Source: Acrocarpospora corrugata (lineage in GTDB: Bacteria; Actinomycetota; Actinomycetes; Streptosporangiales; Streptosporangiaceae). Taken from it: 64,000 nucleotides of DNA. Made by a program: the position numbers and the translations under genes. The notes under the pieces are model-generated. The model was not told the DNA's origin. It did not search any database and saw nothing but the letters and a program-made list of their open reading frames with translations. The stretch lies in the NCBI RefSeq assembly GCF_009687845.1, contig NZ_BLAD01000068.1, forward strand, positions 1 through 64,000, in the 5' to 3' direction. Below, one piece after another: positions 1-64,000 of this stretch; position 1 is the stretch's first letter; each line of letters starts with the position of its first letter.

Positions 1-7
1 CCGTCCG

Positions 8-1012
8 TCAGCCCAAAGGCGCGGTGGCGAACTCCTTCATGCCTTGGGCGAAGGGGATCTCCGCCACGAAACCGAGCTGCCTGCGGGCCAGCTCCGGTGA
101 GGCGACGATGTGCCGCACGTCCCCCAGCCGGTACTCGCCGGTCGTGACCGGTTCGGGACCGCCATGAGCCGCCGCCAGTTCCGCCGCCATCTCGCCCACC
201 GAGTGCGGCACGCCGCTGGCGATGTTGTACGCGGTCAGGCAGCCGGGTCTGCCGCCGCCGAGCGCGGCCAGGTTGGCCCTGGCGACGTCGCGGACCTCGA
301 CGAAATCGCGCATCTGGCCGCCGTCCTCGAACACCCGGGGCGGCCGGCCCGCCGCCAGCGCCGACCTGAAGATCGCCGCGACCCCCGAGTACGGCGTGTC
401 CCGGGGCATCCGGGGGCCGTACACGTTGTGGTAGCGCAGCGCGACAGCCGAACCGCCGCTCTCCCGTGCCCAGTTGGCGGCCAGGTGCTCCTGGGCGAGC
501 TTGGTGGTGGCGTAGGCGTTGCGCGGATCCAGAGGAGCGCCTTCGTCGATCGTGGCCCGCGCCAGTTCCGACCCGCACCGGGGGCAGCGCGGCTCGAAGC
601 GTCCCCGCTCCAGGTCGGCCGTCAGGCGCGGGCCGGGCCGTACCCCGCCGTGTTCTGCGCAGTCGTAGGCGCCCTCGCCGTAGACGACCATGGAGGAGGC
701 CAGCACCAGGCGTGCGACGCCGTGCTCGGCCATCGCGGCCAGCAGGACGGCCGTGCCGTACACGTTGACCGAGGCGTAGTCGGGCAGGTCGGCGACGTTC
801 ACGCCGAGACCCACCTTGGCCGCCTGGTGCACGACCGCGTCCGCGCCCGCCAGCACCCGGCCGAGCCCGTCCCGGTCCCGCACGTCGAGCCCGGTCCGGA
901 CATCCACCCCGGTCACCTCATGCCCGGCCTCGGCCAGGATCTCGGCCACATGACTTCCGATAAAGCCGGCCGCGCCGGTCAGCACCACTTTCACCCCGCG
1001 ACGGTAAGCCAT
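8..1012 (-). CDS. NAD-dependent nucleotide-sugar epimerase/dehydratase (extended SDR)
   Basis: The 334 aa protein has the extended short-chain dehydrogenase fold. The NAD-binding TGAAGFIG loop is at residues 12-19 and the catalytic Tyr-x-x-x-Lys is YATTK at 167-171. Such enzymes epimerise or dehydrate NDP-sugars. A Cys-rich insertion around residues 118-146, including CPRC at 143-146, is not part of the core SDR fold and may bind a metal. It is transcribed away from the glycosyltransferase pair that follows, with a roughly 210 bp divergent spacer. The start could instead be GTG at 994, just before the first beta strand. The sugar substrate cannot be told from sequence. Confidence 0.9.
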   Translation of the reverse strand: MAYRRGVKVVLTGAAGFIGSHVAEILAEAGHEVTGVDVRTGLDVRDRDGLGRVLAGADAVVHQAAKVGLGVNVADLPDYASVNVYGTAVLLAAMAEHGVARLVLASSMVVYGEGAYDCAEHGGVRPGPRLTADLERGRFEPRCPRCGSELARATIDEGAPLDPRNAYATTKLAQEHLAANWARESGGSAVALRYHNVYGPRMPRDTPYSGVAAIFRSALAAGRPPRVFEDGGQMRDFVEVRDVARANLAALGGGRPGCLTAYNIASGVPHSVGEMAAELAAAHGGPEPVTTGEYRLGDVRHIVASPELARRQLGFVAEIPFAQGMKEFATAPLG

Positions 1013-1223
1013 CCGGCCGCCGACCGGCCGCGATCTGGCCCGCTCATCCGCGATCCGTAATATCTCTTTCGCAAAACACCATCGAGCGATGCACTTTAGA
1101 TGGCGGTACCCCCCGGCCGATCTTCAACCACGCTCCAACGTTAGGTCTGAACAGGGGCTATCCCGAGCGCACATCACCGTTTCGTAAGAGTTGACGAGGG
1201 CCCGTCGGCCTAGGGTCGGCCCC

Positions 1224-1889
1224 ATGGAGATCGATGTGGTGCTGCCGTGCCTGGACGAGGAGGCCGCGCTGCCCTGGGTGCTCACCCGCATGCCGCCGGG
1301 CTACCGGCCCATCGTGGTGGACAACGGTTCGACCGACGACTCGGTCCGGATCGCCACCGGACTCGGCGCGCGGGTGGTCGTCGAACCACGGCGCGGGTTC
1401 GGCGCCGCCTGCCACGCGGGCCTGCTGGCCGCGACGTCGGAGGTGGTCTGCTTCATGGACGCCGACGCCTCCCTGGACCCGTCGCGGCTGCCCGAAGTGA
1501 CAGGGCCGGTTCTGGCCGGCCGGAGCGACCTGGTGCTCGGCCGCCGGGTGCCGGAGGCGGGTGCGTGGCCCGCGCACGCCAGGATCGCCAACGCCGTGCT
1601 GGCGCGGCAGCTGCGGCGGCGGACCGGTGCCCGATTGCGGGATCTCGGCCCGATGCGCGCCGCCCGGCGTGCCGAACTGACGGGCCTCGGGCTGCGTGAC
1701 CGCAGGTTCGGCTACCCCCTGGAGATGGTGCTGCGCGCCGCGGCGGCCGGGTGGCGGATCACCGAGGTGGACATCGACTACCTGCGCCGGGCGGGACGGT
1801 CCAAGGTGACCGGCACGGTGCGGGGCACCGTGCGGACGATCGGCGACATGCGGCGGATCATGGCCGAGACCGCGAGGGAGACGGCGTGA
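1224..1889 (+). CDS. Family 2 glycosyltransferase
   Basis: The 221 aa protein is a compact GT-A glycosyltransferase without membrane segments. VDNGS (32-36) is the nucleotide-binding strand and DADAS (79-83) the metal-binding DxD. It resembles the GT2 members often paired with DUF2064/TIGR04282 proteins, and such a partner follows here with a 4-base GTGA overlap. ATG 1224 is chosen because the family strand MEIDVVLPCLDEE begins there; an upstream ATG at 1191 would add 11 Arg-rich residues. TAGGGT at 1211-1216 may be a -10 element for a leaderless message, or its AGGG may act as a weak ribosome site. The acceptor is unknown. Confidence 0.88.
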   Translation: MEIDVVLPCLDEEAALPWVLTRMPPGYRPIVVDNGSTDDSVRIATGLGARVVVEPRRGFGAACHAGLLAATSEVVCFMDADASLDPSRLPEVTGPVLAGRSDLVLGRRVPEAGAWPAHARIANAVLARQLRRRTGARLRDLGPMRAARRAELTGLGLRDRRFGYPLEMVLRAAAAGWRITEVDIDYLRRAGRSKVTGTVRGTVRTIGDMRRIMAETARETA

Positions 1890-2596
1890 CACAGATCCTG
1901 GTCATCGCCAAGGAGCCGGTGGCCGGCCGGGTCAAGACGCGGCTCACCCCGCCGTTCACCCCCGGCCAGGGCGCCCATCTGGCGGCGGCAGCCCTGGAGG
2001 ACACGCTGCGCGCCGTCGCCGCCACCCGGGTGAAGCACCGGGTGCTAGCCCTGGACGGGCTGCCCGGCAGTTGGCTGCCGGACGGCTTCGCCGTGATCCC
2101 GCAACGCGGGGACGGCCTGGACGAGCGGCTGGCCGCGGCCTTCGCCGACGCCCACCGGCTGCACCCGGTGCCGACGGTGCTCATCGGCATGGACACCCCG
2201 CAGGTCACCCCGGACCTGCTCCACACTGCCGCGACCGCGCTGGCCGGGCACGACGCGGTGTTCGGCCCGGCCGCCGACGGCGGCTTCTGGCTGCTCGGCC
2301 TGCGCCGCCCTGACCCGGCTCTGCTGCTCGGCGTACCCATGTCACAGGCCGGGACCGGAGCCGCCCAGCTGAAGAGGCTGGCCGCGGCCGGGCTGAGCGT
2401 GGCGCTCCTGCCCAGCCTGACCGACGTCGACACGGCCGAGGACGCCTTCCAGGTCGCCGCGCAGGCGCCCGGATCCCGGTTCGCGGCGGCGCTGTCCGCC
2501 ATGCGCGTGACCGTCGGCCGGGCCCGCGCTTCCCGGACGACCTTTGCCGGACGGACATCGTATTCAGCGGAAAGCGTGGCACGGTCCGGCATTTGA
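1886..2596 (+). CDS. DUF2064/TIGR04282-family glycosyltransferase-like protein
   Basis: The 236 aa protein starts at GTG 1886, overlapping the stop of the GT2 gene. The N-terminal IAKEPVAGRVKTRLTPPF (nucleotidyl/glycosyl-transferase-like P-loop with KTRL) and the later IGMDTPQVT segment are hallmarks of the family once annotated as rSAM/selenodomain-associated transferase 1. Members resemble MobA/GT-A enzymes and sit beside a GT2 partner, as here. Which sugar or cofactor is transferred is unknown. The C-terminal 25 residues are Arg/Ser-rich and not conserved in character, so the end may be slightly extended compared with relatives. Confidence 0.82.
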   Translation: MTQILVIAKEPVAGRVKTRLTPPFTPGQGAHLAAAALEDTLRAVAATRVKHRVLALDGLPGSWLPDGFAVIPQRGDGLDERLAAAFADAHRLHPVPTVLIGMDTPQVTPDLLHTAATALAGHDAVFGPAADGGFWLLGLRRPDPALLLGVPMSQAGTGAAQLKRLAAAGLSVALLPSLTDVDTAEDAFQVAAQAPGSRFAAALSAMRVTVGRARASRTTFAGRTSYSAESVARSGI

Positions 2597-2666
2597 GATC
2601 GGTGTTCGCGGTAAGGACAACCAGCGGAACAGCGTCCGTATGGACACGCGATTCGGGGGTAAATCA

Positions 2667-3995
2667 GTGTCAAACGCGTCACGCGAGCGCCGGAAAGCAC
2701 AGGGCGCACGCGTACGAGGATGGCTACGCGGGCAGGGGCAGCCGCCGGGCCCGTTCCGGCCCGAGTTCTGGCGCAGCCCGCTCCGCGGCCCGTGGCTGAC
2801 CTCCGTGTTCGGGCTGGTGCTGCTGGTGGGCCTGCCGATCGTGGCCCTCACCGGGCTGGTGTCGTACGCCGCCTACAACCCCGGCTTGCCGGGCAACGAC
2901 ATGACCCCGGAGAAGGGACTGCTGGGCTTCTACCTGTTCGACTGGCCCACCAGCCCGGTCTGGCTCTACCGCCTCACCCAGGGAACGCATGTCATCCTCG
3001 GGCTGACGCTGGTGCCGATCCTGCTGGCCAAGCTGTGGTCGGTGATCCCCAAACTGTTCGCCTGGCCGCCGTCCCGATCCCCGGCCCAGCTGCTGGAGCG
3101 GGCCAGCCTGCTGCTCCTGGTCGGCGGCGCGGTGTTCGAGTTCGTCACCGGCATCCTCAACATCCAGCTCTTCTACGTCTTCCCCTTCTCCTTCTATCCG
3201 GCGCATCTGTACGGCGCCTGGATCTTCATGGCCGCGCTGGTGGTCCACGTCGCCCTCAAGCTTCCCCGGCTGGTCACCGCCCTGCGGTCGCGTGGCTTCC
3301 GCCGGGAGATGCGTACCAATCTGCGTGACACGCGCCCGGAGCCGCCCGATCCCGACGGCCTGGTCGCCGCCACACCCGCGCCGCCGTCGATGTCGCGACG
3401 CGGGCTGCTCGCCTTCGTCGGCGGCGGCTCGCTGACCATGTTCGGCCTGTCGGTCGGCCAGACCTTGGACGGCCCGCTCCGCTCCACGGCGCTGCTGGCC
3501 CCGCACGGCCGCGACTACGGCCCCGGCCCCAACGACTTCCAGGTGAACAAGACGGCCGCGAGCGTCGGCGTCACCGACGCCCAGACCGGCCCGGACTGGC
3601 GGCTGACGTTGCTGGGAGCCCAGCAGGTTCTGCTCACGCGCCAGGAACTGCTGGCCCTGCCGCTGCACACCTACCGGTTGCCGATCGCCTGCGTGGAGGG
3701 CTGGTCGACCGAACAGGAGTGGACCGGCGTACGGCTGGCCGATCTGGCCCGGTTGTGCGGAGTCGCGGAGCCCGGCGGCGTACACGCCCGCTCCCTGCAA
3801 CAAGGCGGGGTGTTCAACCGGGTGTCGCTGAGCGCCGGGCAGGTGGCCGATCACCGTTCCCTGCTGGCCCTGCGGGTCAACGGGGCCGACCTGTCGCTGG
3901 ACCACGGGTTCCCGGCCCGGATCATGGTGCCCAACGCCCCCGGCGTACACAACACCAAATGGGTCCGCGAGCTCGACTTCCGGACTCTGCCGTGA
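2667..3995 (+). CDS. Membrane MoCo oxidoreductase: cytochrome b-like domain, internal Tat signal, sulfite-oxidase-type domain
   Basis: The 442 aa protein has four predicted N-terminal membrane helices (about 40-230) with histidines at about 108, 180 and 194, which could serve as haem ligands. A twin-arginine stretch, SRRGLLAFVGGG (about 243-254), then leads into a fifth hydrophobic segment. The C-terminal domain is of the sulfite-oxidase/YedY MoCo type, with the probable Mo-ligand Cys342 in CVEGW. This layout matches actinobacterial polytopic proteins that need Sec for the first helices and Tat for the last helix and folded cofactor domain. GTG 2667 is preferred over ATG 2640 because GGGGG lies 7 bases upstream. 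It overlaps the next membrane gene by 4 bases. The substrate is unknown. Confidence 0.85.
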   Translation: MSNASRERRKAQGARVRGWLRGQGQPPGPFRPEFWRSPLRGPWLTSVFGLVLLVGLPIVALTGLVSYAAYNPGLPGNDMTPEKGLLGFYLFDWPTSPVWLYRLTQGTHVILGLTLVPILLAKLWSVIPKLFAWPPSRSPAQLLERASLLLLVGGAVFEFVTGILNIQLFYVFPFSFYPAHLYGAWIFMAALVVHVALKLPRLVTALRSRGFRREMRTNLRDTRPEPPDPDGLVAATPAPPSMSRRGLLAFVGGGSLTMFGLSVGQTLDGPLRSTALLAPHGRDYGPGPNDFQVNKTAASVGVTDAQTGPDWRLTLLGAQQVLLTRQELLALPLHTYRLPIACVEGWSTEQEWTGVRLADLARLCGVAEPGGVHARSLQQGGVFNRVSLSAGQVADHRSLLALRVNGADLSLDHGFPARIMVPNAPGVHNTKWVRELDFRTLP

Positions 3996-4408
3996 ACCGC
4001 TACGGCGCGCCCGCCTGGCATCTGATCGCCCTGATCGCCTGCTACGCGGTGGCGCTCTACGTCTTCACCCGGGTCATCTCCGCCGGCATCGTGCTGGGAT
4101 TCCTGCTGTGGTTCGTCGGAGCCGTGATCCTGCACGACTTCATCGTCCTGCCGCTCTACTCCCTGGCCGACACCGGGCTTCAGCGCGGACCGCGACGGCC
4201 GCCGGTGAACTACGTGCGGGTGCCGGCCGCGCTGTCCGGGCTGCTGCTGCTCATCTGGTTCCCGCTCATCCTGCGCTCCTCCGAGTACTACTACCGGGCG
4301 TCGACCGGGCTGAGCACCGAGCCCTACCTGCTCCGCTGGCTGCTGATCACGTGCGCCCTCTTCGCCGGATCGGCGATCGTGTACGCCATCCGCCGGTTGC
4401 GTCGATGA
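3992..4408 (+). CDS. Small polytopic membrane protein
   Basis: The 138 aa protein begins at GTG 3992, overlapping the MoCo oxidoreductase stop. It has about four hydrophobic helices, the first three within residues 7-50 and around 70-85, the last near 110-130, and few charged residues between them. No family motif is recognised. Translational coupling to the upstream gene suggests it is a partner subunit or assembly protein for that oxidoreductase. It also overlaps the GH15 gene by 4 bases, so all three could share one transcript. Confidence 0.75.
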   Translation: MNRYGAPAWHLIALIACYAVALYVFTRVISAGIVLGFLLWFVGAVILHDFIVLPLYSLADTGLQRGPRRPPVNYVRVPAALSGLLLLIWFPLILRSSEYYYRASTGLSTEPYLLRWLLITCALFAGSAIVYAIRRLRR

Positions 4409-6210
4409 GTCGCCGCCCGATCGGCGACCACGCCCTGCTGTCGGACTGCCGCTCGGCCGCCCTGGTCACCTCGGAAGGTTCGATCGACTGGCTGTGCCTG
4501 CCTCGGTTCGACAGCCCGGCGATCTTCGCCCGCCTGCTCGACGAGAACGCGGGCCACTGGTCCATCGGCCCGGACGCCGCCGCCGAGGTCACCCGCCGCT
4601 ACCTCGACCAGACCCTGGTGCTGGAGACCACCTTCCACACCCGGGACGGCACCCTGAGCCTGCTCGACGCGCTCGCCCTGGGCACGCGCGAACGAGTCCA
4701 CAAGCTGGGCAGGTCATCCCCGGGGCTGCTGTTGCGGCAGGTGACCTGCGTCGCGGGCCGCGTACCCGTGACCATGATCTACTCGCCCCGGCCGGAGTAT
4801 GGTCTGGTCCAGCCGCTCCTGCAGCCCGTACGCGGCGGGCTGATCGCACGCGGCGGCGCCACCGCGCTCACCCTGTCCTGCCCGGTCGACCTGCGGGTGG
4901 ACGGCTCTACCGCGACCGCCGCCTTCACCCTGCGCGCAGGCCAGAGCATCGGCCTGGCGCTCCAGGCCGGATGGGCGTGGGCCCAGGAGCCGCCGCGCCG
5001 GAGCACCCGGCAGGTGCGGTGGCGGATCAGGGACACCCTCGCGGGCTGGCGCTCCTGGTCCCGCGCCCATACCTCCTACCAGGGCCCGTGGCGTGAACTC
5101 GTGGAGCACAGCGGCCGCGTGCTCCGAGCGATGACCTATGCCCCCACCGGGGCCATCGTGGCCGCGGCCACCACCTCGCTGCCCGAGACCGTCGGCGGCG
5201 AGCGCAACTGGGACTACCGCTACACCTGGATCCGGGACGCCAGCTTCACCCTGCAGGCCCTGTCCACCGCCGCCTGCGAGATGGAGGAAACCGCGTTCTT
5301 CACCTTCCTGGCCCGCGCGTCGGCCACCCGGCTCGACCGTGACGCCGACCTGCAGATCATGTACGGCATCGGCGGCGAACGAGACCTCAGCGAACGGCAG
5401 CTCACTCACCTGAGCGGCTGGCGGGGCAGCGCCCCGGTCCGGGCCGGCAACGACGCCTGGCGTCAGGATCAGCTCGACGTCTACGGCGAACTCCTGGACG
5501 CGGCCTACCAGACCTACCGTGACCTCGGCCCGTTCGACCCCCTCATCCGCACCATGCTGGTCACCGTCGCCGAGACCGCCGCCCGCCGCTGGCGGGAACC
5601 GGACCAGGGACTGTGGGAGGTACGCGGTTCCGGCCGCCACTTCACCCACTCCAAGCTGATGTGCTGGGTGGGCCTGGACCGGGCCATCTCCCTCGCTCCC
5701 CTGCTGGGGGCCGGGCACCGGGTCGCCGACTGGTCGCGCACCCGGGAGGAGATCCGCGCCGCGATCCTGAGCCAGGCCTGGAACGAACAGGCCGGCAGCT
5801 TCACCCAGACCTTCGGCGGCGCCGATCTCGACGCCGCCCTGCTGATGATCCCCCTCGTCGGATTCCTGAGCGCGGATGACCCCCGGGTGCGCTCCACCGT
5901 CCGCGCCGTGGCCGCCCGGCTGACCGACGCCCGCGGACTGGTGCACCGCTACCGCACCGCCGACGGGCTCCCCGGGCAGGAGGGCACGTTCCTGCTGTGC
6001 ACCTTCTGGCTCGCGCACGCCCTGGCGTTGACCGGAGACGGCGCGGCGGCCCGCAACGCCTTCGAGACCGCCGCGGCCCACGCCAACGACGTCGGCCTGC
6101 TCGCGGAGGAGGTCGACTCGGCCACCGGCGAGCCCCTCGGCAACTTCCCGCAGGCCCTCAGCCACATCGGCCTGATCAACGCCGCCCGCGCCATCGGCGG
6201 CCTCAGCTGA
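4405..6210 (+). CDS. Glycoside hydrolase family 15 (glucoamylase/trehalase-type)
   Basis: The 601 aa protein has an N-terminal beta-sandwich domain followed by the (alpha/alpha)6 catalytic barrel of GH15. Hallmarks are GERNWDYRYTWIRDASFTL in the middle, SKLMCWVGLDRA, and the C-terminal EEVDSATGEPLGNFPQALSH, where a catalytic glutamate is expected. It has no signal peptide, so it is cytoplasmic. Actinobacterial members of this size include alpha,alpha-trehalases and maltose/oligosaccharide glucohydrolases, which sequence alone does not separate. ATG 4405 overlaps the upstream stop. Its 3' end overlaps the convergent carrier gene by 8 bases. Confidence 0.92.
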   Translation: MSRRPIGDHALLSDCRSAALVTSEGSIDWLCLPRFDSPAIFARLLDENAGHWSIGPDAAAEVTRRYLDQTLVLETTFHTRDGTLSLLDALALGTRERVHKLGRSSPGLLLRQVTCVAGRVPVTMIYSPRPEYGLVQPLLQPVRGGLIARGGATALTLSCPVDLRVDGSTATAAFTLRAGQSIGLALQAGWAWAQEPPRRSTRQVRWRIRDTLAGWRSWSRAHTSYQGPWRELVEHSGRVLRAMTYAPTGAIVAAATTSLPETVGGERNWDYRYTWIRDASFTLQALSTAACEMEETAFFTFLARASATRLDRDADLQIMYGIGGERDLSERQLTHLSGWRGSAPVRAGNDAWRQDQLDVYGELLDAAYQTYRDLGPFDPLIRTMLVTVAETAARRWREPDQGLWEVRGSGRHFTHSKLMCWVGLDRAISLAPLLGAGHRVADWSRTREEIRAAILSQAWNEQAGSFTQTFGGADLDAALLMIPLVGFLSADDPRVRSTVRAVAARLTDARGLVHRYRTADGLPGQEGTFLLCTFWLAHALALTGDGAAARNAFETAAAHANDVGLLAEEVDSATGEPLGNFPQALSHIGLINAARAIGGLS

Positions 6211-7495
6211 GATAGCGCAGCCACAGATACGGCGTCACCAGAGCCACCGTGACGACGGTGACGATCAGCCCGTACTTGGTGAACTCCCAGAAGCTGATCG
6301 GATGCCGGTTCCTGGCGGCGATGCCCAATACGACCACATTGGCCGCCGCCCCGACAGCGGTCGCGTTGCCGCCCAGGTCGGCGCCGAACGCGAGCGCCCA
6401 CCACAGCACCTGGCCCTGCTCACCGCCGCCGTTGGCATGTACCAGATCCGCCACGATCGGGCTCATGGTCGCCACGTACGGGATGTTGTCCACGATCGCC
6501 GACAACCCCGCCGACGCCCACAGCAGCACCATCGTGGTCAGCCCGAGCCGGCCCTCAGTGGCGTCGACGGCGAGCTGCGACACCTGCCCGATGACGCCGG
6601 TCTCCACCAGCGCGCCCACCATCACGAACAGGCCCATGAAGAAGACCAGCGTCTCCCACTCCACCTCTTCGATGGCCTGCGCGGTCGTCACCTTGGTGGC
6701 GGCCACCAGAATCCCCGCGCCCAGGATCGCCACCACCGACGGCTCGTAGTGCAGCACCGGATGGAGCACGAAGGCGGCCATCACCACCCCCAGCACGGCC
6801 AGGCTCTGCCACAGCAGCGTCCGGTCGGCGATCGCCTCCCGCTCGTCCAGCTGCATGATCTCCGCCGCACGAACCGGGTCGTACACGAACACCTTGCGGA
6901 ACATCACCCGGCACAGGCCGACGAACACGATCATCAGCAGCACGACCATGGGCGCCATGTGCACCAGGAAGTCGTTGAACGACAGCCCGCCCCGGCTGGC
7001 GATGATGATGTTCGGCGGATCGCCCACCAGCGTGGCCGCACCGCCGATGTTGGAGGCCAGCGCCTCGGCGATCAGGTACGGCACCACCGGCAGCGCCAGC
7101 CGCGCGCACACCAGGAACGTCACCGGCGCCACCAGCAGCACCGTGGTCACGTTGTCGAGCATGGCCGAAGCCACCGCTGTGATCACCACGAGGAGCACCA
7201 TCAGCCGATACGGTCGGCCGCGTGCCCGTTTTGCGGCCCAGATGGCCAGGTACTCGAAAACGCCGGTGCGTTTGAGGACGCCGACGATGACCATCATGCC
7301 GAGCAGCAGGAAGATGACGTTCCAGTCGACGCCGCTTTCTTTGGAGAAGAAGGCGGCCCCGGCGTCGGTGGCGTGGATCAGGAGCATGATCCCCGCGCCG
7401 CCGAGCGCGGCGGCCACGCGGTGGATGCGTTCGGTGGCGATCAGCGCGTACGCGCCGAAGAAGACCGCCACCGACAGCCAGGCGAGGACGCTCAC
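6203..7495 (-). CDS. ArsB/NhaD (SLC13-like) ion transporter
   Basis: The 430 aa integral membrane protein has about eleven helices and belongs to the IT superfamily of ArsB, NhaD and the P protein. The conserved LVGDPPNIIIAS loop and a matching AMLDNVTTVLL motif in the first repeat support this. Possible substrates are Na+/H+ or an oxyanion. There is no arsR, arsA or arsC nearby, so arsenite export is not implied. It follows the CBS protein with a 4-base overlap, suggesting that a nucleotide-sensing CBS module regulates or travels with it. Confidence 0.88.
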   Translation of the reverse strand: MSVLAWLSVAVFFGAYALIATERIHRVAAALGGAGIMLLIHATDAGAAFFSKESGVDWNVIFLLLGMMVIVGVLKRTGVFEYLAIWAAKRARGRPYRLMVLLVVITAVASAMLDNVTTVLLVAPVTFLVCARLALPVVPYLIAEALASNIGGAATLVGDPPNIIIASRGGLSFNDFLVHMAPMVVLLMIVFVGLCRVMFRKVFVYDPVRAAEIMQLDEREAIADRTLLWQSLAVLGVVMAAFVLHPVLHYEPSVVAILGAGILVAATKVTTAQAIEEVEWETLVFFMGLFVMVGALVETGVIGQVSQLAVDATEGRLGLTTMVLLWASAGLSAIVDNIPYVATMSPIVADLVHANGGGEQGQVLWWALAFGADLGGNATAVGAAANVVVLGIAARNRHPISFWEFTKYGLIVTVVTVALVTPYLWLRYLS

Positions 7496-7935
7496 GTGGA
7501 GGTCACCCGGTCCATCAGCACCCGCAGCGTGACCACGCCCACGAGCCGGCCGTCCTCCACCACCGCGACCAGCGGACTGCGGGTGCGCGCCATCAGGGCC
7601 GCGATCTCCAGCATCGTCGCACCCGGATCGGTGACCGGCAGCTCCCGCGGCTCGGGCGGTAACGCCTCCCGCACGGTCCGGTCCCCGACCTCCTCCAGAA
7701 AGCGGTCGGCATGCGCCTCGTCGACCACCCGGGCCAGCGCCGGGTCGTCCTGACAGTAGCCGGGGACCGCGAGCCGGAGCACCTGGGTGCCCGGCAGGAT
7801 GCTTGAGGGCCTCCCGTCGGCGTCCAGGACGATCAGACCGGCCAGGTCCTGCTCGGCCATCAGCCGGGCGGCCTCGCGGACCGGGGTGTCGAGGGTGACG
7901 GTGGGGAAATCGGTGAGCAGGTCACGAGCACGCAC
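7492..7935 (-). CDS. CBS-domain protein
   Basis: The 147 aa protein carries two CBS motifs (about 10-60 and 90-145), recognisable from VREAARLMAEQDLAGLIVLD and ALMARTRSPLVAVVEDGRL. CBS pairs bind adenosyl nucleotides and act as energy sensors. GTG 7935 is chosen because AGGAG stands 8 bases before it; an ATG at 8010 in the same frame would add 25 unconserved residues. It overlaps the downstream transporter by 4 bases, so the two are translationally coupled. Confidence 0.85.
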   Translation of the reverse strand: MRARDLLTDFPTVTLDTPVREAARLMAEQDLAGLIVLDADGRPSSILPGTQVLRLAVPGYCQDDPALARVVDEAHADRFLEEVGDRTVREALPPEPRELPVTDPGATMLEIAALMARTRSPLVAVVEDGRLVGVVTLRVLMDRVTST

Positions 7936-8006
7936 GGCGGGATCTCCTACGGGGTCGGCGACAGAACCGCCGACCAGACTTCCCGGCTCACCTGAGACCG
8001 ACCCTA

Positions 8007-8470
8007 TCAACGCCTGAAACCAGAAACGAAGCCCGCCATCGGGAGCGCGTAGCCCACGTACCAGGCTCGCGCCGGTGCCTCCGGGTGGGACGAGAGCACC
8101 GCGTACTCTTCGTCCCGCGTCGCCAGGAAGTCGTTCAGGAGCTGCTTGCCGACGCGACTCCCCGGTACGGCTTGCGCAGGATGAGCTCGATCACGGCCAC
8201 CTTCGACGCGTCCACGATTTCGGGCGGAGGGGGAGAGGTGGTCCCGCCCCACCAGTGCCGGGCGCGAAGTGCAGGCCGAAGCAGAAGCCCGCCAGCTCGC
8301 GGCTTTGGACATCGATGGCCGATAGCAGCTCGAACCCAGGCCGCCCGACCTGACTGCGGGTCCGTGCCAGGAATCGTTCGCGGTCGAACAGGGGGCCACT
8401 GCTGTACGGCGGTTCGGCGTAGATCTCGGTGTAGATGGAAGCGAGGACGCTGCGGGCCGACCGCCGGGGG
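8007..8470 (-). pseudogene. Frameshifted GNAT-type acetyltransferase remnant
   Basis: Three minus-strand reading frames together give one acetyltransferase-like chain. SIYTEIYAEPPYSSGP and GFELLSAIDVQSRELAGFCF lie in one frame (about 8270-8450), WWGG...KVAVIELILRKPYRG in a second (about 8170-8265), and LLNDFLATRDEEYAVLSSHP in a third (to 8007). At least two frameshifts separate them and the N-terminal strand is missing. The gene is therefore broken unless the assembly contains two errors here. Its 5' end is uncertain by tens of bases. Confidence 0.7.
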
Positions 8471-8666
8471 CGAATTGGGCATCGACCCCTCCGGCCAGTT
8501 GCGGGAGACCACTGGCTCTGCTTTGCGATGAGCTGAGGCCGAGCGAAACATTTGGAAGACCGGGAACTTGGCGGCAGCGATCGACGACTACCGAAGAAGG
8601 GTGCTCGTGGCGACGGTCCCTCGCGTCGCCACTCACCCGCATCGCAGTTCACGAGAGGAGATTGCA

Positions 8667-8741
8667 ATGACCCCTGGCTGTGGGAGCTGCAACTGCTACA
8701 TCGAGGACCGGGTGATCTTCGGTCCGCCAGCGCGCGAATAG
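8667..8741 (+). CDS. Tiny Cys-rich ORF with a strong ribosome site
   Basis: AGAGGAG ends 6 bases before ATG 8667, an excellent actinobacterial ribosome site. The 24-codon ORF contains C-x2-C-x-C at residues 5, 8 and 10 (PGCGSCNCY) and ends in PPARE. After the TAG stop, the same frame stays open for another 35 codons to a TGA at 8847, with coding-like composition. It could be a small metal-binding peptide, a RiPP-like precursor, or the start of a decayed gene. I do not recognise a family. Confidence 0.35.
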   Translation: MTPGCGSCNCYIEDRVIFGPPARE

Positions 8742-9048
8742 TCGTTCCTGCCTGACGGATGCCTTGAGGTGCCACAGGAAGATGGCCCGTTCAACACCAA
8801 GCCGAACCTGTGGCACCAGCGGGCGATAACGCCACCGCCCTGGTCGTGAACAGTCCGAACGTCTCTTGTAGACGCCGAGCGTCAGATCGGGCAGCCGGAC
8901 GTGACTGTGCTCGCTCGGTGGGTGGCTGAAGGTGGATCTTCCGCAGGACCGAGAAGTCGCAGGAACCAGCTGTGATGTGTCACCGACTACTCATACGGGT
9001 GCGTTCACCGTCACCTGTATCCGTCGGCTGCCGCCCCCAGGAGATTCC
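8742..9048 (+). other. Spacer upstream of the importer operon
   Basis: No convincing gene is visible. It contains an 11-base perfect inverted repeat, GGTGCCACAGG at 8768-8778 and its complement at 8807-8817, with a 28-base loop. The repeat could be an operator or RNA hairpin. The promoter of the downstream importer should lie here, but I see no clear -35/-10 pair or known metal-regulator box. Confidence 0.4.
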
Positions 9049-10608
9049 GTGCCGCGACCACGTCCGTTCCTTGCCGCCCTCGCCGTGTCGATCCTGCTCA
9101 CCAGTGCTTGTAGTAGTTCCGAACCCGCCAGCCCCGCCGCGTCCACGACGTTACGCATCGGGTTGAGCGCGGAGTCGGGTGCGCTGGATCCGCACGCGTT
9201 CACCGGAAACTTCCTGATGCTCGACGCCATCTACGAGCCGCTGGTCACCTATGCCGAGGACGGCAAGCTGGAGCCGGGCCTGGCGGAGTCGTGGACCGTC
9301 GCCGAGGACGGCAAGCAGGTGACCTTCGACCTGCGGGACGGCGTGCGCTTCACCGACGGTTCACCCGTGGACGCCGCCGCCGTCAAGTGGAACTTCGAGC
9401 GGTGGGTGAGCAACAAGCGCTTCTCGTTCTTCCGGGCGTCGCAGGTCATCTCCTCGGTGGAGGCTCCGGATCCGGACACCGTCCGGGTCACCTTGTCCGA
9501 GCCGTACGAGCCGCTGTTGCAGGAGATGTCGATCGTTCGGCCCGTCCGGCTGCTCAGCCCGAAGTCGGTCGCCGCCGACGACGCTTTCCAGAGCCCCGTG
9601 GGCACAGGGGCCTGGAAGCTCGCGTCCAACACCGCCACCGGCGCGGTACTGGAACGCAATGGCGACTACTGGGGCACCAAACCCGGTCTGGAACGGCTTG
9701 AGTTCAAGGTCATCCCTGATTCGCAGGCGCGTGTCGACGCGCTGGCCAACGGCGAGCTTGACCTGGTCGGTGGCGCGTATCTGGCCCCGATCACTCCCGT
9801 TGAGGCACAGTCCCTGAGCGGGCGCGACGACGTCAAACTGGTCACTGGCGCGCCAGATGTCTCGATCATGCTGGGGTTCAATCCCGACGGCCCGGCCGGT
9901 GACAAGGCGGTACGGGAGGCCGTCATCAAGGCGATCGACACCGCGTCCCTGGCCAAGGCGCTGTTCGCGGGCCATGCCGAAGCGGCGAAGCGGGTGTTCC
10001 CGCCGGACGTGCCCGACTCCGGCACCGATCTGCAGCTGGGCTTCGACCAAGCCGGTGCCGCCGGTGTGCTGGAGGCCGCCGGATACACGCTCGACGGGGA
10101 GACCCGGGTCAAGGACGGGAAGCCGCTGTCGCTGCGGCTGCTCATCCCCTCGACTCCGGCCGAGGGCCAGCTCGACCCCCGCACCATGGCCGCCGCCATC
10201 GCCGACGCCCTCAAGAAGGTGGGCATCACCGTCGAGATCACTCCGGTCGACGCCGCCGTGTACTACGACGAGCGCGCGGAAGGCACGTACGACATCACGT
10301 TCTTCGAGACGCTCGGCGCGCCCTACGACCCGTCCAGCTCGATCGTGTCGCTGTTCACCGACGAGGCGCGGGCGCCGCTCTGGGCGACACCGGCCATCGA
10401 GGACCTGGTCGACAAGGCGCTGTTCGCCCGCGACCCCGGTGCCCGGGGGCTGGCGTACCAGGCCCTCTACGACGCCGTGGCCGAGGACGCCGGGTTCGTG
10501 CCGCTCGTGTACCGGCCACGGCTGTGGGCCGTACGGGGCAACGTGAAGGGCTTCGCCGTCCCGACGACCGACGTGGATTTGGAACTGACCGGGGTCACCA
10601 TCGAATGA
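9049..10608 (+). CDS. NikA/OppA-family solute-binding lipoprotein
   Basis: The 519 aa protein starts at GTG 9049, with CAGGAG 6 bases upstream. An in-frame ATG at 8932 would place 39 residues in front of the signal peptide and is rejected. The type II signal peptide ends in the lipobox LTSAC, so the protein is anchored to the outer face of the membrane. YEPLVTYAEDGKLEPGLAESW and the DGVRFTDGSPVDA region place it in the cluster 5 peptide/nickel binding proteins, closer to NikA/CntA than to OppA. It overlaps the permease gene by 4 bases. The cargo may be a peptide, nickel or a metal-metallophore complex. Confidence 0.88.
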   Translation: MPRPRPFLAALAVSILLTSACSSSEPASPAASTTLRIGLSAESGALDPHAFTGNFLMLDAIYEPLVTYAEDGKLEPGLAESWTVAEDGKQVTFDLRDGVRFTDGSPVDAAAVKWNFERWVSNKRFSFFRASQVISSVEAPDPDTVRVTLSEPYEPLLQEMSIVRPVRLLSPKSVAADDAFQSPVGTGAWKLASNTATGAVLERNGDYWGTKPGLERLEFKVIPDSQARVDALANGELDLVGGAYLAPITPVEAQSLSGRDDVKLVTGAPDVSIMLGFNPDGPAGDKAVREAVIKAIDTASLAKALFAGHAEAAKRVFPPDVPDSGTDLQLGFDQAGAAGVLEAAGYTLDGETRVKDGKPLSLRLLIPSTPAEGQLDPRTMAAAIADALKKVGITVEITPVDAAVYYDERAEGTYDITFFETLGAPYDPSSSIVSLFTDEARAPLWATPAIEDLVDKALFARDPGARGLAYQALYDAVAEDAGFVPLVYRPRLWAVRGNVKGFAVPTTDVDLELTGVTIE

Positions 10609-11603
10609 GAGCTCCAGGGCGGCCGCGTTTCGCTGGACGCCGCGTCACGCGATGGGCCGTCGACACCGTCGGCGTGCTCCTGGCTCTCACGGCCGGCACC
10701 TTCGCGCTCGTTCTACTGGCCCGCGGCGATCCCGCCGCGATCCTGGCGGCGACCCGGGCCGGTCGCTCCGCCACGCCGGAACAGGTCGAGGCCGTCCGGG
10801 CCGAACTGGGCCTGGACGCGCCCGCCCTGGTGCGGTACGCGCGGTGGCTCGCCGACGCGGTCACCGGGGACTTCGGGCTGTCGTTGCGGACGAACACCCC
10901 CATCGGACCGGAGATCGCCGATCGGATGGGCGTGACGCTGGGATTGGTGGGCGGCTCCGCCGTGGTGGCGCTCGCGGTGGGGCTTGCCGTCGGCATCGCC
11001 GGAGCGGTGCTCGGGCCTGGCCTGCCGCGTGGAGCCCTGCGCGGCGGGGCCCTGCTGGTGACCTCGCTGCCGGTGTTCTGGCTGAGTTACCTGCTGGTGC
11101 TGGTGCTGGCTCTGCGCCTGGGCCTGGTGCCGACGTCGGGGATGGCGGGTCCGGCGACGTGGGTGATGCCGATGGCGGTGCTCGGGCTGCCGGCGGCCGG
11201 TGCCCTCAGCCGGGTGGTGGCCGTCACGCTTCGCGAGGCGCTCGACCGGCCGTACGTGCTGGCCGCGCAGGCCCGAGGGAGCGGATGGATCTCGATCGTG
11301 TTCCGTGACGGTCTGCCCAATGCCGCCGGGCCGATCCTGTCCCTGTCCGGAATCACGGTCGGCAGTCTGCTGGTGGGCACGGTCGTCGTGGAGCAGATCT
11401 TCGGCTGGCCCGGTCTGGGGGACTATTTCGTCCAGGCGGCCGCTGCCCGGGACGTCCCGGCGCTCCAGGCCAGCGCTCTCATTCTGGGCGGGGGGTTCAT
11501 TCTGGCGAACCGCCTCGCCGACGTCCTGCAGGTCCTCATCGACCCCCGGTCCCGCCGAGACGGCGGCGTGCCCACGCCGTGGCTCCGGAAGGGGACGGCG
11601 TGA
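10605..11603 (+). CDS. ABC importer permease (NikB/DppB-like)
   Basis: The 332 aa protein has six predicted membrane helices and the long periplasmic loop typical of DppB/NikB. The N-terminal loop contains LGLDAPALVRYARWL and GDFGLSLRTNTPI. The EAA loop near REALDRPYVLAAQARGSG contacts the ATPases. It pairs with the permease half of the next gene to form the channel. Start ATG 10605 overlaps the upstream stop, and its own stop overlaps the next start, so expression is coupled. Confidence 0.9.
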   Translation: MRAPGRPRFAGRRVTRWAVDTVGVLLALTAGTFALVLLARGDPAAILAATRAGRSATPEQVEAVRAELGLDAPALVRYARWLADAVTGDFGLSLRTNTPIGPEIADRMGVTLGLVGGSAVVALAVGLAVGIAGAVLGPGLPRGALRGGALLVTSLPVFWLSYLLVLVLALRLGLVPTSGMAGPATWVMPMAVLGLPAAGALSRVVAVTLREALDRPYVLAAQARGSGWISIVFRDGLPNAAGPILSLSGITVGSLLVGTVVVEQIFGWPGLGDYFVQAAAARDVPALQASALILGGGFILANRLADVLQVLIDPRSRRDGGVPTPWLRKGTA

Positions 11604-13417
11604 CCCGGACCGTGCTGGTCGCCCTTCCGCTGGTCGTGTTCGCGATCGCGGGGTTGCTGGCGCCCGTCCTCGCGCCGGTCGATCCCACGGCCGTCGATCT
11701 GGCGGCCAGTCTGCTGCCGCCGTCGGCGGACCATCCGCTCGGCACCGATCAGCTCGGCCGGGATCAGCTCAGCCGGATCCTGTACGGCGCGCAAATCTCT
11801 CTCGCGGTCACGGCGGCGGTCCTGACGATCTCACTGACCGTCGGCGTCATCACCGGCACCATCGCCGGATATCTCGGCGGCCGGGCCGACCGGGTGATCT
11901 CCCGGGTGGTCGACATGGCGGTCTCACTGCCGGGGATGCTCGTGGCGCTGGCGGTCATCGGGGTGCGGGGTCCCGGTGTGGTGAACCTCATCATCGCGAT
12001 GTCCCTGTGGGCGTGGGCGCCGTACGCCCGGATCGCGCGGGCCCGGGTGGCCGGTCTGCGGGGCAGTCCGCACCTCGACGCGCTGCGGCTGCTCGGCGCC
12101 TCGCCCGCGCGGGTCATCGGCAGGCATCTGCTGCCGCCCGCCCTCGCGCCGTGCCTGGTCTACGCCAGCACCGACGTCGGCTCCATCGTGCTCGGCGTGG
12201 CCACGCTGAGCTTTCTCGGCCTGGGCATCCCGCCGCCGTACGCCGAGTGGGGTCAGATGCTCATCGAGGGGCGGCCTTACCTGGCCTCCGCCTGGTGGCT
12301 GGCCTACCCGCCCGGTATCGCGATCACGGCCGTCGTGTTCGCGAGCAACCTGCTCGGGGAGCGTCTGGCGGGTGACGACGAGAGGCCCTCGATCCTGCGG
12401 TGGGTACGCCCCACGGCCCGGCGTCGGCTCGCCGACCACGTGCCCACCGCTGCCGAGGGTGACGTCGTTTTGAGCGTACAAGATCTGTCTGTCGGATATC
12501 CGCAGCGCGTCGTCGCCGAGGTCTCCTACGAGGTTCGGCGCGGACAGGTCCTGGCCATCGTCGGCGAGAGCGGCAGCGGCAAGACCACATCCGTGCTGGC
12601 GCCCTTCGGGCTGCTGGATCCCAGTGCCGTCGCCACCGGCTCGGCGACGCTGGGATCCGGCGAGCTCATGGGTCTCACCCCCCACGAGCGGCGCCTGGTC
12701 AACGGCCGTCGCGTCGGCGTGGTCTTCCAGGACAGCCTCGCCGTGCTCAACCCCTTGCGGACCATCGGCGCGCATGTCGATGAGGCCGTCCGTAACGCGG
12801 GCCGGGGCGGACGGCGGGCCGCCACCCGCCGCGTCACCGAAGAGCTGCTGCGCCTGGTCGGTCTGCCCGACCCCGCCGCGCTCGCCCGGCAGTTCCCCCA
12901 CCAGCTCTCCGGTGGGATGCGCCAGCGCGTGCAGATCGCCATCGCGCTCGCCGGTGAGCCGGAGTTGCTCGTCGCCGACGAACCGACCTCCGCGCTCGAC
13001 GTGACCGTGCAGGCGCAACTGCTCGACCTGCTGGGACGGCTGCGCGACGAGCTGTCCATGTCCATGATCGTGGTCAGCCACGACCTGGCGGTGGTCTCGC
13101 GGCTGGCCGACAGCGTGGCCGTCATGTACGCCGGGCGGATCGTCGAATCGGGCCCGCTCACCACCGTGATCAACGATCCGGGCCACCCCTACACCCGTGG
13201 CCTGCTCGACGCCGTGCCGCTCCCCGGTGCGGTGCCGGGCACCCGTTTCCGCACCATGCCGGGACGCCCCGGCGCCGGTCCCGACGACAGCAGCGGCTGC
13301 GCGTTCGCTCCACGGTGCCCGATCGCCGTCACGGCCTGCACGAACGACCGGCCGGTTCTGAAAGTCCTGACCTCCGCCGCCACACACCGGTCGGCCTGTT
13401 CGAGAGGAGGGGCGTGA
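11600..13417 (+). CDS. Fused ABC permease-ATPase (NikC/DppC + NikD/DppD)
   Basis: The 605 aa protein joins two subunits. Residues about 1-265 are a DppC/NikC permease with six helices, including DHPLGTDQLGRDQLSRILYG and an EAA loop. Residues about 290-605 are a DppD/NikD ATPase with Walker A GESGSGKTT, signature LSGGMRQRV, Walker B LLVADEP and the C-terminal CAFAPRCP oligopeptide-ABC tail. No stop, ribosome site or frameshift divides them. In most bacteria these are separate genes. The fusion fixes a 1:1 ratio of this permease and ATPase. The linker (about 265-290) is short and Arg-rich. Confidence 0.9.
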   Translation: MTRTVLVALPLVVFAIAGLLAPVLAPVDPTAVDLAASLLPPSADHPLGTDQLGRDQLSRILYGAQISLAVTAAVLTISLTVGVITGTIAGYLGGRADRVISRVVDMAVSLPGMLVALAVIGVRGPGVVNLIIAMSLWAWAPYARIARARVAGLRGSPHLDALRLLGASPARVIGRHLLPPALAPCLVYASTDVGSIVLGVATLSFLGLGIPPPYAEWGQMLIEGRPYLASAWWLAYPPGIAITAVVFASNLLGERLAGDDERPSILRWVRPTARRRLADHVPTAAEGDVVLSVQDLSVGYPQRVVAEVSYEVRRGQVLAIVGESGSGKTTSVLAPFGLLDPSAVATGSATLGSGELMGLTPHERRLVNGRRVGVVFQDSLAVLNPLRTIGAHVDEAVRNAGRGGRRAATRRVTEELLRLVGLPDPAALARQFPHQLSGGMRQRVQIAIALAGEPELLVADEPTSALDVTVQAQLLDLLGRLRDELSMSMIVVSHDLAVVSRLADSVAVMYAGRIVESGPLTTVINDPGHPYTRGLLDAVPLPGAVPGTRFRTMPGRPGAGPDDSSGCAFAPRCPIAVTACTNDRPVLKVLTSAATHRSACSRGGA

Positions 13418-14178
13418 CCGTGCTGGAAGTCGAAAGGCTCAGCGCCGGATACCGGAATCGTGTGGACGTGGTGAAGGACGTCACCATCCGCGTCGACGCG
13501 GGCGAGATCGTCGGAGTCGTCGGCGAGTCGGGTTGCGGCAAGACGACGCTCGCGCGCGTCATCACCGGACTCAGTCGCCCCAGGGCGGGCGTGGTGCGCT
13601 TCGAAGGGGTGGACGTGCACGCCCTCCGGGGCCAGGCGTTGCGGGCGCATCGACGGCACATCCAGATGGTGTTCCAGGATCCGTATCTCACTCTCAGTCC
13701 CCGTCAGACGGTACGGCAGGCTCTCACCGAGCCGCTGCTCATCCACCGGATCGGCGACGCCCGCTCCCGGTCCGCGCGCGTAGATGAACTGCTGGACCTT
13801 GTCGGGCTCGATCCCGAGGTCGGCGAGCGACGGCCCCGGCAGCTGTCCGGGGGGCAGCAGCAGCGGGTGGCGATCGCCCGTGCGCTCGCCCTGGAGCCCC
13901 GCCTGCTCGTGTGCGACGAACCCGTCACCGCGCTCGACGTGTCGGTGCAGGCGAAAGTGCTCAACCTGCTGTGCGACCTACGCGACCGGCTCGGCCTGGC
14001 CTGCCTGTTCATCGCCCACGATCTCGCCGTGGTAAGGCAGCTCGCGGACCGGATCGCGGTCATGCACGATGGCCGTATCGTCGAGCAGGGCCCGACCCTG
14101 GAGGTGACCACGGACCCCCGTCACCCGTACACCCGGGCCCTTATCGCGGCGACCCCTACGATCCCGTTCGGCCGCTGA
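13414..14178 (+). CDS. ABC importer ATPase (NikE/DppF-like)
   Basis: The 254 aa ATPase starts at GTG 13414 after GAGAGGAGG, and overlaps the fusion gene by 4 bases. It has Walker A GESGCGKTT, signature LSGGQQQR, Walker B LLVCDEP and switch His in FIAHD. It is the second motor of the importer. It lacks the long C-terminal Cys-rich extension seen on the fused ATPase. Its 3' end overlaps the convergent MFS gene by 23 bases. Confidence 0.9.
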   Translation: MTVLEVERLSAGYRNRVDVVKDVTIRVDAGEIVGVVGESGCGKTTLARVITGLSRPRAGVVRFEGVDVHALRGQALRAHRRHIQMVFQDPYLTLSPRQTVRQALTEPLLIHRIGDARSRSARVDELLDLVGLDPEVGERRPRQLSGGQQQRVAIARALALEPRLLVCDEPVTALDVSVQAKVLNLLCDLRDRLGLACLFIAHDLAVVRQLADRIAVMHDGRIVEQGPTLEVTTDPRHPYTRALIAATPTIPFGR

Positions 14179-15343
14179 CTCGCGCCACGGCGAGCACGAG
14201 CACCGGGATCAGGACGCACTGGGCGGCCACGACCAGCCAGAACCCCGGAAGGTACCCGCCGCGCTCGAACAACCCGTACACCATGCCGCCGACCACGCCG
14301 CTGAGGCAGGCGCCGACCCCGACGGCCAGCCGCTGCTGCCCGAAGACCACGGTCGTGGACCGCTTCGACCGCGCCAGCGCCTCAAGGTCGTTCTTGAGGA
14401 ACAACACCGCGTTGCCGACACTGATCGCGGTGACCCCGGCCACGATCGTGAGCCCGTTCCCACCGGCGAAGGCGACCATCCCCGCCGCCAGGCAGCCGAA
14501 CCCGATCGCCATCGCCACCGGGTAGCTCATGCGCTCGACCCACCGCGCCACCAGGGGCTGAATGAGTGCCAGGCCGAGGGAGTATCCCATCATGGCCACG
14601 CCGAAGGTCAGGACGGTCACCCGGTCCTGGGCGTAGCTGGACAGGTATTGGTAGAACTGCATGTGCATGTACAGGGACAGGGCGGTGACGACGAAAGGCA
14701 GCACCGCCAGGCCGTGCAGCATCCGCCGGAACGGCTCAACCGCCGGGGCGTCCTCGACGCGCGGCTTCCGCCGCAGGAAGACATGCCCGACCGCCAGGCT
14801 GACGTACACCGTGGTGACGACGGCGAACATCTCTTCTGGCCGCTGGATGAGCAGGGCCCCCACCACCGGCCCGAGAGCGATGCCGAGGTTGCCGGCGGCG
14901 TTGCCGGCCGACACCAGCCGGGACCGCTGCTCACTGCTCACCCCCTGAACGAGGTAGCTGCGGTACGCGGGCGAATACAGTGACCCGCCGCCGGAGATGA
15001 AAAGCAGGCCCGCGACGGTGAGCGCCGGGCTCACCGCTCCCGCGAGGAAGGCCACACCCCCGAGGCTGTACAGGACCAGAGCACTGAGCAGGGATCGTTT
15101 CAGCCCCACCCGCTCGGCCACCGCCGCGGTCGCCGGCGCGCTGGCGAACTGCACCAGGGTCACCAACCCGAGCACCAGGCCGACCTGCTCCATCGCCAGG
15201 CCCATACGCTCACGCAACAGCACGGCCATGTACGGATGAACCGAGAAAGAGCCGACGTTGACCAGCAATCCGCCTGCCAGCACCGCGAACTGAGCACCGG
15301 TCAAGGAGAGACCACGCAGGCGCACCGGCGAAGGTGCCGCCAT
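14156..15343 (-). CDS. Major facilitator superfamily transporter
   Basis: The 395 aa protein has twelve predicted helices with the MFS loop 2-3 motif weakly kept as AVAERVGLKRSLL. It faces the NikA-type importer with a short 3' overlap. In staphylococcal-type opine metallophore loci a similar importer is accompanied by an MFS exporter of the metallophore. That parallel is only positional here, since no opine-synthesis genes are present. A drug or sugar substrate is equally possible. Confidence 0.82.
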   Translation of the reverse strand: MAAPSPVRLRGLSLTGAQFAVLAGGLLVNVGSFSVHPYMAVLLRERMGLAMEQVGLVLGLVTLVQFASAPATAAVAERVGLKRSLLSALVLYSLGGVAFLAGAVSPALTVAGLLFISGGGSLYSPAYRSYLVQGVSSEQRSRLVSAGNAAGNLGIALGPVVGALLIQRPEEMFAVVTTVYVSLAVGHVFLRRKPRVEDAPAVEPFRRMLHGLAVLPFVVTALSLYMHMQFYQYLSSYAQDRVTVLTFGVAMMGYSLGLALIQPLVARWVERMSYPVAMAIGFGCLAAGMVAFAGGNGLTIVAGVTAISVGNAVLFLKNDLEALARSKRSTTVVFGQQRLAVGVGACLSGVVGGMVYGLFERGGYLPGFWLVVAAQCVLIPVLVLAVARVSGRTGS

Positions 15344-15618
15344 CAGCCGGTCGACCGGCTGGCGTGGCGCTGATCGCGTGCCTCACACCATCCCACCAGC
15401 GACCTCCATGCCTACTCGCGTCTCCAGGCCCACAGAGATGGTCGTCCCGGGAGTTCGGGGAGTTCCCGACGTCCGTTATTCCCCGAAGCGGACTACACAA
15501 CGGAACTTTGGGGCCAGCCGGCTCGGGTGCTCCAAATCGAAATATTCGTCCCATTTATTCCATTATGAGAAGTCTGGACTAGTGTGGAAGGGAAACGTCG
15601 TCTCGACGAGGAGGAATC

Positions 15619-16026
15619 ATGCCTCGGACTCGTGAACTGTTCGACACGATGACCGTCAAAGGTGGACTGAGCAGCGACATCCTCGCCAATGCGGTGGACA
15701 CCCTGCAGGAATGCGAGGAGGCGGTGACCGCCTGCGCGATGGGCATGTTGGGTGAGCAGGACGCGCTCACCATGGCGTCGGCGATCAGCCGGGACCTGGA
15801 TTGCGCGGACATTGCGGGAACGACACGCCGGGTCCTGACCCGGGGAAGCGGTCCTGACAGCAGCCTGATCAGCGCACAGGTCGAAGCCTGCCTACTGGCA
15901 TGCGAGCGTAGTCACGCGTTGTGTAACCAGCACGCCGCTCAACACGCCCACTGCCAGATGTGCGCGGAGGTCACGCGCCGCTCCGCCGACATGTGCCGGG
16001 GGATTCTCGCAGCACTTCACAGGTAG
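15619..16026 (+). CDS. Copper-storage-type four-helix bundle protein (Csp/DUF326)
   Basis: The 135 aa protein has no signal peptide and is rich in Cys and His arranged along amphipathic helices: CEEAVTACAMG, LDCADIA, EACLLACERSHALC and HCQMC...MCRG. This is the pattern of the cytosolic copper-storage proteins of the Csp/DUF326 family, which bind many Cu(I) ions inside a four-helix bundle. The start ATG 15619 follows GACGAGGAGGAATC, a strong ribosome site. A candidate -10 TAGTGT is at 15580-15585, but no clear CsoR-type operator is seen. It opens a run of copper genes. Confidence 0.85.
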   Translation: MPRTRELFDTMTVKGGLSSDILANAVDTLQECEEAVTACAMGMLGEQDALTMASAISRDLDCADIAGTTRRVLTRGSGPDSSLISAQVEACLLACERSHALCNQHAAQHAHCQMCAEVTRRSADMCRGILAALHR

Positions 16027-16102
16027 ATACGCGCCTGGCACAGGTCCGTACGATCCTGCGACGGCCGCGCCGACGGCTTGGGCGGGACTCACGGGAGAGG
16101 AC

Positions 16103-16592
16103 ATGGCCTCTGTCTTCTACGCCGAAACAATTGTCGGCAATGGGCCTGCTGTCCGTGCGAGCCAAGCCGCGCCGGCGGCATCGGCGCGGCGTCCGGCCTC
16201 GCCCTGCACCGGTTTCTGGAGGGGGCGACCCTGGCCCTGACTCCTTCGATCATCGTGGTCTCGGCCCTGTTCGTCCACGCGGGCAGCGAAGGGCTGGCGC
16301 TGGCCGCGCTGCTGGGAGCACGACCACGTCGGTATGTGGCCCCATGGATCGGGCTGGCCTGCCTGAGTCCGGTCGCGGGTGCTCTGATCACGAGCGCCCT
16401 GCCTGTCCCGGCCGGACTCATGCCACTACTGCTGGCCTTCGTCGCAGGTGTTCTCGCCCAGGGCGCTTGGGTCGCCGTGAAGGTCGCCTACCGGCGTTCG
16501 CCCCACGACAGGCGCCTGGATCGCCTGTCGCCATGGCTTTCGCCGCCGCTCTCACCACGATTGTCGTTCTCCTCGGCTCCATGACTCGCTGA
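16103..16592 (+). pseudogene. Decayed ZIP-like metal permease
   Basis: ATG 16103, preceded by GGGAGAGG, opens a frame MASVFYAETIVGNG that soon stops. A second frame carries a ZIP-like core with LHRFLEGATLAL, HAGSEGLALAAL and further hydrophobic helices (about 16175-16490). A third frame gives a hydrophobic tail, MAFAAALTTIVVLLGSM, ending at 16592. The His/Glu pairs resemble the metal-binding helices 4 and 5 of ZIP transporters. At least two frameshifts or an internal deletion break the gene, and most of the N-terminal half is absent. The ZIP assignment is moderate. Confidence 0.5.
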
Positions 16593-16614
16593 ATCCGACC
16601 AGCGCCTTGCGGCG

Positions 16615-17945
16615 TCACGCCCCGATGTTCTCCTTGTGGTCCGCCGGGGTTTCCGACTCTTTGTCGTTCGCCGGGGTCTCCGGGAGGGACGCCGAGAGTC
16701 TGGCCGTCCGCCCTCCGGCCCGCCTGAGCCCGAGCAGGGTGTCGACGACCAGGAAGACCGCCAGGCTGACGCCGAACAACGGCACGAAGTAGCCGACGGC
16801 GAGAGCCGACACGATGACGAGCACCAGCACCCAGGGAGATAGGGCGCGAAGACCGCCGCGCGGAGCGGGGCGGCCGAAACGCGCGCCCGCGCCGGTGCGC
16901 CTGGTCGGCCTGCGCTGCCACCACATGAGGTAGCCGCGGAAGATGACGTAGCTGATCCAGACGGCCAGCGCCACCAGGACGAGCTGGTTGACCAGCCCGA
17001 ACAGGATCCCCATGTGCGCGTCGATCGTCCAGTTCGCCATCTTCGCCATGAACGGCCAGTCAGCGAAGTCGAGCCGGTCGACGACCGAGCCCGTGGCTCC
17101 GTCGCCGGTGATCGCGTCGGACCGTGTCGGCCAGTCCCGCTTGCTCTCCGCCACGGTCCACGCCTTGCCGGCCTCATCCGGCGGGGTGATGAAGAGGGGG
17201 ACCTGCAACCCTTGGGCGCGGGCGGCGTCCATCACGCCGTCGATCCCCACCCCGGTGCTCATCACGTCGGCCGAGGTAGTCGAGTCCGGCGAACCGTGCT
17301 GGTGCCCGGAGCCTCCGGCCGCGGTCGTCGCGGTCAGGTTGGTCTCCAGCGGCCTGCTGGTCCACTCCAGGACCGAACGGATGTCGGCGATCTTGGCCCC
17401 CGCGTGGTTGGACCAGGTCAGACCCGTGGCGGACAGCAGGAGCAGGCCGAGCGCGATCCAGATACCGGTCGAGGCGTGCCACGACAGGTTACGGGTGCGC
17501 CCCGCTTCGAGGTGTCCGGCAAGAACACGCGACGGAGCCGGCGATCGGCCCGGCGCCGCCCGAGCCACAGGGAGATCCCACCGAGGACGACGATCCACAT
17601 CCAGCTCGCGGCCAGTTCGCTGTAGTTGCGATCGAACGCGCCCAGGTGCAGGTTACGGTGCAGATCATCGATCCAGGCGCGCACCCCGAGCCACTGCCCG
17701 AACGTCTGGACCTGGCCGCGGATCTCAGCGGTATAGGGATCGGCGAAGACCGCCATGGCGTAGTCGGCGGGCACGGTGCTGTCGCTGAACACCACGCGCG
17801 TGGTGCTGGTCTCGTCGATGGCGGGCATCACCGAGGTGACGTCTCCGGCGGGATGCGCCGCGCGGGCCGCCGAGACCTGCGCGGGATCGGTTGCGGGAGG
17901 CGGAGGGTCGCCGCCTGCGGGTTGTTCATCGACGCAGGACACGTG
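16615..17945 (-). pseudogene. Frameshifted, N-truncated PepSY-domain membrane protein
   Basis: Two frames together encode a PepSY-associated TM protein. The upstream frame has AAHPAGDVTSVMPAIDE, AVFADPYTAEIRGQV and AWIDDLHRNLHLGAF, then a membrane helix. Near 17510 coding continues in another frame with NLSWHASTGIWIALGLLLLS, the second PepSY region and terminal helices to 16615. The first helix expected before the N-terminal PepSY domain is missing. Relatives with this domain order occur beside copper and iron genes and may act as membrane reductases. A single-base assembly error could explain the frameshift but not the missing N-terminus. Confidence 0.7.
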
Positions 17946-18446
17946 CGTGCGGCGCCGGATCGGCGCAATGGAAACCGGCTGGCCGGAACCGCTGCCCGCC
18001 CGCCCCGCGGCTGAGCTCCAGCCGAAGCCGCCCGGTATCGGTACCACATGCGTTGTCCTCACATCGTTGTTCGGTTCAGTAGTCGTTCGGCATTACTGTC
18101 TGGTTCCCGGGAGGACGCCGGTGTCCGCGCACGTGACCGGGCGCGGCGGGACGATGGCCCAACCAGCGCAACCTGGTCGCCACCGCCCAGCGCGTAAGCG
18201 GTGAAATGACCTGAGACCGGCCGAAACTTGATCGTTTAACCGCGATCCAGGAACAGGCTGTGACGGATCCGGCAGCGTCTAGTGCCGGAAGCAACGTGCC
18301 AGGACTCAGGCCGCCCAAGCTGGAAGGTCATGCTTGCGGTGAACTGACCTGCCTGGCGGCACGTACCTGCGGGCGTATTGAGACGATCGGCACGCTTTGC
18401 CGGAGCGGTCTTCTCCGCCGGCCCTTCCGCTGAAAGGATGTTGACC
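17946..18446 (+). other. Intergenic stretch without a recognised gene
   Basis: No credible coding region is seen on either strand apart from decayed sequence next to the PepSY remnant. The last 60 bases, ending in CGCTGAAAGGATG, are shared with the spacer before the paralogue at 21230 and contain the ribosome site of the downstream gene. Confidence 0.4.
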
Positions 18447-18998
18447 GTGTCCCCCCGGGAACCGAGCCTGCGCCTGACGCGAGCCGCTGTGTTCGCCACG
18501 GTGTGTGTCATCGCCTCCGCGGCTGGACACGCATTCGCGGGTGGCGGATCGGTCCCGGTCACCGTGATGGCCCTGGGGGCCTTCGGCGTGCTAGGCATGG
18601 CTTACGCCCTCAACGGTCGCGAGCGCGGCGCTGAAGTCGTGCCGGCGGTGACGATCACAGCGCAGGTCATCCTGCACCAGCTGTTCGCGTGGGCCGCTCC
18701 CGGCATGCTGCCGCACACCGAGCACGAGCATCCGTTCGGCATGCTGCTGGTCCATCTCGCGCTGGCGGTGCTGACCGGATGGTGGCTGCAGCGGGGTGAG
18801 CGGGCGGTGTGGCTGATGTTGCGCCTGTGGGCGACTGGCACCCTATTCGCGCTGAGCTGGCTTTTCGGCATGTTCCGTCAGCAGTTTCCACCCGTACGGC
18901 AAGCAGCCCCGGCGGACGAGCCCGAGCCCCACCTCGGCTGGGAGATCGCGACCGCGGTCTGGCGGCATGGGCCTCCGCTGACCGTGCGCGCCGGCTGA
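18447..18998 (+). CDS. Paralogous small membrane protein, copy 1 (copper-island family)
   Basis: The 183 aa protein has about four to five hydrophobic helices. Features shared with four other proteins in this window are an N-terminal RLTRAAVFA, an ERG/RER loop, a QVILHQLF helix, a His loop (HTEHEH), MLLVHLALAVLTGWWLQRGE, and a C-terminal GPPL near the end. GTG 18447 is preferred because GAAAGGA is 9 bases upstream; ATG 18438 abuts that element too closely. It precedes copC by 99 bases in the same direction. The His-rich outer loop suggests metal contact, but no function is established. Confidence 0.75.
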   Translation: MSPREPSLRLTRAAVFATVCVIASAAGHAFAGGGSVPVTVMALGAFGVLGMAYALNGRERGAEVVPAVTITAQVILHQLFAWAAPGMLPHTEHEHPFGMLLVHLALAVLTGWWLQRGERAVWLMLRLWATGTLFALSWLFGMFRQQFPPVRQAAPADEPEPHLGWEIATAVWRHGPPLTVRAG

Positions 18999-19097
18999 GG
19001 AATTCGCACAGTCGGCCTCCGGTGACCAGGCGCCCGCGATTGCGGTGACGCTGTTCCCGTTACGCCCGGCACGCCCGGGATATGCCATGGAGTTGGT

Positions 19098-19655
19098 ATG
19101 GCACCCATATCGCGATTTATCCGTACGACAGTATCCGCGGCGGTCGCCTGCGGCTTCCTGCTGGTGTTCGCCGCGCCTGCCGCGTTCGCGCACGACAGCC
19201 TGAAGCGAAGCTCGCCGAACAAGAACGCGAAAGTCCCCGGCGTCGAAACGATCGAACTGGAATACAGCGCGCATGTGCGCTTTCCCGCCGTTGTCCTGCT
19301 CGACCCGGCGGGCAAGAACGTCGCTCTGGGCAAGCCCCGGTCTGTCGACTCCACCGTCTTCACCGACGTCGCCGCCCCACTGGCTCCCGGTGGGTACACG
19401 ATCGCGTGGCGAGTGGTCTCCTCCGACGGTCATCCCATTGAGGGCGAGATCCCTTTCACCGTCACCGGATCGGGGGCATCCACAAGTAGTCCCGCGGCGG
19501 CGGCGCGGACTCCGTCCGCCACTACGGTCGCGACGGATGAACCCGAGTCGCGAATTTCGGGCTGGCTGTGGGTGTCGTTGGCGGTCCTGGTGGTGATCGG
19601 CATCGCGGTCTGGATGCGCACCTTCCAGAAGACCCGACCCCACAGCACGGAATAG
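19098..19655 (+). CDS. copC: CopC-domain copper-binding protein with C-terminal anchor
   Basis: The 185 aa protein has a Sec signal peptide ending around AFAHDSL, so the mature N-terminus starts with His, the usual first Cu ligand of CopC. The CopC beta-barrel follows (about 32-125), with YTIAWRVVSSDGHPIEGEI, where the His of DGHP is a second ligand. A Ser/Thr/Ala linker (125-150) and a C-terminal membrane helix (about 155-173) anchor it. GGAG lies just before ATG 19098. Its mRNA ends at a strong convergent hairpin. Confidence 0.9.
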   Translation: MAPISRFIRTTVSAAVACGFLLVFAAPAAFAHDSLKRSSPNKNAKVPGVETIELEYSAHVRFPAVVLLDPAGKNVALGKPRSVDSTVFTDVAAPLAPGGYTIAWRVVSSDGHPIEGEIPFTVTGSGASTSSPAAAARTPSATTVATDEPESRISGWLWVSLAVLVVIGIAVWMRTFQKTRPHSTE

Positions 19656-19669
19656 CCCCGACCCATGTC

Positions 19670-19699
19670 GTGGCCCTCCTCCGTGCGGAGGAGGGCCAC
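19670..19699. terminator. Bidirectional hairpin between copC and ycnI-like gene
   Basis: GTGGCCCTCCTCCG is followed after TG by its exact reverse complement, a 14-base perfect stem. It lies 15 bases after the copC stop and 10 bases before the stop of the convergent YcnI-like gene. It is therefore well placed to terminate both transcripts. No long U-tract follows, as is common in actinobacteria. Confidence 0.8.
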
Positions 19700-19709
19700 G
19701 GACGAGCGG

Positions 19710-20459
19710 CTACTGGCTGCGAGAGCGGCGGAATCCGGCGATGCCGACACCGGCGCCGACGAGACCGATGACGATGCCCACCCAGCCGAGAGTCCGCGCG
19801 GTGCCGTCAGCGGAGGAGGCCGCCGCCACCGGGACAGGTGTCACCGTGACTGTGGCGGAAGGCTGAGCCGACGCTGACGGTGACATCGTTTCTGTGCCGT
19901 GCCCGTGGCCCTCGCCCGTGGGGGCGACGAGCTTCAGGGTGGGGGCCGGGTGCTCGCCTTCGGAGCCGTCCGCCTTGGGCGGGTCCGCCCACTTGACGAC
20001 CTCGCCGCCGGAGTAGGTCTGCTCGGTGGGGAAGGCGAGTTCGTCGACATCGGTCGGCAGCGGACCGACCGAGACTTCGAACTCCTGGAACTGGCCGGGC
20101 TCGATCTTGCCCCCCGTCCAGGTGATCTTCAGGACTGCTTCGGTGACCTCGTCGCCGTCGTCGGACACGACGGGCTTGGGGAGCTTGCCTTCGGTCAGCT
20201 TGGCGTCCCAGCCTGGGATCGGCTTGACCGAGACGAAGGGCAGCGGATGGTCGGTGGGGAAAGTGACTTCGAGCTTGGTGGTCGAAGCGTCGTCCCGCTC
20301 GTTCGGGACCCGGAAAGCGATCTTCGTGAATCCGCCCTGCTCGGCGGTGCCCGGCTGGATCGTGACGTGAGCCAGAGCCGGTACGGCCAAGGCCACGACT
20401 AGTGCGAGGGCGGCGGCGGCGATCGTACCTGTTCGACGGCCGACGGTTGAAACGGACAT
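19710..20459 (-). CDS. YcnI/DUF1775-type copper-binding membrane protein
   Basis: The 249 aa protein has a signal peptide ending ALAHVTIQPG, so a His is the expected mature N-terminus, as in YcnI proteins where it helps bind Cu. The DUF1775 domain spans about 30-170, with FTKIAFRVPNERD and a conserved Trp in KITWTGG. A His-containing linker (GEGHGHGTE) and a C-terminal helix follow. ATG 20459 has GGAG 6 bases upstream. It precedes no partner on its strand except the paralogue at 20520, which lies upstream and is likely co-transcribed. Confidence 0.88.
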   Translation of the reverse strand: MSVSTVGRRTGTIAAAALALVVALAVPALAHVTIQPGTAEQGGFTKIAFRVPNERDDASTTKLEVTFPTDHPLPFVSVKPIPGWDAKLTEGKLPKPVVSDDGDEVTEAVLKITWTGGKIEPGQFQEFEVSVGPLPTDVDELAFPTEQTYSGGEVVKWADPPKADGSEGEHPAPTLKLVAPTGEGHGHGTETMSPSASAQPSATVTVTPVPVAAASSADGTARTLGWVGIVIGLVGAGVGIAGFRRSRSQ

Positions 20460-20519
20460 GGAATCTCCACTATGTACGGGAATGCCGGAAGGACGCGAGC
20501 AAAGGCTCACGCGAAGAAC

Positions 20520-21071
20520 TCAGCAACCGGCAGGAAGCGGAGGACCACGCCGAAGCACGGCGTATCTGAGTACGCGTTCGAGCAAGGCGAAGCCGGACAC
20601 ATCCGCGACCTTGAAACGCGCCACCACGTCGATCTGTGCGGGGCCTGACAGCAGCACAGGGAGAAGGCGGGAGATATCGCCAACGAGGCGACACAACACC
20701 GACCACAAGGCGGCTTCTCCTCGCGCGACCCACCACCCGGCGATCAACGCCGCCACCAGGTGGCAGAGGAGCATCCCGACATCGACGCTCAGGTCGTGGC
20801 CGTGGAGGGGGTGGGCGGGTTGGGAGGTCAACGTGAACAGTTCGTGGAGGAAGAGTTGCCCGGCTCCCAGCAAGCCCGTGATCACCGCAGGAGATCGTTC
20901 CCTGCCCGCCGCGAGAATCGTCACGCCCAGAACGCCACCGGCGCCCAGCAGAGCCGTACCCGCACCTGGGGAGAGCCCGCCCGCGAACCAGTGCCCCAGA
21001 GCCGCCAGCGCAACGCAGACGGCGGTGAAGGCCGCCGACCGCACGACGCGTAAGGGGATATAGGCCCGCAT
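20520..21071 (-). CDS. Paralogous small membrane protein, copy 2
   Basis: The 183 aa protein shares the family layout: RVVRSAAFTAVCVALAALGH at the N-terminus, GRERSPAV, QLFLHELF, a His loop HPLHGHD, GMLLCHLVAALIAGWWVARG, and a C-terminal RRGPPLPAGC. ATG 21071 is chosen by alignment with the other copies; the upstream ATG at 21149 would add 26 Arg-rich residues. It is 60 bases upstream of the ycnI-like gene on the same strand, parallel to copy 1 being upstream of copC. Confidence 0.72.
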   Translation of the reverse strand: MRAYIPLRVVRSAAFTAVCVALAALGHWFAGGLSPGAGTALLGAGGVLGVTILAAGRERSPAVITGLLGAGQLFLHELFTLTSQPAHPLHGHDLSVDVGMLLCHLVAALIAGWWVARGEAALWSVLCRLVGDISRLLPVLLSGPAQIDVVARFKVADVSGFALLERVLRYAVLRRGPPLPAGC

Positions 21072-21229
21072 GACGCCCACATGCTCCCACAAGCAGCGAC
21101 GCCTGTCCCGCGCTTCTCGCGCGCGTATGATCCCCGACACTGGCGACAACGCGGATCACTGACTTCCCGTTCGCGCGCGTTGACTGACCGGTCTTCTCAG
21201 CCGGGCGTTTCGCTGAAAGGATGTCGGTC

Positions 21230-21781
21230 GTGACCCCCCGGGAGCCGAGCTTTCGCTTGGTGCGAGCCGCCGTCTTCGCCACGGCGTGCGTCAGCGTCTC
21301 GGTCGGCGGTCACACGTTCGCAGGTGGCGGATCGGTTCCACTGGCGGTAATCGGCCTGGGCGCAATAGGCGCTCTGGTGATGGCGTATGCGCTCAACGGT
21401 CGCGAGCGCGGAGCCGAGGTCGTTCTGACGGCCACGATCGGGGCGCAGATCGTTCTCCACCAGCTGTTCAGCTGGTCCGCGCCCAAAATGATCACGTACG
21501 CGGAGCACGATCACCCGTTTGGCATGCTGCTGGTTCATCTCGCGGTGGCGGCGCTGACCGGATGGTGGCTGTATCGGGGTGAGCGCGCGGTTTGGCTGAT
21601 GTTGCGCCTGTGGGCGCGGGCATCCCTTTCGGCGCTGCGCTGGGTTTTCCTCGTGTTCTGCCAGCCACCCCCGCCCGTGCGACGACCTGTGCAGACAGCC
21701 GAGCCCGAGACTTTCGCCGGCCGTGAGATCGCGACGGTGGTCAGTCGGCGCGGCCCTCCCCTGGCGGTTCTCGCCGGCTGA
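21230..21781 (+). CDS. Paralogous small membrane protein, copy 3 (recent duplicate of copy 1)
   Basis: The 183 aa protein is very similar to copy 1 along its whole length, including the shared leader CGCTGAAAGGATG, TPREPSF, the GRERGAEVV loop, EHDHPFGMLLVHLAVAALTG and a C-terminal RRGPPLAVLAG. GTG 21230 is chosen by the same ribosome-site argument. The similarity continues past the stop into the first codons of copC, showing that this is part of a segmental duplication. Confidence 0.75.
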   Translation: MTPREPSFRLVRAAVFATACVSVSVGGHTFAGGGSVPLAVIGLGAIGALVMAYALNGRERGAEVVLTATIGAQIVLHQLFSWSAPKMITYAEHDHPFGMLLVHLAVAALTGWWLYRGERAVWLMLRLWARASLSALRWVFLVFCQPPPPVRRPVQTAEPETFAGREIATVVSRRGPPLAVLAG

Positions 21782-21884
21782 GAGGTATCTTCCCGGTCGG
21801 CCCTCCGGTGACCAGGCGCTCCCGCTGCGGTGGCGCTGTTCCCGTTGTGCCCGGTACGCCCGGGAATCTGCCATGGAGTTGGTA

Positions 21885-21956
21885 ATGGCACCCATATCGC
21901 GCTTTATCCCGCCAGCATTCGTGCCTGACCGCACGGAACGAGCCGCTGACTTATGA
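21885..21956 (+). pseudogene. copC remnant: first eight codons only
   Basis: ATG 21885 and the next seven codons (MAPISRFI) match the start of the intact copC at 19098, and the preceding CCATGGAGTTGGT leader also matches. The sequence then diverges abruptly and the frame closes at 21956 without any CopC domain. This is the broken end of a duplicated copy-plus-copC unit. The short frame overlaps the start of the next gene by 4 bases. Confidence 0.7.
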
Positions 21957-22513
21957 CCGCTGGAGTGACGCTCCGTCTTGCCCGCGCCGCGGCCTTCGCC
22001 GTGGTGTGCGCCGGGCTGGGCATCCTCGCCCACCGGCTCGGCGGCGGCGTCGTTTCCGAACGGGCGGCGGCCTGCGGACTGGCGGTCGCGTTCCTCGCCG
22101 CGTTACCGGCCACGGCCCGTGAGCGCGGAACGGGCGCGATCACGCTTCTGCTCGCGGGAGTCCAGGTAGTCCTCCATCTGCTTTTCTGGTTCGCGTCGAC
22201 GCTCGCGCCCCTGGCGGTGACGGGCGAGCACGTGCATTCCGGCCTGGTCCCCGGTCTCGGGATGCTGGTGACGCACGTCTGGGCCGTCGTGCTGACGGCG
22301 CTGTGGCTCGCGCGCGGTGAAGCCGCCCTGTGGGCCGTGCTGCGCCGCCTCATCGTCAGGGTGCTCCGGCTGATGATCTGCCGCACACCGGTGGCGACCC
22401 CGCCTGCGACGCTCCGCGGCGACTCCCCTGGGCCGGAAGTGCTCCGCTCCGCCCTGTTGCGGCACGTGACCAGCGGCCGGGCCCCTCCGGCGATCCCCCT
22501 TCCCACCGGCTGA
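21953..22513 (+). CDS. Paralogous small membrane protein, copy 4
   Basis: The 186 aa protein shows the family pattern: RLARAAAFAVVCAGLGILAH, ARERGTGAI, VQVVLHLLFWFAS, the His loop GEHVHSGLVPG, MLVTHVWAVVLTALWLARGE and a C-terminal LRHVTSGRAPP. It is closer to the copy at 35003 than to copies 1 and 3. It lies just upstream of the ZnuCBA-like importer on the same strand, with an 83-base gap. No obvious ribosome site precedes ATG 21953. Confidence 0.72.
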   Translation: MTAGVTLRLARAAAFAVVCAGLGILAHRLGGGVVSERAAACGLAVAFLAALPATARERGTGAITLLLAGVQVVLHLLFWFASTLAPLAVTGEHVHSGLVPGLGMLVTHVWAVVLTALWLARGEAALWAVLRRLIVRVLRLMICRTPVATPPATLRGDSPGPEVLRSALLRHVTSGRAPPAIPLPTG

Positions 22514-22596
22514 CCTTCAGGCAGAACCGGTTCTTCACCGGGCGGATACCTCCGTCCGGCTCTCGTCGTACGCCTTCCTCGACCCGGAGTACGCCC

Positions 22597-23241
22597 ATGC
22601 CCCCTCCCCTCCCCAGCGCGTTGCGCCTGTCCGAGGTGATCTGCAGGTACGGAAAGCAGCTCGTGGTGGACCACGTCGCCCTCGATCTCGCCCCCGGCGA
22701 GCACCTGGCCATCACCGGCACCAACGGCTCGGGTAAGAGCACGCTGCTGCGCGCCGTCCTGGGGCTTCACCGTGCGGCGGGTGGAGTGATCGAGGTCGCC
22801 GGTCGGCGCGCGCGCAGTTCCGCCGAGTGGGCGCGGCGCCGCTCCGAGGTGGCCTGGGTGCCGCAGCGGCAGGCGGCGGGGCGCTTCCCGCTGCTGGTCC
22901 GCGAACTGCTGGCCAGCAGTCGCCACACCGGGGAGGCCACCAGGGCCGCCCAGGAGCTGGGCGTCGGCGAACTGCTTGAGCGCCCGTTGTCGGAGTTGTC
23001 CGGCGGTCAGCTCCAGCGGGCCTATCTGGCCAGGGCGCTCGGCCAGGTGGCGGCCGGAGCCGGGCTGCTATTGGCCGACGAGCCGACGGCGGCGCTCGAC
23101 TTCGACGGGCAGGAACAGGTCGCGGCGGTGCTGGCGGGCCTGCCCGTGGGCGTCGTCGTGGTCACGCACGACCGGGTCGTGGCCGGGGCCTGTGACCGGG
23201 TGGCCGAGATGGCCGCCGGCCGGTTGCGGGAGGCCGGGTGA
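22597..23241 (+). CDS. Zn/Mn-family ABC transporter ATPase
   Basis: The 214 aa ATPase has Walker A GTNGSGKST, signature LSGGQLQRAYLARAL, Walker B LLLADEP and the switch His in VTHDR. It is most like the ZnuC/MntB class. ATG 22597 is chosen because GGAG stands 8 bases before it and the domain starts at once. The 4-base overlap with the permease and the lipoprotein after it define a three-gene importer operon. Confidence 0.85.
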   Translation: MPPPLPSALRLSEVICRYGKQLVVDHVALDLAPGEHLAITGTNGSGKSTLLRAVLGLHRAAGGVIEVAGRRARSSAEWARRRSEVAWVPQRQAAGRFPLLVRELLASSRHTGEATRAAQELGVGELLERPLSELSGGQLQRAYLARALGQVAAGAGLLLADEPTAALDFDGQEQVAAVLAGLPVGVVVVTHDRVVAGACDRVAEMAAGRLREAG

Positions 23242-24068
23242 ACGACATCGCCGTGCTCATGGAGCTTCCCTCGGTACGGCTGGCGGTGCTGGCCCTGCTG
23301 CTCGGGTCGGTGGGCTTGCCGATCGTCGGGGTGTTCATCGTGGGGCTCGACATCATGCCGGTCCGCTTCGCGATGATGCATGTCGCCCTGCTCGGCATCG
23401 CGATCGGCTTGCTGATCGGTCTGGATCCGCTGCTGTGCGCGCTGGTGTTGTGCGCGCTGACCGGCGGCGCGCTGACCCCGATGGCTCGGAGCACGACCGG
23501 CCTGTCGGGTGCGATGGGTCTGCTGATGACGCTGGCCATCGCCGCCGCGCTGCTGCTGCTGTCGATTTCCGGGGTTAACGCCAACGGCGCCTTCGAGCTG
23601 CTGTGGGGATCGATTCTGGCCACCCGGCCGGAAGAAGTGATCGCGCTGGCGGCGCTCGCCGTGATCGTCCCCCTGCTCTTCTGGTCGCGCCGCCGCGACT
23701 TGGCTCTCCTGCTGCACGATCGGGAGCTGGCCCTGTGCTCCGGAGTGGCCGTGGAGCGGCTCACGCTGATCCTGCTCGTGGTGATCGCCGTGGCGATCGC
23801 CTCGGCGATCAGGCTCACGGGGGCGCTGCTCGTTGACGCGCTCACCCTGCTGCCCGCACTGGCCGCCCGCCGGGTCGGCCGTTCGCTCGCCGCGATGATC
23901 CGCTGGTCGGTGATCTTCGGCCTTGCCTTCAACGTGGGCGGATTCTTCCTCGCCCTCGCCTTCGACTTCCCGCCCGGCCCGACGCTCGTCCTGGTCGGCG
24001 GCGTCTGCACGCTTCTCCTCCATGCCATCCCATCCACCGCATTCCACCCAGGAAGGGTTCTCCACTGA
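23238..24068 (+). CDS. Zn/Mn-family ABC transporter permease (ABC-3 type)
   Basis: The 276 aa permease has eight or so helices and the ABC-3 family features MHVALLGIAIGLLIG and AIRLTGALLVDALTLLPALAA near the C-terminal cytoplasmic loop. It starts at GTG 23238 inside the ATPase gene and its stop overlaps the lipoprotein start by one base. Partner of the preceding ATPase. Confidence 0.87.
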   Translation: MNDIAVLMELPSVRLAVLALLLGSVGLPIVGVFIVGLDIMPVRFAMMHVALLGIAIGLLIGLDPLLCALVLCALTGGALTPMARSTTGLSGAMGLLMTLAIAAALLLLSISGVNANGAFELLWGSILATRPEEVIALAALAVIVPLLFWSRRRDLALLLHDRELALCSGVAVERLTLILLVVIAVAIASAIRLTGALLVDALTLLPALAARRVGRSLAAMIRWSVIFGLAFNVGGFFLALAFDFPPGPTLVLVGGVCTLLLHAIPSTAFHPGRVLH

Positions 24069-24838
24069 TGCGCACCCTGAGCCGAATCGGCCTCACGGCC
24101 CTCGCCGCCGTCCTCACACTCACCTCCTGCGGGGGGACCGACGAAGCGGCGACGCCGGAATCCGGGGCCCTGAAGGTCGTGGCCGCCTCCAGCTGGGAGG
24201 CCGGATTCGCCAAAGCCGCGGGCGCCACCGACATCACGGTGATCGTGCCGCCCGGTGTGCAGCACGCGCCCGACTACGACCCCAAACCGTCCGACCTGGC
24301 CAAGGTCGCCGAGGCCGACGTCCTGCTCTACGCCGCCTTCGAAGGGTTCGCGGGCAAGCTCAAGGAGGCCGCGGGTTCGGACGCCAAGCTCATCGAGGTG
24401 GCGCTGGACAACGCCCCGGACAAGGTGAAGGCCGAGGTGGAGCGCCTGGCCGCCGAGTTCGGCACCGCGGATGCCGCCAAAGCGTGGACGGCGACCTTCG
24501 ACACCGAATATGCCGCGCTCAAGCAGAAGGTCACCGAAGCCACCAAGGGCACCGCGCCGGTGATCGTCTCCCAGGCGTTCGTCGCCTGGGCCGCCGACCT
24601 GACCGGCGCTCAACCCGCGGGCGTGTACGGCCCGCAGCCGCCCACCGCCGGGGAGATCTCCACCCTGGCCGCCAAGAAACCCCACCTCATTCTGGACAAC
24701 TCCGCCATGCCCGGCGGGGACGCCCTGACCAACGTGGACGCCGAGCGCGTGGTGATCAACAACTTCCCCGACCCGAGCTTCGACCTGATCACCATGTACC
24801 GGGCCAACGCCGACGCCATCGTCACCGCACTCGGCTGA
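24068..24838 (+). CDS. ZnuA-like solute-binding lipoprotein with atypical metal site
   Basis: The 256 aa lipoprotein has lipobox LTSC and the cluster A-I fold, seen in HAPDYDPKPSDLAKVAEADV and the long backbone helix. Only two histidines are visible in the mature protein. The first canonical ligand is kept (HAPDYD), but the usual histidines in the next sites are replaced (FEGFAG, SQAFVAW, DNSAMPGG). It also lacks the His-rich loop of ZnuA. Metal choice is therefore uncertain and could be Mn, Fe or a non-metal cargo. A UUCG-capped terminator follows. Confidence 0.82.
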   Translation: MRTLSRIGLTALAAVLTLTSCGGTDEAATPESGALKVVAASSWEAGFAKAAGATDITVIVPPGVQHAPDYDPKPSDLAKVAEADVLLYAAFEGFAGKLKEAAGSDAKLIEVALDNAPDKVKAEVERLAAEFGTADAAKAWTATFDTEYAALKQKVTEATKGTAPVIVSQAFVAWAADLTGAQPAGVYGPQPPTAGEISTLAAKKPHLILDNSAMPGGDALTNVDAERVVINNFPDPSFDLITMYRANADAIVTALG

Positions 24839-24846
24839 CCGTCCCC

Positions 24847-24868
24847 GGGGCGGTCTTCGGACCGCCCC
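24847..24868 (+). terminator. Terminator of the ABC metal importer operon
   Basis: GGGGCGGTC, a TTCG tetraloop and GACCGCCCC form a 9-base perfect stem starting 8 bases after the lipoprotein stop. A CTCCCC tract follows rather than a U-run. Confidence 0.8.
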
Positions 24869-24887
24869 TCCCCTTGGGAGATCAAAC

Positions 24888-24944
24888 GTGGACATCCCCA
24901 TTCTCATGGAGAACGGCGAGACGGCCGCTCCGCGCGCCAGGTGC
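24888..24944 (+). other. Possible start of a truncated gene
   Basis: GGGAG at 24876-24880 stands 7 bases before GTG 24888, which opens a coding-like DIPILMENGETAAPRAR. The frame then runs antisense through the GH88-like gene and loses all protein character. It may be the 5' stub of a gene cut off by rearrangement, or chance. Confidence 0.25.
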
Positions 24945-25934
24945 TCAGCAGGCGAAGGGATCGATCGCTCCCGTGAGGATCGCCAGGCCGAGCGCCAGGA
25001 AGAAGTCCCCCCACACCAACTCGTGGCGGGTGGCGACACCGCGGTCGAAGTCGTAGCAGCCGTCGAGCAGCCGACCTGCCCGCACGTGCTCGGAGACCAA
25101 TGTGCCGAGAAGCTGAGCGGCCCGGTCCCGAAGTGGGCCGGATGGATCGCTGTCGGCCAGTTTCAGCGCCGCGGCGGCTTCGATCGCGGCGGCGGAGGTA
25201 TCCGGCGGGCTGGACCGCTGTGCCGAAGCGGCGGGTATCCGTTCCGAGCCAGGAGCGAATCTGGCCGCGACGGCCGGATATTCGAGGATTCGGTGCGGTG
25301 CGCCCGCGTCGGCGACCGCCAGCGCCAGCCATCCCACCGTGCGGCTCCAGCCCAGCGGAGGGTCAGGATGTGGCGCCCATGTGCCATCCGGCCGGGCCGC
25401 CCAGGCGGGATGTGCCTCCTGGCCGCCGAGCGTCAGTTCGATCTGCAGGTCGAGTTGGCGACGCGCGGCGTGCTCTCCCTCGGGGCCGCTCCGGCTCAGC
25501 AGGGGTATCAAGCCTGGCAGCGCGTCGACCCTGGCCAGCTCCCGAGGTCCACCGAACGCGCCGCCCCAGGGGACCAGCCCGAGCACCGGATCGTAGGCGT
25601 CCATACATTCGCGGGCCGCGCTGTCGCGCAACGCGGTGTCGCCGGAGAGCGCGGTGCCGTACCAGAAGATCAGGCCGCGGGTCGCGGTGTCGACGTCAGC
25701 CCAGGGAGCCAGCGACGCGGTGCGGGACGCCGCGGAAGAGGAGTCCCCGCCGGTGACGGTCGCCCGCAGCCAGAGCAGGCCCGCCCAGAAACCGGCCGTC
25801 CATGAACCGCGCCCGGTGGTCGTCCATCGTCCGGTGGCCGGGTCGGCGTACAGCGGCCAGCGGTCCCCTACTTCCTCCTCGGTCTCGCCCGCTCGTTCCA
25901 GGATCTCGGCGAGCGCCCGTTCCGCCCAGCTCAT
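24945..25934 (-). CDS. GH88/unsaturated-glucuronyl-hydrolase-like protein
   Basis: The 329 aa protein has the (alpha/alpha)6-type pattern of GH88 enzymes: GRWTTTGRGSWTAGFWAGL near residue 31, DVDTATRGLIFWYG in the middle and GDFFLALGL at the C-terminus. It has no signal peptide. GH88 and GH105 enzymes release 4,5-unsaturated uronates from oligosaccharides. The catalytic Asp is not pinned down here, and an uncharacterised subgroup is possible. The ATGA overlap with the MFS gene fixes the start at 25934 and implies that the transporter supplies its substrate. Confidence 0.68.
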   Translation of the reverse strand: MSWAERALAEILERAGETEEEVGDRWPLYADPATGRWTTTGRGSWTAGFWAGLLWLRATVTGGDSSSAASRTASLAPWADVDTATRGLIFWYGTALSGDTALRDSAARECMDAYDPVLGLVPWGGAFGGPRELARVDALPGLIPLLSRSGPEGEHAARRQLDLQIELTLGGQEAHPAWAARPDGTWAPHPDPPLGWSRTVGWLALAVADAGAPHRILEYPAVAARFAPGSERIPAASAQRSSPPDTSAAAIEAAAALKLADSDPSGPLRDRAAQLLGTLVSEHVRAGRLLDGCYDFDRGVATRHELVWGDFFLALGLAILTGAIDPFAC

Positions 25935-27085
25935 GCCCGTGTTCCGGCACGGTTGCGGGCGGCGGCCAGCAGTGCCGCGGCGGCGAATTCCGTGGCCACC
26001 AGCGCCCAGCCCCACCCATAGTCGGCGACCTCGATCAGCAGTGCGACCAAAGGTGGGCCGACGGCGAAGCCGGCGAAGAAACCGGCCGAGACGAGCGCGG
26101 AGTCGCGGCCGGCCGTTCGCGGGTCGGCGCGTTTGATCACCGCGACCATGGTGACGGCGTTGCCCGCGACGGCGAAGGCGCCGACGGCCGCCGTACCGGC
26201 CCAGACCAGGGCGGGCCACCAAGCGGCGGCGGCGATGAGCAGCGCCGCACCGCAGGCTCCGGCTGCCAGGAGTCCGAGGAGTGCGTCGGGCTGTCCGAGC
26301 CGGCCTGCCTTCCGGGACCAGCCGACTCGCCCGGCCACTCCGGTGATGCCCAGGATCGCGACCAGCCAGGCCGCCACGACCGGGCTCAGGCTCAGCCGCT
26401 GCGTGCCGTAAAGGGCGAGATAGGTGTTGATCGAGGCGATCCCGCTGCCCAGCAGGAAGGAGAAGAGCGCCAGTCGGCCTACGGCGGTGCGAGGCAGGTC
26501 CGCGTTCCGGGCGGTGCCCGGCGTCGCTGGGCGGTCAGGCGGCAGGGCGCGGATCGCCCAGGCCGCGATGACCAGGGCGATGGCCGCCGCCGTCCACACC
26601 GCGCCACGCCAGCCCGTCCAGATGGCGAGACTCGCGAGCGGCAGTCCGGCGGCGAAGGCGCCCAGCTGCACTCCCGACTGCTTCCAGCCGGTGATCGCGC
26701 CACGCCGCACGGGCTCGACCACGGCGAGGATGACCTTGTTGGTGGCGGGATTGGCCAGTGCCTGCGGGAGACCGCCCAGCGCCACCGCCGCCAGGAGCAT
26801 CGGCGTGCCGGACGCGGATCCGATCAAGGCGAGTGCCGCGGCGGCCACGACCAGCAGCACGACCAGGCAACGACGAGGACCCAATCGATCGACCCACTGC
26901 CCCGCGCTGAGCGACAGAAGTGCCGCGACGCCGAATCCGGCGGTGGTGGTCAGGCCGAGCGCCGAGCGGGAGATGCCCGCCTCTTCGACCAGCCGAGGCC
27001 CGAGCGCGCCGACCAGGAACAGCTGCAGCATCGAGACGCCCATCACCGCGGTGAGCAGCGCCGTTATCGCTTGTGGTCGCGCCAT
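25931..27085 (-). CDS. Major facilitator superfamily transporter
   Basis: The 384 aa protein has twelve predicted helices, with the loop 2-3 motif as GQWVDRLGPRRCLV. It is in an operon with the GH88-like hydrolase (4-base overlap) and diverges from the sigma-factor gene across about 100 bases. A sugar or uronate oligosaccharide is the likely cargo from context, but this is inference. Confidence 0.82.
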   Translation of the reverse strand: MARPQAITALLTAVMGVSMLQLFLVGALGPRLVEEAGISRSALGLTTTAGFGVAALLSLSAGQWVDRLGPRRCLVVLLVVAAAALALIGSASGTPMLLAAVALGGLPQALANPATNKVILAVVEPVRRGAITGWKQSGVQLGAFAAGLPLASLAIWTGWRGAVWTAAAIALVIAAWAIRALPPDRPATPGTARNADLPRTAVGRLALFSFLLGSGIASINTYLALYGTQRLSLSPVVAAWLVAILGITGVAGRVGWSRKAGRLGQPDALLGLLAAGACGAALLIAAAAWWPALVWAGTAAVGAFAVAGNAVTMVAVIKRADPRTAGRDSALVSAGFFAGFAVGPPLVALLIEVADYGWGWALVATEFAAAALLAAARNRAGTRA

Positions 27086-27186
27086 CGCGCTCCCCTTCCG
27101 TCCGTGAGATCCCGGCGAACCAGACAGTCGTCGGCGAACCCGGCCCAGTTCCCCGAACCGTGTCCCGCTCTTAAGGAACGATCAAC

Positions 27187-27768
27187 ATGAGTTCTGTCGC
27201 GACCCACCACCGAACGGTTGAGGACGACCAGCGGTTGACCATGCTCGCCTTGGCCGCACGCGAGGGAACACCGGCCGAGGTCGAAGCGTTCACTCGCGCC
27301 GTGTACGGCGATGTGCGGCGATTCCTCGCCTATCTCACCGACAACCAGTCGGCCGAGGATCTCACCCAGGAGACCTTTGTTCGCGTGCTGCGCAGTCTGC
27401 CGGGGTTCGCCGGCCGGTCATCGGCCCGGACCTGGTTGTTGTCGATCGCCCGCCGGGTCGTGGTCGATCGTTTCCGGTCGGCTTCCGCGCGGCCGGTGGT
27501 CGCCGACCTCGCCGACTGGCAGTCCGCCGCCGAGCGGTGCCAGCTTCGCGATCTGCCCGACGCCGGGGACGGAGTGGCCGTGGCGGATCTCTTGGCGGCC
27601 GTGCCGAGTGAGCGGCGGGAGGCCTTCGTGCTCACCCAGCTCGTCGGCCTGCCCTACGCCGACGCCGCCGCCCTTCTCGGCTGCCCGGTGGGCACGATCC
27701 GGTCCCGCGTCGCGCGGGCGCGTGGCCAGCTCATCGCGTCACTGCTGGAGGCGGACCGGGCGGCGTGA
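27187..27768 (+). CDS. ECF-type RNA polymerase sigma factor
   Basis: The 193 aa protein has sigma region 2 (about 40-105; NQSAEDLTQETFVRVLRSLP) and region 4 (about 140-185; SERREAFVLTQLVGLPYADA and the GTIRSRVARAR recognition helix). No anti-sigma gene follows it, and the next gene is convergent. The protein has no extra C-terminal regulatory domain. The target regulon cannot be deduced, though the adjacent MFS/GH88 operon is a candidate. Confidence 0.9.
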   Translation: MSSVATHHRTVEDDQRLTMLALAAREGTPAEVEAFTRAVYGDVRRFLAYLTDNQSAEDLTQETFVRVLRSLPGFAGRSSARTWLLSIARRVVVDRFRSASARPVVADLADWQSAAERCQLRDLPDAGDGVAVADLLAAVPSERREAFVLTQLVGLPYADAAALLGCPVGTIRSRVARARGQLIASLLEADRAA

Positions 27769-27806
27769 GCAGGGTGGGGCCGGAGATCCCCCGGCCCTTG
27801 CCCTGA

Positions 27807-29423
27807 TCACGCCGACTGGGGTTGCGGCAGCATGGCGCGCAGCGCGGCGCGGTCCGGCTTGCCCGCGGGTGTCAGCGGGAACTCGGCGACGACCAGCAGG
27901 TGTTCCGGATGCTTGACCTTGTCCAAGCCCGCGGCGGTCAGGTGCGCGCACAGGTCGGTCAGGTCGAGGCCGAAACCGGGACGCGGGACCACGCAGGCGG
28001 CCAGCCGCTCGCCCATCACCTGGTCGGGCACCCCCACACAGACCACCTCACGCACCCCCGGGTGGGTTGACACGGCGTTCTCGACTTCGGCGAGGCTGAC
28101 GTTGGCCCCGCCTCTGATGACGACCTGCTTGAGGCGGCCGACCAGGCGAAGCCGCCCGGCCTCGTCGATCATGCCGAGGTCGCCGGTGCGGACCCAGCCC
28201 TCGGCGGTGCGGTAGCGCTGGTTCAGTTCCGGGGCTCCGACGTAGCACATGGGGGTCATCGGGCCACGGGCGATGATCTCCCCGAACTCCTCGGTGTCCG
28301 AATCGATGCGGATCTCGGTGACCCGGGGATCCGGCAGGCCGACCACGACACCCGGCCCGGGATCGTCGTCCGGGGTCCGCCGCAGGCCGCTGTGGCAGTT
28401 CACGCCGTCCGCCGAACCGTACAGGTTGACGACAGGGCAGCGGAAAGCCGCGCTCGCCTCGGCGGCCGTGGCGGCGTCCAGCTCCGCGCCGCCGAGGACC
28501 AGGGCGGTCATCGCGGGCAGGTCGCCGGAGCGCGGCTGGTCGAGCATTCTTCTGATCATGGTTGGTACGGCCAGCACATGGCTCGGCTGATGGTCGCGGA
28601 TAGCGGCGAGCGCTCCCGCTGGCGTGAAATGGTCGAGTAACACCAGCGTGCCCCCGTGCCGGGCCAGCGTGACGGCGGTGCCGTTGCTGCCGAACGCGGA
28701 GGCCAGCGGGACCAGGAACAGGCAGCGCGGCGGGTTCTCGTCGGCGATCAGCGTGGCCATGAAGTTGCCCCGGCCGCCGGCGAGCGCGTTGTGCGAGTAG
28801 GCGACCATCTTGGGTTCGGCCTCCGAACCTGAGGAGACCAGGATGCGGGCGGCGCTGTCGGGGTCGGGGCGGGCGGGGACGAAGGTCCGGCCATTGGTCG
28901 AGAGCACGTCGATCCAGTCCACGGCACCCGCCGGAGGCTCCTCCGTGCCTGCGGCGATCACCGTGCGCAGGCCGGGGAGGCGGGCCGCGACCGCGACCAG
29001 ATCTTGAGCGTGCGGCATGCCGCGATACTCGGTTGCCACGATGGCTGCCCGCGCTCCGGAGCGGCCCAGCAGCGAGACCGCCTCCGCGGCTCCTCTGCCG
29101 ACCGGGAAGGGCAGCGCGACCGCGCCGAGCGCGGCCACCGCCAGATCGGCGATCACGGCGTCCCTGCCGTTCGGCAGCTGGATGCCGACTACATCGCCAG
29201 GACATACGCCGAGCTGTCTGAGCCCTGCGGCGGCCGCGCGGACCCGCAGGTCGAGGTTGGCGTAGACCAGCTCGCCCGCATCGTCCACGACGGCCACCCG
29301 ACTCGGGTCCGCCAGGCGGTGGGCCCGGAACAGCGCGTACAAGTCAAGGTCGGGGCAGGTGCCATCAGCCGCCCACGCTCTGCGGAGCGTCGCGGGGACG
29401 AGATCATTCAGGTGCAAGGTCAT
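27807..29423 (-). CDS. Acyl-CoA ligase (AMP-binding, CaiC-like)
   Basis: The 538 aa enzyme belongs to the ANL superfamily. The adenylation P-loop is a variant (SSGSEAEPKM rather than TSGTTGxPK), and GWVRTGDLGMIDE and VVIRGGANVSLAEVEN mark the hinge and the C-terminal CoA-stage domain. The C-terminal Lys region is TPAGKPDR. ATG 29423 has GGAG 7 bases upstream. It overlaps the CoA-transferase gene by 4 bases, giving a ligase/CoA-transferase operon. Confidence 0.87.
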   Translation of the reverse strand: MTLHLNDLVPATLRRAWAADGTCPDLDLYALFRAHRLADPSRVAVVDDAGELVYANLDLRVRAAAAGLRQLGVCPGDVVGIQLPNGRDAVIADLAVAALGAVALPFPVGRGAAEAVSLLGRSGARAAIVATEYRGMPHAQDLVAVAARLPGLRTVIAAGTEEPPAGAVDWIDVLSTNGRTFVPARPDPDSAARILVSSGSEAEPKMVAYSHNALAGGRGNFMATLIADENPPRCLFLVPLASAFGSNGTAVTLARHGGTLVLLDHFTPAGALAAIRDHQPSHVLAVPTMIRRMLDQPRSGDLPAMTALVLGGAELDAATAAEASAAFRCPVVNLYGSADGVNCHSGLRRTPDDDPGPGVVVGLPDPRVTEIRIDSDTEEFGEIIARGPMTPMCYVGAPELNQRYRTAEGWVRTGDLGMIDEAGRLRLVGRLKQVVIRGGANVSLAEVENAVSTHPGVREVVCVGVPDQVMGERLAACVVPRPGFGLDLTDLCAHLTAAGLDKVKHPEHLLVVAEFPLTPAGKPDRAALRAMLPQPQSA

Positions 29424-31153
29424 GCGAATCTCCAAGGAGGGGGCACGGCGATCGCGCCGTGCTCGTCACGGGTCAGAACGGAGGCGAAGCGTTCGTCGCT
29501 CGGGAGTGCGTTGAGGTCGGTCGTGACCGCGGTGGCCCGCGATCCGCGCGTGCGCAGCCTCTGGACTGCCTCGGCTGTGGTCATGCCGGTGAGCGGTCCA
29601 GGATCTTCGCACCCGTCGGCCACGGCCACCCAGCCGTCGGCGGTCGGGTACGGGTGGCGGAACCCCGCGGGCATGCGCGGATCGAGGCCCTGGGCGAGCT
29701 TGCGTAACGCCGACTCGGTGAGCACCTCGGCCGCGCCGAGCAGTGAGGAGTCCACCCGGACCCCGCGCCCGTCCCGCTCGCGCAGGAGCAGCCCGGCCAG
29801 CACGGCCTCCGCGCCGAGCAGGCCGCCGAGGACGTCGAGCAAGGTCATCAGTGAGGGGGCGGAGGGTTCTCCGGCAGGTCGTACCGCCTCGCCCACGGCG
29901 GTTCTGGCCTGGACCATGAAATCGGTGCCCAGCGGAGCGCCGGGCAGCCGCCCGGCCCAGCCGCTGGTGTAGGCGTAGACCAGGCCGGGATTGACCGCCG
30001 ACAGATCGCCGTCGTCCAGGCCGAGCCGTTCCGCCGTTCCCGGGGCCCAGTTGTGGACGAAGACATCCGCGTCCGCGACCAGGTCACGGAGCTCGGCCCG
30101 GCCCGCCGCCGACTTGATGTCGATCTCCACCGCGCTCTTGCCCCGGTTGAGTGCCAGCCAGCGCGCCGACAGATCTCCGCAGGTGGGCGGCATGCCGCGG
30201 AGCGGGTCTCCGCCCGGCGGTTCGATCCTGACGACGTCGGCGCCAAGCAGGCCCAGCAGGTGGGCGGTCAGCGGCGCCTGGATCCTTCGCCCGGCCTCCA
30301 GGACCGTGAACCCCGCCAACGGCCTGCTGACCTCCGCCGTGGATCGGGGCAGATCGCCTGCGGGAAGCGTGGACGACAGCTCCCAGGGCGCGTCAGGTCG
30401 TGGCTCGTTCAGGCGATCCGCGAGGGAGCGCAGGGCGCACAGGGATGCGCCGGACTCCTTCGCGGCCTGCCCCACGGCATACCAGTCGGTGGATCGCGCG
30501 CGCAGGTGCAGCTCATCGGGCAGCGGGGAACTCGCGGTGGCATAGCGGAACTGGAAGTACCGCCAGGCGGAGGCGGCGAGCCTTTCCGGCGCGCCGAGCG
30601 CCCGCCAGAACGCGACCCATACCTCCGCATCAAGGGTTTCGACCTCGAAGCGGACGCCGTCGCTCGTGGTGAAGGGAGGCCCGCCCGGCGCGTACGCCAC
30701 TGCCTCGTCTTCGTCCGCGGTCGCGGCGGCCAGATACTGGCTCACGCTGAGCAACCCGGCCAGGTCGACCCCGGTCTTGAGGCTCTCCACCGCCGCACCG
30801 CGAGCACGGCCGATCAATCCGGCGAGCACGCCTTGTACGGCCAGCACGCCGCAGGTAGTGGTCAGATAGTCGGCCGCCAGCCCCCGGGGCGCGCCGCCGC
30901 TGCGCCCGTGCACATGGGTGACGCCGGTGGCTGCCTGGGCGGTGGCCTCATCGCTCACGTCTTCTTCCGGGGCGGCCATCGCCCAGGCGATCTCCGCGGT
31001 CAGTTGCCCGGTGACCGTCACGATCCCGGGGCCTTCCGTGGCCGGGCGTTCGGTGGTTTCGGCTCCCAGAAGGGCGAGATGGCGTACGGCGATGGCGGTG
31101 AGTGCGGGCGGTCCTGACGCCGTTACCTCGATATCCCGAAGTGGGCCTGTCAT
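29420..31153 (-). CDS. CaiB/BaiF-type CoA-transferase, double-length
   Basis: The 577 aa protein is longer than a single class III CoA-transferase (about 400 aa). Residues about 300-570 are a good CaiB domain, with LLGLLGADVVRIEPPGGDP and GTDFMVQARTA, where the Asp is the expected covalent acyl-anhydride residue. Residues 1-280 look like a second, degenerate copy with a family-like N-terminus. ATG 31153 follows GGGAGAGGAG, an excellent ribosome site. It diverges from the dehydrogenase gene across a 136-base spacer. Confidence 0.85.
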   Translation of the reverse strand: MTGPLRDIEVTASGPPALTAIAVRHLALLGAETTERPATEGPGIVTVTGQLTAEIAWAMAAPEEDVSDEATAQAATGVTHVHGRSGGAPRGLAADYLTTTCGVLAVQGVLAGLIGRARGAAVESLKTGVDLAGLLSVSQYLAAATADEDEAVAYAPGGPPFTTSDGVRFEVETLDAEVWVAFWRALGAPERLAASAWRYFQFRYATASSPLPDELHLRARSTDWYAVGQAAKESGASLCALRSLADRLNEPRPDAPWELSSTLPAGDLPRSTAEVSRPLAGFTVLEAGRRIQAPLTAHLLGLLGADVVRIEPPGGDPLRGMPPTCGDLSARWLALNRGKSAVEIDIKSAAGRAELRDLVADADVFVHNWAPGTAERLGLDDGDLSAVNPGLVYAYTSGWAGRLPGAPLGTDFMVQARTAVGEAVRPAGEPSAPSLMTLLDVLGGLLGAEAVLAGLLLRERDGRGVRVDSSLLGAAEVLTESALRKLAQGLDPRMPAGFRHPYPTADGWVAVADGCEDPGPLTGMTTAEAVQRLRTRGSRATAVTTDLNALPSDERFASVLTRDEHGAIAVPPPWRFA

Positions 31154-31289
31154 GGCTCTCCTCTCCCACGGCGGTAGCCGTGAGTCGTGCCTGACGCGGG
31201 CGGGAACCAGGACGCGCGTTCCTACGACCTGTTCCAAGCAGGGAGTCGTATGGAAATTTCTGTCAGTTCCCGGCATGTCTGGAGTTGGG

Positions 31290-32432
31290 ATGAGAGAGCA
31301 GTGGGGCGCGCCCGCTTGCCCGCCGCATGTCCGCGACCTGAGGGACGAGGTAGCCGGATTCATTACCGAACGCGTCATTCCTCACGAAGCCGCCCTGGAC
31401 GCCGGCGCGACGGACGCGCTGGTCCAAGAACTCCGGAGTGAGGCCCGCGCGAAAGGGCTGTGGGGCCTGTCGCTGCCGCCCGAACTCGGCGGCAACGGCC
31501 TGGCGCTGCGGGACTACGCCCACATCGCGGTGGCAGAGGGTGCGAGCGACCACGGCCCCGCCATTCTGGGATCGGCTCTGCTGCTGGACGTCCGGACCCT
31601 CGCCGGTCATGACCGATACCAGTCGCGGCTCGCCAGCGGTGAACTGACCATGTGCAACGCCATGACCGAGCCCGATTCCCCCGGCTCCGACCCCGCGCTC
31701 ACCCGCACGCGCGCTTCCCGTGGGCCTGACGGCTCGTGGACGGTCCACGGCCGCAAGTGGTTCGTCAGCGGCGCCGCCCACGCCGACCTGGCCGTGGTGC
31801 TCGCGCGCACGTCAGGTGGATCGCCGGGCACGAACGGCCTGTCCACCCTGCTGGTTCCCACCTCCGCCCCCGGCTTCCGGGTGGTACGCGAACTCCCGGT
31901 CCTCGGGGCCGGAGGCCAATGGGAGATCGCCCTGGACGGCGTACGCGTGCCCGCCGACCACATATTGGGGGAGGAGGGAAAGGGCCTCCGCGTGGTGGGC
32001 GAACGAGTCCGGCTCGGTCGTCTCCTGCGCTGCCTGCGCTGGCTGGGCCAGGCTCAGCGGGCGTTCATCCTGATGCGTGAGCGGGCCCGCACGCGCTCGA
32101 TCTCCACCGGACGGCTCGCGGATCTGCAGCTCGTGCAGAGCCTGGTCTTCGAGGCGTTACTGGCCATCAGAACCACCCGTGCCCTGATCTTCGAGGCAGT
32201 CGCCCTGGTGGACGCGGACCAGGACGCGCGCATCGAAACCGGCCTCGCCAAGGTGGCCGCCGCCCGGATGCTTCAACAGGTCACCGACGCCGCCATCCAG
32301 GTCCACGGCGCGGCCGGGCTCGGCCCCGACACCGCACTGCCCGCCCTGTTCCGTACGGGCAGGATGGCCCGACTGCTCGACGGCCCGGACGAACTCCACA
32401 TCAGCGCCGTGGCGCGGCGCGTGCTCCGCTAG
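31290..32432 (+). CDS. Acyl-CoA dehydrogenase (CaiA-like)
   Basis: The 380 aa flavoprotein has the acyl-CoA dehydrogenase order: helical N-domain, FAD-contacting [10 protein letters not shown], the [11 protein letters not shown] beta segment, and a helical C-domain with [17 protein letters not shown] 31290 has GGAG 6 bases upstream. With the ligase and CoA-transferase on the other strand it makes a CaiA/CaiB/CaiC-like set for activating, swapping and oxidising an acyl-CoA. Carnitine itself is not implied. Its 3' end overlaps the convergent copA by 4 bases. Confidence 0.87.
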
Positions 32433-34600
32433 CGGAAGCGCCGCAACCGCAGGCTGTTGGTGACCACGAAGACGCTCGACAGCGCCATCGCGGCTCCGGC
32501 GATCATCGGATGGAGGAGTCCCGCCGCGGCCAGCGGAAGCGCCGCGACGTTGTAGGCGAAAGCCCAGAACAGGTTGCCCTTGATGGTCGCCAGCGTCCGC
32601 CGGGCGAGGCGGATCGCATCCGCCGCCGCGCGCAGGTCGCCGCTGACCAGGGTGAGATCGGACGCCTCGATCGCGACATCGGTGCCCGTGCCCATGGCGA
32701 TGCCCAGATCAGCCTGGGCCAGCGCCGCCGCGTCGTTGACGCCGTCACCGACCATGGCGACCGAACGCCCTTGACGCTGCAGGTCACGGATGGCCTCGAC
32801 CTTGCCCTCGGGCAGCACTCCGGCGATCACCTTGCCGATCCCGACCTCGGCCGCGACGGCCTCGGCCACAGCTGGATGATCTCCGGTCAACAGCACAGGC
32901 GAAAGCCCGAGGTCCTTCAGGTCCTGTACGGCCTGTGCCGAAGTCGATCGGACCACATCGGAGACCACCAGCACTCCACGGGCCGCACCATCCCAGCCCG
33001 CGACCACCGCCGTGGCACCGACCGATCCCGCTTCTGCCAGAGCCTTCTCCACCGTCGAAGGCAGATCGCCCCACCGTCCGGCGACCAGATCCGGCCGACC
33101 GGCCAGGACCGACTTCCCCGCCACCCTGCCCTCAACGCCGAGCCCCGGCAGAGCGGCGAACTCCGCTACGGGCAGGGTGGACTCCGCCGCCTCGGCGATC
33201 GCCCGCCCAATGGGATGTTCCGATCCCCCCTCCAATGCGCCGACCAATCGGAGGATCTCGTCCGAATCCTCGCCATCGGCGGCAACCACGGCGGTGAGCG
33301 TCATCCGTCCCTCGGTCACCGTGCCCGTCTTGTCCAGGACGACGGTGTCGATCCGGCGGGTGCGCTCCAACGCCTCCGGTCCTTTGATCAGGATCCCCAA
33401 CTGGGCTCCGCGACCGGTTCCCACCAGCAAGGCCGTGGGCGTGGCCAAGCCGAGAGCGCAAGGACAGGCGATGATCAAGACGGTGATGGCGGCGCGGATC
33501 GCCTCGGCCGGCGGCGATTCCAGCAGCAGCCATGCCGACAGCGTGGCCAGAGCGATCACGATGACCACCGGGACGAAGACCGCCGACACCCGATCCGCGA
33601 GGCGCTGCACGTCGGCCTTGCCCGACTGTGCCGCCTCGACCAGGCGGGCGATCTGGGCCAGCCGGGTATCGCCGCCGACTTGGGTCGCCCGCACCACCAA
33701 CCGTCCGCCCGCGTTGACGGTGGCACCGACGACCCGATCCCCGACGCCGACCTCCACTGGCACGGACTCGCCGGTGAGCAGGCTGGCGTCCACGGCGGAG
33801 ACGCCCTCGATCACCGTTCCGTCGGTGGCGATCTTCTCTCCGGGGCGTACCACGAAGACGTCGCCCACGCTGATCTGGTCAGCGGGGACGAGGATCTCGC
33901 GGCCGTCCTGGAGCAGGGCGACCTCCTTGGCGCCGAGATCCAGCAACGCGCGCAACGCCGTACCCGCACGGCGTTTGGCCCTGGCCTCCAGATACCTGCC
34001 GACCAGGATGAACACTGTGATTCCGGCGGCGACCTCGAAATACACCATCGGATGCGTTGCGGCTGACGCGGAGGCATGCGTGGCGTGATGTCCGGTCGGC
34101 TGTGCCCGCGCCGCGAGAAGTTCCCAGAGCGACCAGCCGAACGCCACCAGAGTGCCCAGCGACACCAGCGTGTCCATCGTGGCCGAGCGCTGCCGCAGGT
34201 TGGCCCAAGCGGCCCGGTGGAACGGCCATCCGCCGTACAGGACGATCGGGAGGGTGAGCGCCAGCGAAACCCACTCCCACCCGGCGATCCACAGCGCCGG
34301 AACCATCGCGGGCACGATCACGCTGACGGCGCAGGACGCGGAGATGATCAGCCGATCCTCCAGCGTGTCACGCTCCTCGCGGGTGCGGATCGTCTGCGGC
34401 AGCTCGGCGGTGTATCCGGCGCGTTCGACCTCCGCCACCAGGACCGCCGGGTCAAGGTCCGCCGGATGCGTGACGCTCGCCTTCTCGGTCGCGTAGTTGA
34501 CCGCCGCGCTCACACCTTCGAGCTTTCGCAGCTTGCGCTCGATCCGGTTCGCGCAGGCGGCGCAGGTCATGCCGCCGATGGAGAGCTCGGTGGTCGTCAC
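32429..34600 (-). CDS. copA: Copper-exporting P1B-type ATPase
   Basis: The 723 aa pump has an N-terminal heavy-metal domain ([14 protein letters not shown], Cys13/Cys16), eight helices, the CPC ion motif in [13 protein letters not shown], the phosphorylation site DKTGT, and [12 protein letters not shown] motifs in the ATP-binding domain. CPC and the single N-terminal domain fit Cu(I) export. GTG 34600 is preferred because AAGGA lies 8 bases upstream. An in-frame GTG at 34630, right after copZ, would add ten residues. Its 5' proximity to copZ implies co-transcription. Confidence 0.92.
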
Positions 34601-34632
34601 CGTCAATGTCCTTGTCACGATCAGGGTCACGA

Positions 34633-34836
34633 TCAGGCGAGGGTGTACCCGGACTCCTCAATGATCTGCCGGATGGCCGCGTCGTCGACGGGGTCCACTC
34701 CGGTCACCTCCATCCGGCCCGTGGGCAGGTCGATGTCGACCCCGCTCACGCCGGCAACGTCGCTGACCTTTCCGGTCAGCTTGGCGACACAGTTCTGGCA
34801 GTGCATCCCCTGCACCACGTACTCGTGGGTGTTCAT
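34633..34836 (-). CDS. copZ: Copper chaperone, heavy-metal-associated domain
   Basis: The 67 aa protein is a single HMA domain with the metal motif GMHCQNC (Cys13/Cys16), the size of CopZ. It delivers Cu(I) to the ATPase encoded immediately downstream. The spacer to the divergent membrane-protein gene (34837-35002) would hold the Cu-responsive promoter, but no unambiguous CsoR palindrome is visible to me. Confidence 0.92.
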
Positions 34837-35002
34837 GGCTCTCCTCGATCTGGTGTCATCAGCAGCTACGGCCTGGGACCTGAGCGGGTTCAGTCCTGAC
34901 CCATGGCAGCTGTCGGATGCGCTACGCCAATAGTTCCCGCGAGTTTTGGTGTCCTGCGGCGGGTTCTAGAGCGCAGGGTTCGCATGGAATGATTGCCGAA
35001 TC

Positions 35003-35554
35003 ATGTCCGCGACCATGCCCTTCCGCCTTGCTCGCGCTGCGGCCTTCGCCGTCGTCAGCGTGGGTCTGAGTGCGCTGGCGCATGTCTTCGGCGGAGGTTC
35101 GGTGTCTGCGCCGGGCCTGATCGGCGGGCTTGGGCTCGTGTTCGTCGCCGCGCTTCCGCTGTCCGGGCGGGAACGGACGTTCGGCGTAATCCTGGGGCTG
35201 CTCGCGGGGGTGCAGGTCGGGCTGCATCTGCTGTTCTCACTGGCACACACGATGTCGGCTGCCGAACCATTCGGGCACGTCCACTCCGGGCTGGTCCCGG
35301 GGCTGGGCATGCTCGTGCTGCACGGGTGGGCGGTCGGCCTGATCGCGATGTGGCTGGCGCGCGGGGAAGCCGCCCTGTGGGGACTGCTTCGCCGCTTGGT
35401 CGTACGGCTGTGCCGGATACTCGCCGTCCATCCCGACCCGGCCTGGACGTACCGGGTCAGGCCCTGGCGCGCTGAGCCAACGATCATGCGGTCCGCGGTG
35501 CTCCGTCACGCGCTGAGCAGGCGTGGGCCACCCGGGGTTGTCATCGCCGCCTGA
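35003..35554 (+). CDS. Paralogous small membrane protein, copy 5
   Basis: The 183 aa protein is closest to copy 4: FRLARAAAFAVVSVGLSALAH, GRERTFGVI, VQVGLHLLFSLAHT, FGHVHSGLVPGLGMLVLHG, MWLARGEAALWGLLRRL, and a C-terminal LRHALSRRGPPG. It stands between copZ/copA and the PCuAC/DyP operon, on the strand of the latter. Its setting again links this family with copper. Confidence 0.75.
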   Translation: MSATMPFRLARAAAFAVVSVGLSALAHVFGGGSVSAPGLIGGLGLVFVAALPLSGRERTFGVILGLLAGVQVGLHLLFSLAHTMSAAEPFGHVHSGLVPGLGMLVLHGWAVGLIAMWLARGEAALWGLLRRLVVRLCRILAVHPDPAWTYRVRPWRAEPTIMRSAVLRHALSRRGPPGVVIAA

Positions 35555-35676
35555 CCTTCATGGTCCAGGTGGTACCGCTCGTTCATCGACCCGCGCTGAC
35601 GCCGGTCGGTCTCCCGTACTTGTGTGACAACCCCCTGCCCGTCACGATCACCGTGCCGGGCGAGAAAGGCATGACC

Positions 35677-36210
35677 ATGTCTGTTCGCCGTGCGGCATCC
35701 CTTTGCCTGCTCGCGCTCGCGCTCACCGGCTGCGGTTCCGAACCGATTGCCGCCGCACCAGCACCCGCCAGCCCGTCCGTCGTGGCCACCCCGGCACCCG
35801 CGCCGACCCTGTCGATCACCGATCCCTGGGTGAAGACCACCAAGGAAGGCATGACCGCCGCCTTCGGCACCCTCGTCAACAACACCGACGCCGACGTGGT
35901 CGTCGTCTCCGGCGCCTCACCCCTGTCTCCGAAGGTCGAACTGCATGAGGTGGTGGACACTGACGGAAAGATGGTCATGAGGCCGAAGGAGGGCGGGTTC
36001 ACGATCCCCGCCCGTAGCAGCCACCAGCTCCAGCCCGGCGGCGACCACATCATGCTCATGGGTGTCACCGAAGAAGTGAAGCCGGGCGCCCAGATCGAGT
36101 TCACGCTCACGCTCAAGGACGGCGGGACACTCCAGTTCACCGCCGTCGGCAAGGATTTCGCCGGAGGCAAGGAGGACTACCAGCCCGGCATGGACATGGG
36201 CGAGAGCTGA
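35677..36210 (+). CDS. PCuAC-type copper chaperone lipoprotein
   Basis: The 177 aa lipoprotein has lipobox LTGC, a Ala/Pro linker (25-48), and a PCuAC (DUF461) domain with the Cu(I) ligand pattern H...M...H-x-M: ELHEVV, KMVMRP and GDHIMLMG. ATG 35677 is preferred over 35671 because AAAGG is 7 bases before it. It overlaps the DyP peroxidase start by one base. In Streptomyces the equivalent pair (ECuC and DtpA) passes copper toward extracytoplasmic oxidases. Confidence 0.88.
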   Translation: MSVRRAASLCLLALALTGCGSEPIAAAPAPASPSVVATPAPAPTLSITDPWVKTTKEGMTAAFGTLVNNTDADVVVVSGASPLSPKVELHEVVDTDGKMVMRPKEGGFTIPARSSHQLQPGGDHIMLMGVTEEVKPGAQIEFTLTLKDGGTLQFTAVGKDFAGGKEDYQPGMDMGES

Positions 36211-37385
36211 TGACCCAGCATCTCACTCGACGCGGGCTGTTCGCGGGAGGCGCCGCCACCATGGTCAGCGCCCTCGCGACGCGCCCTTCCGCGCAGGGCG
36301 GAGAGTCCCAGGAAGCGGGACCGGGGGTCGGTCACACGCCTGCCCCAGCGGTCGCCGAGCCGTTCGACGGAACGCATCAGGCGGGAATCGCGACACCTCC
36401 GCAGGCGCATGCCGTCTTCGCCGGGTTCGACCTGCGGGCCGGGATCGACCGGGAGGCGATCGGCCGGTTGCTGCGCCTGCTCACCGACGACGCCCGCCGG
36501 CTGACCGCCGGCCGACCGGCACTGGCCGACACCGAACCAGAATTGGCCACGGTTCCGGCCCGACTGACGGTCACCTTCGGCTTCGGCCCCGGACTGTTCG
36601 CGGCGGCCGGTCTGAAGTCACCGGTACCGGCCCTGCCGTCCTTCAAGACCGATCGCCTGCAGAAGAAGTGGAGCGGAGGCAATCTCCTGGTCCAGATCGG
36701 CTCCGACGACACCCTCACCCTGGCCCACGCCCTGCGCATGATCGTCAAGGACGCGCGGGCGTTCGCCCGGGTCCGCTGGACCCAGCGCGGGTTCCGGCGT
36801 ACCTCTGCCTCCGGTGAGACCCAGCGCAACCTCATGGGCCAGCTCGACGGAACCGTCAATCCCACCGACCTGGACCGGGCTGTGTGGATCTCCGACGGCC
36901 CGGACTGGCTGCGCGGTGGCACCACGCTGGTGCTCCGCCGGATCCGGATGAAACTGGAGGAGTGGGACGCCACCGACCGGGTCGGCCGGGAGTTCACCAT
37001 CGGCCGCCGCCTGGACAGCGGTGCTCCACTCACCGGCAGGAACGAACGCGACGAACCGGACTTCGACCAGGTCACCCGGATCGGCTTTCCGGTGATCTCG
37101 GAGTTCGCGCACATCCGGCGGGCGCACGTGGAGGATCCGGCACTGCGGATCCTGCGGCGGCCGTACAACTACGACGAAGGGCTCAGCCGGGAAGGCCGTT
37201 CCGATTCCGGGCTGCTGTTCGCGTCGTACCAGGCGGACATCGAGCGGCAGTTCGTTCCCGTCCAGCGCCGCCTGGCCGACGGCGATCTGCTGAACGAGTG
37301 GGTCACCCCGATCGGGTCGGCGGTCTTCGCCATCCCGCCGGGTTGCGCGCCAACCGGCTGGATCGGAGACCGCCTGCTCGCCTGA
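36210..37385 (+). CDS. Tat-exported DyP-type haem peroxidase
   Basis: The 391 aa protein begins with a twin-arginine signal (TRRGLFAGG) and continues as a DyP peroxidase: MGQLDGTVN is the GxxDG motif with the distal Asp, and HIRRAH contains the expected proximal His. Size and signal match class A (EfeB/DtpA) enzymes. Coupling to the PCuAC gene, with no efeU or efeO nearby, favours the copper-linked DtpA type over iron-uptake EfeB. Confidence 0.9.
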   Translation: MTQHLTRRGLFAGGAATMVSALATRPSAQGGESQEAGPGVGHTPAPAVAEPFDGTHQAGIATPPQAHAVFAGFDLRAGIDREAIGRLLRLLTDDARRLTAGRPALADTEPELATVPARLTVTFGFGPGLFAAAGLKSPVPALPSFKTDRLQKKWSGGNLLVQIGSDDTLTLAHALRMIVKDARAFARVRWTQRGFRRTSASGETQRNLMGQLDGTVNPTDLDRAVWISDGPDWLRGGTTLVLRRIRMKLEEWDATDRVGREFTIGRRLDSGAPLTGRNERDEPDFDQVTRIGFPVISEFAHIRRAHVEDPALRILRRPYNYDEGLSREGRSDSGLLFASYQADIERQFVPVQRRLADGDLLNEWVTPIGSAVFAIPPGCAPTGWIGDRLLA

Positions 37386-37899
37386 CCACCGGTGATCGCG
37401 GTCCTCCCCGGCGGGCGGAGGGCCGCTACCGGGTTCGCGGGTCTTGGCAGACGGCAGGGCCGTCGGCAGGCGGGCGGCGCAATGAGCATTCGTAGACGGC
37501 TCGCGTCAGAGCCTCGCCACGGGGCCCGCCAGCCGCGGGCGACCGGTAGCCGCAGGGCGGATCCGTCCGTCGGCTGCCGGAGTCCGCCGAGGTCGGGGAT
37601 GACCTCGTGGATGATGGCGCAGCCGAGCACCGGGGACCAGAGCCGGGGGGCATGTCCGAACTGGACGACGGAAGTAGGAGCCCCAATTAATATCGAGCTC
37701 GGGGCACGCCGGGCGTATTGGCGAAGGCGTCGAGCATGACGATGTAGTCAGATTCGGTGCGGACGTGCTGGGCCAGCCACCACCCGGTGGTGATGTGCAG
37801 GGGGCCGGGCGACCCTGGTCAGGCTCACCCGGTGCCGGGCGGCCAGGACGGACACGCTGCTGATGCCAGGGCTGACCGCGCTCGGCGAGACTGTCCTGC
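37386..37899 (-). other. Gene-free stretch with decayed coding traces
   Basis: No intact gene is found. On the minus strand, GCAIIHEVIPDLGGL (around 37590) and RTESDYIVMLDAFANTPGV (around 37700-37755) look coding-like, but they are short and lie in different frames. They probably belong to a broken gene of unknown family. Confidence 0.35.
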
Positions 37900-38600
37900 A
37901 TGACGAGCGGGCCCGCCGAGTCGACCACCAAGCCCTCCGCTTCACCTGCGGCCGCTGCCAAGAACGGGGCTTGGATGAGCCGCGGCGTCGCCGGGATCGG
38001 CTCGGCCAGTTTCCTGGCCGATGTCGGCCATGAGATCCCAACCGCGCTGCTGCCCTCCTTGCTGACCTCCACCTTGGGCGCACCCGCCGCAGCCCTCGGC
38101 GCTATCGAGGGCATCTCCGACGCGCTGGCCGGGGCCGCCCGGTTCGCCGGCGGCGCGCTGGCCGATGACCCGCACCGGCGGCGCACCGTCGCGGTCGGCG
38201 GCTACACCACCACCGCCGTCCTGGGCGCCGCGACCGCGGTCGCCACCTCGGTCTGGCAGGTCGGCGTGCTGCGCGCGGCTGCCTGGACCACCCGCGGTCT
38301 TCGGGTCCCGGCCCGCAACGCGCTGCTGGCCGACATCGTCCCGGCCGCCGCCTACGGCCGGGCCTACGGGTTCGAGCGGATGATGGACAACCTCGGTGCC
38401 ATCTTCGGGCCGTTGCTGGCCATCGCCCTGGTCGCCCACCATCGGCGTCCAAGGGGCGATCGGCCTGTCGGTCATTCCCGGCCTGCTCGCCGCCGCCGCG
38501 ATCGTCTACGCCATCCGTCATACCCCACGCCCTCAACGCCGCGGGCCGTCGCGCCCGCCACCGCCCTGCGGGCGGGTGAGGAGGCGACCGCGTGAACGAA
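37900..38600 (+). pseudogene. MFS transporter remnant, N-terminal half
   Basis: ATG 37900 opens an MFS-like frame with FLADVGHEIPTALLPSLL, GISDALAGAARFAGG and ARNALLADIVPAAAYGRAYG, covering about the first five helices. Near 38440 the frame shifts to one with GVQGAIGLSVIPGLLAAAAI, a sixth helix. Coding character ends by 38600 and the C-terminal six helices are absent. The gene is thus both frameshifted and cut. Confidence 0.68.
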
Positions 38601-38728
38601 TCGCCGACTACATTCGCGTCCCAGAGGTGATCAGCCGAACGCGAGGACCACGATGGGTCAGGGGATCACTCGATCATCGAATTACGTCGTCTCGAAAGCC
38701 GGGCTCGTGACGGATGGACGTGAGTAGC

Positions 38729-38965
38729 TCATTGGCTTTCGAGGTCCCGCACCCGTGCCTCCAGGCTTTTCAAGCGCTCGGCTAGCCGCTGGACTTCGCT
38801 GATGACTTGCTGCAACTCGGCGGGCGGCTCGATGCGGTCAGGAACCTGGATCACGTATGTACCGCGCGTCGATTGCGCGCCGATCACGCCCTCGCGCGCG
38901 AGTTCATCCAAGGCTCGACGGAGCGTCTCGATGGCCACGCCGTAACGAGCACTTCGGGATCCCAC
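38729..38965 (-). pseudogene. GntR-family regulator truncated in its DNA-binding domain
   Basis: The frame carries the second half of a GntR winged helix (RYGVAIETLRRALDELAREG, then RGTYVIQVP), followed by a coiled-coil tail of leucine/glutamate heptads to its stop. The beginning of the winged helix is missing, and the sequence upstream of it is instead recombinase. The join lies within about 38940-38966. Confidence 0.65.
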
Positions 38966-40390
38966 TGTGGGTGCCCGAGGTGGGCGGTCCGATCGATCCG
39001 AACAACGAGGCCCATGACCTGGTCATGAGCGTGTTCGGCGGTATGAGCAAGGGCGAGCGCAATCGGATCAAGGTCCGTGTGCGAAGCGCCATGTCCGCCC
39101 AAGCCCAGATGGAAGGCCGCTTCCTGGGAGGCCGGCCACCTTACGGCTACCAATTGGCTGACGCGGGCCCACACCCCAACCCCGCCAAGGCGGCCGACGG
39201 CAAGCGCGCCCACCGGCTGGAACTCGATCTCGTTGCCGCGCCTGTCGTGGAACAGATCTTCGCCGCATTCCTCAACGGCTATGGCCTGTTCGCCATCGCC
39301 GAGAGACTGACCTACAACGAGATCCTCAGCCCATGATCCGGACCGGAACCGTCACCGCTCCGGCATCGCCTGGTCCAAGAGCGCGGTGCGCGCCATCTTG
39401 ACCAACCCCCGCTACACCGGCCACCAGGTATGGAACCGACAGCGCATGGACGAGGTCCTCATGGACGAGGTCCTCATCGACGTGGACGACGTCGGCCTAG
39501 GCCACACCACCAAACTCCGCTGGAACCCAAAGGACAGATGGATCTGGTCGGATGCTCCCGCTCACCCACCGATCGTGAACCGTGTCGATTTCGAGGCGGT
39601 TCAGGAGACGCTGCACAGTCGCGGTGATCGCCCCACTGATAAGACCGTCAGGAGAGCTCAGCATGTGTATCAGCTGCGTGGACGCCTGGTCTGCGGACTC
39701 TGCCACCGAAGGATGCAAGGCCACTGGTCCAATGAGATGCCCTACTACCGGTGCCGGTTCCCCGAGGAATACGCACTTGCCAACCGGGTGACCCACCCCA
39801 GAAACGTCTACCTGCGCGAGATCGACATTACGCGGAAGCTGGATCGCTGGCTGGCGCGCTTGTTCACTCCGTCAAGCATCGACCGGACCATGGATCTCCT
39901 GGTCGCGTCCCACGATGCCCCGGTCCCCGAGCTGCGCGAGACAGAGACCATCAAACGACAGATGGCAGAGTGTGACCGGAAGCTGGCCCGGCACCGCGCT
40001 GCACTAGAGGCTGGCGCAGACCCTGTGCTCATCGCCGGTTGGATGACCGAGGAACAGGGGCGGAGGACCACGCTGGAACACCGGCTCAGACGGCTTCCGA
40101 TCACGCGGCCACGATCTTTGGGTCGGGATGGTCTGGCCGCGTGCCTGCGTGACCTTAGGAGCCTCGTGGATGTTCTGGAGAAAGCCGACCCAGCCCGCAA
40201 GGCCAAGATCTACGCCGAACTCGGCATGGAGCTGATCTACCACCCCGCACAGCACAAAGTCCTGGTCGCCGCTTATGGCAACCAGGACTCCATGGGGTAC
40301 GGGTACGTGTCCGAGGGGGGACTTGAACCGTTCGCCTATCTCCTGAGCAGCACTGACGCTCCATGGCTGGACATCTCATGTCCGGAATAG
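38940..40390 (+). pseudogene. Large serine recombinase lacking catalytic domain and frameshifted
   Basis: The reading frame starts abruptly with FGIPLWVPEVGGPIDPNNEA and continues through GGMSKGERNRIKVRVRSAM, the end of the resolvase domain, and a recombinase domain (RPPYGYQLADAGPHPNP). It stops at 39334. A second frame resumes with AVRAILTNPRYTGHQVWNR, a zinc-ribbon (LVCGLCHRRMQG) and a long coiled-coil to 40390. The N-terminal nucleophile serine region is gone and one frameshift lies near 39310-39380. The enzyme cannot be active. This is the scar of an integrative element. Confidence 0.85.
40308..40329 (-). other. tRNA 3'-end remnant, candidate attachment site
   Basis: Read on the minus strand this begins GGTTCAAGTCCCC and ends CTCGGACA, which fits a T-loop, the 3' half of a T-stem and the 3' acceptor strand of a tRNA. 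The upstream T-stem half does not pair, so only the 3' end is present. It lies inside the last codons of the recombinase gene. Such fragments are typical att half-sites left by elements that integrate into tRNA genes. Confidence 0.5.
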
Positions 40391-40647
40391 GCGCCCAGGG
40401 AGGCGGTGCCCGCACCCACCTCAACGAGATCGGGCCCTACTTCGCGGCACACGCCCATGCCGGGGAAGTCCATCAACCGCCAGTTAAGGATCTTCAGCAG
40501 ACAGCCTCAGCCGCGCCCAGGACAACGGTGGTACGGGGGCAGGGCCTAGGTGATTGCAACACCGAACCCCTCCCCGCATCCCGGCAACCTGAGCGACCCG
40601 GAAGCCGGGCCGCGCGCCACGTCTCGACACGAGCAATTGCCGGGGAT

Positions 40648-41400
40648 GTGGTGCCGATCGAAGGGGCTTGGGTCGAGCGCACCCGGGGTGATCGGTACGG
40701 GGACCGGATCATCCTGGGCTTTGCCGTGGCTGTCCTCTTGGCGGTCGCCGGCGCGGCTGCCTACGTCTCCTACCACCACTTCTACGGTCTTGCGATCGCC
40801 CTGGGTGAGCGGCACGACATGGCCATCCTGTATCCAGCGATGTCTGACGGCGTGATCGTCATGGCTTCGCTGGTGATGGTCTATTGCTCGCGTCGTCGGC
40901 TTCGTGTGCCAGTGCTGGCGTGGGTGGCGCTCTCCCTGGGCGGCGCGGTGACGCTGGCGGCGAATGTGGCGCACGGCTGGTCCGGTGGACTCGGATCGCG
41001 GCTGGTCAGTGCCCTGGCACCGCTGGCTTTCGCGGGAGCGTACGAGCTACTGATGTGGATCGTTCGCAACAATCGGCGACCCTTGGAGGCGGTCGAGGCG
41101 CAAGAGCACGTGTGCCAGCTCATGGAGACCGTGGTCGAGGTGGAACGGGTGGTGCCGGTGCTTCCTTTCGACCGGCATGAAGCGGCACGGCTCAGCTATA
41201 TCGACAGCCTTGGCGAGGGTAAGCAGCGCATCGGTCGGCGCCCACTGATGCGCCGGTGGGGATTGGAGCAGCGCGAAGCGGAGGAAATCATCGCTGAGGT
41301 GGACAAGGAAAGGGCACAGTCCACCGATGTGGAAGCGAGCCAGACGTCCGATACGGAGGACGCGGTGCCGCCGAGCCGCACGTATGGGGACGGGACGTAA
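40648..41400 (+). CDS. DUF2637 membrane protein (actinobacterial plasmid/ICE transfer type)
   Basis: The 250 aa protein has four predicted helices: GFAVAVLLAVAGAAAYVSY, then MSDGVIVMASLVMVY, VALSLGGAVTLAANVAHGW and LAFAGAYELLMWIVR. This is the DUF2637 pattern seen beside replication and transfer genes of actinobacterial plasmids and integrative elements. A charged C-terminal tail (about 150-250) follows, with Glu-rich helices. The start is uncertain; GTG 40648 is used because it precedes the conserved part, while the frame is open from 40363. Confidence 0.72.
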   Translation: MVPIEGAWVERTRGDRYGDRIILGFAVAVLLAVAGAAAYVSYHHFYGLAIALGERHDMAILYPAMSDGVIVMASLVMVYCSRRRLRVPVLAWVALSLGGAVTLAANVAHGWSGGLGSRLVSALAPLAFAGAYELLMWIVRNNRRPLEAVEAQEHVCQLMETVVEVERVVPVLPFDRHEAARLSYIDSLGEGKQRIGRRPLMRRWGLEQREAEEIIAEVDKERAQSTDVEASQTSDTEDAVPPSRTYGDGT

Positions 41401-41910
41401 GGCATCCTGATCGCCGCAATGTGCGGGTGCTGCTCTCGCCTGCGATCAGCGAACAACCGCGACGGGTAGGTCCACGTTTCCCTATCCACCGCCCTGGTGG
41501 ATAGGGAAACGAACTCCTACTTATCCGTCCGTGTCAGGGTTGGGTGCCGAGCCACTCCTGGAAGTGGGGTCGGTGAGTTCAGCATCAGTCGCGTCGGGGT
41601 TGTCGGCGCCAACGACCTTGATGTTCCCGGCGGGCGCCGAGGAATTTGGCTGAATTGGGCCGGGTGGTGGCGGGCACCGCGGTCTGTGTGGCCGCACAGC
41701 CGGTGGTGGCTATGGCGAGCGCCAGCAGCGCGGGGGAGGGTTCCCGTGGGGTCTCCAGGTCGGGAGGCTCAGGCAACCATCACCCGTGCGGCCTGCCCTC
41801 GGCGCTACGACTTCCTCATGCAGTTATTTCACGGTACGGTGGCCGCTGATGCGCAGAACTACGCCCATGTAGTTTCCATATCTCATACAGTTTCTGAGCG
41901 AGGGTGTGCG
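41401..41910 (+). other. Leader region before the preQ0/Dpd operon
   Basis: No convincing gene is present. It holds the perfect hairpin at 41476-41510 and, near the queC start, a small inverted repeat AACTAC-N6-GTAGTT at 41857-41874 that could be an operator. A minus-strand frame at 41585-41776 has a lipobox-like LAIATTGC, but is short and without a ribosome site. Base composition near 41815-41900 is AT-richer than the surroundings, as expected for a promoter. Confidence 0.4.
41476..41510. terminator. Perfect 15-base hairpin
   Basis: GTTTCCCTATCCACC, the loop GCCCT and the exact reverse complement make a 15-base perfect stem 75 bases after the DUF2637 stop. It can terminate the upstream transcript and insulate the Dpd operon. 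It might also be a site left by a mobile element. Confidence 0.7.
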
Positions 41911-42603
41911 ATGAGCGATCCGAAGGCAGTGGTGCTGCTCAGCGGTGGTTTGGATTCCGCGACGGTACTTGCAATCGCCCGCAGCAAGGGGTTCGATCCG
42001 TACGCGTTGAGCTTCCGCTACGGCCAACGACACTCCGTTGAGTTGGAGGCAGCCACACGCGTTGCCGCAGCACTCGGTGCACGCCGCCATGTGATCGCCG
42101 ACATTGACTTGCGGGTGTTCGGTGGTTCCGCTCTGACCGACCCTGCGATCGCGGTGCCCCATCACGACAGCGCCGATGAACTCAGCTCGGGGATCCCGGT
42201 GACGTACGTGCCGGCCCGCAACACGATCTTCCTGTCATTTGCCTTGGCATGGGCGGAGACGCTCGGTGCCTCGGACATATTCATTGGCGTAAACGCAATG
42301 GATTACAGCGGCTATCCGGACTGCCGGCGAGAGTACATCGAGGCATATCAGCGGATGGCGAACCTTGCCACCAAGGCGGGCGTCGAGGGGACCCAACAAC
42401 TGGAGATCCATATGCCGCTGGTGGATCTGACTAAGGCGCAGACGATCTCCTACGGCCTGAAGCTAGGCGTGGACTACGGCCTGACCCACAGTTGCTACGA
42501 TCCAATTGGCGACCGCGCATGCGGAACGTGTGATTCGTGCTTGCTGCGCATCCGGGGCTTCGCAGTGCTCGGGATGACGGACCCGGTGATGGCGACGGTG
42601 TGA
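41911..42603 (+). CDS. queC: 7-cyano-7-deazaguanine (preQ0) synthase
   Basis: The 230 aa enzyme makes preQ0 from 7-carboxy-7-deazaguanine using ATP and ammonia. It has the PP-loop SGGLDS (11-16), a conserved [24 protein letters not shown], and a C-terminal zinc site from C-x(n)-CGTCDSC. ATG 41911 has GAGGG 7 bases upstream. It is the first gene of an eight-gene plus-strand operon whose members overlap by 1 to 4 bases. No queuosine genes (queA, queG, tgt) are near, and the neighbours below show that preQ0 is meant for DNA. Confidence 0.95.
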
Positions 42604-43244
42604 TCGTGTACCGAGTCAAGGAGATCTTCTACACGCTCCAGGGCGAGGGTAGCCATGCAGGCCGGCCATCGGTGTTCTGTCGGTTCACCAGCTGCAACCT
42701 GTGGACCGGTCGGGAACGGGACCGACATCGGGCCATATGCCAGTTCTGTGACACGGACTTCCTTGGTACGGACGGCCCCGGCGGGGGCCGTTTTCGTTCT
42801 GCGGCCGATCTCGCCGCCGCAGTCGCCAAGGCCTGGCAGGGTGGAGACCATCCACAGGCCCGCCGGTACGTGGTGTGCACGGGTGGAGAACCGCTGCTCC
42901 AACTCGATGCCGCTGCGGTAGAGGCGCTACATGCTGAAGGATTCGAAGTCGCCATTGAAACCAACGGCACCCTTCCTGTGCCGACGGGCATCGATTGGAT
43001 CTGCGTGAGCCCCAAGGCCGGCACAGAGTTGGCCCTGACCGCTGGTGACGACCTGAAGTTGGTGTTCCCGCAGCCCGAGGCAATGCCTGAACGATTCGAG
43101 CACTTGGCCTTCACTAGACTGCTTCTGCAACCGATGGATGGCCCGGATCGAGAGGCGAACACGGCTGCCGCGGTGGCATACTGCCTTGAGCATCCGCAGT
43201 GGCAACTCAGCCTGCAAACGCATAAGTACCTGGGGATCTCGTGA
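42600..43244 (+). CDS. queE: 7-carboxy-7-deazaguanine synthase (radical SAM)
   Basis: The 214 aa enzyme rearranges 6-carboxytetrahydropterin to 7-carboxy-7-deazaguanine. Its cluster-binding cysteines are spaced C-x14-C-x2-C (Cys32, 47, 50), the unusual long spacing of the QueE family rather than C-x3-C-x2-[11 protein letters not shown] binds SAM. Start GTG 42600 overlaps the queC stop by 4 bases; GTG 42606 is the alternative. Confidence 0.93.
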
Positions 43245-43600
43245 TGGAGATCTTCCGCGAGTTCACCTTTGAAGCCGCGCACCGGCTGCCCCAGGTGCCA
43301 GAGGGACACAAGTGTGCCCGGCTGCACGGCCACTCCTATCGGCTTGAGGTCCGCATCTCTGGCGCTGTTGACCCGTCCATGGGTTGGATCATGGACTTCG
43401 GTGATCTGAAAGCTGCCGTCAACCCGGTAATCGTGCAATTAGATCATTATTACCTCAATGAGGTTCCTGGCTTAGAGAATCCAACCAGTGAAAACCTGGC
43501 CCGCTGGGTGTGGGATCGGCTGGCCGATGCATTGCCGCTGTCAGCGATCGTGGTCCGCGAGACGTGCACCTCTGGTTGTGTGTATAGGGGTGAGCGATGA
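43244..43600 (+). CDS. queD: 6-carboxy-5,6,7,8-tetrahydropterin synthase
   Basis: The 118 aa QueD has the zinc ligands His13, His28 and His30 (AAHRLP and RLHGHSY) and the catalytic Cys24 in GHKC. The C-terminal [11 protein letters not shown] is the pterin-binding segment with a catalytic Glu. It converts 7,8-dihydroneopterin triphosphate to the QueE substrate. ATG 43244 overlaps the queE stop by one base; GTG 43241 would add one residue. Confidence 0.95.
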
Positions 43601-44397
43601 GTCTCATCGACGTGCAGGCCTTACCCGACCAACGGGGTATCGCTCTTGGCACAGTCGGGGTGGAAGGGCTGCGCTACCCCGTACTGGTGTGCGACGGTCA
43701 GGGCGGCAAACGCGACACGGTTGCCACCATGACCATGACCGTCGACGTAGCTGCCGAGGTTAAGGGTGCGCACCTGTCTAGGTTCGTGGAGGTGTTGCAC
43801 ACCTGGCGAGACCAACTTGACACCGCAAGCATGCTGCTCATGGCGGACGATCTGCGCCAACGCATGGGCTCACGCCACGCGACCGTAGCGGCTAGCTTCG
43901 TTTACTTCCTGGAACGCCAGGCACCAGTCACCGGTGTCGCCTCGTTCATGGACTATCCCTGCACCATCACTGCCGTCGTCGGCTTCGACACCAATGTGCT
44001 GCAACTGCGCACCGAAATAGCGGTCACCAGCGTCTGCCCATGCAGCAAGGCGATCAGCGACTACGGAGCGCACAACCAACGTGGCCGGGTCACCATCGAC
44101 GTCAACCTCGAAGATCCAGGCGGCCTGTGGTTCGATGAACTGATCAACATTGGCGAACGCTGCGGCTCGTCGCCGCTCTACGCGCTGCTGAAGCGTCCGG
44201 ACGAGCGACACGTGACCATGGCCGCATACGAACACCCAGTATTCGTTGAGGATATGGCTCGGAATGTCGTCATCGCCCTGCGTGATGACCCGCGGATCAC
44301 CTGCGGCACCGTCCGGGTGGTTAACGACGAGAGTATCCACAACCACGCCGCGTTCGCCCAGGCCTCATGGCCCATACAAGATGGCCGTCTGCGATGA
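43597..44397 (+). CDS. folE2: GTP cyclohydrolase IB
   Basis: The 266 aa protein is of the type IB (FolE2) family, not type IA. Diagnostic segments are [19 protein letters not shown] in the middle, with the metal/active-site Cys, and a C-terminal [16 protein letters not shown]. It supplies dihydroneopterin triphosphate for QueD. Having its own cyclohydrolase makes the island independent of host folate synthesis for substrate. Start ATG 43597 overlaps queD by 4 bases. Confidence 0.93.
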
Positions 44398-45320
44398 CGG
44401 CCACCAGCGGCGGCCCGCTACACCTCGTTGTGACCTGCGCCAACCGCAAACGCCACGCCATCCCCGTAGACCTTCACCTGCGTGCGGTCACCCAGCGACG
44501 GCCGGCGGCCCGGTTCGCCGCTTGGACTGCCCGCCTCGACGATAGCGATAGCGGCCGTTACTCGGCTGTCGACCTCTATGCTGGCGAACACTGGCAGATC
44601 GCCCGCGCCCTCACCCAGACGCCAGCGGCCAAGACGGCGCAGCTGTGGATCGCTTCGGCTGGCTACGGACTCATCCCGGCCGACGCCGCGATTTGCGCCT
44701 ACGCCGCTACCTTCTCTGTCCCAGCATCCGACGCGGTCGGTGTCTCCGTGAGTGAGGTCGCCGACTGGTGGCACCGCCTCAGCACCTGGGCAGGGCCCGC
44801 TCCCGACCAGCCACGCAGCTTCGCCGCGCTCGCCGCACGCGACCCCGATGCCACTGTGATCGCGGTGTTGTCCGCTGCCTATCAGCGTGCCTGTGGCGAT
44901 GACCTACTCGCCGCCGCCGATCTCCTCGACTCCGACGCGCTGTCGGTGGTCGGGCCGTCTAACGGACACCCACTACTCGTCGACATGCTGGTACCGGTTA
45001 CCGCGACGCTGCAACACACCGTCGGCGGCAGCCTGCAAGCCCTCAACGTCCGCACCACCCAATACCTCCTCGAGCACGGCGCCGGTACGCGCCGCACTGC
45101 CCTGCGGTACGCCGCAGCGGCTGCGGCACCCGATAACCCGCCGACGCCTCGCGCGACAGGCCAGCGCATGTCGGATGCCGAGCTCGTCGCCTACATCCAC
45201 GGTCATGCTCACAACAGCGCGACCCAGTTGCTGCGGCAACTGCGGGACACCGGCCGCTCCTGCGAACAGCGCCGCTTCGCGCAACTGCACCGCGACGTAT
45301 GTGGGGCGCATCGACCATGA
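44394..45320 (+). CDS. dpdC: DpdC-type 7-deazaguanine DNA-modification protein
   Basis: The 308 aa protein has an N-terminal YaaA/DUF6884-like region: LHLVVTCANRKRHAIP, YAGEHWQIARAL and WIASAGYGLIPADAAICAYA. That pattern, and its place between the preQ0 genes and dpdB/dpdA, fit DpdC. In Salmonella, DpdC is needed to turn the inserted preQ0 base into the amido form (ADG). The C-terminal half (about 170-308) is less conserved in character. It overlaps folE2 and dpdB1 by 4 bases each. Confidence 0.75.
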   Translation: MTATSGGPLHLVVTCANRKRHAIPVDLHLRAVTQRRPAARFAAWTARLDDSDSGRYSAVDLYAGEHWQIARALTQTPAAKTAQLWIASAGYGLIPADAAICAYAATFSVPASDAVGVSVSEVADWWHRLSTWAGPAPDQPRSFAALAARDPDATVIAVLSAAYQRACGDDLLAAADLLDSDALSVVGPSNGHPLLVDMLVPVTATLQHTVGGSLQALNVRTTQYLLEHGAGTRRTALRYAAAAAAPDNPPTPRATGQRMSDAELVAYIHGHAHNSATQLLRQLRDTGRSCEQRRFAQLHRDVCGAHRP

Positions 45321-46447
45321 CTGAATCGGCCCCCGAATTGAAGCGGCGAGCGCTGCGTATCGAGCAGCTCGATGGCCACCCGCTGTATTTGTTCACACTG
45401 ACTGCCGCCGAAGTTCTCCAGGTCGCGGACGTGTCGCGAGTCAGCCGCGACGAGGCCAGTCAATTGATCGGCTACCAGCGGCCTGAGGTCCGCAGCCACG
45501 TCCAAGACATCATCGACTACCTCAACAGCGGCCCGGTCGTTTTCCCTAACGCGATCATCCTCGCCCTGTCATCTCGGGCCACTTTCACGGGGAGCCGCGG
45601 GCCGCGCGCCAACGACGGCCTAGCCACCGCTGGTATCTTGACCCTGCCCCTAGCCGCCTACGGAGAGCCGAAACTGGCGTGGATCGTCGACGGGCAGCAA
45701 CGCGCGATCGCCTTGTCCCGCTCCGAGCGCAGCAACTTTCCAGTCCCGGTCACCGCGTTTGTCGCCGACACGGTCAGCCTGCAACGCGACCAGTTCGTGC
45801 GCGTTAACAACACCCGACCGTTGCCACCGAGCCTGGTCACTGAACTGCTTCCCGAGGTCGACGCGCCGCTGCCCCAGCGACTCAGCGCGCGGAAGGCGCC
45901 GTCTCTGGTATGTGACCGGCTCAACACCGACGAGCGGTCCCCGTTCTACAAGATGATCAAGCGGGCATCTACCCGCGCTGAGGCTGCCCACACTGCTGTC
46001 ATCGCGGACAATAGTATCGTGTCGATGATCAAGAAGAGCCTGGCCAACGGTTGCCTGTACCCGTTTCGGAACCTGACGAGCAACGAAATCGACATCGACG
46101 GCATCCACAAGGCGCTGTGCACGTACTGGAGCGCCGTGCGCGACGTGTTCCCCGACGCCTGGGGTAAGCCAGCCACCGAAAGCCGACTCATGCACGGTGC
46201 TGGCATCCGCGCGATGGGCCAGTTGATGGACCGCGTACTCGTCATCGTCGACCCCCGTGGTCCGGATGCTCCCATCGAGATCCGCAAGCATCTCGACCTT
46301 ATTGCCCCGTACTGCCGGTGGACGTCCGGTACCTGGGACCAGATCAACTTGGCCTGGGACGCCGTGGAAAATGTCGACGGCCAAATCCAGACGCTGTCGA
46401 ACTACCTCATCCGCGTTTATCGCGACGTCAGGGCGTCACAGTCGTGA
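45317..46447 (+). CDS. dpdB: DpdB-like DGQHR-domain protein, copy 1
   Basis: The 376 aa protein carries the DGQQR motif at 125-129, preceded by the VSRVSRDEASQLIGYQRPEV segment typical of DndB/DpdB (ParB/Srx-like) proteins, and followed by VNNTRPLPPSL. DpdB works with DpdA to insert preQ0 into DNA, and the fold is a ParB-like nucleotidase. It is immediately upstream of dpdA with a 4-base overlap. A second homologue lies downstream of dpdA, so the two could act together or on different targets. Confidence 0.82.
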   Translation: MTESAPELKRRALRIEQLDGHPLYLFTLTAAEVLQVADVSRVSRDEASQLIGYQRPEVRSHVQDIIDYLNSGPVVFPNAIILALSSRATFTGSRGPRANDGLATAGILTLPLAAYGEPKLAWIVDGQQRAIALSRSERSNFPVPVTAFVADTVSLQRDQFVRVNNTRPLPPSLVTELLPEVDAPLPQRLSARKAPSLVCDRLNTDERSPFYKMIKRASTRAEAAHTAVIADNSIVSMIKKSLANGCLYPFRNLTSNEIDIDGIHKALCTYWSAVRDVFPDAWGKPATESRLMHGAGIRAMGQLMDRVLVIVDPRGPDAPIEIRKHLDLIAPYCRWTSGTWDQINLAWDAVENVDGQIQTLSNYLIRVYRDVRASQS

Positions 46448-47682
46448 GGTTCTTCTTTCCTGACAGCCAGGACCAGGTTGACCCTGGCTTCGATTTCGTC
46501 ACCGAGGAACGCGACCCCCTACGGGTGCGGCAGCGTGATGACCTCTACGCCCACGAAGTCCTGGATCCGCCGCCCTTCCACGGCCTATTGGTGTCGAAAT
46601 CTATCGTGGACGGCTACTCCGACGGGAGCGCCGGTAAGTACACGGGTGCTCAACGGCGCCGCCTTTATCGGGAAGGTGCGCGCGAGTTCTTCCGTCTCGA
46701 CCACGCCAGCGGACCGCTACGGATCATGGGTGACTGCGGGGCGTTCTCGTACGTCAAGGAGACCTATCCGCCCTATAGCGTCGATGATGTAATCGACTTC
46801 TATGACGGGTGCGGCTTCGACTACGGCATCGCCGTTGACCACGTCATCTTCCAATACGAACCAGAGATCAGCCGCGACGACGAACGAGCCATTGAATGGG
46901 TACGTCGCCAGGACATTACTCTCACCCTGGCCAACGACTTCTGGAAACGGTGCAAAGACCGCCGCGTCCGCTTCTCCCCGCTCGGAGTCGCCCAAGGGTG
47001 GAGCCCACAGTCCTACGCAGATGCGGTGGTCGCCCTGCAACGCATCGGCTATCGGCGCATCGCTATGGGCGGCATGGTGCCGCTGAAGACCCGCGAGATC
47101 CTCGCCTGCCTGCGTGCCGTCGATGACATACGGCGATCCGACACCCAACTACATCTTCTAGGCATCAGCCGCTGTGACGACATCCCCACCTTCGCCACTC
47201 ATGGAGTCACCAGTTTCGACAGTACCTCGCCGTTCCGGCAAGCGTTCAAGGACGACCGCGACAACTACTACACCTTCGATAGCACCTACATCGCTCTGCG
47301 CGTGCCACAGGTTGACGGCTACGTTAAGCTGCGCAAACGGATTGCCTCCGGTGAAGTAGACCAACGGCAGGCAATCATCCTAGAACGCTCCGCCCTGCGG
47401 CTGCTGCGCGACTACGACGCCGGCATTGCGTCTCTCGATGACACCTTGGCGGCGCTGCAGAACTACAGCCAAGTCTGGGACGGTAAGACCGACCGCAGTG
47501 CCGCCTACCGCCGGACGCTGCAAGATAGACCCTGGCGAGACTGCACCTGCACGCTGTGCCAGACCTTGGGTATCGAGATCGCCGTATTTCGCGGCACTGA
47601 ACGCAACAAACGGCGCGGCTTCCACAACCTGCACATCTTCAGGAACCGGTTGCGCGCCCAACTCGGAGAGGACCTCACGTGA
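46444..47682 (+). CDS. dpdA: DpdA, DNA guanine transglycosylase
   Basis: The 412 aa protein is a tRNA-guanine transglycosylase homologue that acts on DNA. DCGAF (97-101) is the substrate-binding Asp region, IAMGGMVPLK (206-215) is the TGT beta-strand loop, and SFDSTSPFR at 257-265 provides the probable nucleophile Asp259. A C-terminal zinc site is C-x-C-x2-C (Cys367, 369, 372) with His394. It lacks the PUA and tRNA-binding parts of archaeal TGTs. GTG 46444 overlaps the dpdB1 stop by 4 bases. Confidence 0.9.
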   Translation: MRFFFPDSQDQVDPGFDFVTEERDPLRVRQRDDLYAHEVLDPPPFHGLLVSKSIVDGYSDGSAGKYTGAQRRRLYREGAREFFRLDHASGPLRIMGDCGAFSYVKETYPPYSVDDVIDFYDGCGFDYGIAVDHVIFQYEPEISRDDERAIEWVRRQDITLTLANDFWKRCKDRRVRFSPLGVAQGWSPQSYADAVVALQRIGYRRIAMGGMVPLKTREILACLRAVDDIRRSDTQLHLLGISRCDDIPTFATHGVTSFDSTSPFRQAFKDDRDNYYTFDSTYIALRVPQVDGYVKLRKRIASGEVDQRQAIILERSALRLLRDYDAGIASLDDTLAALQNYSQVWDGKTDRSAAYRRTLQDRPWRDCTCTLCQTLGIEIAVFRGTERNKRRGFHNLHIFRNRLRAQLGEDLT

Positions 47683-48851
47683 CGCGGACACCCGCCACGC
47701 CGCCTAAGGCCAGCCGCCAACGGCGTACGTTGCGCTTGCCAGCCTTGGAGATCCAGCAAGGACCCAATCGGCGCGTCTATACCTTCGCCATCGACGGCAA
47801 ACACGTCGCGGACATCGCGACTGTGTCCCGTATCCGTCGCGACGAGGCCACCGAACTGCACGGATACCAACGGCCGGAGAGCCAGGCCCACGTCGCGGCG
47901 ATCCGCCGTTATCTCGACACTGACCCCAGCCCGCTGCTGCCCAACGCGATCGTGGTCGCCTTCGACGAGCGGGTCCGCTTCTATGCAGACGAGTCCACCG
48001 ATGAACGGCCTGCGTTCGTACGCTCCGGAACGATCATCATTCCTGTTGTCATCGACGGGGAGGAGGCGGACAAGCCGGGGTTCATTGTGGACGGCCAGCA
48101 GCGCAGCGCCGCCATTCGTGACTCCAAGCTCGATGAATTCCCGATCTGCGTCACCGCGTTCATTACCGATACTCATGCTGACCAGCGATCCCAGTTCATC
48201 CTTGTCAACTCCACCAAGGCATTGCCGAAGGGCTTGATTCACGAGCTTCTCCCCGGGGCGGCCGGTGCGCTCCCGGCGCCGCTCATGGCACGCCAATTGC
48301 CGGCAACCCTCGTTGAACGACTGAACTTTTCAACGACGTCGCCGCTGCGTCGCATGATCCAGACGCCGACCAATCCGAATGGGCTGATCAAAGATAACTC
48401 GATACTGCGAATGTTGGAGAATAGCCTGAGTAACGGAGCTCTTTATCCCTATCGTGGCGACGGTAGAGGCCCGAACTTCGGCTGTATGATATCAATCCTG
48501 GATAACTTCTGGGGTGCGGTGGCCGAGGTGTTCCCGGACGCGTGGAACAAGTCGCCGCGGCGGTCGCGGCTTATGCACGGGGTCGGCATCATGGGCATGG
48601 GCGCGCTCATGGACGAGATTTCGCACGCGCGCGGCAGCGCTTATGAGATCGTGAGTGCGGCAGAGTTCGCCGTCGATCTTAAAGTGATCGCCGATGACTG
48701 TCACTGGACCGAAGGATCTTGGCCCTTCGCGGATGGGCCGCGCGCATGGAATGGAGTGGAGAACACCTCGCGCGACATTGCCCGCTTGCAGGACTACCTC
48801 ATCTCCTGTTACGAAGTCAGGGTAGGCCGTAGGCGCGGCGGAACTCGATAA
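47679..48851 (+). CDS. DpdB-like DGQHR-domain protein, copy 2
   Basis: The 390 aa protein has the same architecture as copy 1: VSRIRRDEATELHGYQRPES, DGQQR at 138-142, and VNSTKALPKGL. Similarity is clear but far from identity, so the duplication is old or the copies came separately. GTG 47679 overlaps the dpdA stop by 4 bases, and it ends the plus-strand operon. Both copies keep the motif, so neither looks inactive. I do not assign a symbol because which copy is the DpdB equivalent is not known. Confidence 0.8.
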   Translation: MTRTPATPPKASRQRRTLRLPALEIQQGPNRRVYTFAIDGKHVADIATVSRIRRDEATELHGYQRPESQAHVAAIRRYLDTDPSPLLPNAIVVAFDERVRFYADESTDERPAFVRSGTIIIPVVIDGEEADKPGFIVDGQQRSAAIRDSKLDEFPICVTAFITDTHADQRSQFILVNSTKALPKGLIHELLPGAAGALPAPLMARQLPATLVERLNFSTTSPLRRMIQTPTNPNGLIKDNSILRMLENSLSNGALYPYRGDGRGPNFGCMISILDNFWGAVAEVFPDAWNKSPRRSRLMHGVGIMGMGALMDEISHARGSAYEIVSAAEFAVDLKVIADDCHWTEGSWPFADGPRAWNGVENTSRDIARLQDYLISCYEVRVGRRRGGTR

Positions 48852-49411
48852 CACGCCGCATACTGTAAACGTTCAGAGTGATCTGCGCGTCGGTTTATGT
48901 TCAGAGGGCGGATCAGGCATTGGCGCGGTTCGGCCCCAGTCATGGGGCCGGTGGATAGGAACGCCGCGAGGAGATGGTAGGCCTGCAGCAGCTGTTATCT
49001 GGTGATCGAGATCGTGGGAGTGTCCGTCGCCGGAGTCTCGGGTGTTTGGGGTGCCCCGGAGGGACGTGTCGAATCTGGGTGAGGAGTTGTGCCAGTTGGG
49101 CCCGCTCGCCGGGGTGTAGTTGGGCTTGCGGTGCGGATCGAGGCCGGAGTGTTGGATGGCATGGTGATGCCGGTCAGTCGGCGGCGGCACGTGGGTATCG
49201 GGGGTGGCTAGGCAGTTTCTTGAGGCGCTAGCTTGGGGCCGTTGTTCGCGATGACCTTCATTAGTGATGGAGCCGGTCCAGGATCGCGTGACCAAGACCT
49301 CGTCGACGGCCCCCTTCGCCCTGCTACGCTTCCCGCTCGGTTGACGAGAAGTCACCATGGCGACGACGACATCGAACCCGCACCGCCAATCCCACTGCCA
49401 GCGGCGATCAC
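48852..49411 (+). other. Spacer between the two Dpd operon ends
   Basis: No credible gene on either strand. The six frames give only proline/histidine/arginine-rich low-information peptides. It may be a relic of a mobile element, given the IstB fragment nearby. The 3' ends of the convergent transcripts fall here, but I see no strong terminator hairpin. Confidence 0.4.
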
Positions 49412-49693
49412 CTAGAGGCTGACCCCGCAGTGTGGACAGTAGCGACCATATCTAATATCTTTTGCGGCGGCGCCGAACCACCGCTCACAGTTTGAGCAAT
49501 GTATTATGGCCTTATGGCACCCTGGACAGAAATGGCTATCGGGAAGAGGGCCTTCGTCATCTTCGCGCGCGTTTTGCCCGGAGTCACTGCCAATGACCGC
49601 GTTGACGAATAGGTCAAAAAATTCACCGGCCGATGGCAACGCTTGTGATTCGGTGTCGTGCTTGAGCCCACAATGCGGGCAGTGAATTTTCAT
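49412..49693 (-). CDS. Small zinc-ribbon protein A
   Basis: The 93 aa protein has four C-x2-C pairs: CPHC (5-8), CPGC, CSNC and CPHC near the C-terminus, so it should form two zinc ribbons. An acidic, helical middle (about 20-55) separates the first pair from the others. It is paralogous in layout to zinc-ribbon B just upstream. It is the last gene of a three-gene minus-strand set downstream of dpdD. Lower local GC than the neighbours suggests foreign origin. Function unknown. Confidence 0.72.
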   Translation of the reverse strand: MKIHCPHCGLKHDTESQALPSAGEFFDLFVNAVIGSDSGQNAREDDEGPLPDSHFCPGCHKAIIHCSNCERWFGAAAKDIRYGRYCPHCGVSL

Positions 49694-49701
49694 ATGAGAC
49701 C

Positions 49702-50004
49702 CTATGTGGTGAACTGTGCATTACAGTAGGGACATTTATGCGGACTTCCCGCAGCTTCTCTTCCGACGCCGACCCATCGCCCGCAGGATATTTTTGGACA
49801 GCGAAAATTTAGTTCCCGACAGGTCGGGCATCGACTCATCTCGACCGAGCTTCCCGGCCTGTAATCACCCATACGGACATTCGTGATGGTGTTTCGGAAA
49901 AGGTGAAAGAGTTTATCCGCCTCTTCCAAAAAAGACTCTTCCTGGGATGACCGGGTGTTCCAGTATCGCCGTCCGCAGTGCCCGCATTCCACTCTCGCCG
50001 GCAT
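49702..50004 (-). CDS. Small zinc-ribbon protein B
   Basis: The 100 aa protein has CGHC (7-10), CPTC, C-x4-C and CPYC, the same order and spacing as protein A, including RCPKISCGRWV matching HCSNCERWF. Between the first and second pairs both have a predicted helix with FxxLFxNxI-like hydrophobics (DKLFHLFRNTI here, EFFDLFVNAVI in A). GGAAGG precedes ATG 50004. Eight cysteines point to a nucleic-acid or protein-binding double ribbon. Confidence 0.72.
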   Translation of the reverse strand: MPARVECGHCGRRYWNTRSSQEESFLEEADKLFHLFRNTITNVRMGDYRPGSSVEMSRCPTCRELNFRCPKISCGRWVGVGREAAGSPHKCPYCNAQFTT

Positions 50005-50007
50005 GGA

Positions 50008-50445
50008 TCAGGCCTTCCTTCGACCCCTTGGAGGTTTCTTCGCCGTGGGCAACGGTCCTCGTGGACCGCTATTGGTCAGCCCGCTCACCACCGCGGCACC
50101 GACAGATCCGATGATGACTGCGCTTTCGAGGATCTGGGGACCTTTCTCAGCGACCGCATCGACTGCCCCGCCGACCGTATCGGCAGCGCTGGAGATCGCC
50201 CCGGACAATCGATCCTTCAAGGTCGGAGGCGGTTCCGGGCTGAGTTCGTCGTAAACCGCGAGTGTGACGGTCCCCAGAATGGGGACACCGTGCGCTTCGC
50301 CGACCTTGTCGATGGCGTGGCGAACCGCGGCACGCGCCACCGTTTCTTCTAGGGATCGTTCCAAAACTCCCCCAAAGTGACTTATTGTTGATGATGATAC
50401 GAACGTTCGCCAAGGTTGGCAAGTGAGCTCAGTGCTCCATTCCAT
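50008..50445 (-). CDS. Hypothetical protein with a C-terminal membrane helix
   Basis: The 145 aa frame has a helical N-domain (VARAAVRHAIDKVGEAHGV), a short LGTVTLAVYDELSPEP region, an amphipathic Ala/Gly segment, and a hydrophobic glycine-rich helix SAVIIGSVGAAVVSGL near the C-terminus with a basic tail. The first 26 residues look poorly coding, so the true start may be TTG 50364, next to GGGGGAG. It ends 3 bases before zinc-ribbon B starts. I recognise no family. Confidence 0.55.
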   Translation of the reverse strand: MEWSTELTCQPWRTFVSSSTISHFGGVLERSLEETVARAAVRHAIDKVGEAHGVPILGTVTLAVYDELSPEPPPTLKDRLSGAISSAADTVGGAVDAVAEKGPQILESAVIIGSVGAAVVSGLTNSGPRGPLPTAKKPPRGRRKA

Positions 50446-50639
50446 TGAGAATCCGGCTATTTTGGCCCAACCATCTTACTTTTATGGACGTCCGCAAAAG
50501 ACCCCCATCCAGGTCGTACTCACGCAGGCAGGCCGGGAACTCCGATCTCCGGATTCTGGCGAATTCCGACTTAGAGCAAAGCCCCCTTCTCGACGGGCAA
50601 CAGCAGAAGCCGCATCGAGTTCGCCCCCTGCCTCCATCG

Positions 50640-50769
50640 GATCAGGGTCCGTCAGCTTTCGCGCCGCCACCGTCGCGAAAGCCTGTCCCCATTCATCTGG
50701 GGCTGAGGCCTTGTTGGGAGTCAGGATGATCGAGCCCTTGCCGTAGCGCTTGGAGGTCATTCGGGTCAT
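50640..50769 (-). pseudogene. IS21-type IstB ATPase fragment
   Basis: The minus-strand peptide SKRYGKGSIILTPNKA followed by EWGQAFA matches the region after Walker B of IstB transposition helpers (typically RYxKGSIILTSN...EWG). Downstream of about 50640 the match decays. No IstA, terminal repeats or Walker A part is present, so only a scrap of the insertion sequence remains, just beyond dpdD. Confidence 0.6.
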
Positions 50770-50796
50770 ATCATCGACCGGCCACCACCGGGCTGG

Positions 50797-53052
50797 TTAC
50801 GGTGCACCACTCGTGAGGCGGTCGTCGCGGGTAGGCGTGGCTTCGTCGCGGAGCCATGCCTCCACGGCCTCGATCATGGAGGTCGACCCTTTCCCGGCGG
50901 CGTAGCGGATCGGCGCGGTCGGCCGTTCCGCCTTGAGGGCGGTCGTGGCGGCATGGGTGGCGGCACGATCCATGACGATGAACAGGTCCGCGGCACGCGC
51001 CGCGGCACGCAACGCGTCGGTCGCCACGTGGTCGGCGCAGACCAGTACGTCGAGGCCGGGGTGACGCTGACGCAGAATCCGCGCGGCGCGGTCGAGCGCG
51101 TGTTCCTGCAGCGAGTACAAGCCGATGCAGAGGCCTGGGCGCGCGGTCGCTGGTCGCTCGCCGACGGTCTCCGATGGGGGCGGGACCGCGACGATGAGCC
51201 CGAACGACGGGGCAAGGTCGACGGCGATGGCGAGTGCCGCTGACGGGACGCGTGTGGCGTTGTAGGCCCCGATGCGTGACAGCATCGGGGCGGCGAACTT
51301 GTCGAGGCTGTCACTGACGTCGGAGCGGTGGGCGAGGAGGTGTTCGAGCAGGTCCAGGCCGATCGGCAGGTCGGCGTCGGTGAGGAACGGGTCCCACCCG
51401 GCGCGGAGAAGTTCGACGACCTCGTCGAAGGTCTGCACGCCGAGACCGAGCTCGACGAGGTCACCGACGAGTTGCACGATCCGCGCCGCACGATGCCGGT
51501 CACCGCTGCTGTCGTGGTAGGCCCACAACTCCAGCACCTGGTAGCTGAGCGACCGGACGTCGTCGATCGGGGCTTCACTGGTCTTGAGGTCGCGGACCAG
51601 ATCGATGCACACGTCGATTCCGGGGGAAAGTCGTCCAAGCCCGTCGCCGCCCATGACTTCCCGGATCGCCTGGCACGCGGCGTCGGTACCGCCAGGCGCC
51701 CGCAGTTCGGCCACGCCGATGCGTTCGATGGACGCGACGAGGTCAGATATCCGTTGACGGTTCGTCGAGGCGGAGAACAAGTCGATGAGCTTGACTGGCA
51801 GCGCTGCCGGTTCGATCTGACTGTCGAAGCGTTGCGCCGAGTTGAAGGCACGGCGGATGGCGTCGTCGCCGTACTCAGCGCGGTGACGCTCTAGCAGGGC
51901 AATCGCTTTGGCCGTGAAAGTGTGCGACACCGCCTCGACGACGGCTGGTAGGTCGACGAGGTCGGCGGACAACTCCGACAGCAGGTCGACGGCGGCGTCG
52001 AAGCGGCCGGCCTCGATGGCCTCCTTGGCGCGCTGGCGCAGTTGCGCGATCGAGGGCGCGGCCACGGGCGCGGTGGGGGCACGACTAGCGGCAGGTACGG
52101 TGCTCAGCACGGCGACAATGGTCGGGTCTGCGGCCCATCCCGCCTCTGTTAGTCGCTGTCGCAGCAGTTCGGGTGGCTCGCCGGCGGCGAGTGCCCACAG
52201 CGCGTAATACCGCGCGCCAGCGGCTGACCGGATCGTCGACACCGAGTCGATGAGGGCGTTGAAGCGTGTGGCGACCGGTGCGAACGTCACCAGGTCGGGC
52301 GAGTCCGGCAGGTTTGACATGGCCAGACGCGCGAGGGCGTCGGAGGCCAGGCTCGGACGGGGGAGCCTCAGCAGCATGTCCAGAGCCGGGTGCTGGTCGA
52401 GGTCGTTCCAGCGTTCGAATGCGGCGAGCAGTTGGATCTGGAGGAACAGTCGGTTCGCCTGCGACAAGCGGTGGTCGTTGGCGAGGATCGCGTAGGCAGC
52501 CTGCGCTGCCTGTTCCGCGCCAGCGGCGCAGGCGTCAGCCAGGCCGCCAATGAGGCGTCCGATGGGCAGGGAGATTCGTGCCTGTCGCCGGGGCGCCGAC
52601 CCGATCGAGGTCAGCAGGGCCTGAATCGACTCGCGTACGAGGTTGCGGGCCTGGGCCTGGTCGGCAACCCTGAAGCGATAGACGTAGCGGCTGTTGCCGG
52701 CGAACGCAACTGCTGCCTCCTCCAGAGGATCGCCGTTCGTTCTGCCGTATATGCTCTGGCCGTCGAAGTCGGTCCAGGTCTTGCCGATGTGCGACTGCAG
52801 CAGTTCGCGCAGCATGCGGGACTGGTCTTCCGTGAACGCCATGGCGAAGTAATGGGTCGCGCCCCCGATGAGCGCGGGCAGCACCACCGGCTGGGGAGGT
52901 TCCTGGGCGATGAGCTCATCGGCGGTCGCGACGAGACGGTCGAGGGCGGGTATTCCGCTGCCAATGCGCAGGTTGTTGGGCGGTGCGAAGAACGCGTCTC
53001 GAAGTGACGGCCAGCGCTGTAGGACGGTCGTCGGGGCAATCTCCTGGCTCAT
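50797..53052 (-). CDS. dpdD: DpdD-like protein of the Dpd system
   Basis: The 751 aa protein has no catalytic motif I recognise. An N-terminal domain (1-170) contains PVVLPALIGGATHYFAMAFT and a YGRTN segment. A long alpha-helical middle follows, possibly TPR-like, and the C-terminal 110 residues look Rossmann-like, ending RYAAGKGSTSMIEAVEAWL. Size and position, directly after dpdK with an ATGA overlap, favour DpdD. In Salmonella dpdD belongs to the gene set thought to act in restriction. The assignment is by context, so a lineage-specific protein remains possible. Confidence 0.62.
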   Translation of the reverse strand: MSQEIAPTTVLQRWPSLRDAFFAPPNNLRIGSGIPALDRLVATADELIAQEPPQPVVLPALIGGATHYFAMAFTEDQSRMLRELLQSHIGKTWTDFDGQSIYGRTNGDPLEEAAVAFAGNSRYVYRFRVADQAQARNLVRESIQALLTSIGSAPRRQARISLPIGRLIGGLADACAAGAEQAAQAAYAILANDHRLSQANRLFLQIQLLAAFERWNDLDQHPALDMLLRLPRPSLASDALARLAMSNLPDSPDLVTFAPVATRFNALIDSVSTIRSAAGARYYALWALAAGEPPELLRQRLTEAGWAADPTIVAVLSTVPAASRAPTAPVAAPSIAQLRQRAKEAIEAGRFDAAVDLLSELSADLVDLPAVVEAVSHTFTAKAIALLERHRAEYGDDAIRRAFNSAQRFDSQIEPAALPVKLIDLFSASTNRQRISDLVASIERIGVAELRAPGGTDAACQAIREVMGGDGLGRLSPGIDVCIDLVRDLKTSEAPIDDVRSLSYQVLELWAYHDSSGDRHRAARIVQLVGDLVELGLGVQTFDEVVELLRAGWDPFLTDADLPIGLDLLEHLLAHRSDVSDSLDKFAAPMLSRIGAYNATRVPSAALAIAVDLAPSFGLIVAVPPPSETVGERPATARPGLCIGLYSLQEHALDRAARILRQRHPGLDVLVCADHVATDALRAAARAADLFIVMDRAATHAATTALKAERPTAPIRYAAGKGSTSMIEAVEAWLRDEATPTRDDRLTSGAP

Positions 53053-53588
53053 GTGAACAGGCTCATCAGTTCGGTGGTGACCGTCGCGACGTGCGCCGGG
53101 TCGGTGGACACCGTCACCAACTCTCCGTTGATCTCGACTCCCCGATAGGTCAGGTTCATCGATCCGTGGACGATCCAGTCATCGCCTCCGATCGCCTTCT
53201 CGTGGTCGAGCACGGTGTCCGGGTCATGAGTGGACTGGCGCGGGTGAAACAGCGCCTCCGTCCCGTCGCGTCGTGCGACGTCTTGGAGCCGTTCGACGAA
53301 ACGCGTTTGAGCCGCGCCGGGCCCGCAGTGCAGGTAGACGCTGGTCTGCCGGGCGAGAAGGGTGCGCAGGATCGCCGACAGGCGGATAACTCGAGTTCCC
53401 CAGGCCGTATCGAGGACGCTGAAACGTCCGCCCCGGTTATCCAAAAGCGGTACGTCGCTGATCCAGGGCGAGGCGATCAGCAGGCGGCGTCCGGGCGCGA
53501 GTAACTCACTGACGATCAGCCCCTGGAGGGCCTCGCCGATGAGGCGGTGCGGGCGGGCGGCGAGCCGGTGAATGTGGCGGGTACTCAC
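53049..53588 (-). CDS. dpdK: DpdK, phospholipase D-like nuclease
   Basis: The 179 aa protein has a single HKD motif, DHEKAIGGDD, where H-x-K-x4-D is exact, followed by HGSMNLTYRG, the usual PLD-family NLT element. PLD nucleases work as dimers with one HKD from each subunit. It is the likely DNA-cutting component of Dpd restriction. Start GTG 53588 and stop overlap dpdJ and dpdD by 4 bases each. Confidence 0.85.
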   Translation of the reverse strand: MSTRHIHRLAARPHRLIGEALQGLIVSELLAPGRRLLIASPWISDVPLLDNRGGRFSVLDTAWGTRVIRLSAILRTLLARQTSVYLHCGPGAAQTRFVERLQDVARRDGTEALFHPRQSTHDPDTVLDHEKAIGGDDWIVHGSMNLTYRGVEINGELVTVSTDPAHVATVTTELMSLFT

Positions 53589-56500
53589 TGCGGCGACTCC
53601 TCCAGCGACACATCTACGGCCAGGAAGCCGTCGCGGCGAGAGGCAGCCTCCACATGCGGGTGCACGTGCAGCCAGCCCAATTCGATCGGCTGCGTGACGA
53701 GGTGCTGAAGCGCCTGCTTGAGGCGGGCACGGTCATTGGTTCCCGAGACCAGCCGACACCGCCCCGAGGCGGCGATCCGCTCGGTGAGCCGGCGGGTCCA
53801 CTGCGGATCGTCGATGTCGACGTTGTCGACGGGGTCAGGCAGAGCGTCTAGCACCAGCGTCCGTTCGGTCATCGGGCCCTCGTTGACGAAACGGTTCGAT
53901 GCTACGAGAGACTGGGCCCGCCGCGCTTCGGCTCTGGGCCACAACAGTCCTTGCAACACCGATTGTGCCCACGTCTCGCCTTCGCTGGCGCCTTCGGGAA
54001 CGGCTAGGACCAGCCTGTCCCGGATGTGGGGATCGGCGGCAAGGGCCATACAGATGCTGCGGTGATCGATCGCAAACCCGGCACGGGCTTCGATGTCCTC
54101 CCAGCGGGCCAGGCAGTCTCGCAGCAAAAGATCGGACTCAGGCCCGGACTTGGCGCGGAAGACGCGGCTGGCCAGGGTGGTGACGGTGACGTGGGCGGGG
54201 CTGACTCCGTGGGCGGTGAGCAGAGCGAGCAGATCCTGCCAGGTAGTGAGCCGGTCCCTGGTCGCAGTGCGGAATTGGTGCGCGGCGTCGGCGATCTCGG
54301 GTTCGTTGGTGAGCAGGCCTAGGGTGTTGCGGAGCGACCGGTCGACCTCCTCCAGATCGGACGGTTGCAGGGCTGCGACCACGAGGTAGTCGAACTGTCG
54401 CGGGTCGTCGCTGATTCGTGAGGTCAGTGCCTCGATCATCCCGCCTCCGCCGATGGTGGCGTCGCTGAGCACGAACGTTGCGGTCGGGCCGTCCGCGACA
54501 GGGTCGACGTCGACGATGCTGTCGAGGTCAGTGTCGAAGTCGGGGCAGAGTTGCTGTGCGGCAGCTTGCCACGCGGCGGCCATGGTGTGCACGTAACGGG
54601 TACGCAGCCAGGGCAGCCAGGCGTCGTTAGGCTCGGCGACCAGCAGGCCGATGCTCTCGGCGATCACATGCGCCACGGGGCCGTCGATCAGCACGTCGAG
54701 CAGTTGTTGATGGCGGGGGGCCAAGTCGTGGTCTTCGTCGTCGTCCTCGTCGTCGTCAAGCCCGATCACCCCTTCGCTGAGCAGATCGGCGACGAGTCGG
54801 CGCCACTGCGCGGCCGACAGCATCGACAACTGCGCCGGGTCGGTGTTGTCTCGCACTGCTACGGCGGACGCCGCGACGATGGCCTCTGCGATGTTGCGCG
54901 ACAAGAACGTGTCAACCCGAAGCGCGTGCAGCCGGGCGCGGAGTTGATCGACGAAGAAGTCCCGGCGAAGTTGGTGAAGGCGTCGCGGCGAGCGGTGAAG
55001 ACCGAAGGCTGCCAACGTCTGCGGTATCGCGACGGTGATGACCTGGGCATCAACGGTGGCCTCGTACCCGACGGCGGCCGGTTGGCCATGCCAGGTGAAG
55101 CTGTTGGTCATCTGTTGGCGTCCACCGCCGCGCCGGACCACGCTGGCCGACGCCTGCGTGGCGTACCGCCAGTTGCGCAGCGCGCCCCGACCGGTGTGCA
55201 GGTATGCCCGTACGGAGGTCACGTTGCCTACCAGCGGGCCGGAGCGAGGCCGAGTCACCTCGATCCCGTCGTTGGGTGCCTGTCGGCGCACCTGCCAGTG
55301 CAGGCGACCGTTCGACGAAGGTTGCACCGCCCTTTCAGGGACCTGCGGTGCGGTGATGAGCGGGCGCACCAGCGGGACCGATTCGTGATCGCTGGGAACC
55401 TCCCCGATGATCTGCCCGCTTCGGGCAAGACCCTCCTCCAGCGCGACGGCGGCGCCGTCGGATGCGGGTTCGATCCACAGGCCTTGACCGCGTTCTACGG
55501 CCCACCGCATGGTGACCTTGCCAGGCGCCAGTTCGTTGAGCGCCATGTGTACCGCGATCGACTCGCGGGCCGCTTCGTCGTAGTCGCTCGGCGGATTGAT
55601 GGCCACCTCGGGCAGGCACAGGTCGCTAAATAGTGCCTTCGGGATGAACTCTGGCAGCGGCGAGTCGTTGACCCATTCCTCCCGCCCGGGATTCACCTCA
55701 CCGTTTTCGTAGGCAGCCCACCTGCTCAGCAGGCGGCGGCGAGCGGTCGGCACAGCGTCAAGGAGCAGCGAGCGAGGTTGCTCCCAGCACACTGCCTCGA
55801 CTTCCTCGGCTGTCAACTGCAGCGACGACCCTATGAAGGTCATCAAGTCCTGGCGTTCGGGTCCGCCGTTCAGCACCTGGGTGAGCCGGACTCCCACCTC
55901 TTGGCGCAGTTGGGCATGCGCAGAGTCGGGCTGGATGAACACCTTGCGCATGCTCCGGCCGCCCACGCGGACCGTCACGTCCAGTCGATGCGCCGCCCAG
56001 TCGATCAGGCACATCGCCGCCTGCATCTTTCGTACCGACTGGTTGCCCAGCGGCAAGCGTTTCTCGGGCAGCGCCGGGGCAAGCAGGGTTTCGTAGTCCA
56101 GGTAAGCGTTGCGGTCGCGTCCGAAGTCCGACAGCACCACGACGGTCCATGGTCGCTGGGTCTGGATGCGCCCGGCGCGTCCTCGCCGCTGTAAGAACGA
56201 CGCCACATCGCGGGGGGCTTTGTGCTGCAGGACCGCCCCCACGGTTGGGTCGTCGAACCCGACCTCGAGCGAGGATGTGGTCACGACGATGTCGGCGCCC
56301 ACTCGGACCCCAGTGTCTTGCGATGACGTACGACCGATCGCCAACCCCCGATCGTCGAAGCCAAGCAGTTCGGGCATCCACCACTGCTGGCCGTCGGCGT
56401 CTCGCTGGCCCCAGTCGACTACCGGGCCGAATCTTTGCCCAGCCCGACTCATCCGCAGACTGGCGAGTGCAACGCCGTTGCGCCTGGGTCGGCCCATCTC

Positions 56501-58036
56501 GGTGAAGCCCTCAGCGGACAACATCTGGCGGTAGAGCCGGTTGACCAGGTCAAGGTTGTCGCAGAACGCGAATACGCGGTTACCGTAGGCTGACAGGGGG
56601 GTCGGCTGCGGATCGAGAACCCGGCGCAATAACATCAAGGACTGGATCGTGGTAGACAGCAGGGCGGTCTGCTGGCCCGGATCGCCGCGCAGCACAACCT
56701 GGTACTCTCGCCCGCGCGGCTTCATGTGGTTCTGTTCCGGTTCGACGGTGACCACGGTGCCGTCAGCGAGCCCGCACAGCGTCTCGAAGAAGCGGTCCGC
56801 GTTCGCCAGCGTCGCGCTCAGGCCCACCCAGGTGGTGGGTCGGCCGAGCAGGTGCCGCCACCGCCGCAGCAGGTAGGCGACTTGGGCACCGTCGGTGCCC
56901 TCGTAGGTATGCACTTCGTCGAGCAGGACCAGCCCGGGGCGAGTGCGCGCGGTCGGCCCGACCCCGAACACGTGCATGCTCCACCCATCGCTGAGGGAGC
57001 GGTTGAGCATCTCAGTGGTGGTGAACAGAAGGTCGGGCGGGCGGTTCTGCATGGATTTGCGGGTCAGGGCGACCTCGTCGTCACCGACCACGCCGCCGCA
57101 GTGGGCACAGGTCAGTCGTTCGCGCTGTCGATCCCTCGGGGCGTCATAGTCGGAGAAGAGCCACACGAGGTCGCCCCCGCAACGGCCGTCGCCAGCCAGG
57201 GCGGGGCAAGTGAGAAACGGACAGACCCAGCCGGTGGCCGTTTTGCGCCAGGCCCGGTTGGGTGCGCTCCTCGCGTCGATCTTGTTTGGAGTATTGCCGA
57301 AGTAAGCGCCGATGCGGATCGGCCGGCCGCCTGCCTTGCGGAGCCGCCGTGTCTCGTCCAGGGCCGACGCGAGTTGGTCCTTGAGCAGTTCATTGCGCGG
57401 ATAAATCGCGACGACGCCAACGCCACGCGCAGACACCGGCCGGGTGGCGAGATAGGTCAGCGCGGGCAGGTAGAAGGCTAATGTCTTACCGTTGCCGGTG
57501 CCCGCGCTGACAACCACACCACGATCGCGGCCGGCCATCGCGGCGAACACCTCAATGGTCGAGTCCAGTTGGAAAGTTGATAACTTGCGCCCGCCAAGGA
57601 TCTGCCGTGCGGCCTCGACCTGGGCCGTAGAGACCTGGTGGACCGTCAACCGTGCGGCGACCGTGTCCGGGGTGAGGTCGCGTTCGGGAAACCATCGGGG
57701 TTCGTGGCGGAAGCGAAAGTCGGCCACCAGAGTGGGGGCGGCCTGCCAGGGCCGGTTGGGGAACTGTTGGCGTAGATGCGCCATGAGCCGCATGGTCTCG
57801 GCCATGCGGGTGCGGTACTCCTTCGGCCAACGTCGGTCGAGTTCGAAGACCAGATTGTGCTGCAGGAGTTGTTCGAGAAGGTCGCGAGGATCGTGTGACG
57901 GCGCCGCCGCGGCGATCGTTTCAATGAGCCGGTCTTCCGGCCAACTCTCCTCGGTCAACCCCCAAACCAAGTAGCGGGCCTCCACGTCTTCAAGGTCGTC
58001 GAGCACACGGAGGAGGAGATTCGAAAGATGGTTCAC
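53585..58036 (-). CDS. dpdJ: DpdJ, large SF2 helicase
   Basis: The 1483 aa protein has Walker A SAGTGNGKT (about 178-185), Walker B as DEVH (373-376), and helicase C motifs TTSSLEVGFDD and FLQRRGRAGR (about 590-625). Five cysteines between about 272 and 313 (CPFLTC...CGG...CAHCGG) form a zinc insert between motifs I and II. The C-terminal 700 residues look MrfA/DUF1998-like. The gene overlaps dpdI by 4 bases at GTG 58036; the frame stays open 26 codons farther upstream but lies inside dpdI. It probably remodels or scans DNA for DpdK. Confidence 0.85.
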   Translation of the reverse strand: MNHLSNLLLRVLDDLEDVEARYLVWGLTEESWPEDRLIETIAAAAPSHDPRDLLEQLLQHNLVFELDRRWPKEYRTRMAETMRLMAHLRQQFPNRPWQAAPTLVADFRFRHEPRWFPERDLTPDTVAARLTVHQVSTAQVEAARQILGGRKLSTFQLDSTIEVFAAMAGRDRGVVVSAGTGNGKTLAFYLPALTYLATRPVSARGVGVVAIYPRNELLKDQLASALDETRRLRKAGGRPIRIGAYFGNTPNKIDARSAPNRAWRKTATGWVCPFLTCPALAGDGRCGGDLVWLFSDYDAPRDRQRERLTCAHCGGVVGDDEVALTRKSMQNRPPDLLFTTTEMLNRSLSDGWSMHVFGVGPTARTRPGLVLLDEVHTYEGTDGAQVAYLLRRWRHLLGRPTTWVGLSATLANADRFFETLCGLADGTVVTVEPEQNHMKPRGREYQVVLRGDPGQQTALLSTTIQSLMLLRRVLDPQPTPLSAYGNRVFAFCDNLDLVNRLYRQMLSAEGFTEMGRPRRNGVALASLRMSRAGQRFGPVVDWGQRDADGQQWWMPELLGFDDRGLAIGRTSSQDTGVRVGADIVVTTSSLEVGFDDPTVGAVLQHKAPRDVASFLQRRGRAGRIQTQRPWTVVVLSDFGRDRNAYLDYETLLAPALPEKRLPLGNQSVRKMQAAMCLIDWAAHRLDVTVRVGGRSMRKVFIQPDSAHAQLRQEVGVRLTQVLNGGPERQDLMTFIGSSLQLTAEEVEAVCWEQPRSLLLDAVPTARRRLLSRWAAYENGEVNPGREEWVNDSPLPEFIPKALFSDLCLPEVAINPPSDYDEAARESIAVHMALNELAPGKVTMRWAVERGQGLWIEPASDGAAVALEEGLARSGQIIGEVPSDHESVPLVRPLITAPQVPERAVQPSSNGRLHWQVRRQAPNDGIEVTRPRSGPLVGNVTSVRAYLHTGRGALRNWRYATQASASVVRRGGGRQQMTNSFTWHGQPAAVGYEATVDAQVITVAIPQTLAAFGLHRSPRRLHQLRRDFFVDQLRARLHALRVDTFLSRNIAEAIVAASAVAVRDNTDPAQLSMLSAAQWRRLVADLLSEGVIGLDDDEDDDEDHDLAPRHQQLLDVLIDGPVAHVIAESIGLLVAEPNDAWLPWLRTRYVHTMAAAWQAAAQQLCPDFDTDLDSIVDVDPVADGPTATFVLSDATIGGGGMIEALTSRISDDPRQFDYLVVAALQPSDLEEVDRSLRNTLGLLTNEPEIADAAHQFRTATRDRLTTWQDLLALLTAHGVSPAHVTVTTLASRVFRAKSGPESDLLLRDCLARWEDIEARAGFAIDHRSICMALAADPHIRDRLVLAVPEGASEGETWAQSVLQGLLWPRAEARRAQSLVASNRFVNEGPMTERTLVLDALPDPVDNVDIDDPQWTRRLTERIAASGRCRLVSGTNDRARLKQALQHLVTQPIELGWLHVHPHVEAASRRDGFLAVDVSLEESPQ

Positions 58037-58797
58037 CACTTGCGGACCTCGTAACCGTCGCCGTGGTCGTCCGTGTCGAGCCACTCGCGTACCGCCGCGG
58101 TGAGCATCGACCAAGGTGCGCCACGTTCACTGGCGGCCGCTTCGACAAAAGCCTTGATTTCTGCAGGCAGTTCGGCCAGGCGCTGGCTGACCTCGTGGCG
58201 GGTGTCCTCCCACTCTTCCGCGTACTGTCTCCAGCGGTCGACAAAAGCCGGAATCTCGGCAACAGGCCCGGTGAAAGATCGTGACAGGGATGCCTGGACC
58301 TTTCGAATGCGTGCCTGCAGTGACTCGTTGCCGGGCATCGTCGCGATGGGCCGGTGGAGATCGGCAGGTGTGAGGCGGGCACGTTCCGCCTCTGCTGCGC
58401 GGATCAAGGCTTGGTCGATGAGCTTGGCGGTGGTCTCAGCCGCCTTGAGGGCGTCCTGAACTGCTCCGCTGCGCAGCCGCTCGGTCAGGTCTTGGCTCGG
58501 GTCAGCGGCCTGTGTCGCAGCCCTGCGCAGGTTCGGGATCGCCTTGGACGCCTGCGACGGCACCGATGGCCGGACATACCCCAAGCCGAGGGACGCGAGT
58601 TCGACGCCGATCCGCATACAGGAGGCAAGCCGGGCCGTTAGGGCCTCCGCGCGGGTGCAGGCCGCAGTAATGGCGCTCAATTCGGCTTCGGTCTTTTTCC
58701 GGTCGGCTCGGTCGGCGAGGGCCAGGAGAGCATGATTGGCGCGTTCGGCCAGCGAACCCTGCTCAGGGTCAGCAGCGGGACAGGACGGCTCGATCAT
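58033..58797 (-). CDS. dpdI: DpdI-like coiled-coil protein
   Basis: The 254 aa protein is almost wholly alpha-helical and charged, with heptad patterns in about 15-70 (ADRKKTEAELSAITAACTR) and 105-150. It has no enzymatic motif. Position between dpdH and dpdJ, with 4-base overlaps on both sides, matches dpdI in the known gene order. A structural or bridging role between the ATPase and the helicase is inference. Confidence 0.68.
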   Translation of the reverse strand: MIEPSCPAADPEQGSLAERANHALLALADRADRKKTEAELSAITAACTRAEALTARLASCMRIGVELASLGLGYVRPSVPSQASKAIPNLRRAATQAADPSQDLTERLRSGAVQDALKAAETTAKLIDQALIRAAEAERARLTPADLHRPIATMPGNESLQARIRKVQASLSRSFTGPVAEIPAFVDRWRQYAEEWEDTRHEVSQRLAELPAEIKAFVEAAASERGAPWSMLTAAVREWLDTDDHGDGYEVRKW

Positions 58798-61703
58798 TGC
58801 TTGGTCAGCCCTTCGAGAGTGTCCGCGAGCGCCCGCAGCGCTCGTTGGAGGCGGGCCCGATCGTAAGTGTCCGATAGGCCGCTCGGGGACGGTGCCGTGT
58901 CGCGCAGCGAGCCCAGAAGGTGGTCACATAAACGCCAGTAGTTGAGCAGGTCGGTGAGCATGGGGAGGGGATCGGATGCCAGATCCCACAACGACGCGGC
59001 GTTTGACGTGGACCGGGCGAGTCGCGTGAGTCGACGCAGCGCGCTCAGTTGCTCGCTGGTGACCCGGACCCGCAACCGATCGTAAGCGTCCTTAGCGTCC
59101 GGGCGGGCCAGCGCGGACGCTCGGTGCGCCTGCTCAACGAAGCTATCCATCATCGTCAAAGTGGCGTGAAGATCCTCGCCCTCGGCGACGTACCCGCCGA
59201 TCTGTCCCAGGACGGATCGGATCGGCGTCCACAGGGCGTCGGCTGCGCTGCTTTGCCTGTCGTGGAATCCGCGTACGTTGATGCGAGCCCCCGCCTCGTC
59301 GTGGAGTTCGACGGGCAGTTGGGTGAGTCGCGCGTACGGCAGCAGATTGGTCAGGACGGCGCCAGCGTCGAAGATGGATGCAGCACCGCTGCCCTTGCGC
59401 TGGGTGAGGCTGTCTCGCACGACGGTCAGAGCTGAGGTGCGGTATCGCTCCACCCCGTCGAAGAACTTTACGATCCCCGGGTTGATGTCGTTAGGACGCC
59501 TGGGCCGAATTATGACAGCGAGGGCTTCGGCTGGTGACTCCACATTTCGACTGTCCACCGTACTCAGCACGCCCAAGACCGCAAGGGCCGACGAGACTCC
59601 GGACGTCGCCTCGTGTCTGGCGTGCTCAACGATCTCAGCTTCGAGTTTGGCCAGCCGGTGTTGCATCTCGAAGAACCAGCGGCCACTGTTCGGACCTGCC
59701 AGGTTGCCCGAGGTGGCGGCAAGAACCCCTTTGAGGAGGACGCCGTCACGATCGTTACTGGAGAACTTAATGGTGGCGCTCTCCGGTGGTGTGCTGCCGC
59801 CGCCGGCTGCGTTCTCCAAGATCACATGACTGGGTTTGATCGTTACCGGTCCCACTAAGATGTTGCTGGCCGCGCGCTTGACGTTCAGCCCCTTGGGACC
59901 GGTTTGTAGGCGGGCGGCCAGTGCGTCGAGAATCCATCGGCGGATCTTTTGGGCGGTCGATGCCCCCATTCGCCCGCCGCTGACCCACAGGTCTATCTCG
60001 GACATCGGTGCCAGTGGTATCGGTTCAGCCGCGGTGTGTGCCGTACTGTGGTCCTCGGCGAGATCGGTGAGGTGCACGCCGAGGATGTCGGCGATGCGCT
60101 GCACCTGGCCGTCGGCGGCCGGTGGTTTGGCCGCGTAGAACGCACGCAGGCTGATTTCGGCTGGCGAGGTATTTGATTGCCGGGTTATCGCGTCGCGTAG
60201 TTCGACGGGCACTGTCATCCGGGTGGGCGCGAGGCCTGCGGCGAAGCGTGCGGAAGGGAACTCGCCGGGCTTGGACAACTCGGCCTCGGCGACCTCGAGC
60301 GGTGCACGGATGACCTCCCGGAGGATGTTGCGAGGGTCAAAGTCCTCCGGGCTGGCGAGCGCTACCAGGTGATCGACGGCGGCGGCGTTGAAGGGGAACA
60401 ACCCGTGTCCTTCACTGGTGACCCCGAACGCCGGGTGACATCGATCCTGGTGCACGCAATCGGTGCATTTGTTGGGCGTTGGCTCGCCCGAGTGAGCGGC
60501 TAAAGATAGTCCGTGGCGACCGACACGGCCAGCGTTGAGGTATCTGCCGACGAAGGACCGCAGGTCCCCGGTGCTGACCTGGGTGCGGTCCACATCCATG
60601 GTGTAGTGCACGCCCCGCTCGGCGAACGTGGTATACCGGTCGTCGAGATACCCGGAGGTGACGGCGATCACGGCCCGGATGGGGCACAGATCCGCGCGTG
60701 CCGGCAGTGTCAAAGCCTGGGCGAGTTGAGCGTCGATGCCGTGCAGTAGGACCAGGTCCTCGACGAACAGAACTAGCTCTTGGCCGCGCCTGGCCAACTC
60801 GCCCCGGACGTCTTCGAAGACGTGGAGAAGGTCGGTGGAGTTGCCGGTGAAGACCTCTGCTGTGGCGCGAGGAAGGTAGTAGTCCAGGATGGCCGCCGCC
60901 GCCGTGCGCACGCTCCGGTTGGACACGAAGTCCCGAATCTTGCGCTGGAAATCTGCACCGGCATCGAGAAACGCCTCAGGACTGATCTTGAGATCGGCCT
61001 CGCCGAGGTGAAGGTCTTCGGAGTTGACGTCGGCGCCGGGTTCGTGGCCGTTCTTGGCGAGTTTCGCGATCCGTTCGATCGGCCCACCAGACCGCGACAG
61101 TTGCTGCTTGAAGGTGTAGTCGCCGACCAGCCGTGCGACGCGTTGACGCATGTCGACAAGATCTGCTCCGGTCAGGTTCTGGATGACCGGTGTGTCGTCG
61201 AACGCGATTAGCCGGTGTAGGTGGTTAAGCAGCGCCAGCATCGCTTCCTGCACCGTGGTCATCCGTGACGCAGCCCGCGCCAGGCTGGCTCGCAGGTTAT
61301 CCGCGGAGGGGGTGTCGATGCCGTCGAGTACGTGTTCGATGATGCGACGTAGAGACGTGTTGCGCTTTTCGATGTAGACGAAGTGCCAGTTGTCGCGACG
61401 CGGTGCGTGAACGCGCAGCCACCGGACGAAGTGGCTCTTTCCCGTGCCGGCGCGTCCGGTGATGAACCGGATATGTGGTTCGTTCGAGACGAGCGGCTGA
61501 CACAGGTCCGCGAGCACCTCCGCTTCGGTAACAGGTTCGCGGGTTCCTGCTTTTGTGCGCCGAGCCAGCGGAACGGACTGGTGCACGGCATCGAACACTG
61601 CGTCGGCGGCTGGATCTCCAAACTCCAGTCCGCCGGCGTCGACCTGCGCCACCACCTGGATCTCGGGCCGCGACCAGCATGGGGGGATCGATGTCGGCGT
61701 CAC
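58794..61703 (-). CDS. dpdH: DpdH, P-loop ATPase
   Basis: The 969 aa protein has Walker A GRAGTGKS (83-90) in FITGRAGTGKSHFVRWL, and a Walker B-like LVLFVEDLVLL around residue 350. CTDCVHQDRCHPAFG near 440-455 is a likely metal site. A long helical C-terminus follows. The frame is open to 61850, but GTG 61703 overlaps the dpdG stop by 4 bases and begins the conserved part. It is the STAND/AAA-like ATPase of the restriction set. Confidence 0.8.
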   Translation of the reverse strand: MTPTSIPPCWSRPEIQVVAQVDAGGLEFGDPAADAVFDAVHQSVPLARRTKAGTREPVTEAEVLADLCQPLVSNEPHIRFITGRAGTGKSHFVRWLRVHAPRRDNWHFVYIEKRNTSLRRIIEHVLDGIDTPSADNLRASLARAASRMTTVQEAMLALLNHLHRLIAFDDTPVIQNLTGADLVDMRQRVARLVGDYTFKQQLSRSGGPIERIAKLAKNGHEPGADVNSEDLHLGEADLKISPEAFLDAGADFQRKIRDFVSNRSVRTAAAAILDYYLPRATAEVFTGNSTDLLHVFEDVRGELARRGQELVLFVEDLVLLHGIDAQLAQALTLPARADLCPIRAVIAVTSGYLDDRYTTFAERGVHYTMDVDRTQVSTGDLRSFVGRYLNAGRVGRHGLSLAAHSGEPTPNKCTDCVHQDRCHPAFGVTSEGHGLFPFNAAAVDHLVALASPEDFDPRNILREVIRAPLEVAEAELSKPGEFPSARFAAGLAPTRMTVPVELRDAITRQSNTSPAEISLRAFYAAKPPAADGQVQRIADILGVHLTDLAEDHSTAHTAAEPIPLAPMSEIDLWVSGGRMGASTAQKIRRWILDALAARLQTGPKGLNVKRAASNILVGPVTIKPSHVILENAAGGGSTPPESATIKFSSNDRDGVLLKGVLAATSGNLAGPNSGRWFFEMQHRLAKLEAEIVEHARHEATSGVSSALAVLGVLSTVDSRNVESPAEALAVIIRPRRPNDINPGIVKFFDGVERYRTSALTVVRDSLTQRKGSGAASIFDAGAVLTNLLPYARLTQLPVELHDEAGARINVRGFHDRQSSAADALWTPIRSVLGQIGGYVAEGEDLHATLTMMDSFVEQAHRASALARPDAKDAYDRLRVRVTSEQLSALRRLTRLARSTSNAASLWDLASDPLPMLTDLLNYWRLCDHLLGSLRDTAPSPSGLSDTYDRARLQRALRALADTLEGLTKQ

Positions 61704-62659
61704 GAGCCCTCCCCCGCCGCGGTCCGCGGGTGCCAGTTGATGTGGGAGATCCGGGTGGGCTCGCCGGCCACACCCAGCGTGACCACCATGGTGTCGGTGT
61801 CGCTCTCGGGCGGCGGAAGGGTAAGGTGTCCGGCCGCTTCTAACTGGCACAAAGACATCGACAGCCCCGGAGATAGTTCCTGACTGTCATCTGCCTTCCA
61901 TAGCGACCGGGGTCCGCCGTCGCTGATCGGTAACCTCTCACCGCATTCCGCAACGAACTCGTCAGCCCGGAATCGCTTCTGCGGCAGGTCGACCAAGTCC
62001 TCCAGCAGAGCCCTGCTGGCGTCGGCGACGAGCGACCGGACGCTGATCGGCTGGGCTAGGCCCAGGTAGGGAGCCCACCGGCACAACGGCAGGAACTGCG
62101 TGTAGTTGGTCACCGGCCAGTCACGCTTGTGCGCCCCGAACCACTGCGTCTGTGCGTCGGCGAATCGTCGGCCAGCGCCGGTTTCGAACTCAAACGGCCG
62201 CAGCGGCTCTCGGGCGGCGAACAGGACCGCCAACGCGTTGACCAGATCCCCGACCCGGGCGTCGCCGTCGTTGCTGACGTCCGTCGCCGCGATGCGCCAG
62301 ATCTGCGACCGCAGCTGCCGGCTGAATGACGCAGCCGTGACCGCCTGCGCGGTGCGCCAGTGGCCGAGCGCGACCTCGGTCGCCGTCACGTCCACGCCGT
62401 CCAGCGCGACGAACCCGAGCGAGATCAGTGCGCTCAGCGACCGCTCGGCGATCAGCTGGCCACTCGCCGCTGTGTTGTCGACATCGGGGTCCCCGTCCTT
62501 GTCGCTGTCCAGCGGCCTCATCGCTTCGGTGAGGCCCACGGGGGCCACCAACGCCAGCAACTCTGGTTTCGGGCACCGGGCCTTCCGGTGGGCCAACACG
62601 GCTCGAAGCAGGTATCGCATCGCCTCGGGCAAGATATCGGGGGGGGTGAGTAACGGCAT
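61700..62659 (-). CDS. dpdG: DpdG-like protein
   Basis: The 319 aa protein starts MPLLTPPDILPEAMRYLLRA, with a possible winged-helix-like N-domain (1-90), then a helical core with FGAHKRDWPVTNYTQFLPLC and LSPGLSMSLCQLEAAGHL, which looks like a second wHTH. No enzymatic motif is seen. Position between dpdF and dpdH is as expected. ATG 62659 follows the dpdF stop by one base. Confidence 0.72.
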   Translation of the reverse strand: MPLLTPPDILPEAMRYLLRAVLAHRKARCPKPELLALVAPVGLTEAMRPLDSDKDGDPDVDNTAASGQLIAERSLSALISLGFVALDGVDVTATEVALGHWRTAQAVTAASFSRQLRSQIWRIAATDVSNDGDARVGDLVNALAVLFAAREPLRPFEFETGAGRRFADAQTQWFGAHKRDWPVTNYTQFLPLCRWAPYLGLAQPISVRSLVADASRALLEDLVDLPQKRFRADEFVAECGERLPISDGGPRSLWKADDSQELSPGLSMSLCQLEAAGHLTLPPPESDTDTMVVTLGVAGEPTRISHINWHPRTAAGEGS

Positions 62660-62660
62660 A

Positions 62661-64000
62661 TCAAATTTTCCTCAACAGATCTTCGATCTCGTAGCTGGGC
62701 GTCCACGCTTCGTGCAGAAGTTGTCTCGAATTCGCCGGATCACGTCGCGTTCTGGGTGTCAGCACGATTCCGAGTGGCTGGCGGGCAAGGCGTGACAACG
62801 CCCGGGCCAGTATTGTGTCGCCGAGGGATGGGTCAACCACGAGCAGCGTAGGCACTCGCCACGTTGCATTCGACCGCCCGGACCACGCGTGAACATCCTC
62901 AACCCACCAAGGCCCCGTTGCCCGGGTGCGCCAGGCGACGCCCTTACGGTCTGCGGTGACGATGACGATGACGCCTCTACGGAGAAGACGGTCAACCAGC
63001 GTCTGCAGCGCGCTGTCGTTGGAGGGTCCCAGACGTACGCTCATCCTGCCGTCGGCCGACAGGCAGCGCAGGTCGTCGATCGCTTCTGCGTGCGACTCGC
63101 CCGCCAGCAGCGTGGGGTGGCCCGGGGCTGGGGCGGGCAGTCTGCCGGTGCGGCGGCAGTGTGGGCAGCCCCCGCAGCCCACCGACACCGGAAATTGGTT
63201 CCCGACATCATCTTCCAGTCGATAGCGGCGGGCCAGGTAGTGGTTGACGCACTCGTCAATCCCTTGAATCAGGTCTGTCGCGGTGGTGAGCGCGGCGGCG
63301 GCGGCGTCGCGGGTCTCCCGCTGACCGGCGGCGAGGCGCGCACGGAACGCTTCCGCGTCGTCGAGGTCACTGTGCAGGATTTCGACGGTGGCTGCCGCCC
63401 GCTGCGCGTCGAAGAGCGCCTCCACCTCGTCGTCGTCGGCGTCGACGGGCACGTCATGCGGTACCGGCCAACTCCGCCGGATCATTCCCGCTCGGTCCAT
63501 CGCCGCCAGGGTCTGCACGTTCCAGTAGATGTTGGCGCGGCTGGATGGATATGTAACTCCGGCATGCTCCGCCCGCAGATCGACGGTGAGTTCGTCTCCC
63601 GACCACTGTCCGTGTCGCATGCTCTGCCAGCGTAGCCACGCGAGGTCGGGACCAATGAGGCGCTCACGCGCGATGTCATTCGCCACTCGCATGTCCACAG
63701 GGGTCCACAGGACCAAAGCCGTCGCGGCGCGACCGTCGCGACCGGACCGCCCGACCTCCTGATATAGCCGGTCGACGGACTCGGGCATGCACACGTGGAC
63801 CACGCTGCGGACGTCGTCAATGTCGATGCCGAGCCCGAAAGCGGAGGTTGCCACCACGATATCCAGGTCCTCGTCCGGTGTGCCGTCCAGGCGTAGACCA
63901 CGCACGGCCGCCTGCCGGACGCTGGGCTTGGGGTTGCCGGCGATCTCGGCCACGGCGGCGAACCCTGCATCAGTCAGCCATGAACGCACCGTCCTGGTGT
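62661..64000 (-). CDS. dpdF: DpdF, RecQ-like helicase (partial, runs off window)
   Basis: The C-terminal 446 or so residues are present and the frame is open to the window edge, so the N-terminal helicase domain lies beyond 64000. ATSAFGLGIDIDDVRSVVH and YQEVGRSGRDGR are RecQ motifs V and VI. CGGCPHCRRTGR further on is a zinc-binding segment. The C-terminal 150 residues hold a region (LVVDPSLGDTILARALSRLA) resembling a phosphoribosyltransferase-like or Rossmann fold. A DpdE (SNF2) gene would be expected upstream, outside the window. Confidence 0.85.
   Translation of the reverse strand, partial: TRTVRSWLTDAGFAAVAEIAGNPKPSVRQAAVRGLRLDGTPDEDLDIVVATSAFGLGIDIDDVRSVVHVCMPESVDRLYQEVGRSGRDGRAATALVLWTPVDMRVANDIARERLIGPDLAWLRWQSMRHGQWSGDELTVDLRAEHAGVTYPSSRANIYWNVQTLAAMDRAGMIRRSWPVPHDVPVDADDDEVEALFDAQRAAATVEILHSDLDDAEAFRARLAAGQRETRDAAAAALTTATDLIQGIDECVNHYLARRYRLEDDVGNQFPVSVGCGGCPHCRRTGRLPAPAPGHPTLLAGESHAEAIDDLRCLSADGRMSVRLGPSNDSALQTLVDRLLRRGVIVIVTADRKGVAWRTRATGPWWVEDVHAWSGRSNATWRVPTLLVVDPSLGDTILARALSRLARQPLGIVLTPRTRRDPANSRQLLHEAWTPSYEIEDLLRKI

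Follow-up and report, generated by a model that had tools for sequence, protein, structure and literature searches.

Does the locus at the end of this 64,000-nucleotide stretch of Acrocarpospora corrugata DNA (the window) encode a whole Dpd DNA modification-restriction island, and do its two halves share one history? Salmonella Montevideo provides the model for the enteric Dpd island, which has a single DpdB. We compared the A. corrugata locus with related islands and consider it very likely that the locus represents an entire Dpd restriction-modification island, of a two-DpdB type, that it works by the mechanism proposed below, and that its modification and restriction genes form cassettes with separate relatives.

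Layout of the island

Eight overlapping or abutting plus-strand genes occupy positions 41911 to 48851 in the order queC-queE-queD-folE2-dpdC-dpdB-dpdA-dpdB (Table 1). The original prediction described eight plus-strand genes leading from GTP through preQ0 into DNA; all of the enzymes are indeed encoded, but the eight genes are of seven kinds because dpdB occurs twice. Opposite this operon, restriction genes run on the minus strand from 64000 down to 50797. Their predicted order, F-G-H-I-J-K-D, was borne out by gene positions and HMMs, for DpdI mainly by position. Sequence past 64 kb, where dpdE had been expected, does contain this gene, which places the end of the island at about 68.2 kb. All eight restriction genes, D to K, are therefore present in order with open reading frames, dpdI by position only.

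The HMM check put QueC, QueE, QueD, FolE2, DpdA, both DpdB proteins, DpdJ, DpdK and DpdD above the cut-offs of NCBIfam equivalogs, while DpdG and DpdH fell slightly below theirs, DpdI matched weakly, and DpdC lacked an NCBIfam match but had a strong PADLOC match. The QueC scores were taken on a longer ORF starting at 41497. PADLOC models gave no match to DpdI, and Micromonospora sp. U21 has a gene with 69% identity at the corresponding position. The start codon of dpdJ as called is probably overextended. Signature residues had also been predicted, and the motifs sought in the preQ0, Dpd and restriction proteins were found intact; QueC has the SGGLDS loop and zinc cysteines, and DpdC retains 33 of the 34 positions that are at least 93% conserved among 79 DpdC sequences. 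Judged by its genes, the interpretation as a Dpd island is supported. Two features go beyond the original prediction, namely the two distinct DpdB proteins and the separate histories of the modification and restriction operons.

Table 1. Position and supporting matches of genes and ORFs in and around the island
Feature	Position	Strand	Evidence
Broken serine-recombinase remnant, left of island	38857..40390	+	two ORFs; Recombinase and Zn_ribbon_recom in second
queC, 7-cyano-7-deazaguanine synthase	41911..42603	+	PF06508 245 bits; TIGR00364 200 bits (cut-off 150)
queE, 7-carboxy-7-deazaguanine synthase, Cx14CxxC type	42537..43244	+	TIGR04508 354.6 bits (cut-off 240)
queD, 6-carboxytetrahydropterin synthase	43241..43600	+	TIGR03367 113 bits (cut-off 89)
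folE2, GTP cyclohydrolase IB	43597..44397	+	NF010200 244 bits (cut-off 215)
dpdC, predicted preQ0 to ADG conversion in DNA	44367..45320	+	PADLOC DpdC 212 bits
dpdB1, upstream DpdB paralog	45299..46447	+	NF041060 420 bits (cut-off 300); DGQQR kept
dpdA, DNA-guanine transglycosylase	46444..47682	+	NF041059 599 bits (cut-off 200); PDB 7ui4 426 bits
dpdB2, downstream DpdB, stop codon at cassette boundary	47679..48851	+	NF041060 458 bits (cut-off 300)
Orphan zinc-ribbon ORF at cassette junction, perhaps no real gene	49412..49693	-	weak zinc-ribbon matches
Second orphan zinc-ribbon ORF	49702..50004	-	weakly similar to ORF 49412..49693
Orphan ORF, 145 aa, no family	50008..50445	-	weak matches only, in 12 of 337 other genomes
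dpdD	50797..53052	-	NF041061 508 bits (cut-off 300)
dpdK, phospholipase-D-like	53049..53588	-	NF041068 146 bits (cut-off 100); HKD motif HEKAIGGD
dpdJ, large helicase	53585..58114	-	NF041067 1611 bits (cut-off 800); GTGNGKT, DEVH
dpdI, by position	58033..58797	-	NF041066 26 bits (cut-off 150)
dpdH, P-loop ATPase	58794..61850	-	NF041065 440.5 bits (cut-off 450); GRAGTGKS
dpdG	61700..62659	-	NF041064 78.7 bits (cut-off 80)
dpdF, RecQ-like helicase	62661..64000 in window (whole gene: contig 62661-65141)	-	NF041063 298 bits (cut-off 550), covering only the 3' half in window; TGSGKS, DEAH
dpdE, after dpdF, outside window	contig 65105-68215		NF041062 891 bits (cut-off 500)

DpdA and the two DpdB proteins

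The activities of FolE2, QueD, QueE and QueC also yield preQ0 for tRNA queuosine and deazapurine natural products, and the preQ0 genes could supply either if DpdA were a tRNA enzyme. The TGT family PF01702 does match DpdA, at 18.7 bits against a threshold of 26.3. However, the score of DpdA against its own curated model is threefold the cut-off, the single PDB entry that it matches at E≤0.001 is the deposited DNA-guanine transglycosylase 7ui4, and the tRNA-guanine transglycosylase model TIGR00430 finds no match in the genome, which is rated 100% complete. The protein thus groups with DpdA and not with the tRNA enzymes, as had been predicted, and for these reasons the preQ0 pathway probably serves DNA. 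The preQ0 genes also overlap dpdC-B-A-B within one operon and travel with them. We give the tRNA or natural-product reading almost no credence, and tRNA queuosine was rejected as the purpose because the genome has no Tgt match. Asp97, Asp259, Cys367, Cys369, Cys372 and His394 of DpdA are invariant among the ten DpdA sequences compared.

dpdA sits between two distinct paralogs of DpdB, an ATPase-family protein, both above the NF041060 cut-off. Both copies are present in all 59 loci from the class Actinomycetes and in 17 of 18 other islands from the family. A quick LG+G4 tree of 71 chosen rows, made without bootstrap, joins 24 upstream copies (one from the window, the others from 23 named islands) with their counterparts from two plasmid islands in a single clade (SH-aLRT 100) that spans several phyla; the tree program gave a warning that long branches came together, among them Enterobacter DpdB and the upstream-copy clade. 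Three sequences were too short and were omitted: the upstream DpdB of L097, that of L148, and the downstream DpdB of L114. A simple recent duplication of dpdB was rejected, since the upstream copies group in this quick tree as a single old clade. In fold searches, a ParB structure topped the lists of both proteins and sulfiredoxins recurred, with non-significant best E-values of 0.06 and 0.11.

We propose that DpdB1 and DpdB2 may act jointly with DpdA and would not be redundant copies. DpdB1 might instead be a DndB-like repressor that regulates the modification operon without being a partner of DpdA, an option that we regard as doubtful though worth keeping in mind: the DndB family PF14072 matches both copies, but DpdB1 retains the DGQQR motif and its position directly upstream of dpdA is kept across phyla. 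Extra dpdB copies have been counted (n=801) according to PMC11888242, and the portions of the literature on Dpd systems that our search covered held no statement on two DpdB lineages.

Relatives of the two cassettes

The modification cassette aligns with that of Streptosporangiaceae NEAU-GS5 at 83.1% DNA identity over 41804-48836 (7.0 kb, the sole long alignment), and the restriction cassette aligns with that of Micromonospora sp. U21 at 81.1% over 50846-68240 (17.4 kb). Each of these genomes matches one cassette and neither matches both. For a broader comparison we used named loci, the best 80 of 178 hits in genome contigs ranked by similarity to the query, a sample that for this reason leans to Actinomycetota; several of them duplicate family-island records. 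DpdJ was searched in 32 of the 80, and L090, L093 and L150, without DpdJ above the cut-off, were left out. The DpdA and DpdJ trees, quick and without bootstrap as were all trees, had 45 rows (the window, 16 family islands, 27 named loci and Enterobacter); G193 and G290 were excluded, as was G023, whose dpdJ lies only partly within the fetched sequence. With partner pairs chosen beforehand from BLAST, forcing the other partner was rejected for both the DpdA tree (lnL 241, p-AU 2e-35) and the DpdJ tree (lnL 1183, p-AU 3e-9).

Among the 45 islands, 24 pairs have DpdA proteins at least 80% identical, and in nine of them, from five clusters, DpdJ is at most 36% identical. Adding L096 and L118, included in this count only, gave 10 of 25 pairs and six clusters of near relatives. 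In six pairs, drawn from five of the six clusters, the end of homology is no more than 35 nt from the stop codon of dpdB2. M. veneta and U21 are 93.2% identical over 9.2 kb, then have unalignable restriction operons, and are again 90.7% identical over 3.1 kb. The identities of DpdA and DpdJ are weakly correlated over the 45 islands (Spearman 0.18, a value reached in 6 of 2000 permutations), so exchange is not wholly free or is partly taxon-bound. At the level of alignments and trees, these comparisons show two cassettes of separate ancestry, each exchanged as an intact transcription unit with the stop codon of dpdB2 as the boundary, and the pattern shows that modification and restriction halves have been swapped independently between bacteria. 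The parts of the literature available to our search contained no statement on cassette exchange in Dpd.

A swap could be mimicked by rapid divergence of the restriction genes or by an assembly chimera, and the junction in the window does fall in a 2-kb stretch without informative relatives. Yet the restriction cassette did not diverge fast, given its DNA identity with the U21 cassette over 17.4 kb, and fast divergence was rejected on this ground. The pattern also recurs in six clusters, with M. veneta and U21 alike on both flanks, and among the seven pairs of the 45 islands with DpdA at least 92% identical, DpdJ identity is 51-99% in some and 33% in the others. We therefore hold either artefact to be very improbable and retain the exchange of cassettes.

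Proposed mechanism

FolE2, QueD, QueE and QueC would convert GTP to preQ0, DpdA and its two DpdB-family partners would insert preQ0 into DNA, and DpdC would convert the inserted base to ADG. This gene content predicts that dADG, together with some dPreQ0, takes the place of some guanines in the DNA of the host. DpdD to DpdK would be the restriction half, in which the helicases DpdE, DpdF and DpdJ, the DpdK nuclease and the DpdH ATPase may attack unmarked DNA. Modification might also work beside a restriction cassette that is silent or has another purpose, leaving DNA marked with no restriction. Twelve of the 80 named loci show no recognised restriction gene in the fetched sequence of about 10 kb, in some cases because the stretch is cut, and the GATOR-GC preprint (PMC11888242) describes some Dpd islands without a restriction operon. 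We think this unlikely for A. corrugata, where the eight restriction ORFs are all open with the sought motifs intact, and where 81% DNA identity to the cassette of another family, that of Micromonospora, suggests that the restriction cassette is kept under selection.

Junction and flanks

The three small ORFs between 49412 and 50445 have no informative relatives. The first is absent from other islands by tblastn (1e-6 and 1e-4), and a search of 338 family genomes with the second returned, apart from this ORF and the one next to it, a single weak match interrupted by stops, while plasmids gave none. On the left, positions 34511-37390 have counterparts with 86-87% identity in two of the four other genomes compared from the genus, and the similarity stops at 37390; no clean empty insertion site was found. 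The first ORF of the recombinase remnant has no family match. A 96-bp piece (contig 70680-70775) is found close to the remnant of a recombinase in genome G002.

Discussion

Lentzea alba has one DpdA and two restriction cassettes, and no modification gene was found in 59.8 kb around the second cassette. Together with the independent exchange of restriction cassettes, this suggests that the restriction half may read a mark common to Dpd systems and would be independent of contacts co-evolved with the neighbouring modification enzymes. We lean slightly towards a plug-in arrangement, in which an exchangeable restriction cassette would read a 7-deazaguanine mark common to all Dpd modification cassettes, regardless of the DpdA-DpdB set that places it, whole restriction operons would swap at the dpdB2 stop codon while the modification cassette stays, and one modification cassette could license two restriction cassettes at a time, as in L. 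alba. Compatibility is deduced from coexistence, and a cassette that was swapped in or is present as a second copy might be silent. To our knowledge, how Dpd restriction proteins distinguish marked from unmarked DNA is an unsolved problem. The natural swaps, between strains whose modification genes stay nearly the same, and L. alba offer ready pairs for asking whether restriction reads the base, the sequence context or the partner enzymes.

The two DpdB paralogs form a stable pair and mark a second architecture, outside what the one-DpdB enteric model represents. The Enterobacter cloacae plasmid pPOL9A resembles the window in its gene order, with DpdA-DpdB opposite DpdD-K-J-(unnamed)-H-G-F-E and DpdA 49% identical, but it has a single DpdB, and its restriction proteins are 26-41% identical over the aligned parts; no preQ0 genes are listed adjacent in the stretch shown, for which the plasmid gene table is incomplete. 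Plasmid islands of the Alphaproteobacteria Sinorhizobium americanum and Caulobacter sp. S6 likewise have dpdB-dpdA-dpdB beside queE-queD-queC, but in the stretch shown they have no annotated folE2, dpdC or dpdD-dpdK; that of Caulobacter contains unnamed helicase and AAA genes.

Dpd islands are a known kind, to which A. corrugata adds a further example: the PMC11888242 preprint reports 333 unique actinobacterial windows and names as validated the island of Kineococcus radiotolerans, with 7-deazapurine derivatives reported in its DNA. The K. radiotolerans island is likened here, as an actinobacterial Dpd island, by its description. Dnd/Ssp phosphorothioation differs from Dpd in its chemistry and in its proteins, save for the DndB/DpdB superfamily, but it too couples the marking of DNA to a restriction module that can be separated from it, and the DndABCDE module is reported in PMC10853773 to be commonly decoupled from DndFGH.

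The Dpd island is complete and its signature motifs are intact

The original prediction placed eight plus-strand preQ0 and Dpd genes opposite a minus-strand dpdF-G-H-I-J-K-D series, and gene order and HMM matches bore this out; the Dpd island is real and was correctly read. The contig is 98,551 bases long, from a 9.27-Mb genome rated 100% complete. The dpdE gene, sought beyond 64 kb, was found there (891 bits, cut-off of 500), and the window and the contig beyond it hold the dpdA to dpdK set and the complete preQ0 route. In the HMM check of the Dpd proteins, DpdG and DpdH narrowly missed their NCBIfam cut-offs, and DpdI missed its own by a wide margin (26 bits, cut-off of 150). Because of this low score DpdI was assigned by its position and its relatives, that of Micromonospora sp. 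U21 being 69% identical.

The signature residues noticed earlier in QueC, QueE, the HKD nuclease, the helicases and the P-loop ATPase proved intact: SGGLDS and the zinc cysteines in QueC, Cx14CxxC in QueE, HEKAIGGD in DpdK, GTGNGKT and DEVH in DpdJ, TGSGKS and DEAH in DpdF, and GRAGTGKS in DpdH. DpdE, past the window, has GLGKT and DEAH. Of 34 positions that at least 93% of 79 DpdC sequences share, the DpdC here has 33. DpdA belongs with DpdA and not with the tRNA enzymes: residues 1-407 of 412 align with the solved DpdA 7ui4, and a tRNA-guanine transglycosylase model found no match in the whole genome, leaving the preQ0 route without an evident tRNA customer.

Features of the island, its flanks and related loci
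Feature	Position	Strand	Remark
End of left-flank synteny	37390		two other genus genomes
Serine-recombinase remnant	38857-40390		broken, two ORFs
queC, queE, queD, folE2, dpdC, dpdB1, dpdA, dpdB2	41911-48851	+	eight genes, overlapping or abutting
Junction ORFs	49412-50445		two weakly similar zinc-ribbon ORFs, one of 145 aa
dpdF (3' half), G, H, I, J, K, D	64000 down to 50797	-	in this order
dpdE	contig 65105-68215		past the window
96-bp piece	contig 70680-70775 (L002:10680-10775)		92% identical to genome G002 (L215:7206-7613)
Radical SAM, AdoMet synthetase, PhyH dioxygenase genes	contig 74179-77612 (L002:14179-17612)		right of island
Minimal set of G290	L061:16810-19844		DUF488 genes upstream
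PLD-helicase gene (ResIII, DUF3427)	L220:13488-16643		Micromonospora; counterpart in U21

Modification and restriction cassettes are exchanged

The modification operon aligned with that of Streptosporangiaceae bacterium NEAU-GS5 as one block of 7,044 bases at 83.1% identity (41804-48836), while the restriction proteins of the two are only 27-36% identical where aligned. The restriction operon, dpdD to dpdE, aligned instead with that of U21 (one block, 17,423 bases, 81.1%, 50846-68240). U21's modification proteins reach only 49-81% identity to those of the island, and folE2 was not detected there. When the trees of 45 islands were constrained to join the window's DpdA to that of U21, the log-likelihood fell by 241 units (p-AU 2e-35); joining its DpdJ to that of NEAU-GS5 lowered it by 1183 (p-AU 3e-9). 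The 1.9-kb junction between the cassettes holds small ORFs for which a search gave no informative relatives.

Among the 45 islands, 24 pairs had DpdA at least 80% identical, and in 9 of them DpdJ was at most 36% identical. These nine pairs form five clusters: the window, NEAU-GS5 and Dactylosporangium roseum; Micromonospora veneta, C31 and U21; three Streptomyces; genomes G216 and G155; and genomes G273, G283 and G276. Adding two islands gave 10 discordant pairs of 25 and a sixth cluster of two Saccharothrix (DpdA 92%, DpdJ 33%). Compared base by base, six pairs taken from the five initial clusters lost homology between 15 bases before and 35 after the dpdB2 stop; in a seventh comparison, the window with D. 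roseum (75% identity), it ended 72-90 bases before. The clearest case is M. veneta and U21: the 9,240 bases that end at the dpdB2 stop are 93.2% identical, and 3,093 bases in a PLD-helicase gene further on are 90.7% identical. Between lie about 18 kb in each, with no DNA alignment of at least 150 bases in the restriction genes and DpdJ 33% identical. With homology on both sides of these unalignable genes, the restriction operon has been replaced in place. In Micromonospora the PLD-helicase gene stands next to the restriction cassette, so this locus may be a defence hot spot. Identities of DpdA and DpdJ across the 45 islands correlated weakly but not randomly (Spearman 0.18; 6 of 2000 permutations as high), which speaks against full freedom of exchange.

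In Lentzea alba there is one DpdA against two DpdJ that pass the cut-off, at 1660 and 1163 bits. Its second cassette (locus L244) has eight open genes in order, matching D/K/J/H/G/F/E at 391/185/1167/369/69/600/770 bits, G and H below cut-off, with no match at the DpdI position; the window's proteins found no modification genes in the surrounding 59.8 kb. In the dpdA-linked cassette, D, E, G and H were identified by PADLOC models, J by the NCBIfam model and K by tblastn, with F and I placed from ORF position and size only. If both cassettes are expressed, the single modification cassette must protect against both.

An upstream DpdB paralog

A profile alignment puts DpdB1 and DpdB2 of the window at 38% identity. 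None of the 149 DpdB sequences aligned has lost the DGQQR motif, which reads DGQHR in 3 of them. Exactly two dpdB genes, one either side of dpdA, occurred in 65 of 81 loci (the best 80 of 178 named matches plus one viral-collection contig); locus L096 has the flanking pair and a third, weak copy. Counted by class, both copies are present in 59/59 loci of Actinomycetes but only 1/10 of Acidimicrobiia. One IMG/VR contig, L156, carries a Dpd island of host type, with restriction genes and a DpdB pair; it could be either host DNA or a mobile element. The dpdB-dpdA-dpdB arrangement recurs in 17 of 18 other family islands, the sole exception being G290 (queC-queE-queD-dpdA), whose fetched 39.5 kb showed neither a dpdB nor a restriction gene.

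A tree of 71 DpdB proteins has a branch with SH-aLRT 100 that sets apart the 24 upstream copies (from the window and 23 named islands) together with the upstream copies of the Sinorhizobium and Caulobacter plasmid islands; outside this group lie the downstream copies and every one of the 13 single copies in the tree. The Enterobacter island has a single DpdB, downstream of dpdA. DpdB1 is thus a paralog in its own right and an old one. In NCBI annotation the two proteins share one name, and a preprint (PMC11888242) counts 801 additional dpdB copies, their lineages not being described in the section concerned.

Distribution and acquisition

DpdA was found in one of five genomes of the genus, the window's own, and over the cut-off in 19 of 341 in the family, own included. 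G+C in 2-kb steps was 66-72.5% over bases 1-38000 and 59-67% over 42001-64000. Together with the recombinase remnant, whose N-terminal catalytic part was not seen, and the end of synteny, this fits horizontal acquisition; a clean empty insertion site was sought and none found. Right of the island, the 96-bp piece is possibly the scar of a related element, its copy in G002 having a recombinase remnant, similar to the one left of the island, some 190 bp away. The radical SAM group is perhaps part of a biosynthetic cluster.

Proposed working and comparison with known systems

FolE2, QueD, QueE and QueC would make preQ0, DpdA with DpdB would swap guanine in DNA for it, and DpdC would convert it there to ADG, steps assigned from the protein families (passage of PMC12839542, which adds that some clusters may not need DpdB). 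DpdD to DpdK would attack DNA without the mark, by the Salmonella precedent as given in PMC11888242. We infer that DpdB1 and DpdB2 may be joint partners of DpdA, and that what the restriction cassette recognises may be the mark itself rather than the proteins encoded beside it.

The island is of a known kind: the preprint (PMC11888242) counts 333 unique windows from actinobacteria, gives fully intact operons as the commonest composition over all bacteria and cites Kineococcus radiotolerans as a validated case. Its added interest lies in the sharp, repeated cassette exchange and the ancient second DpdB.
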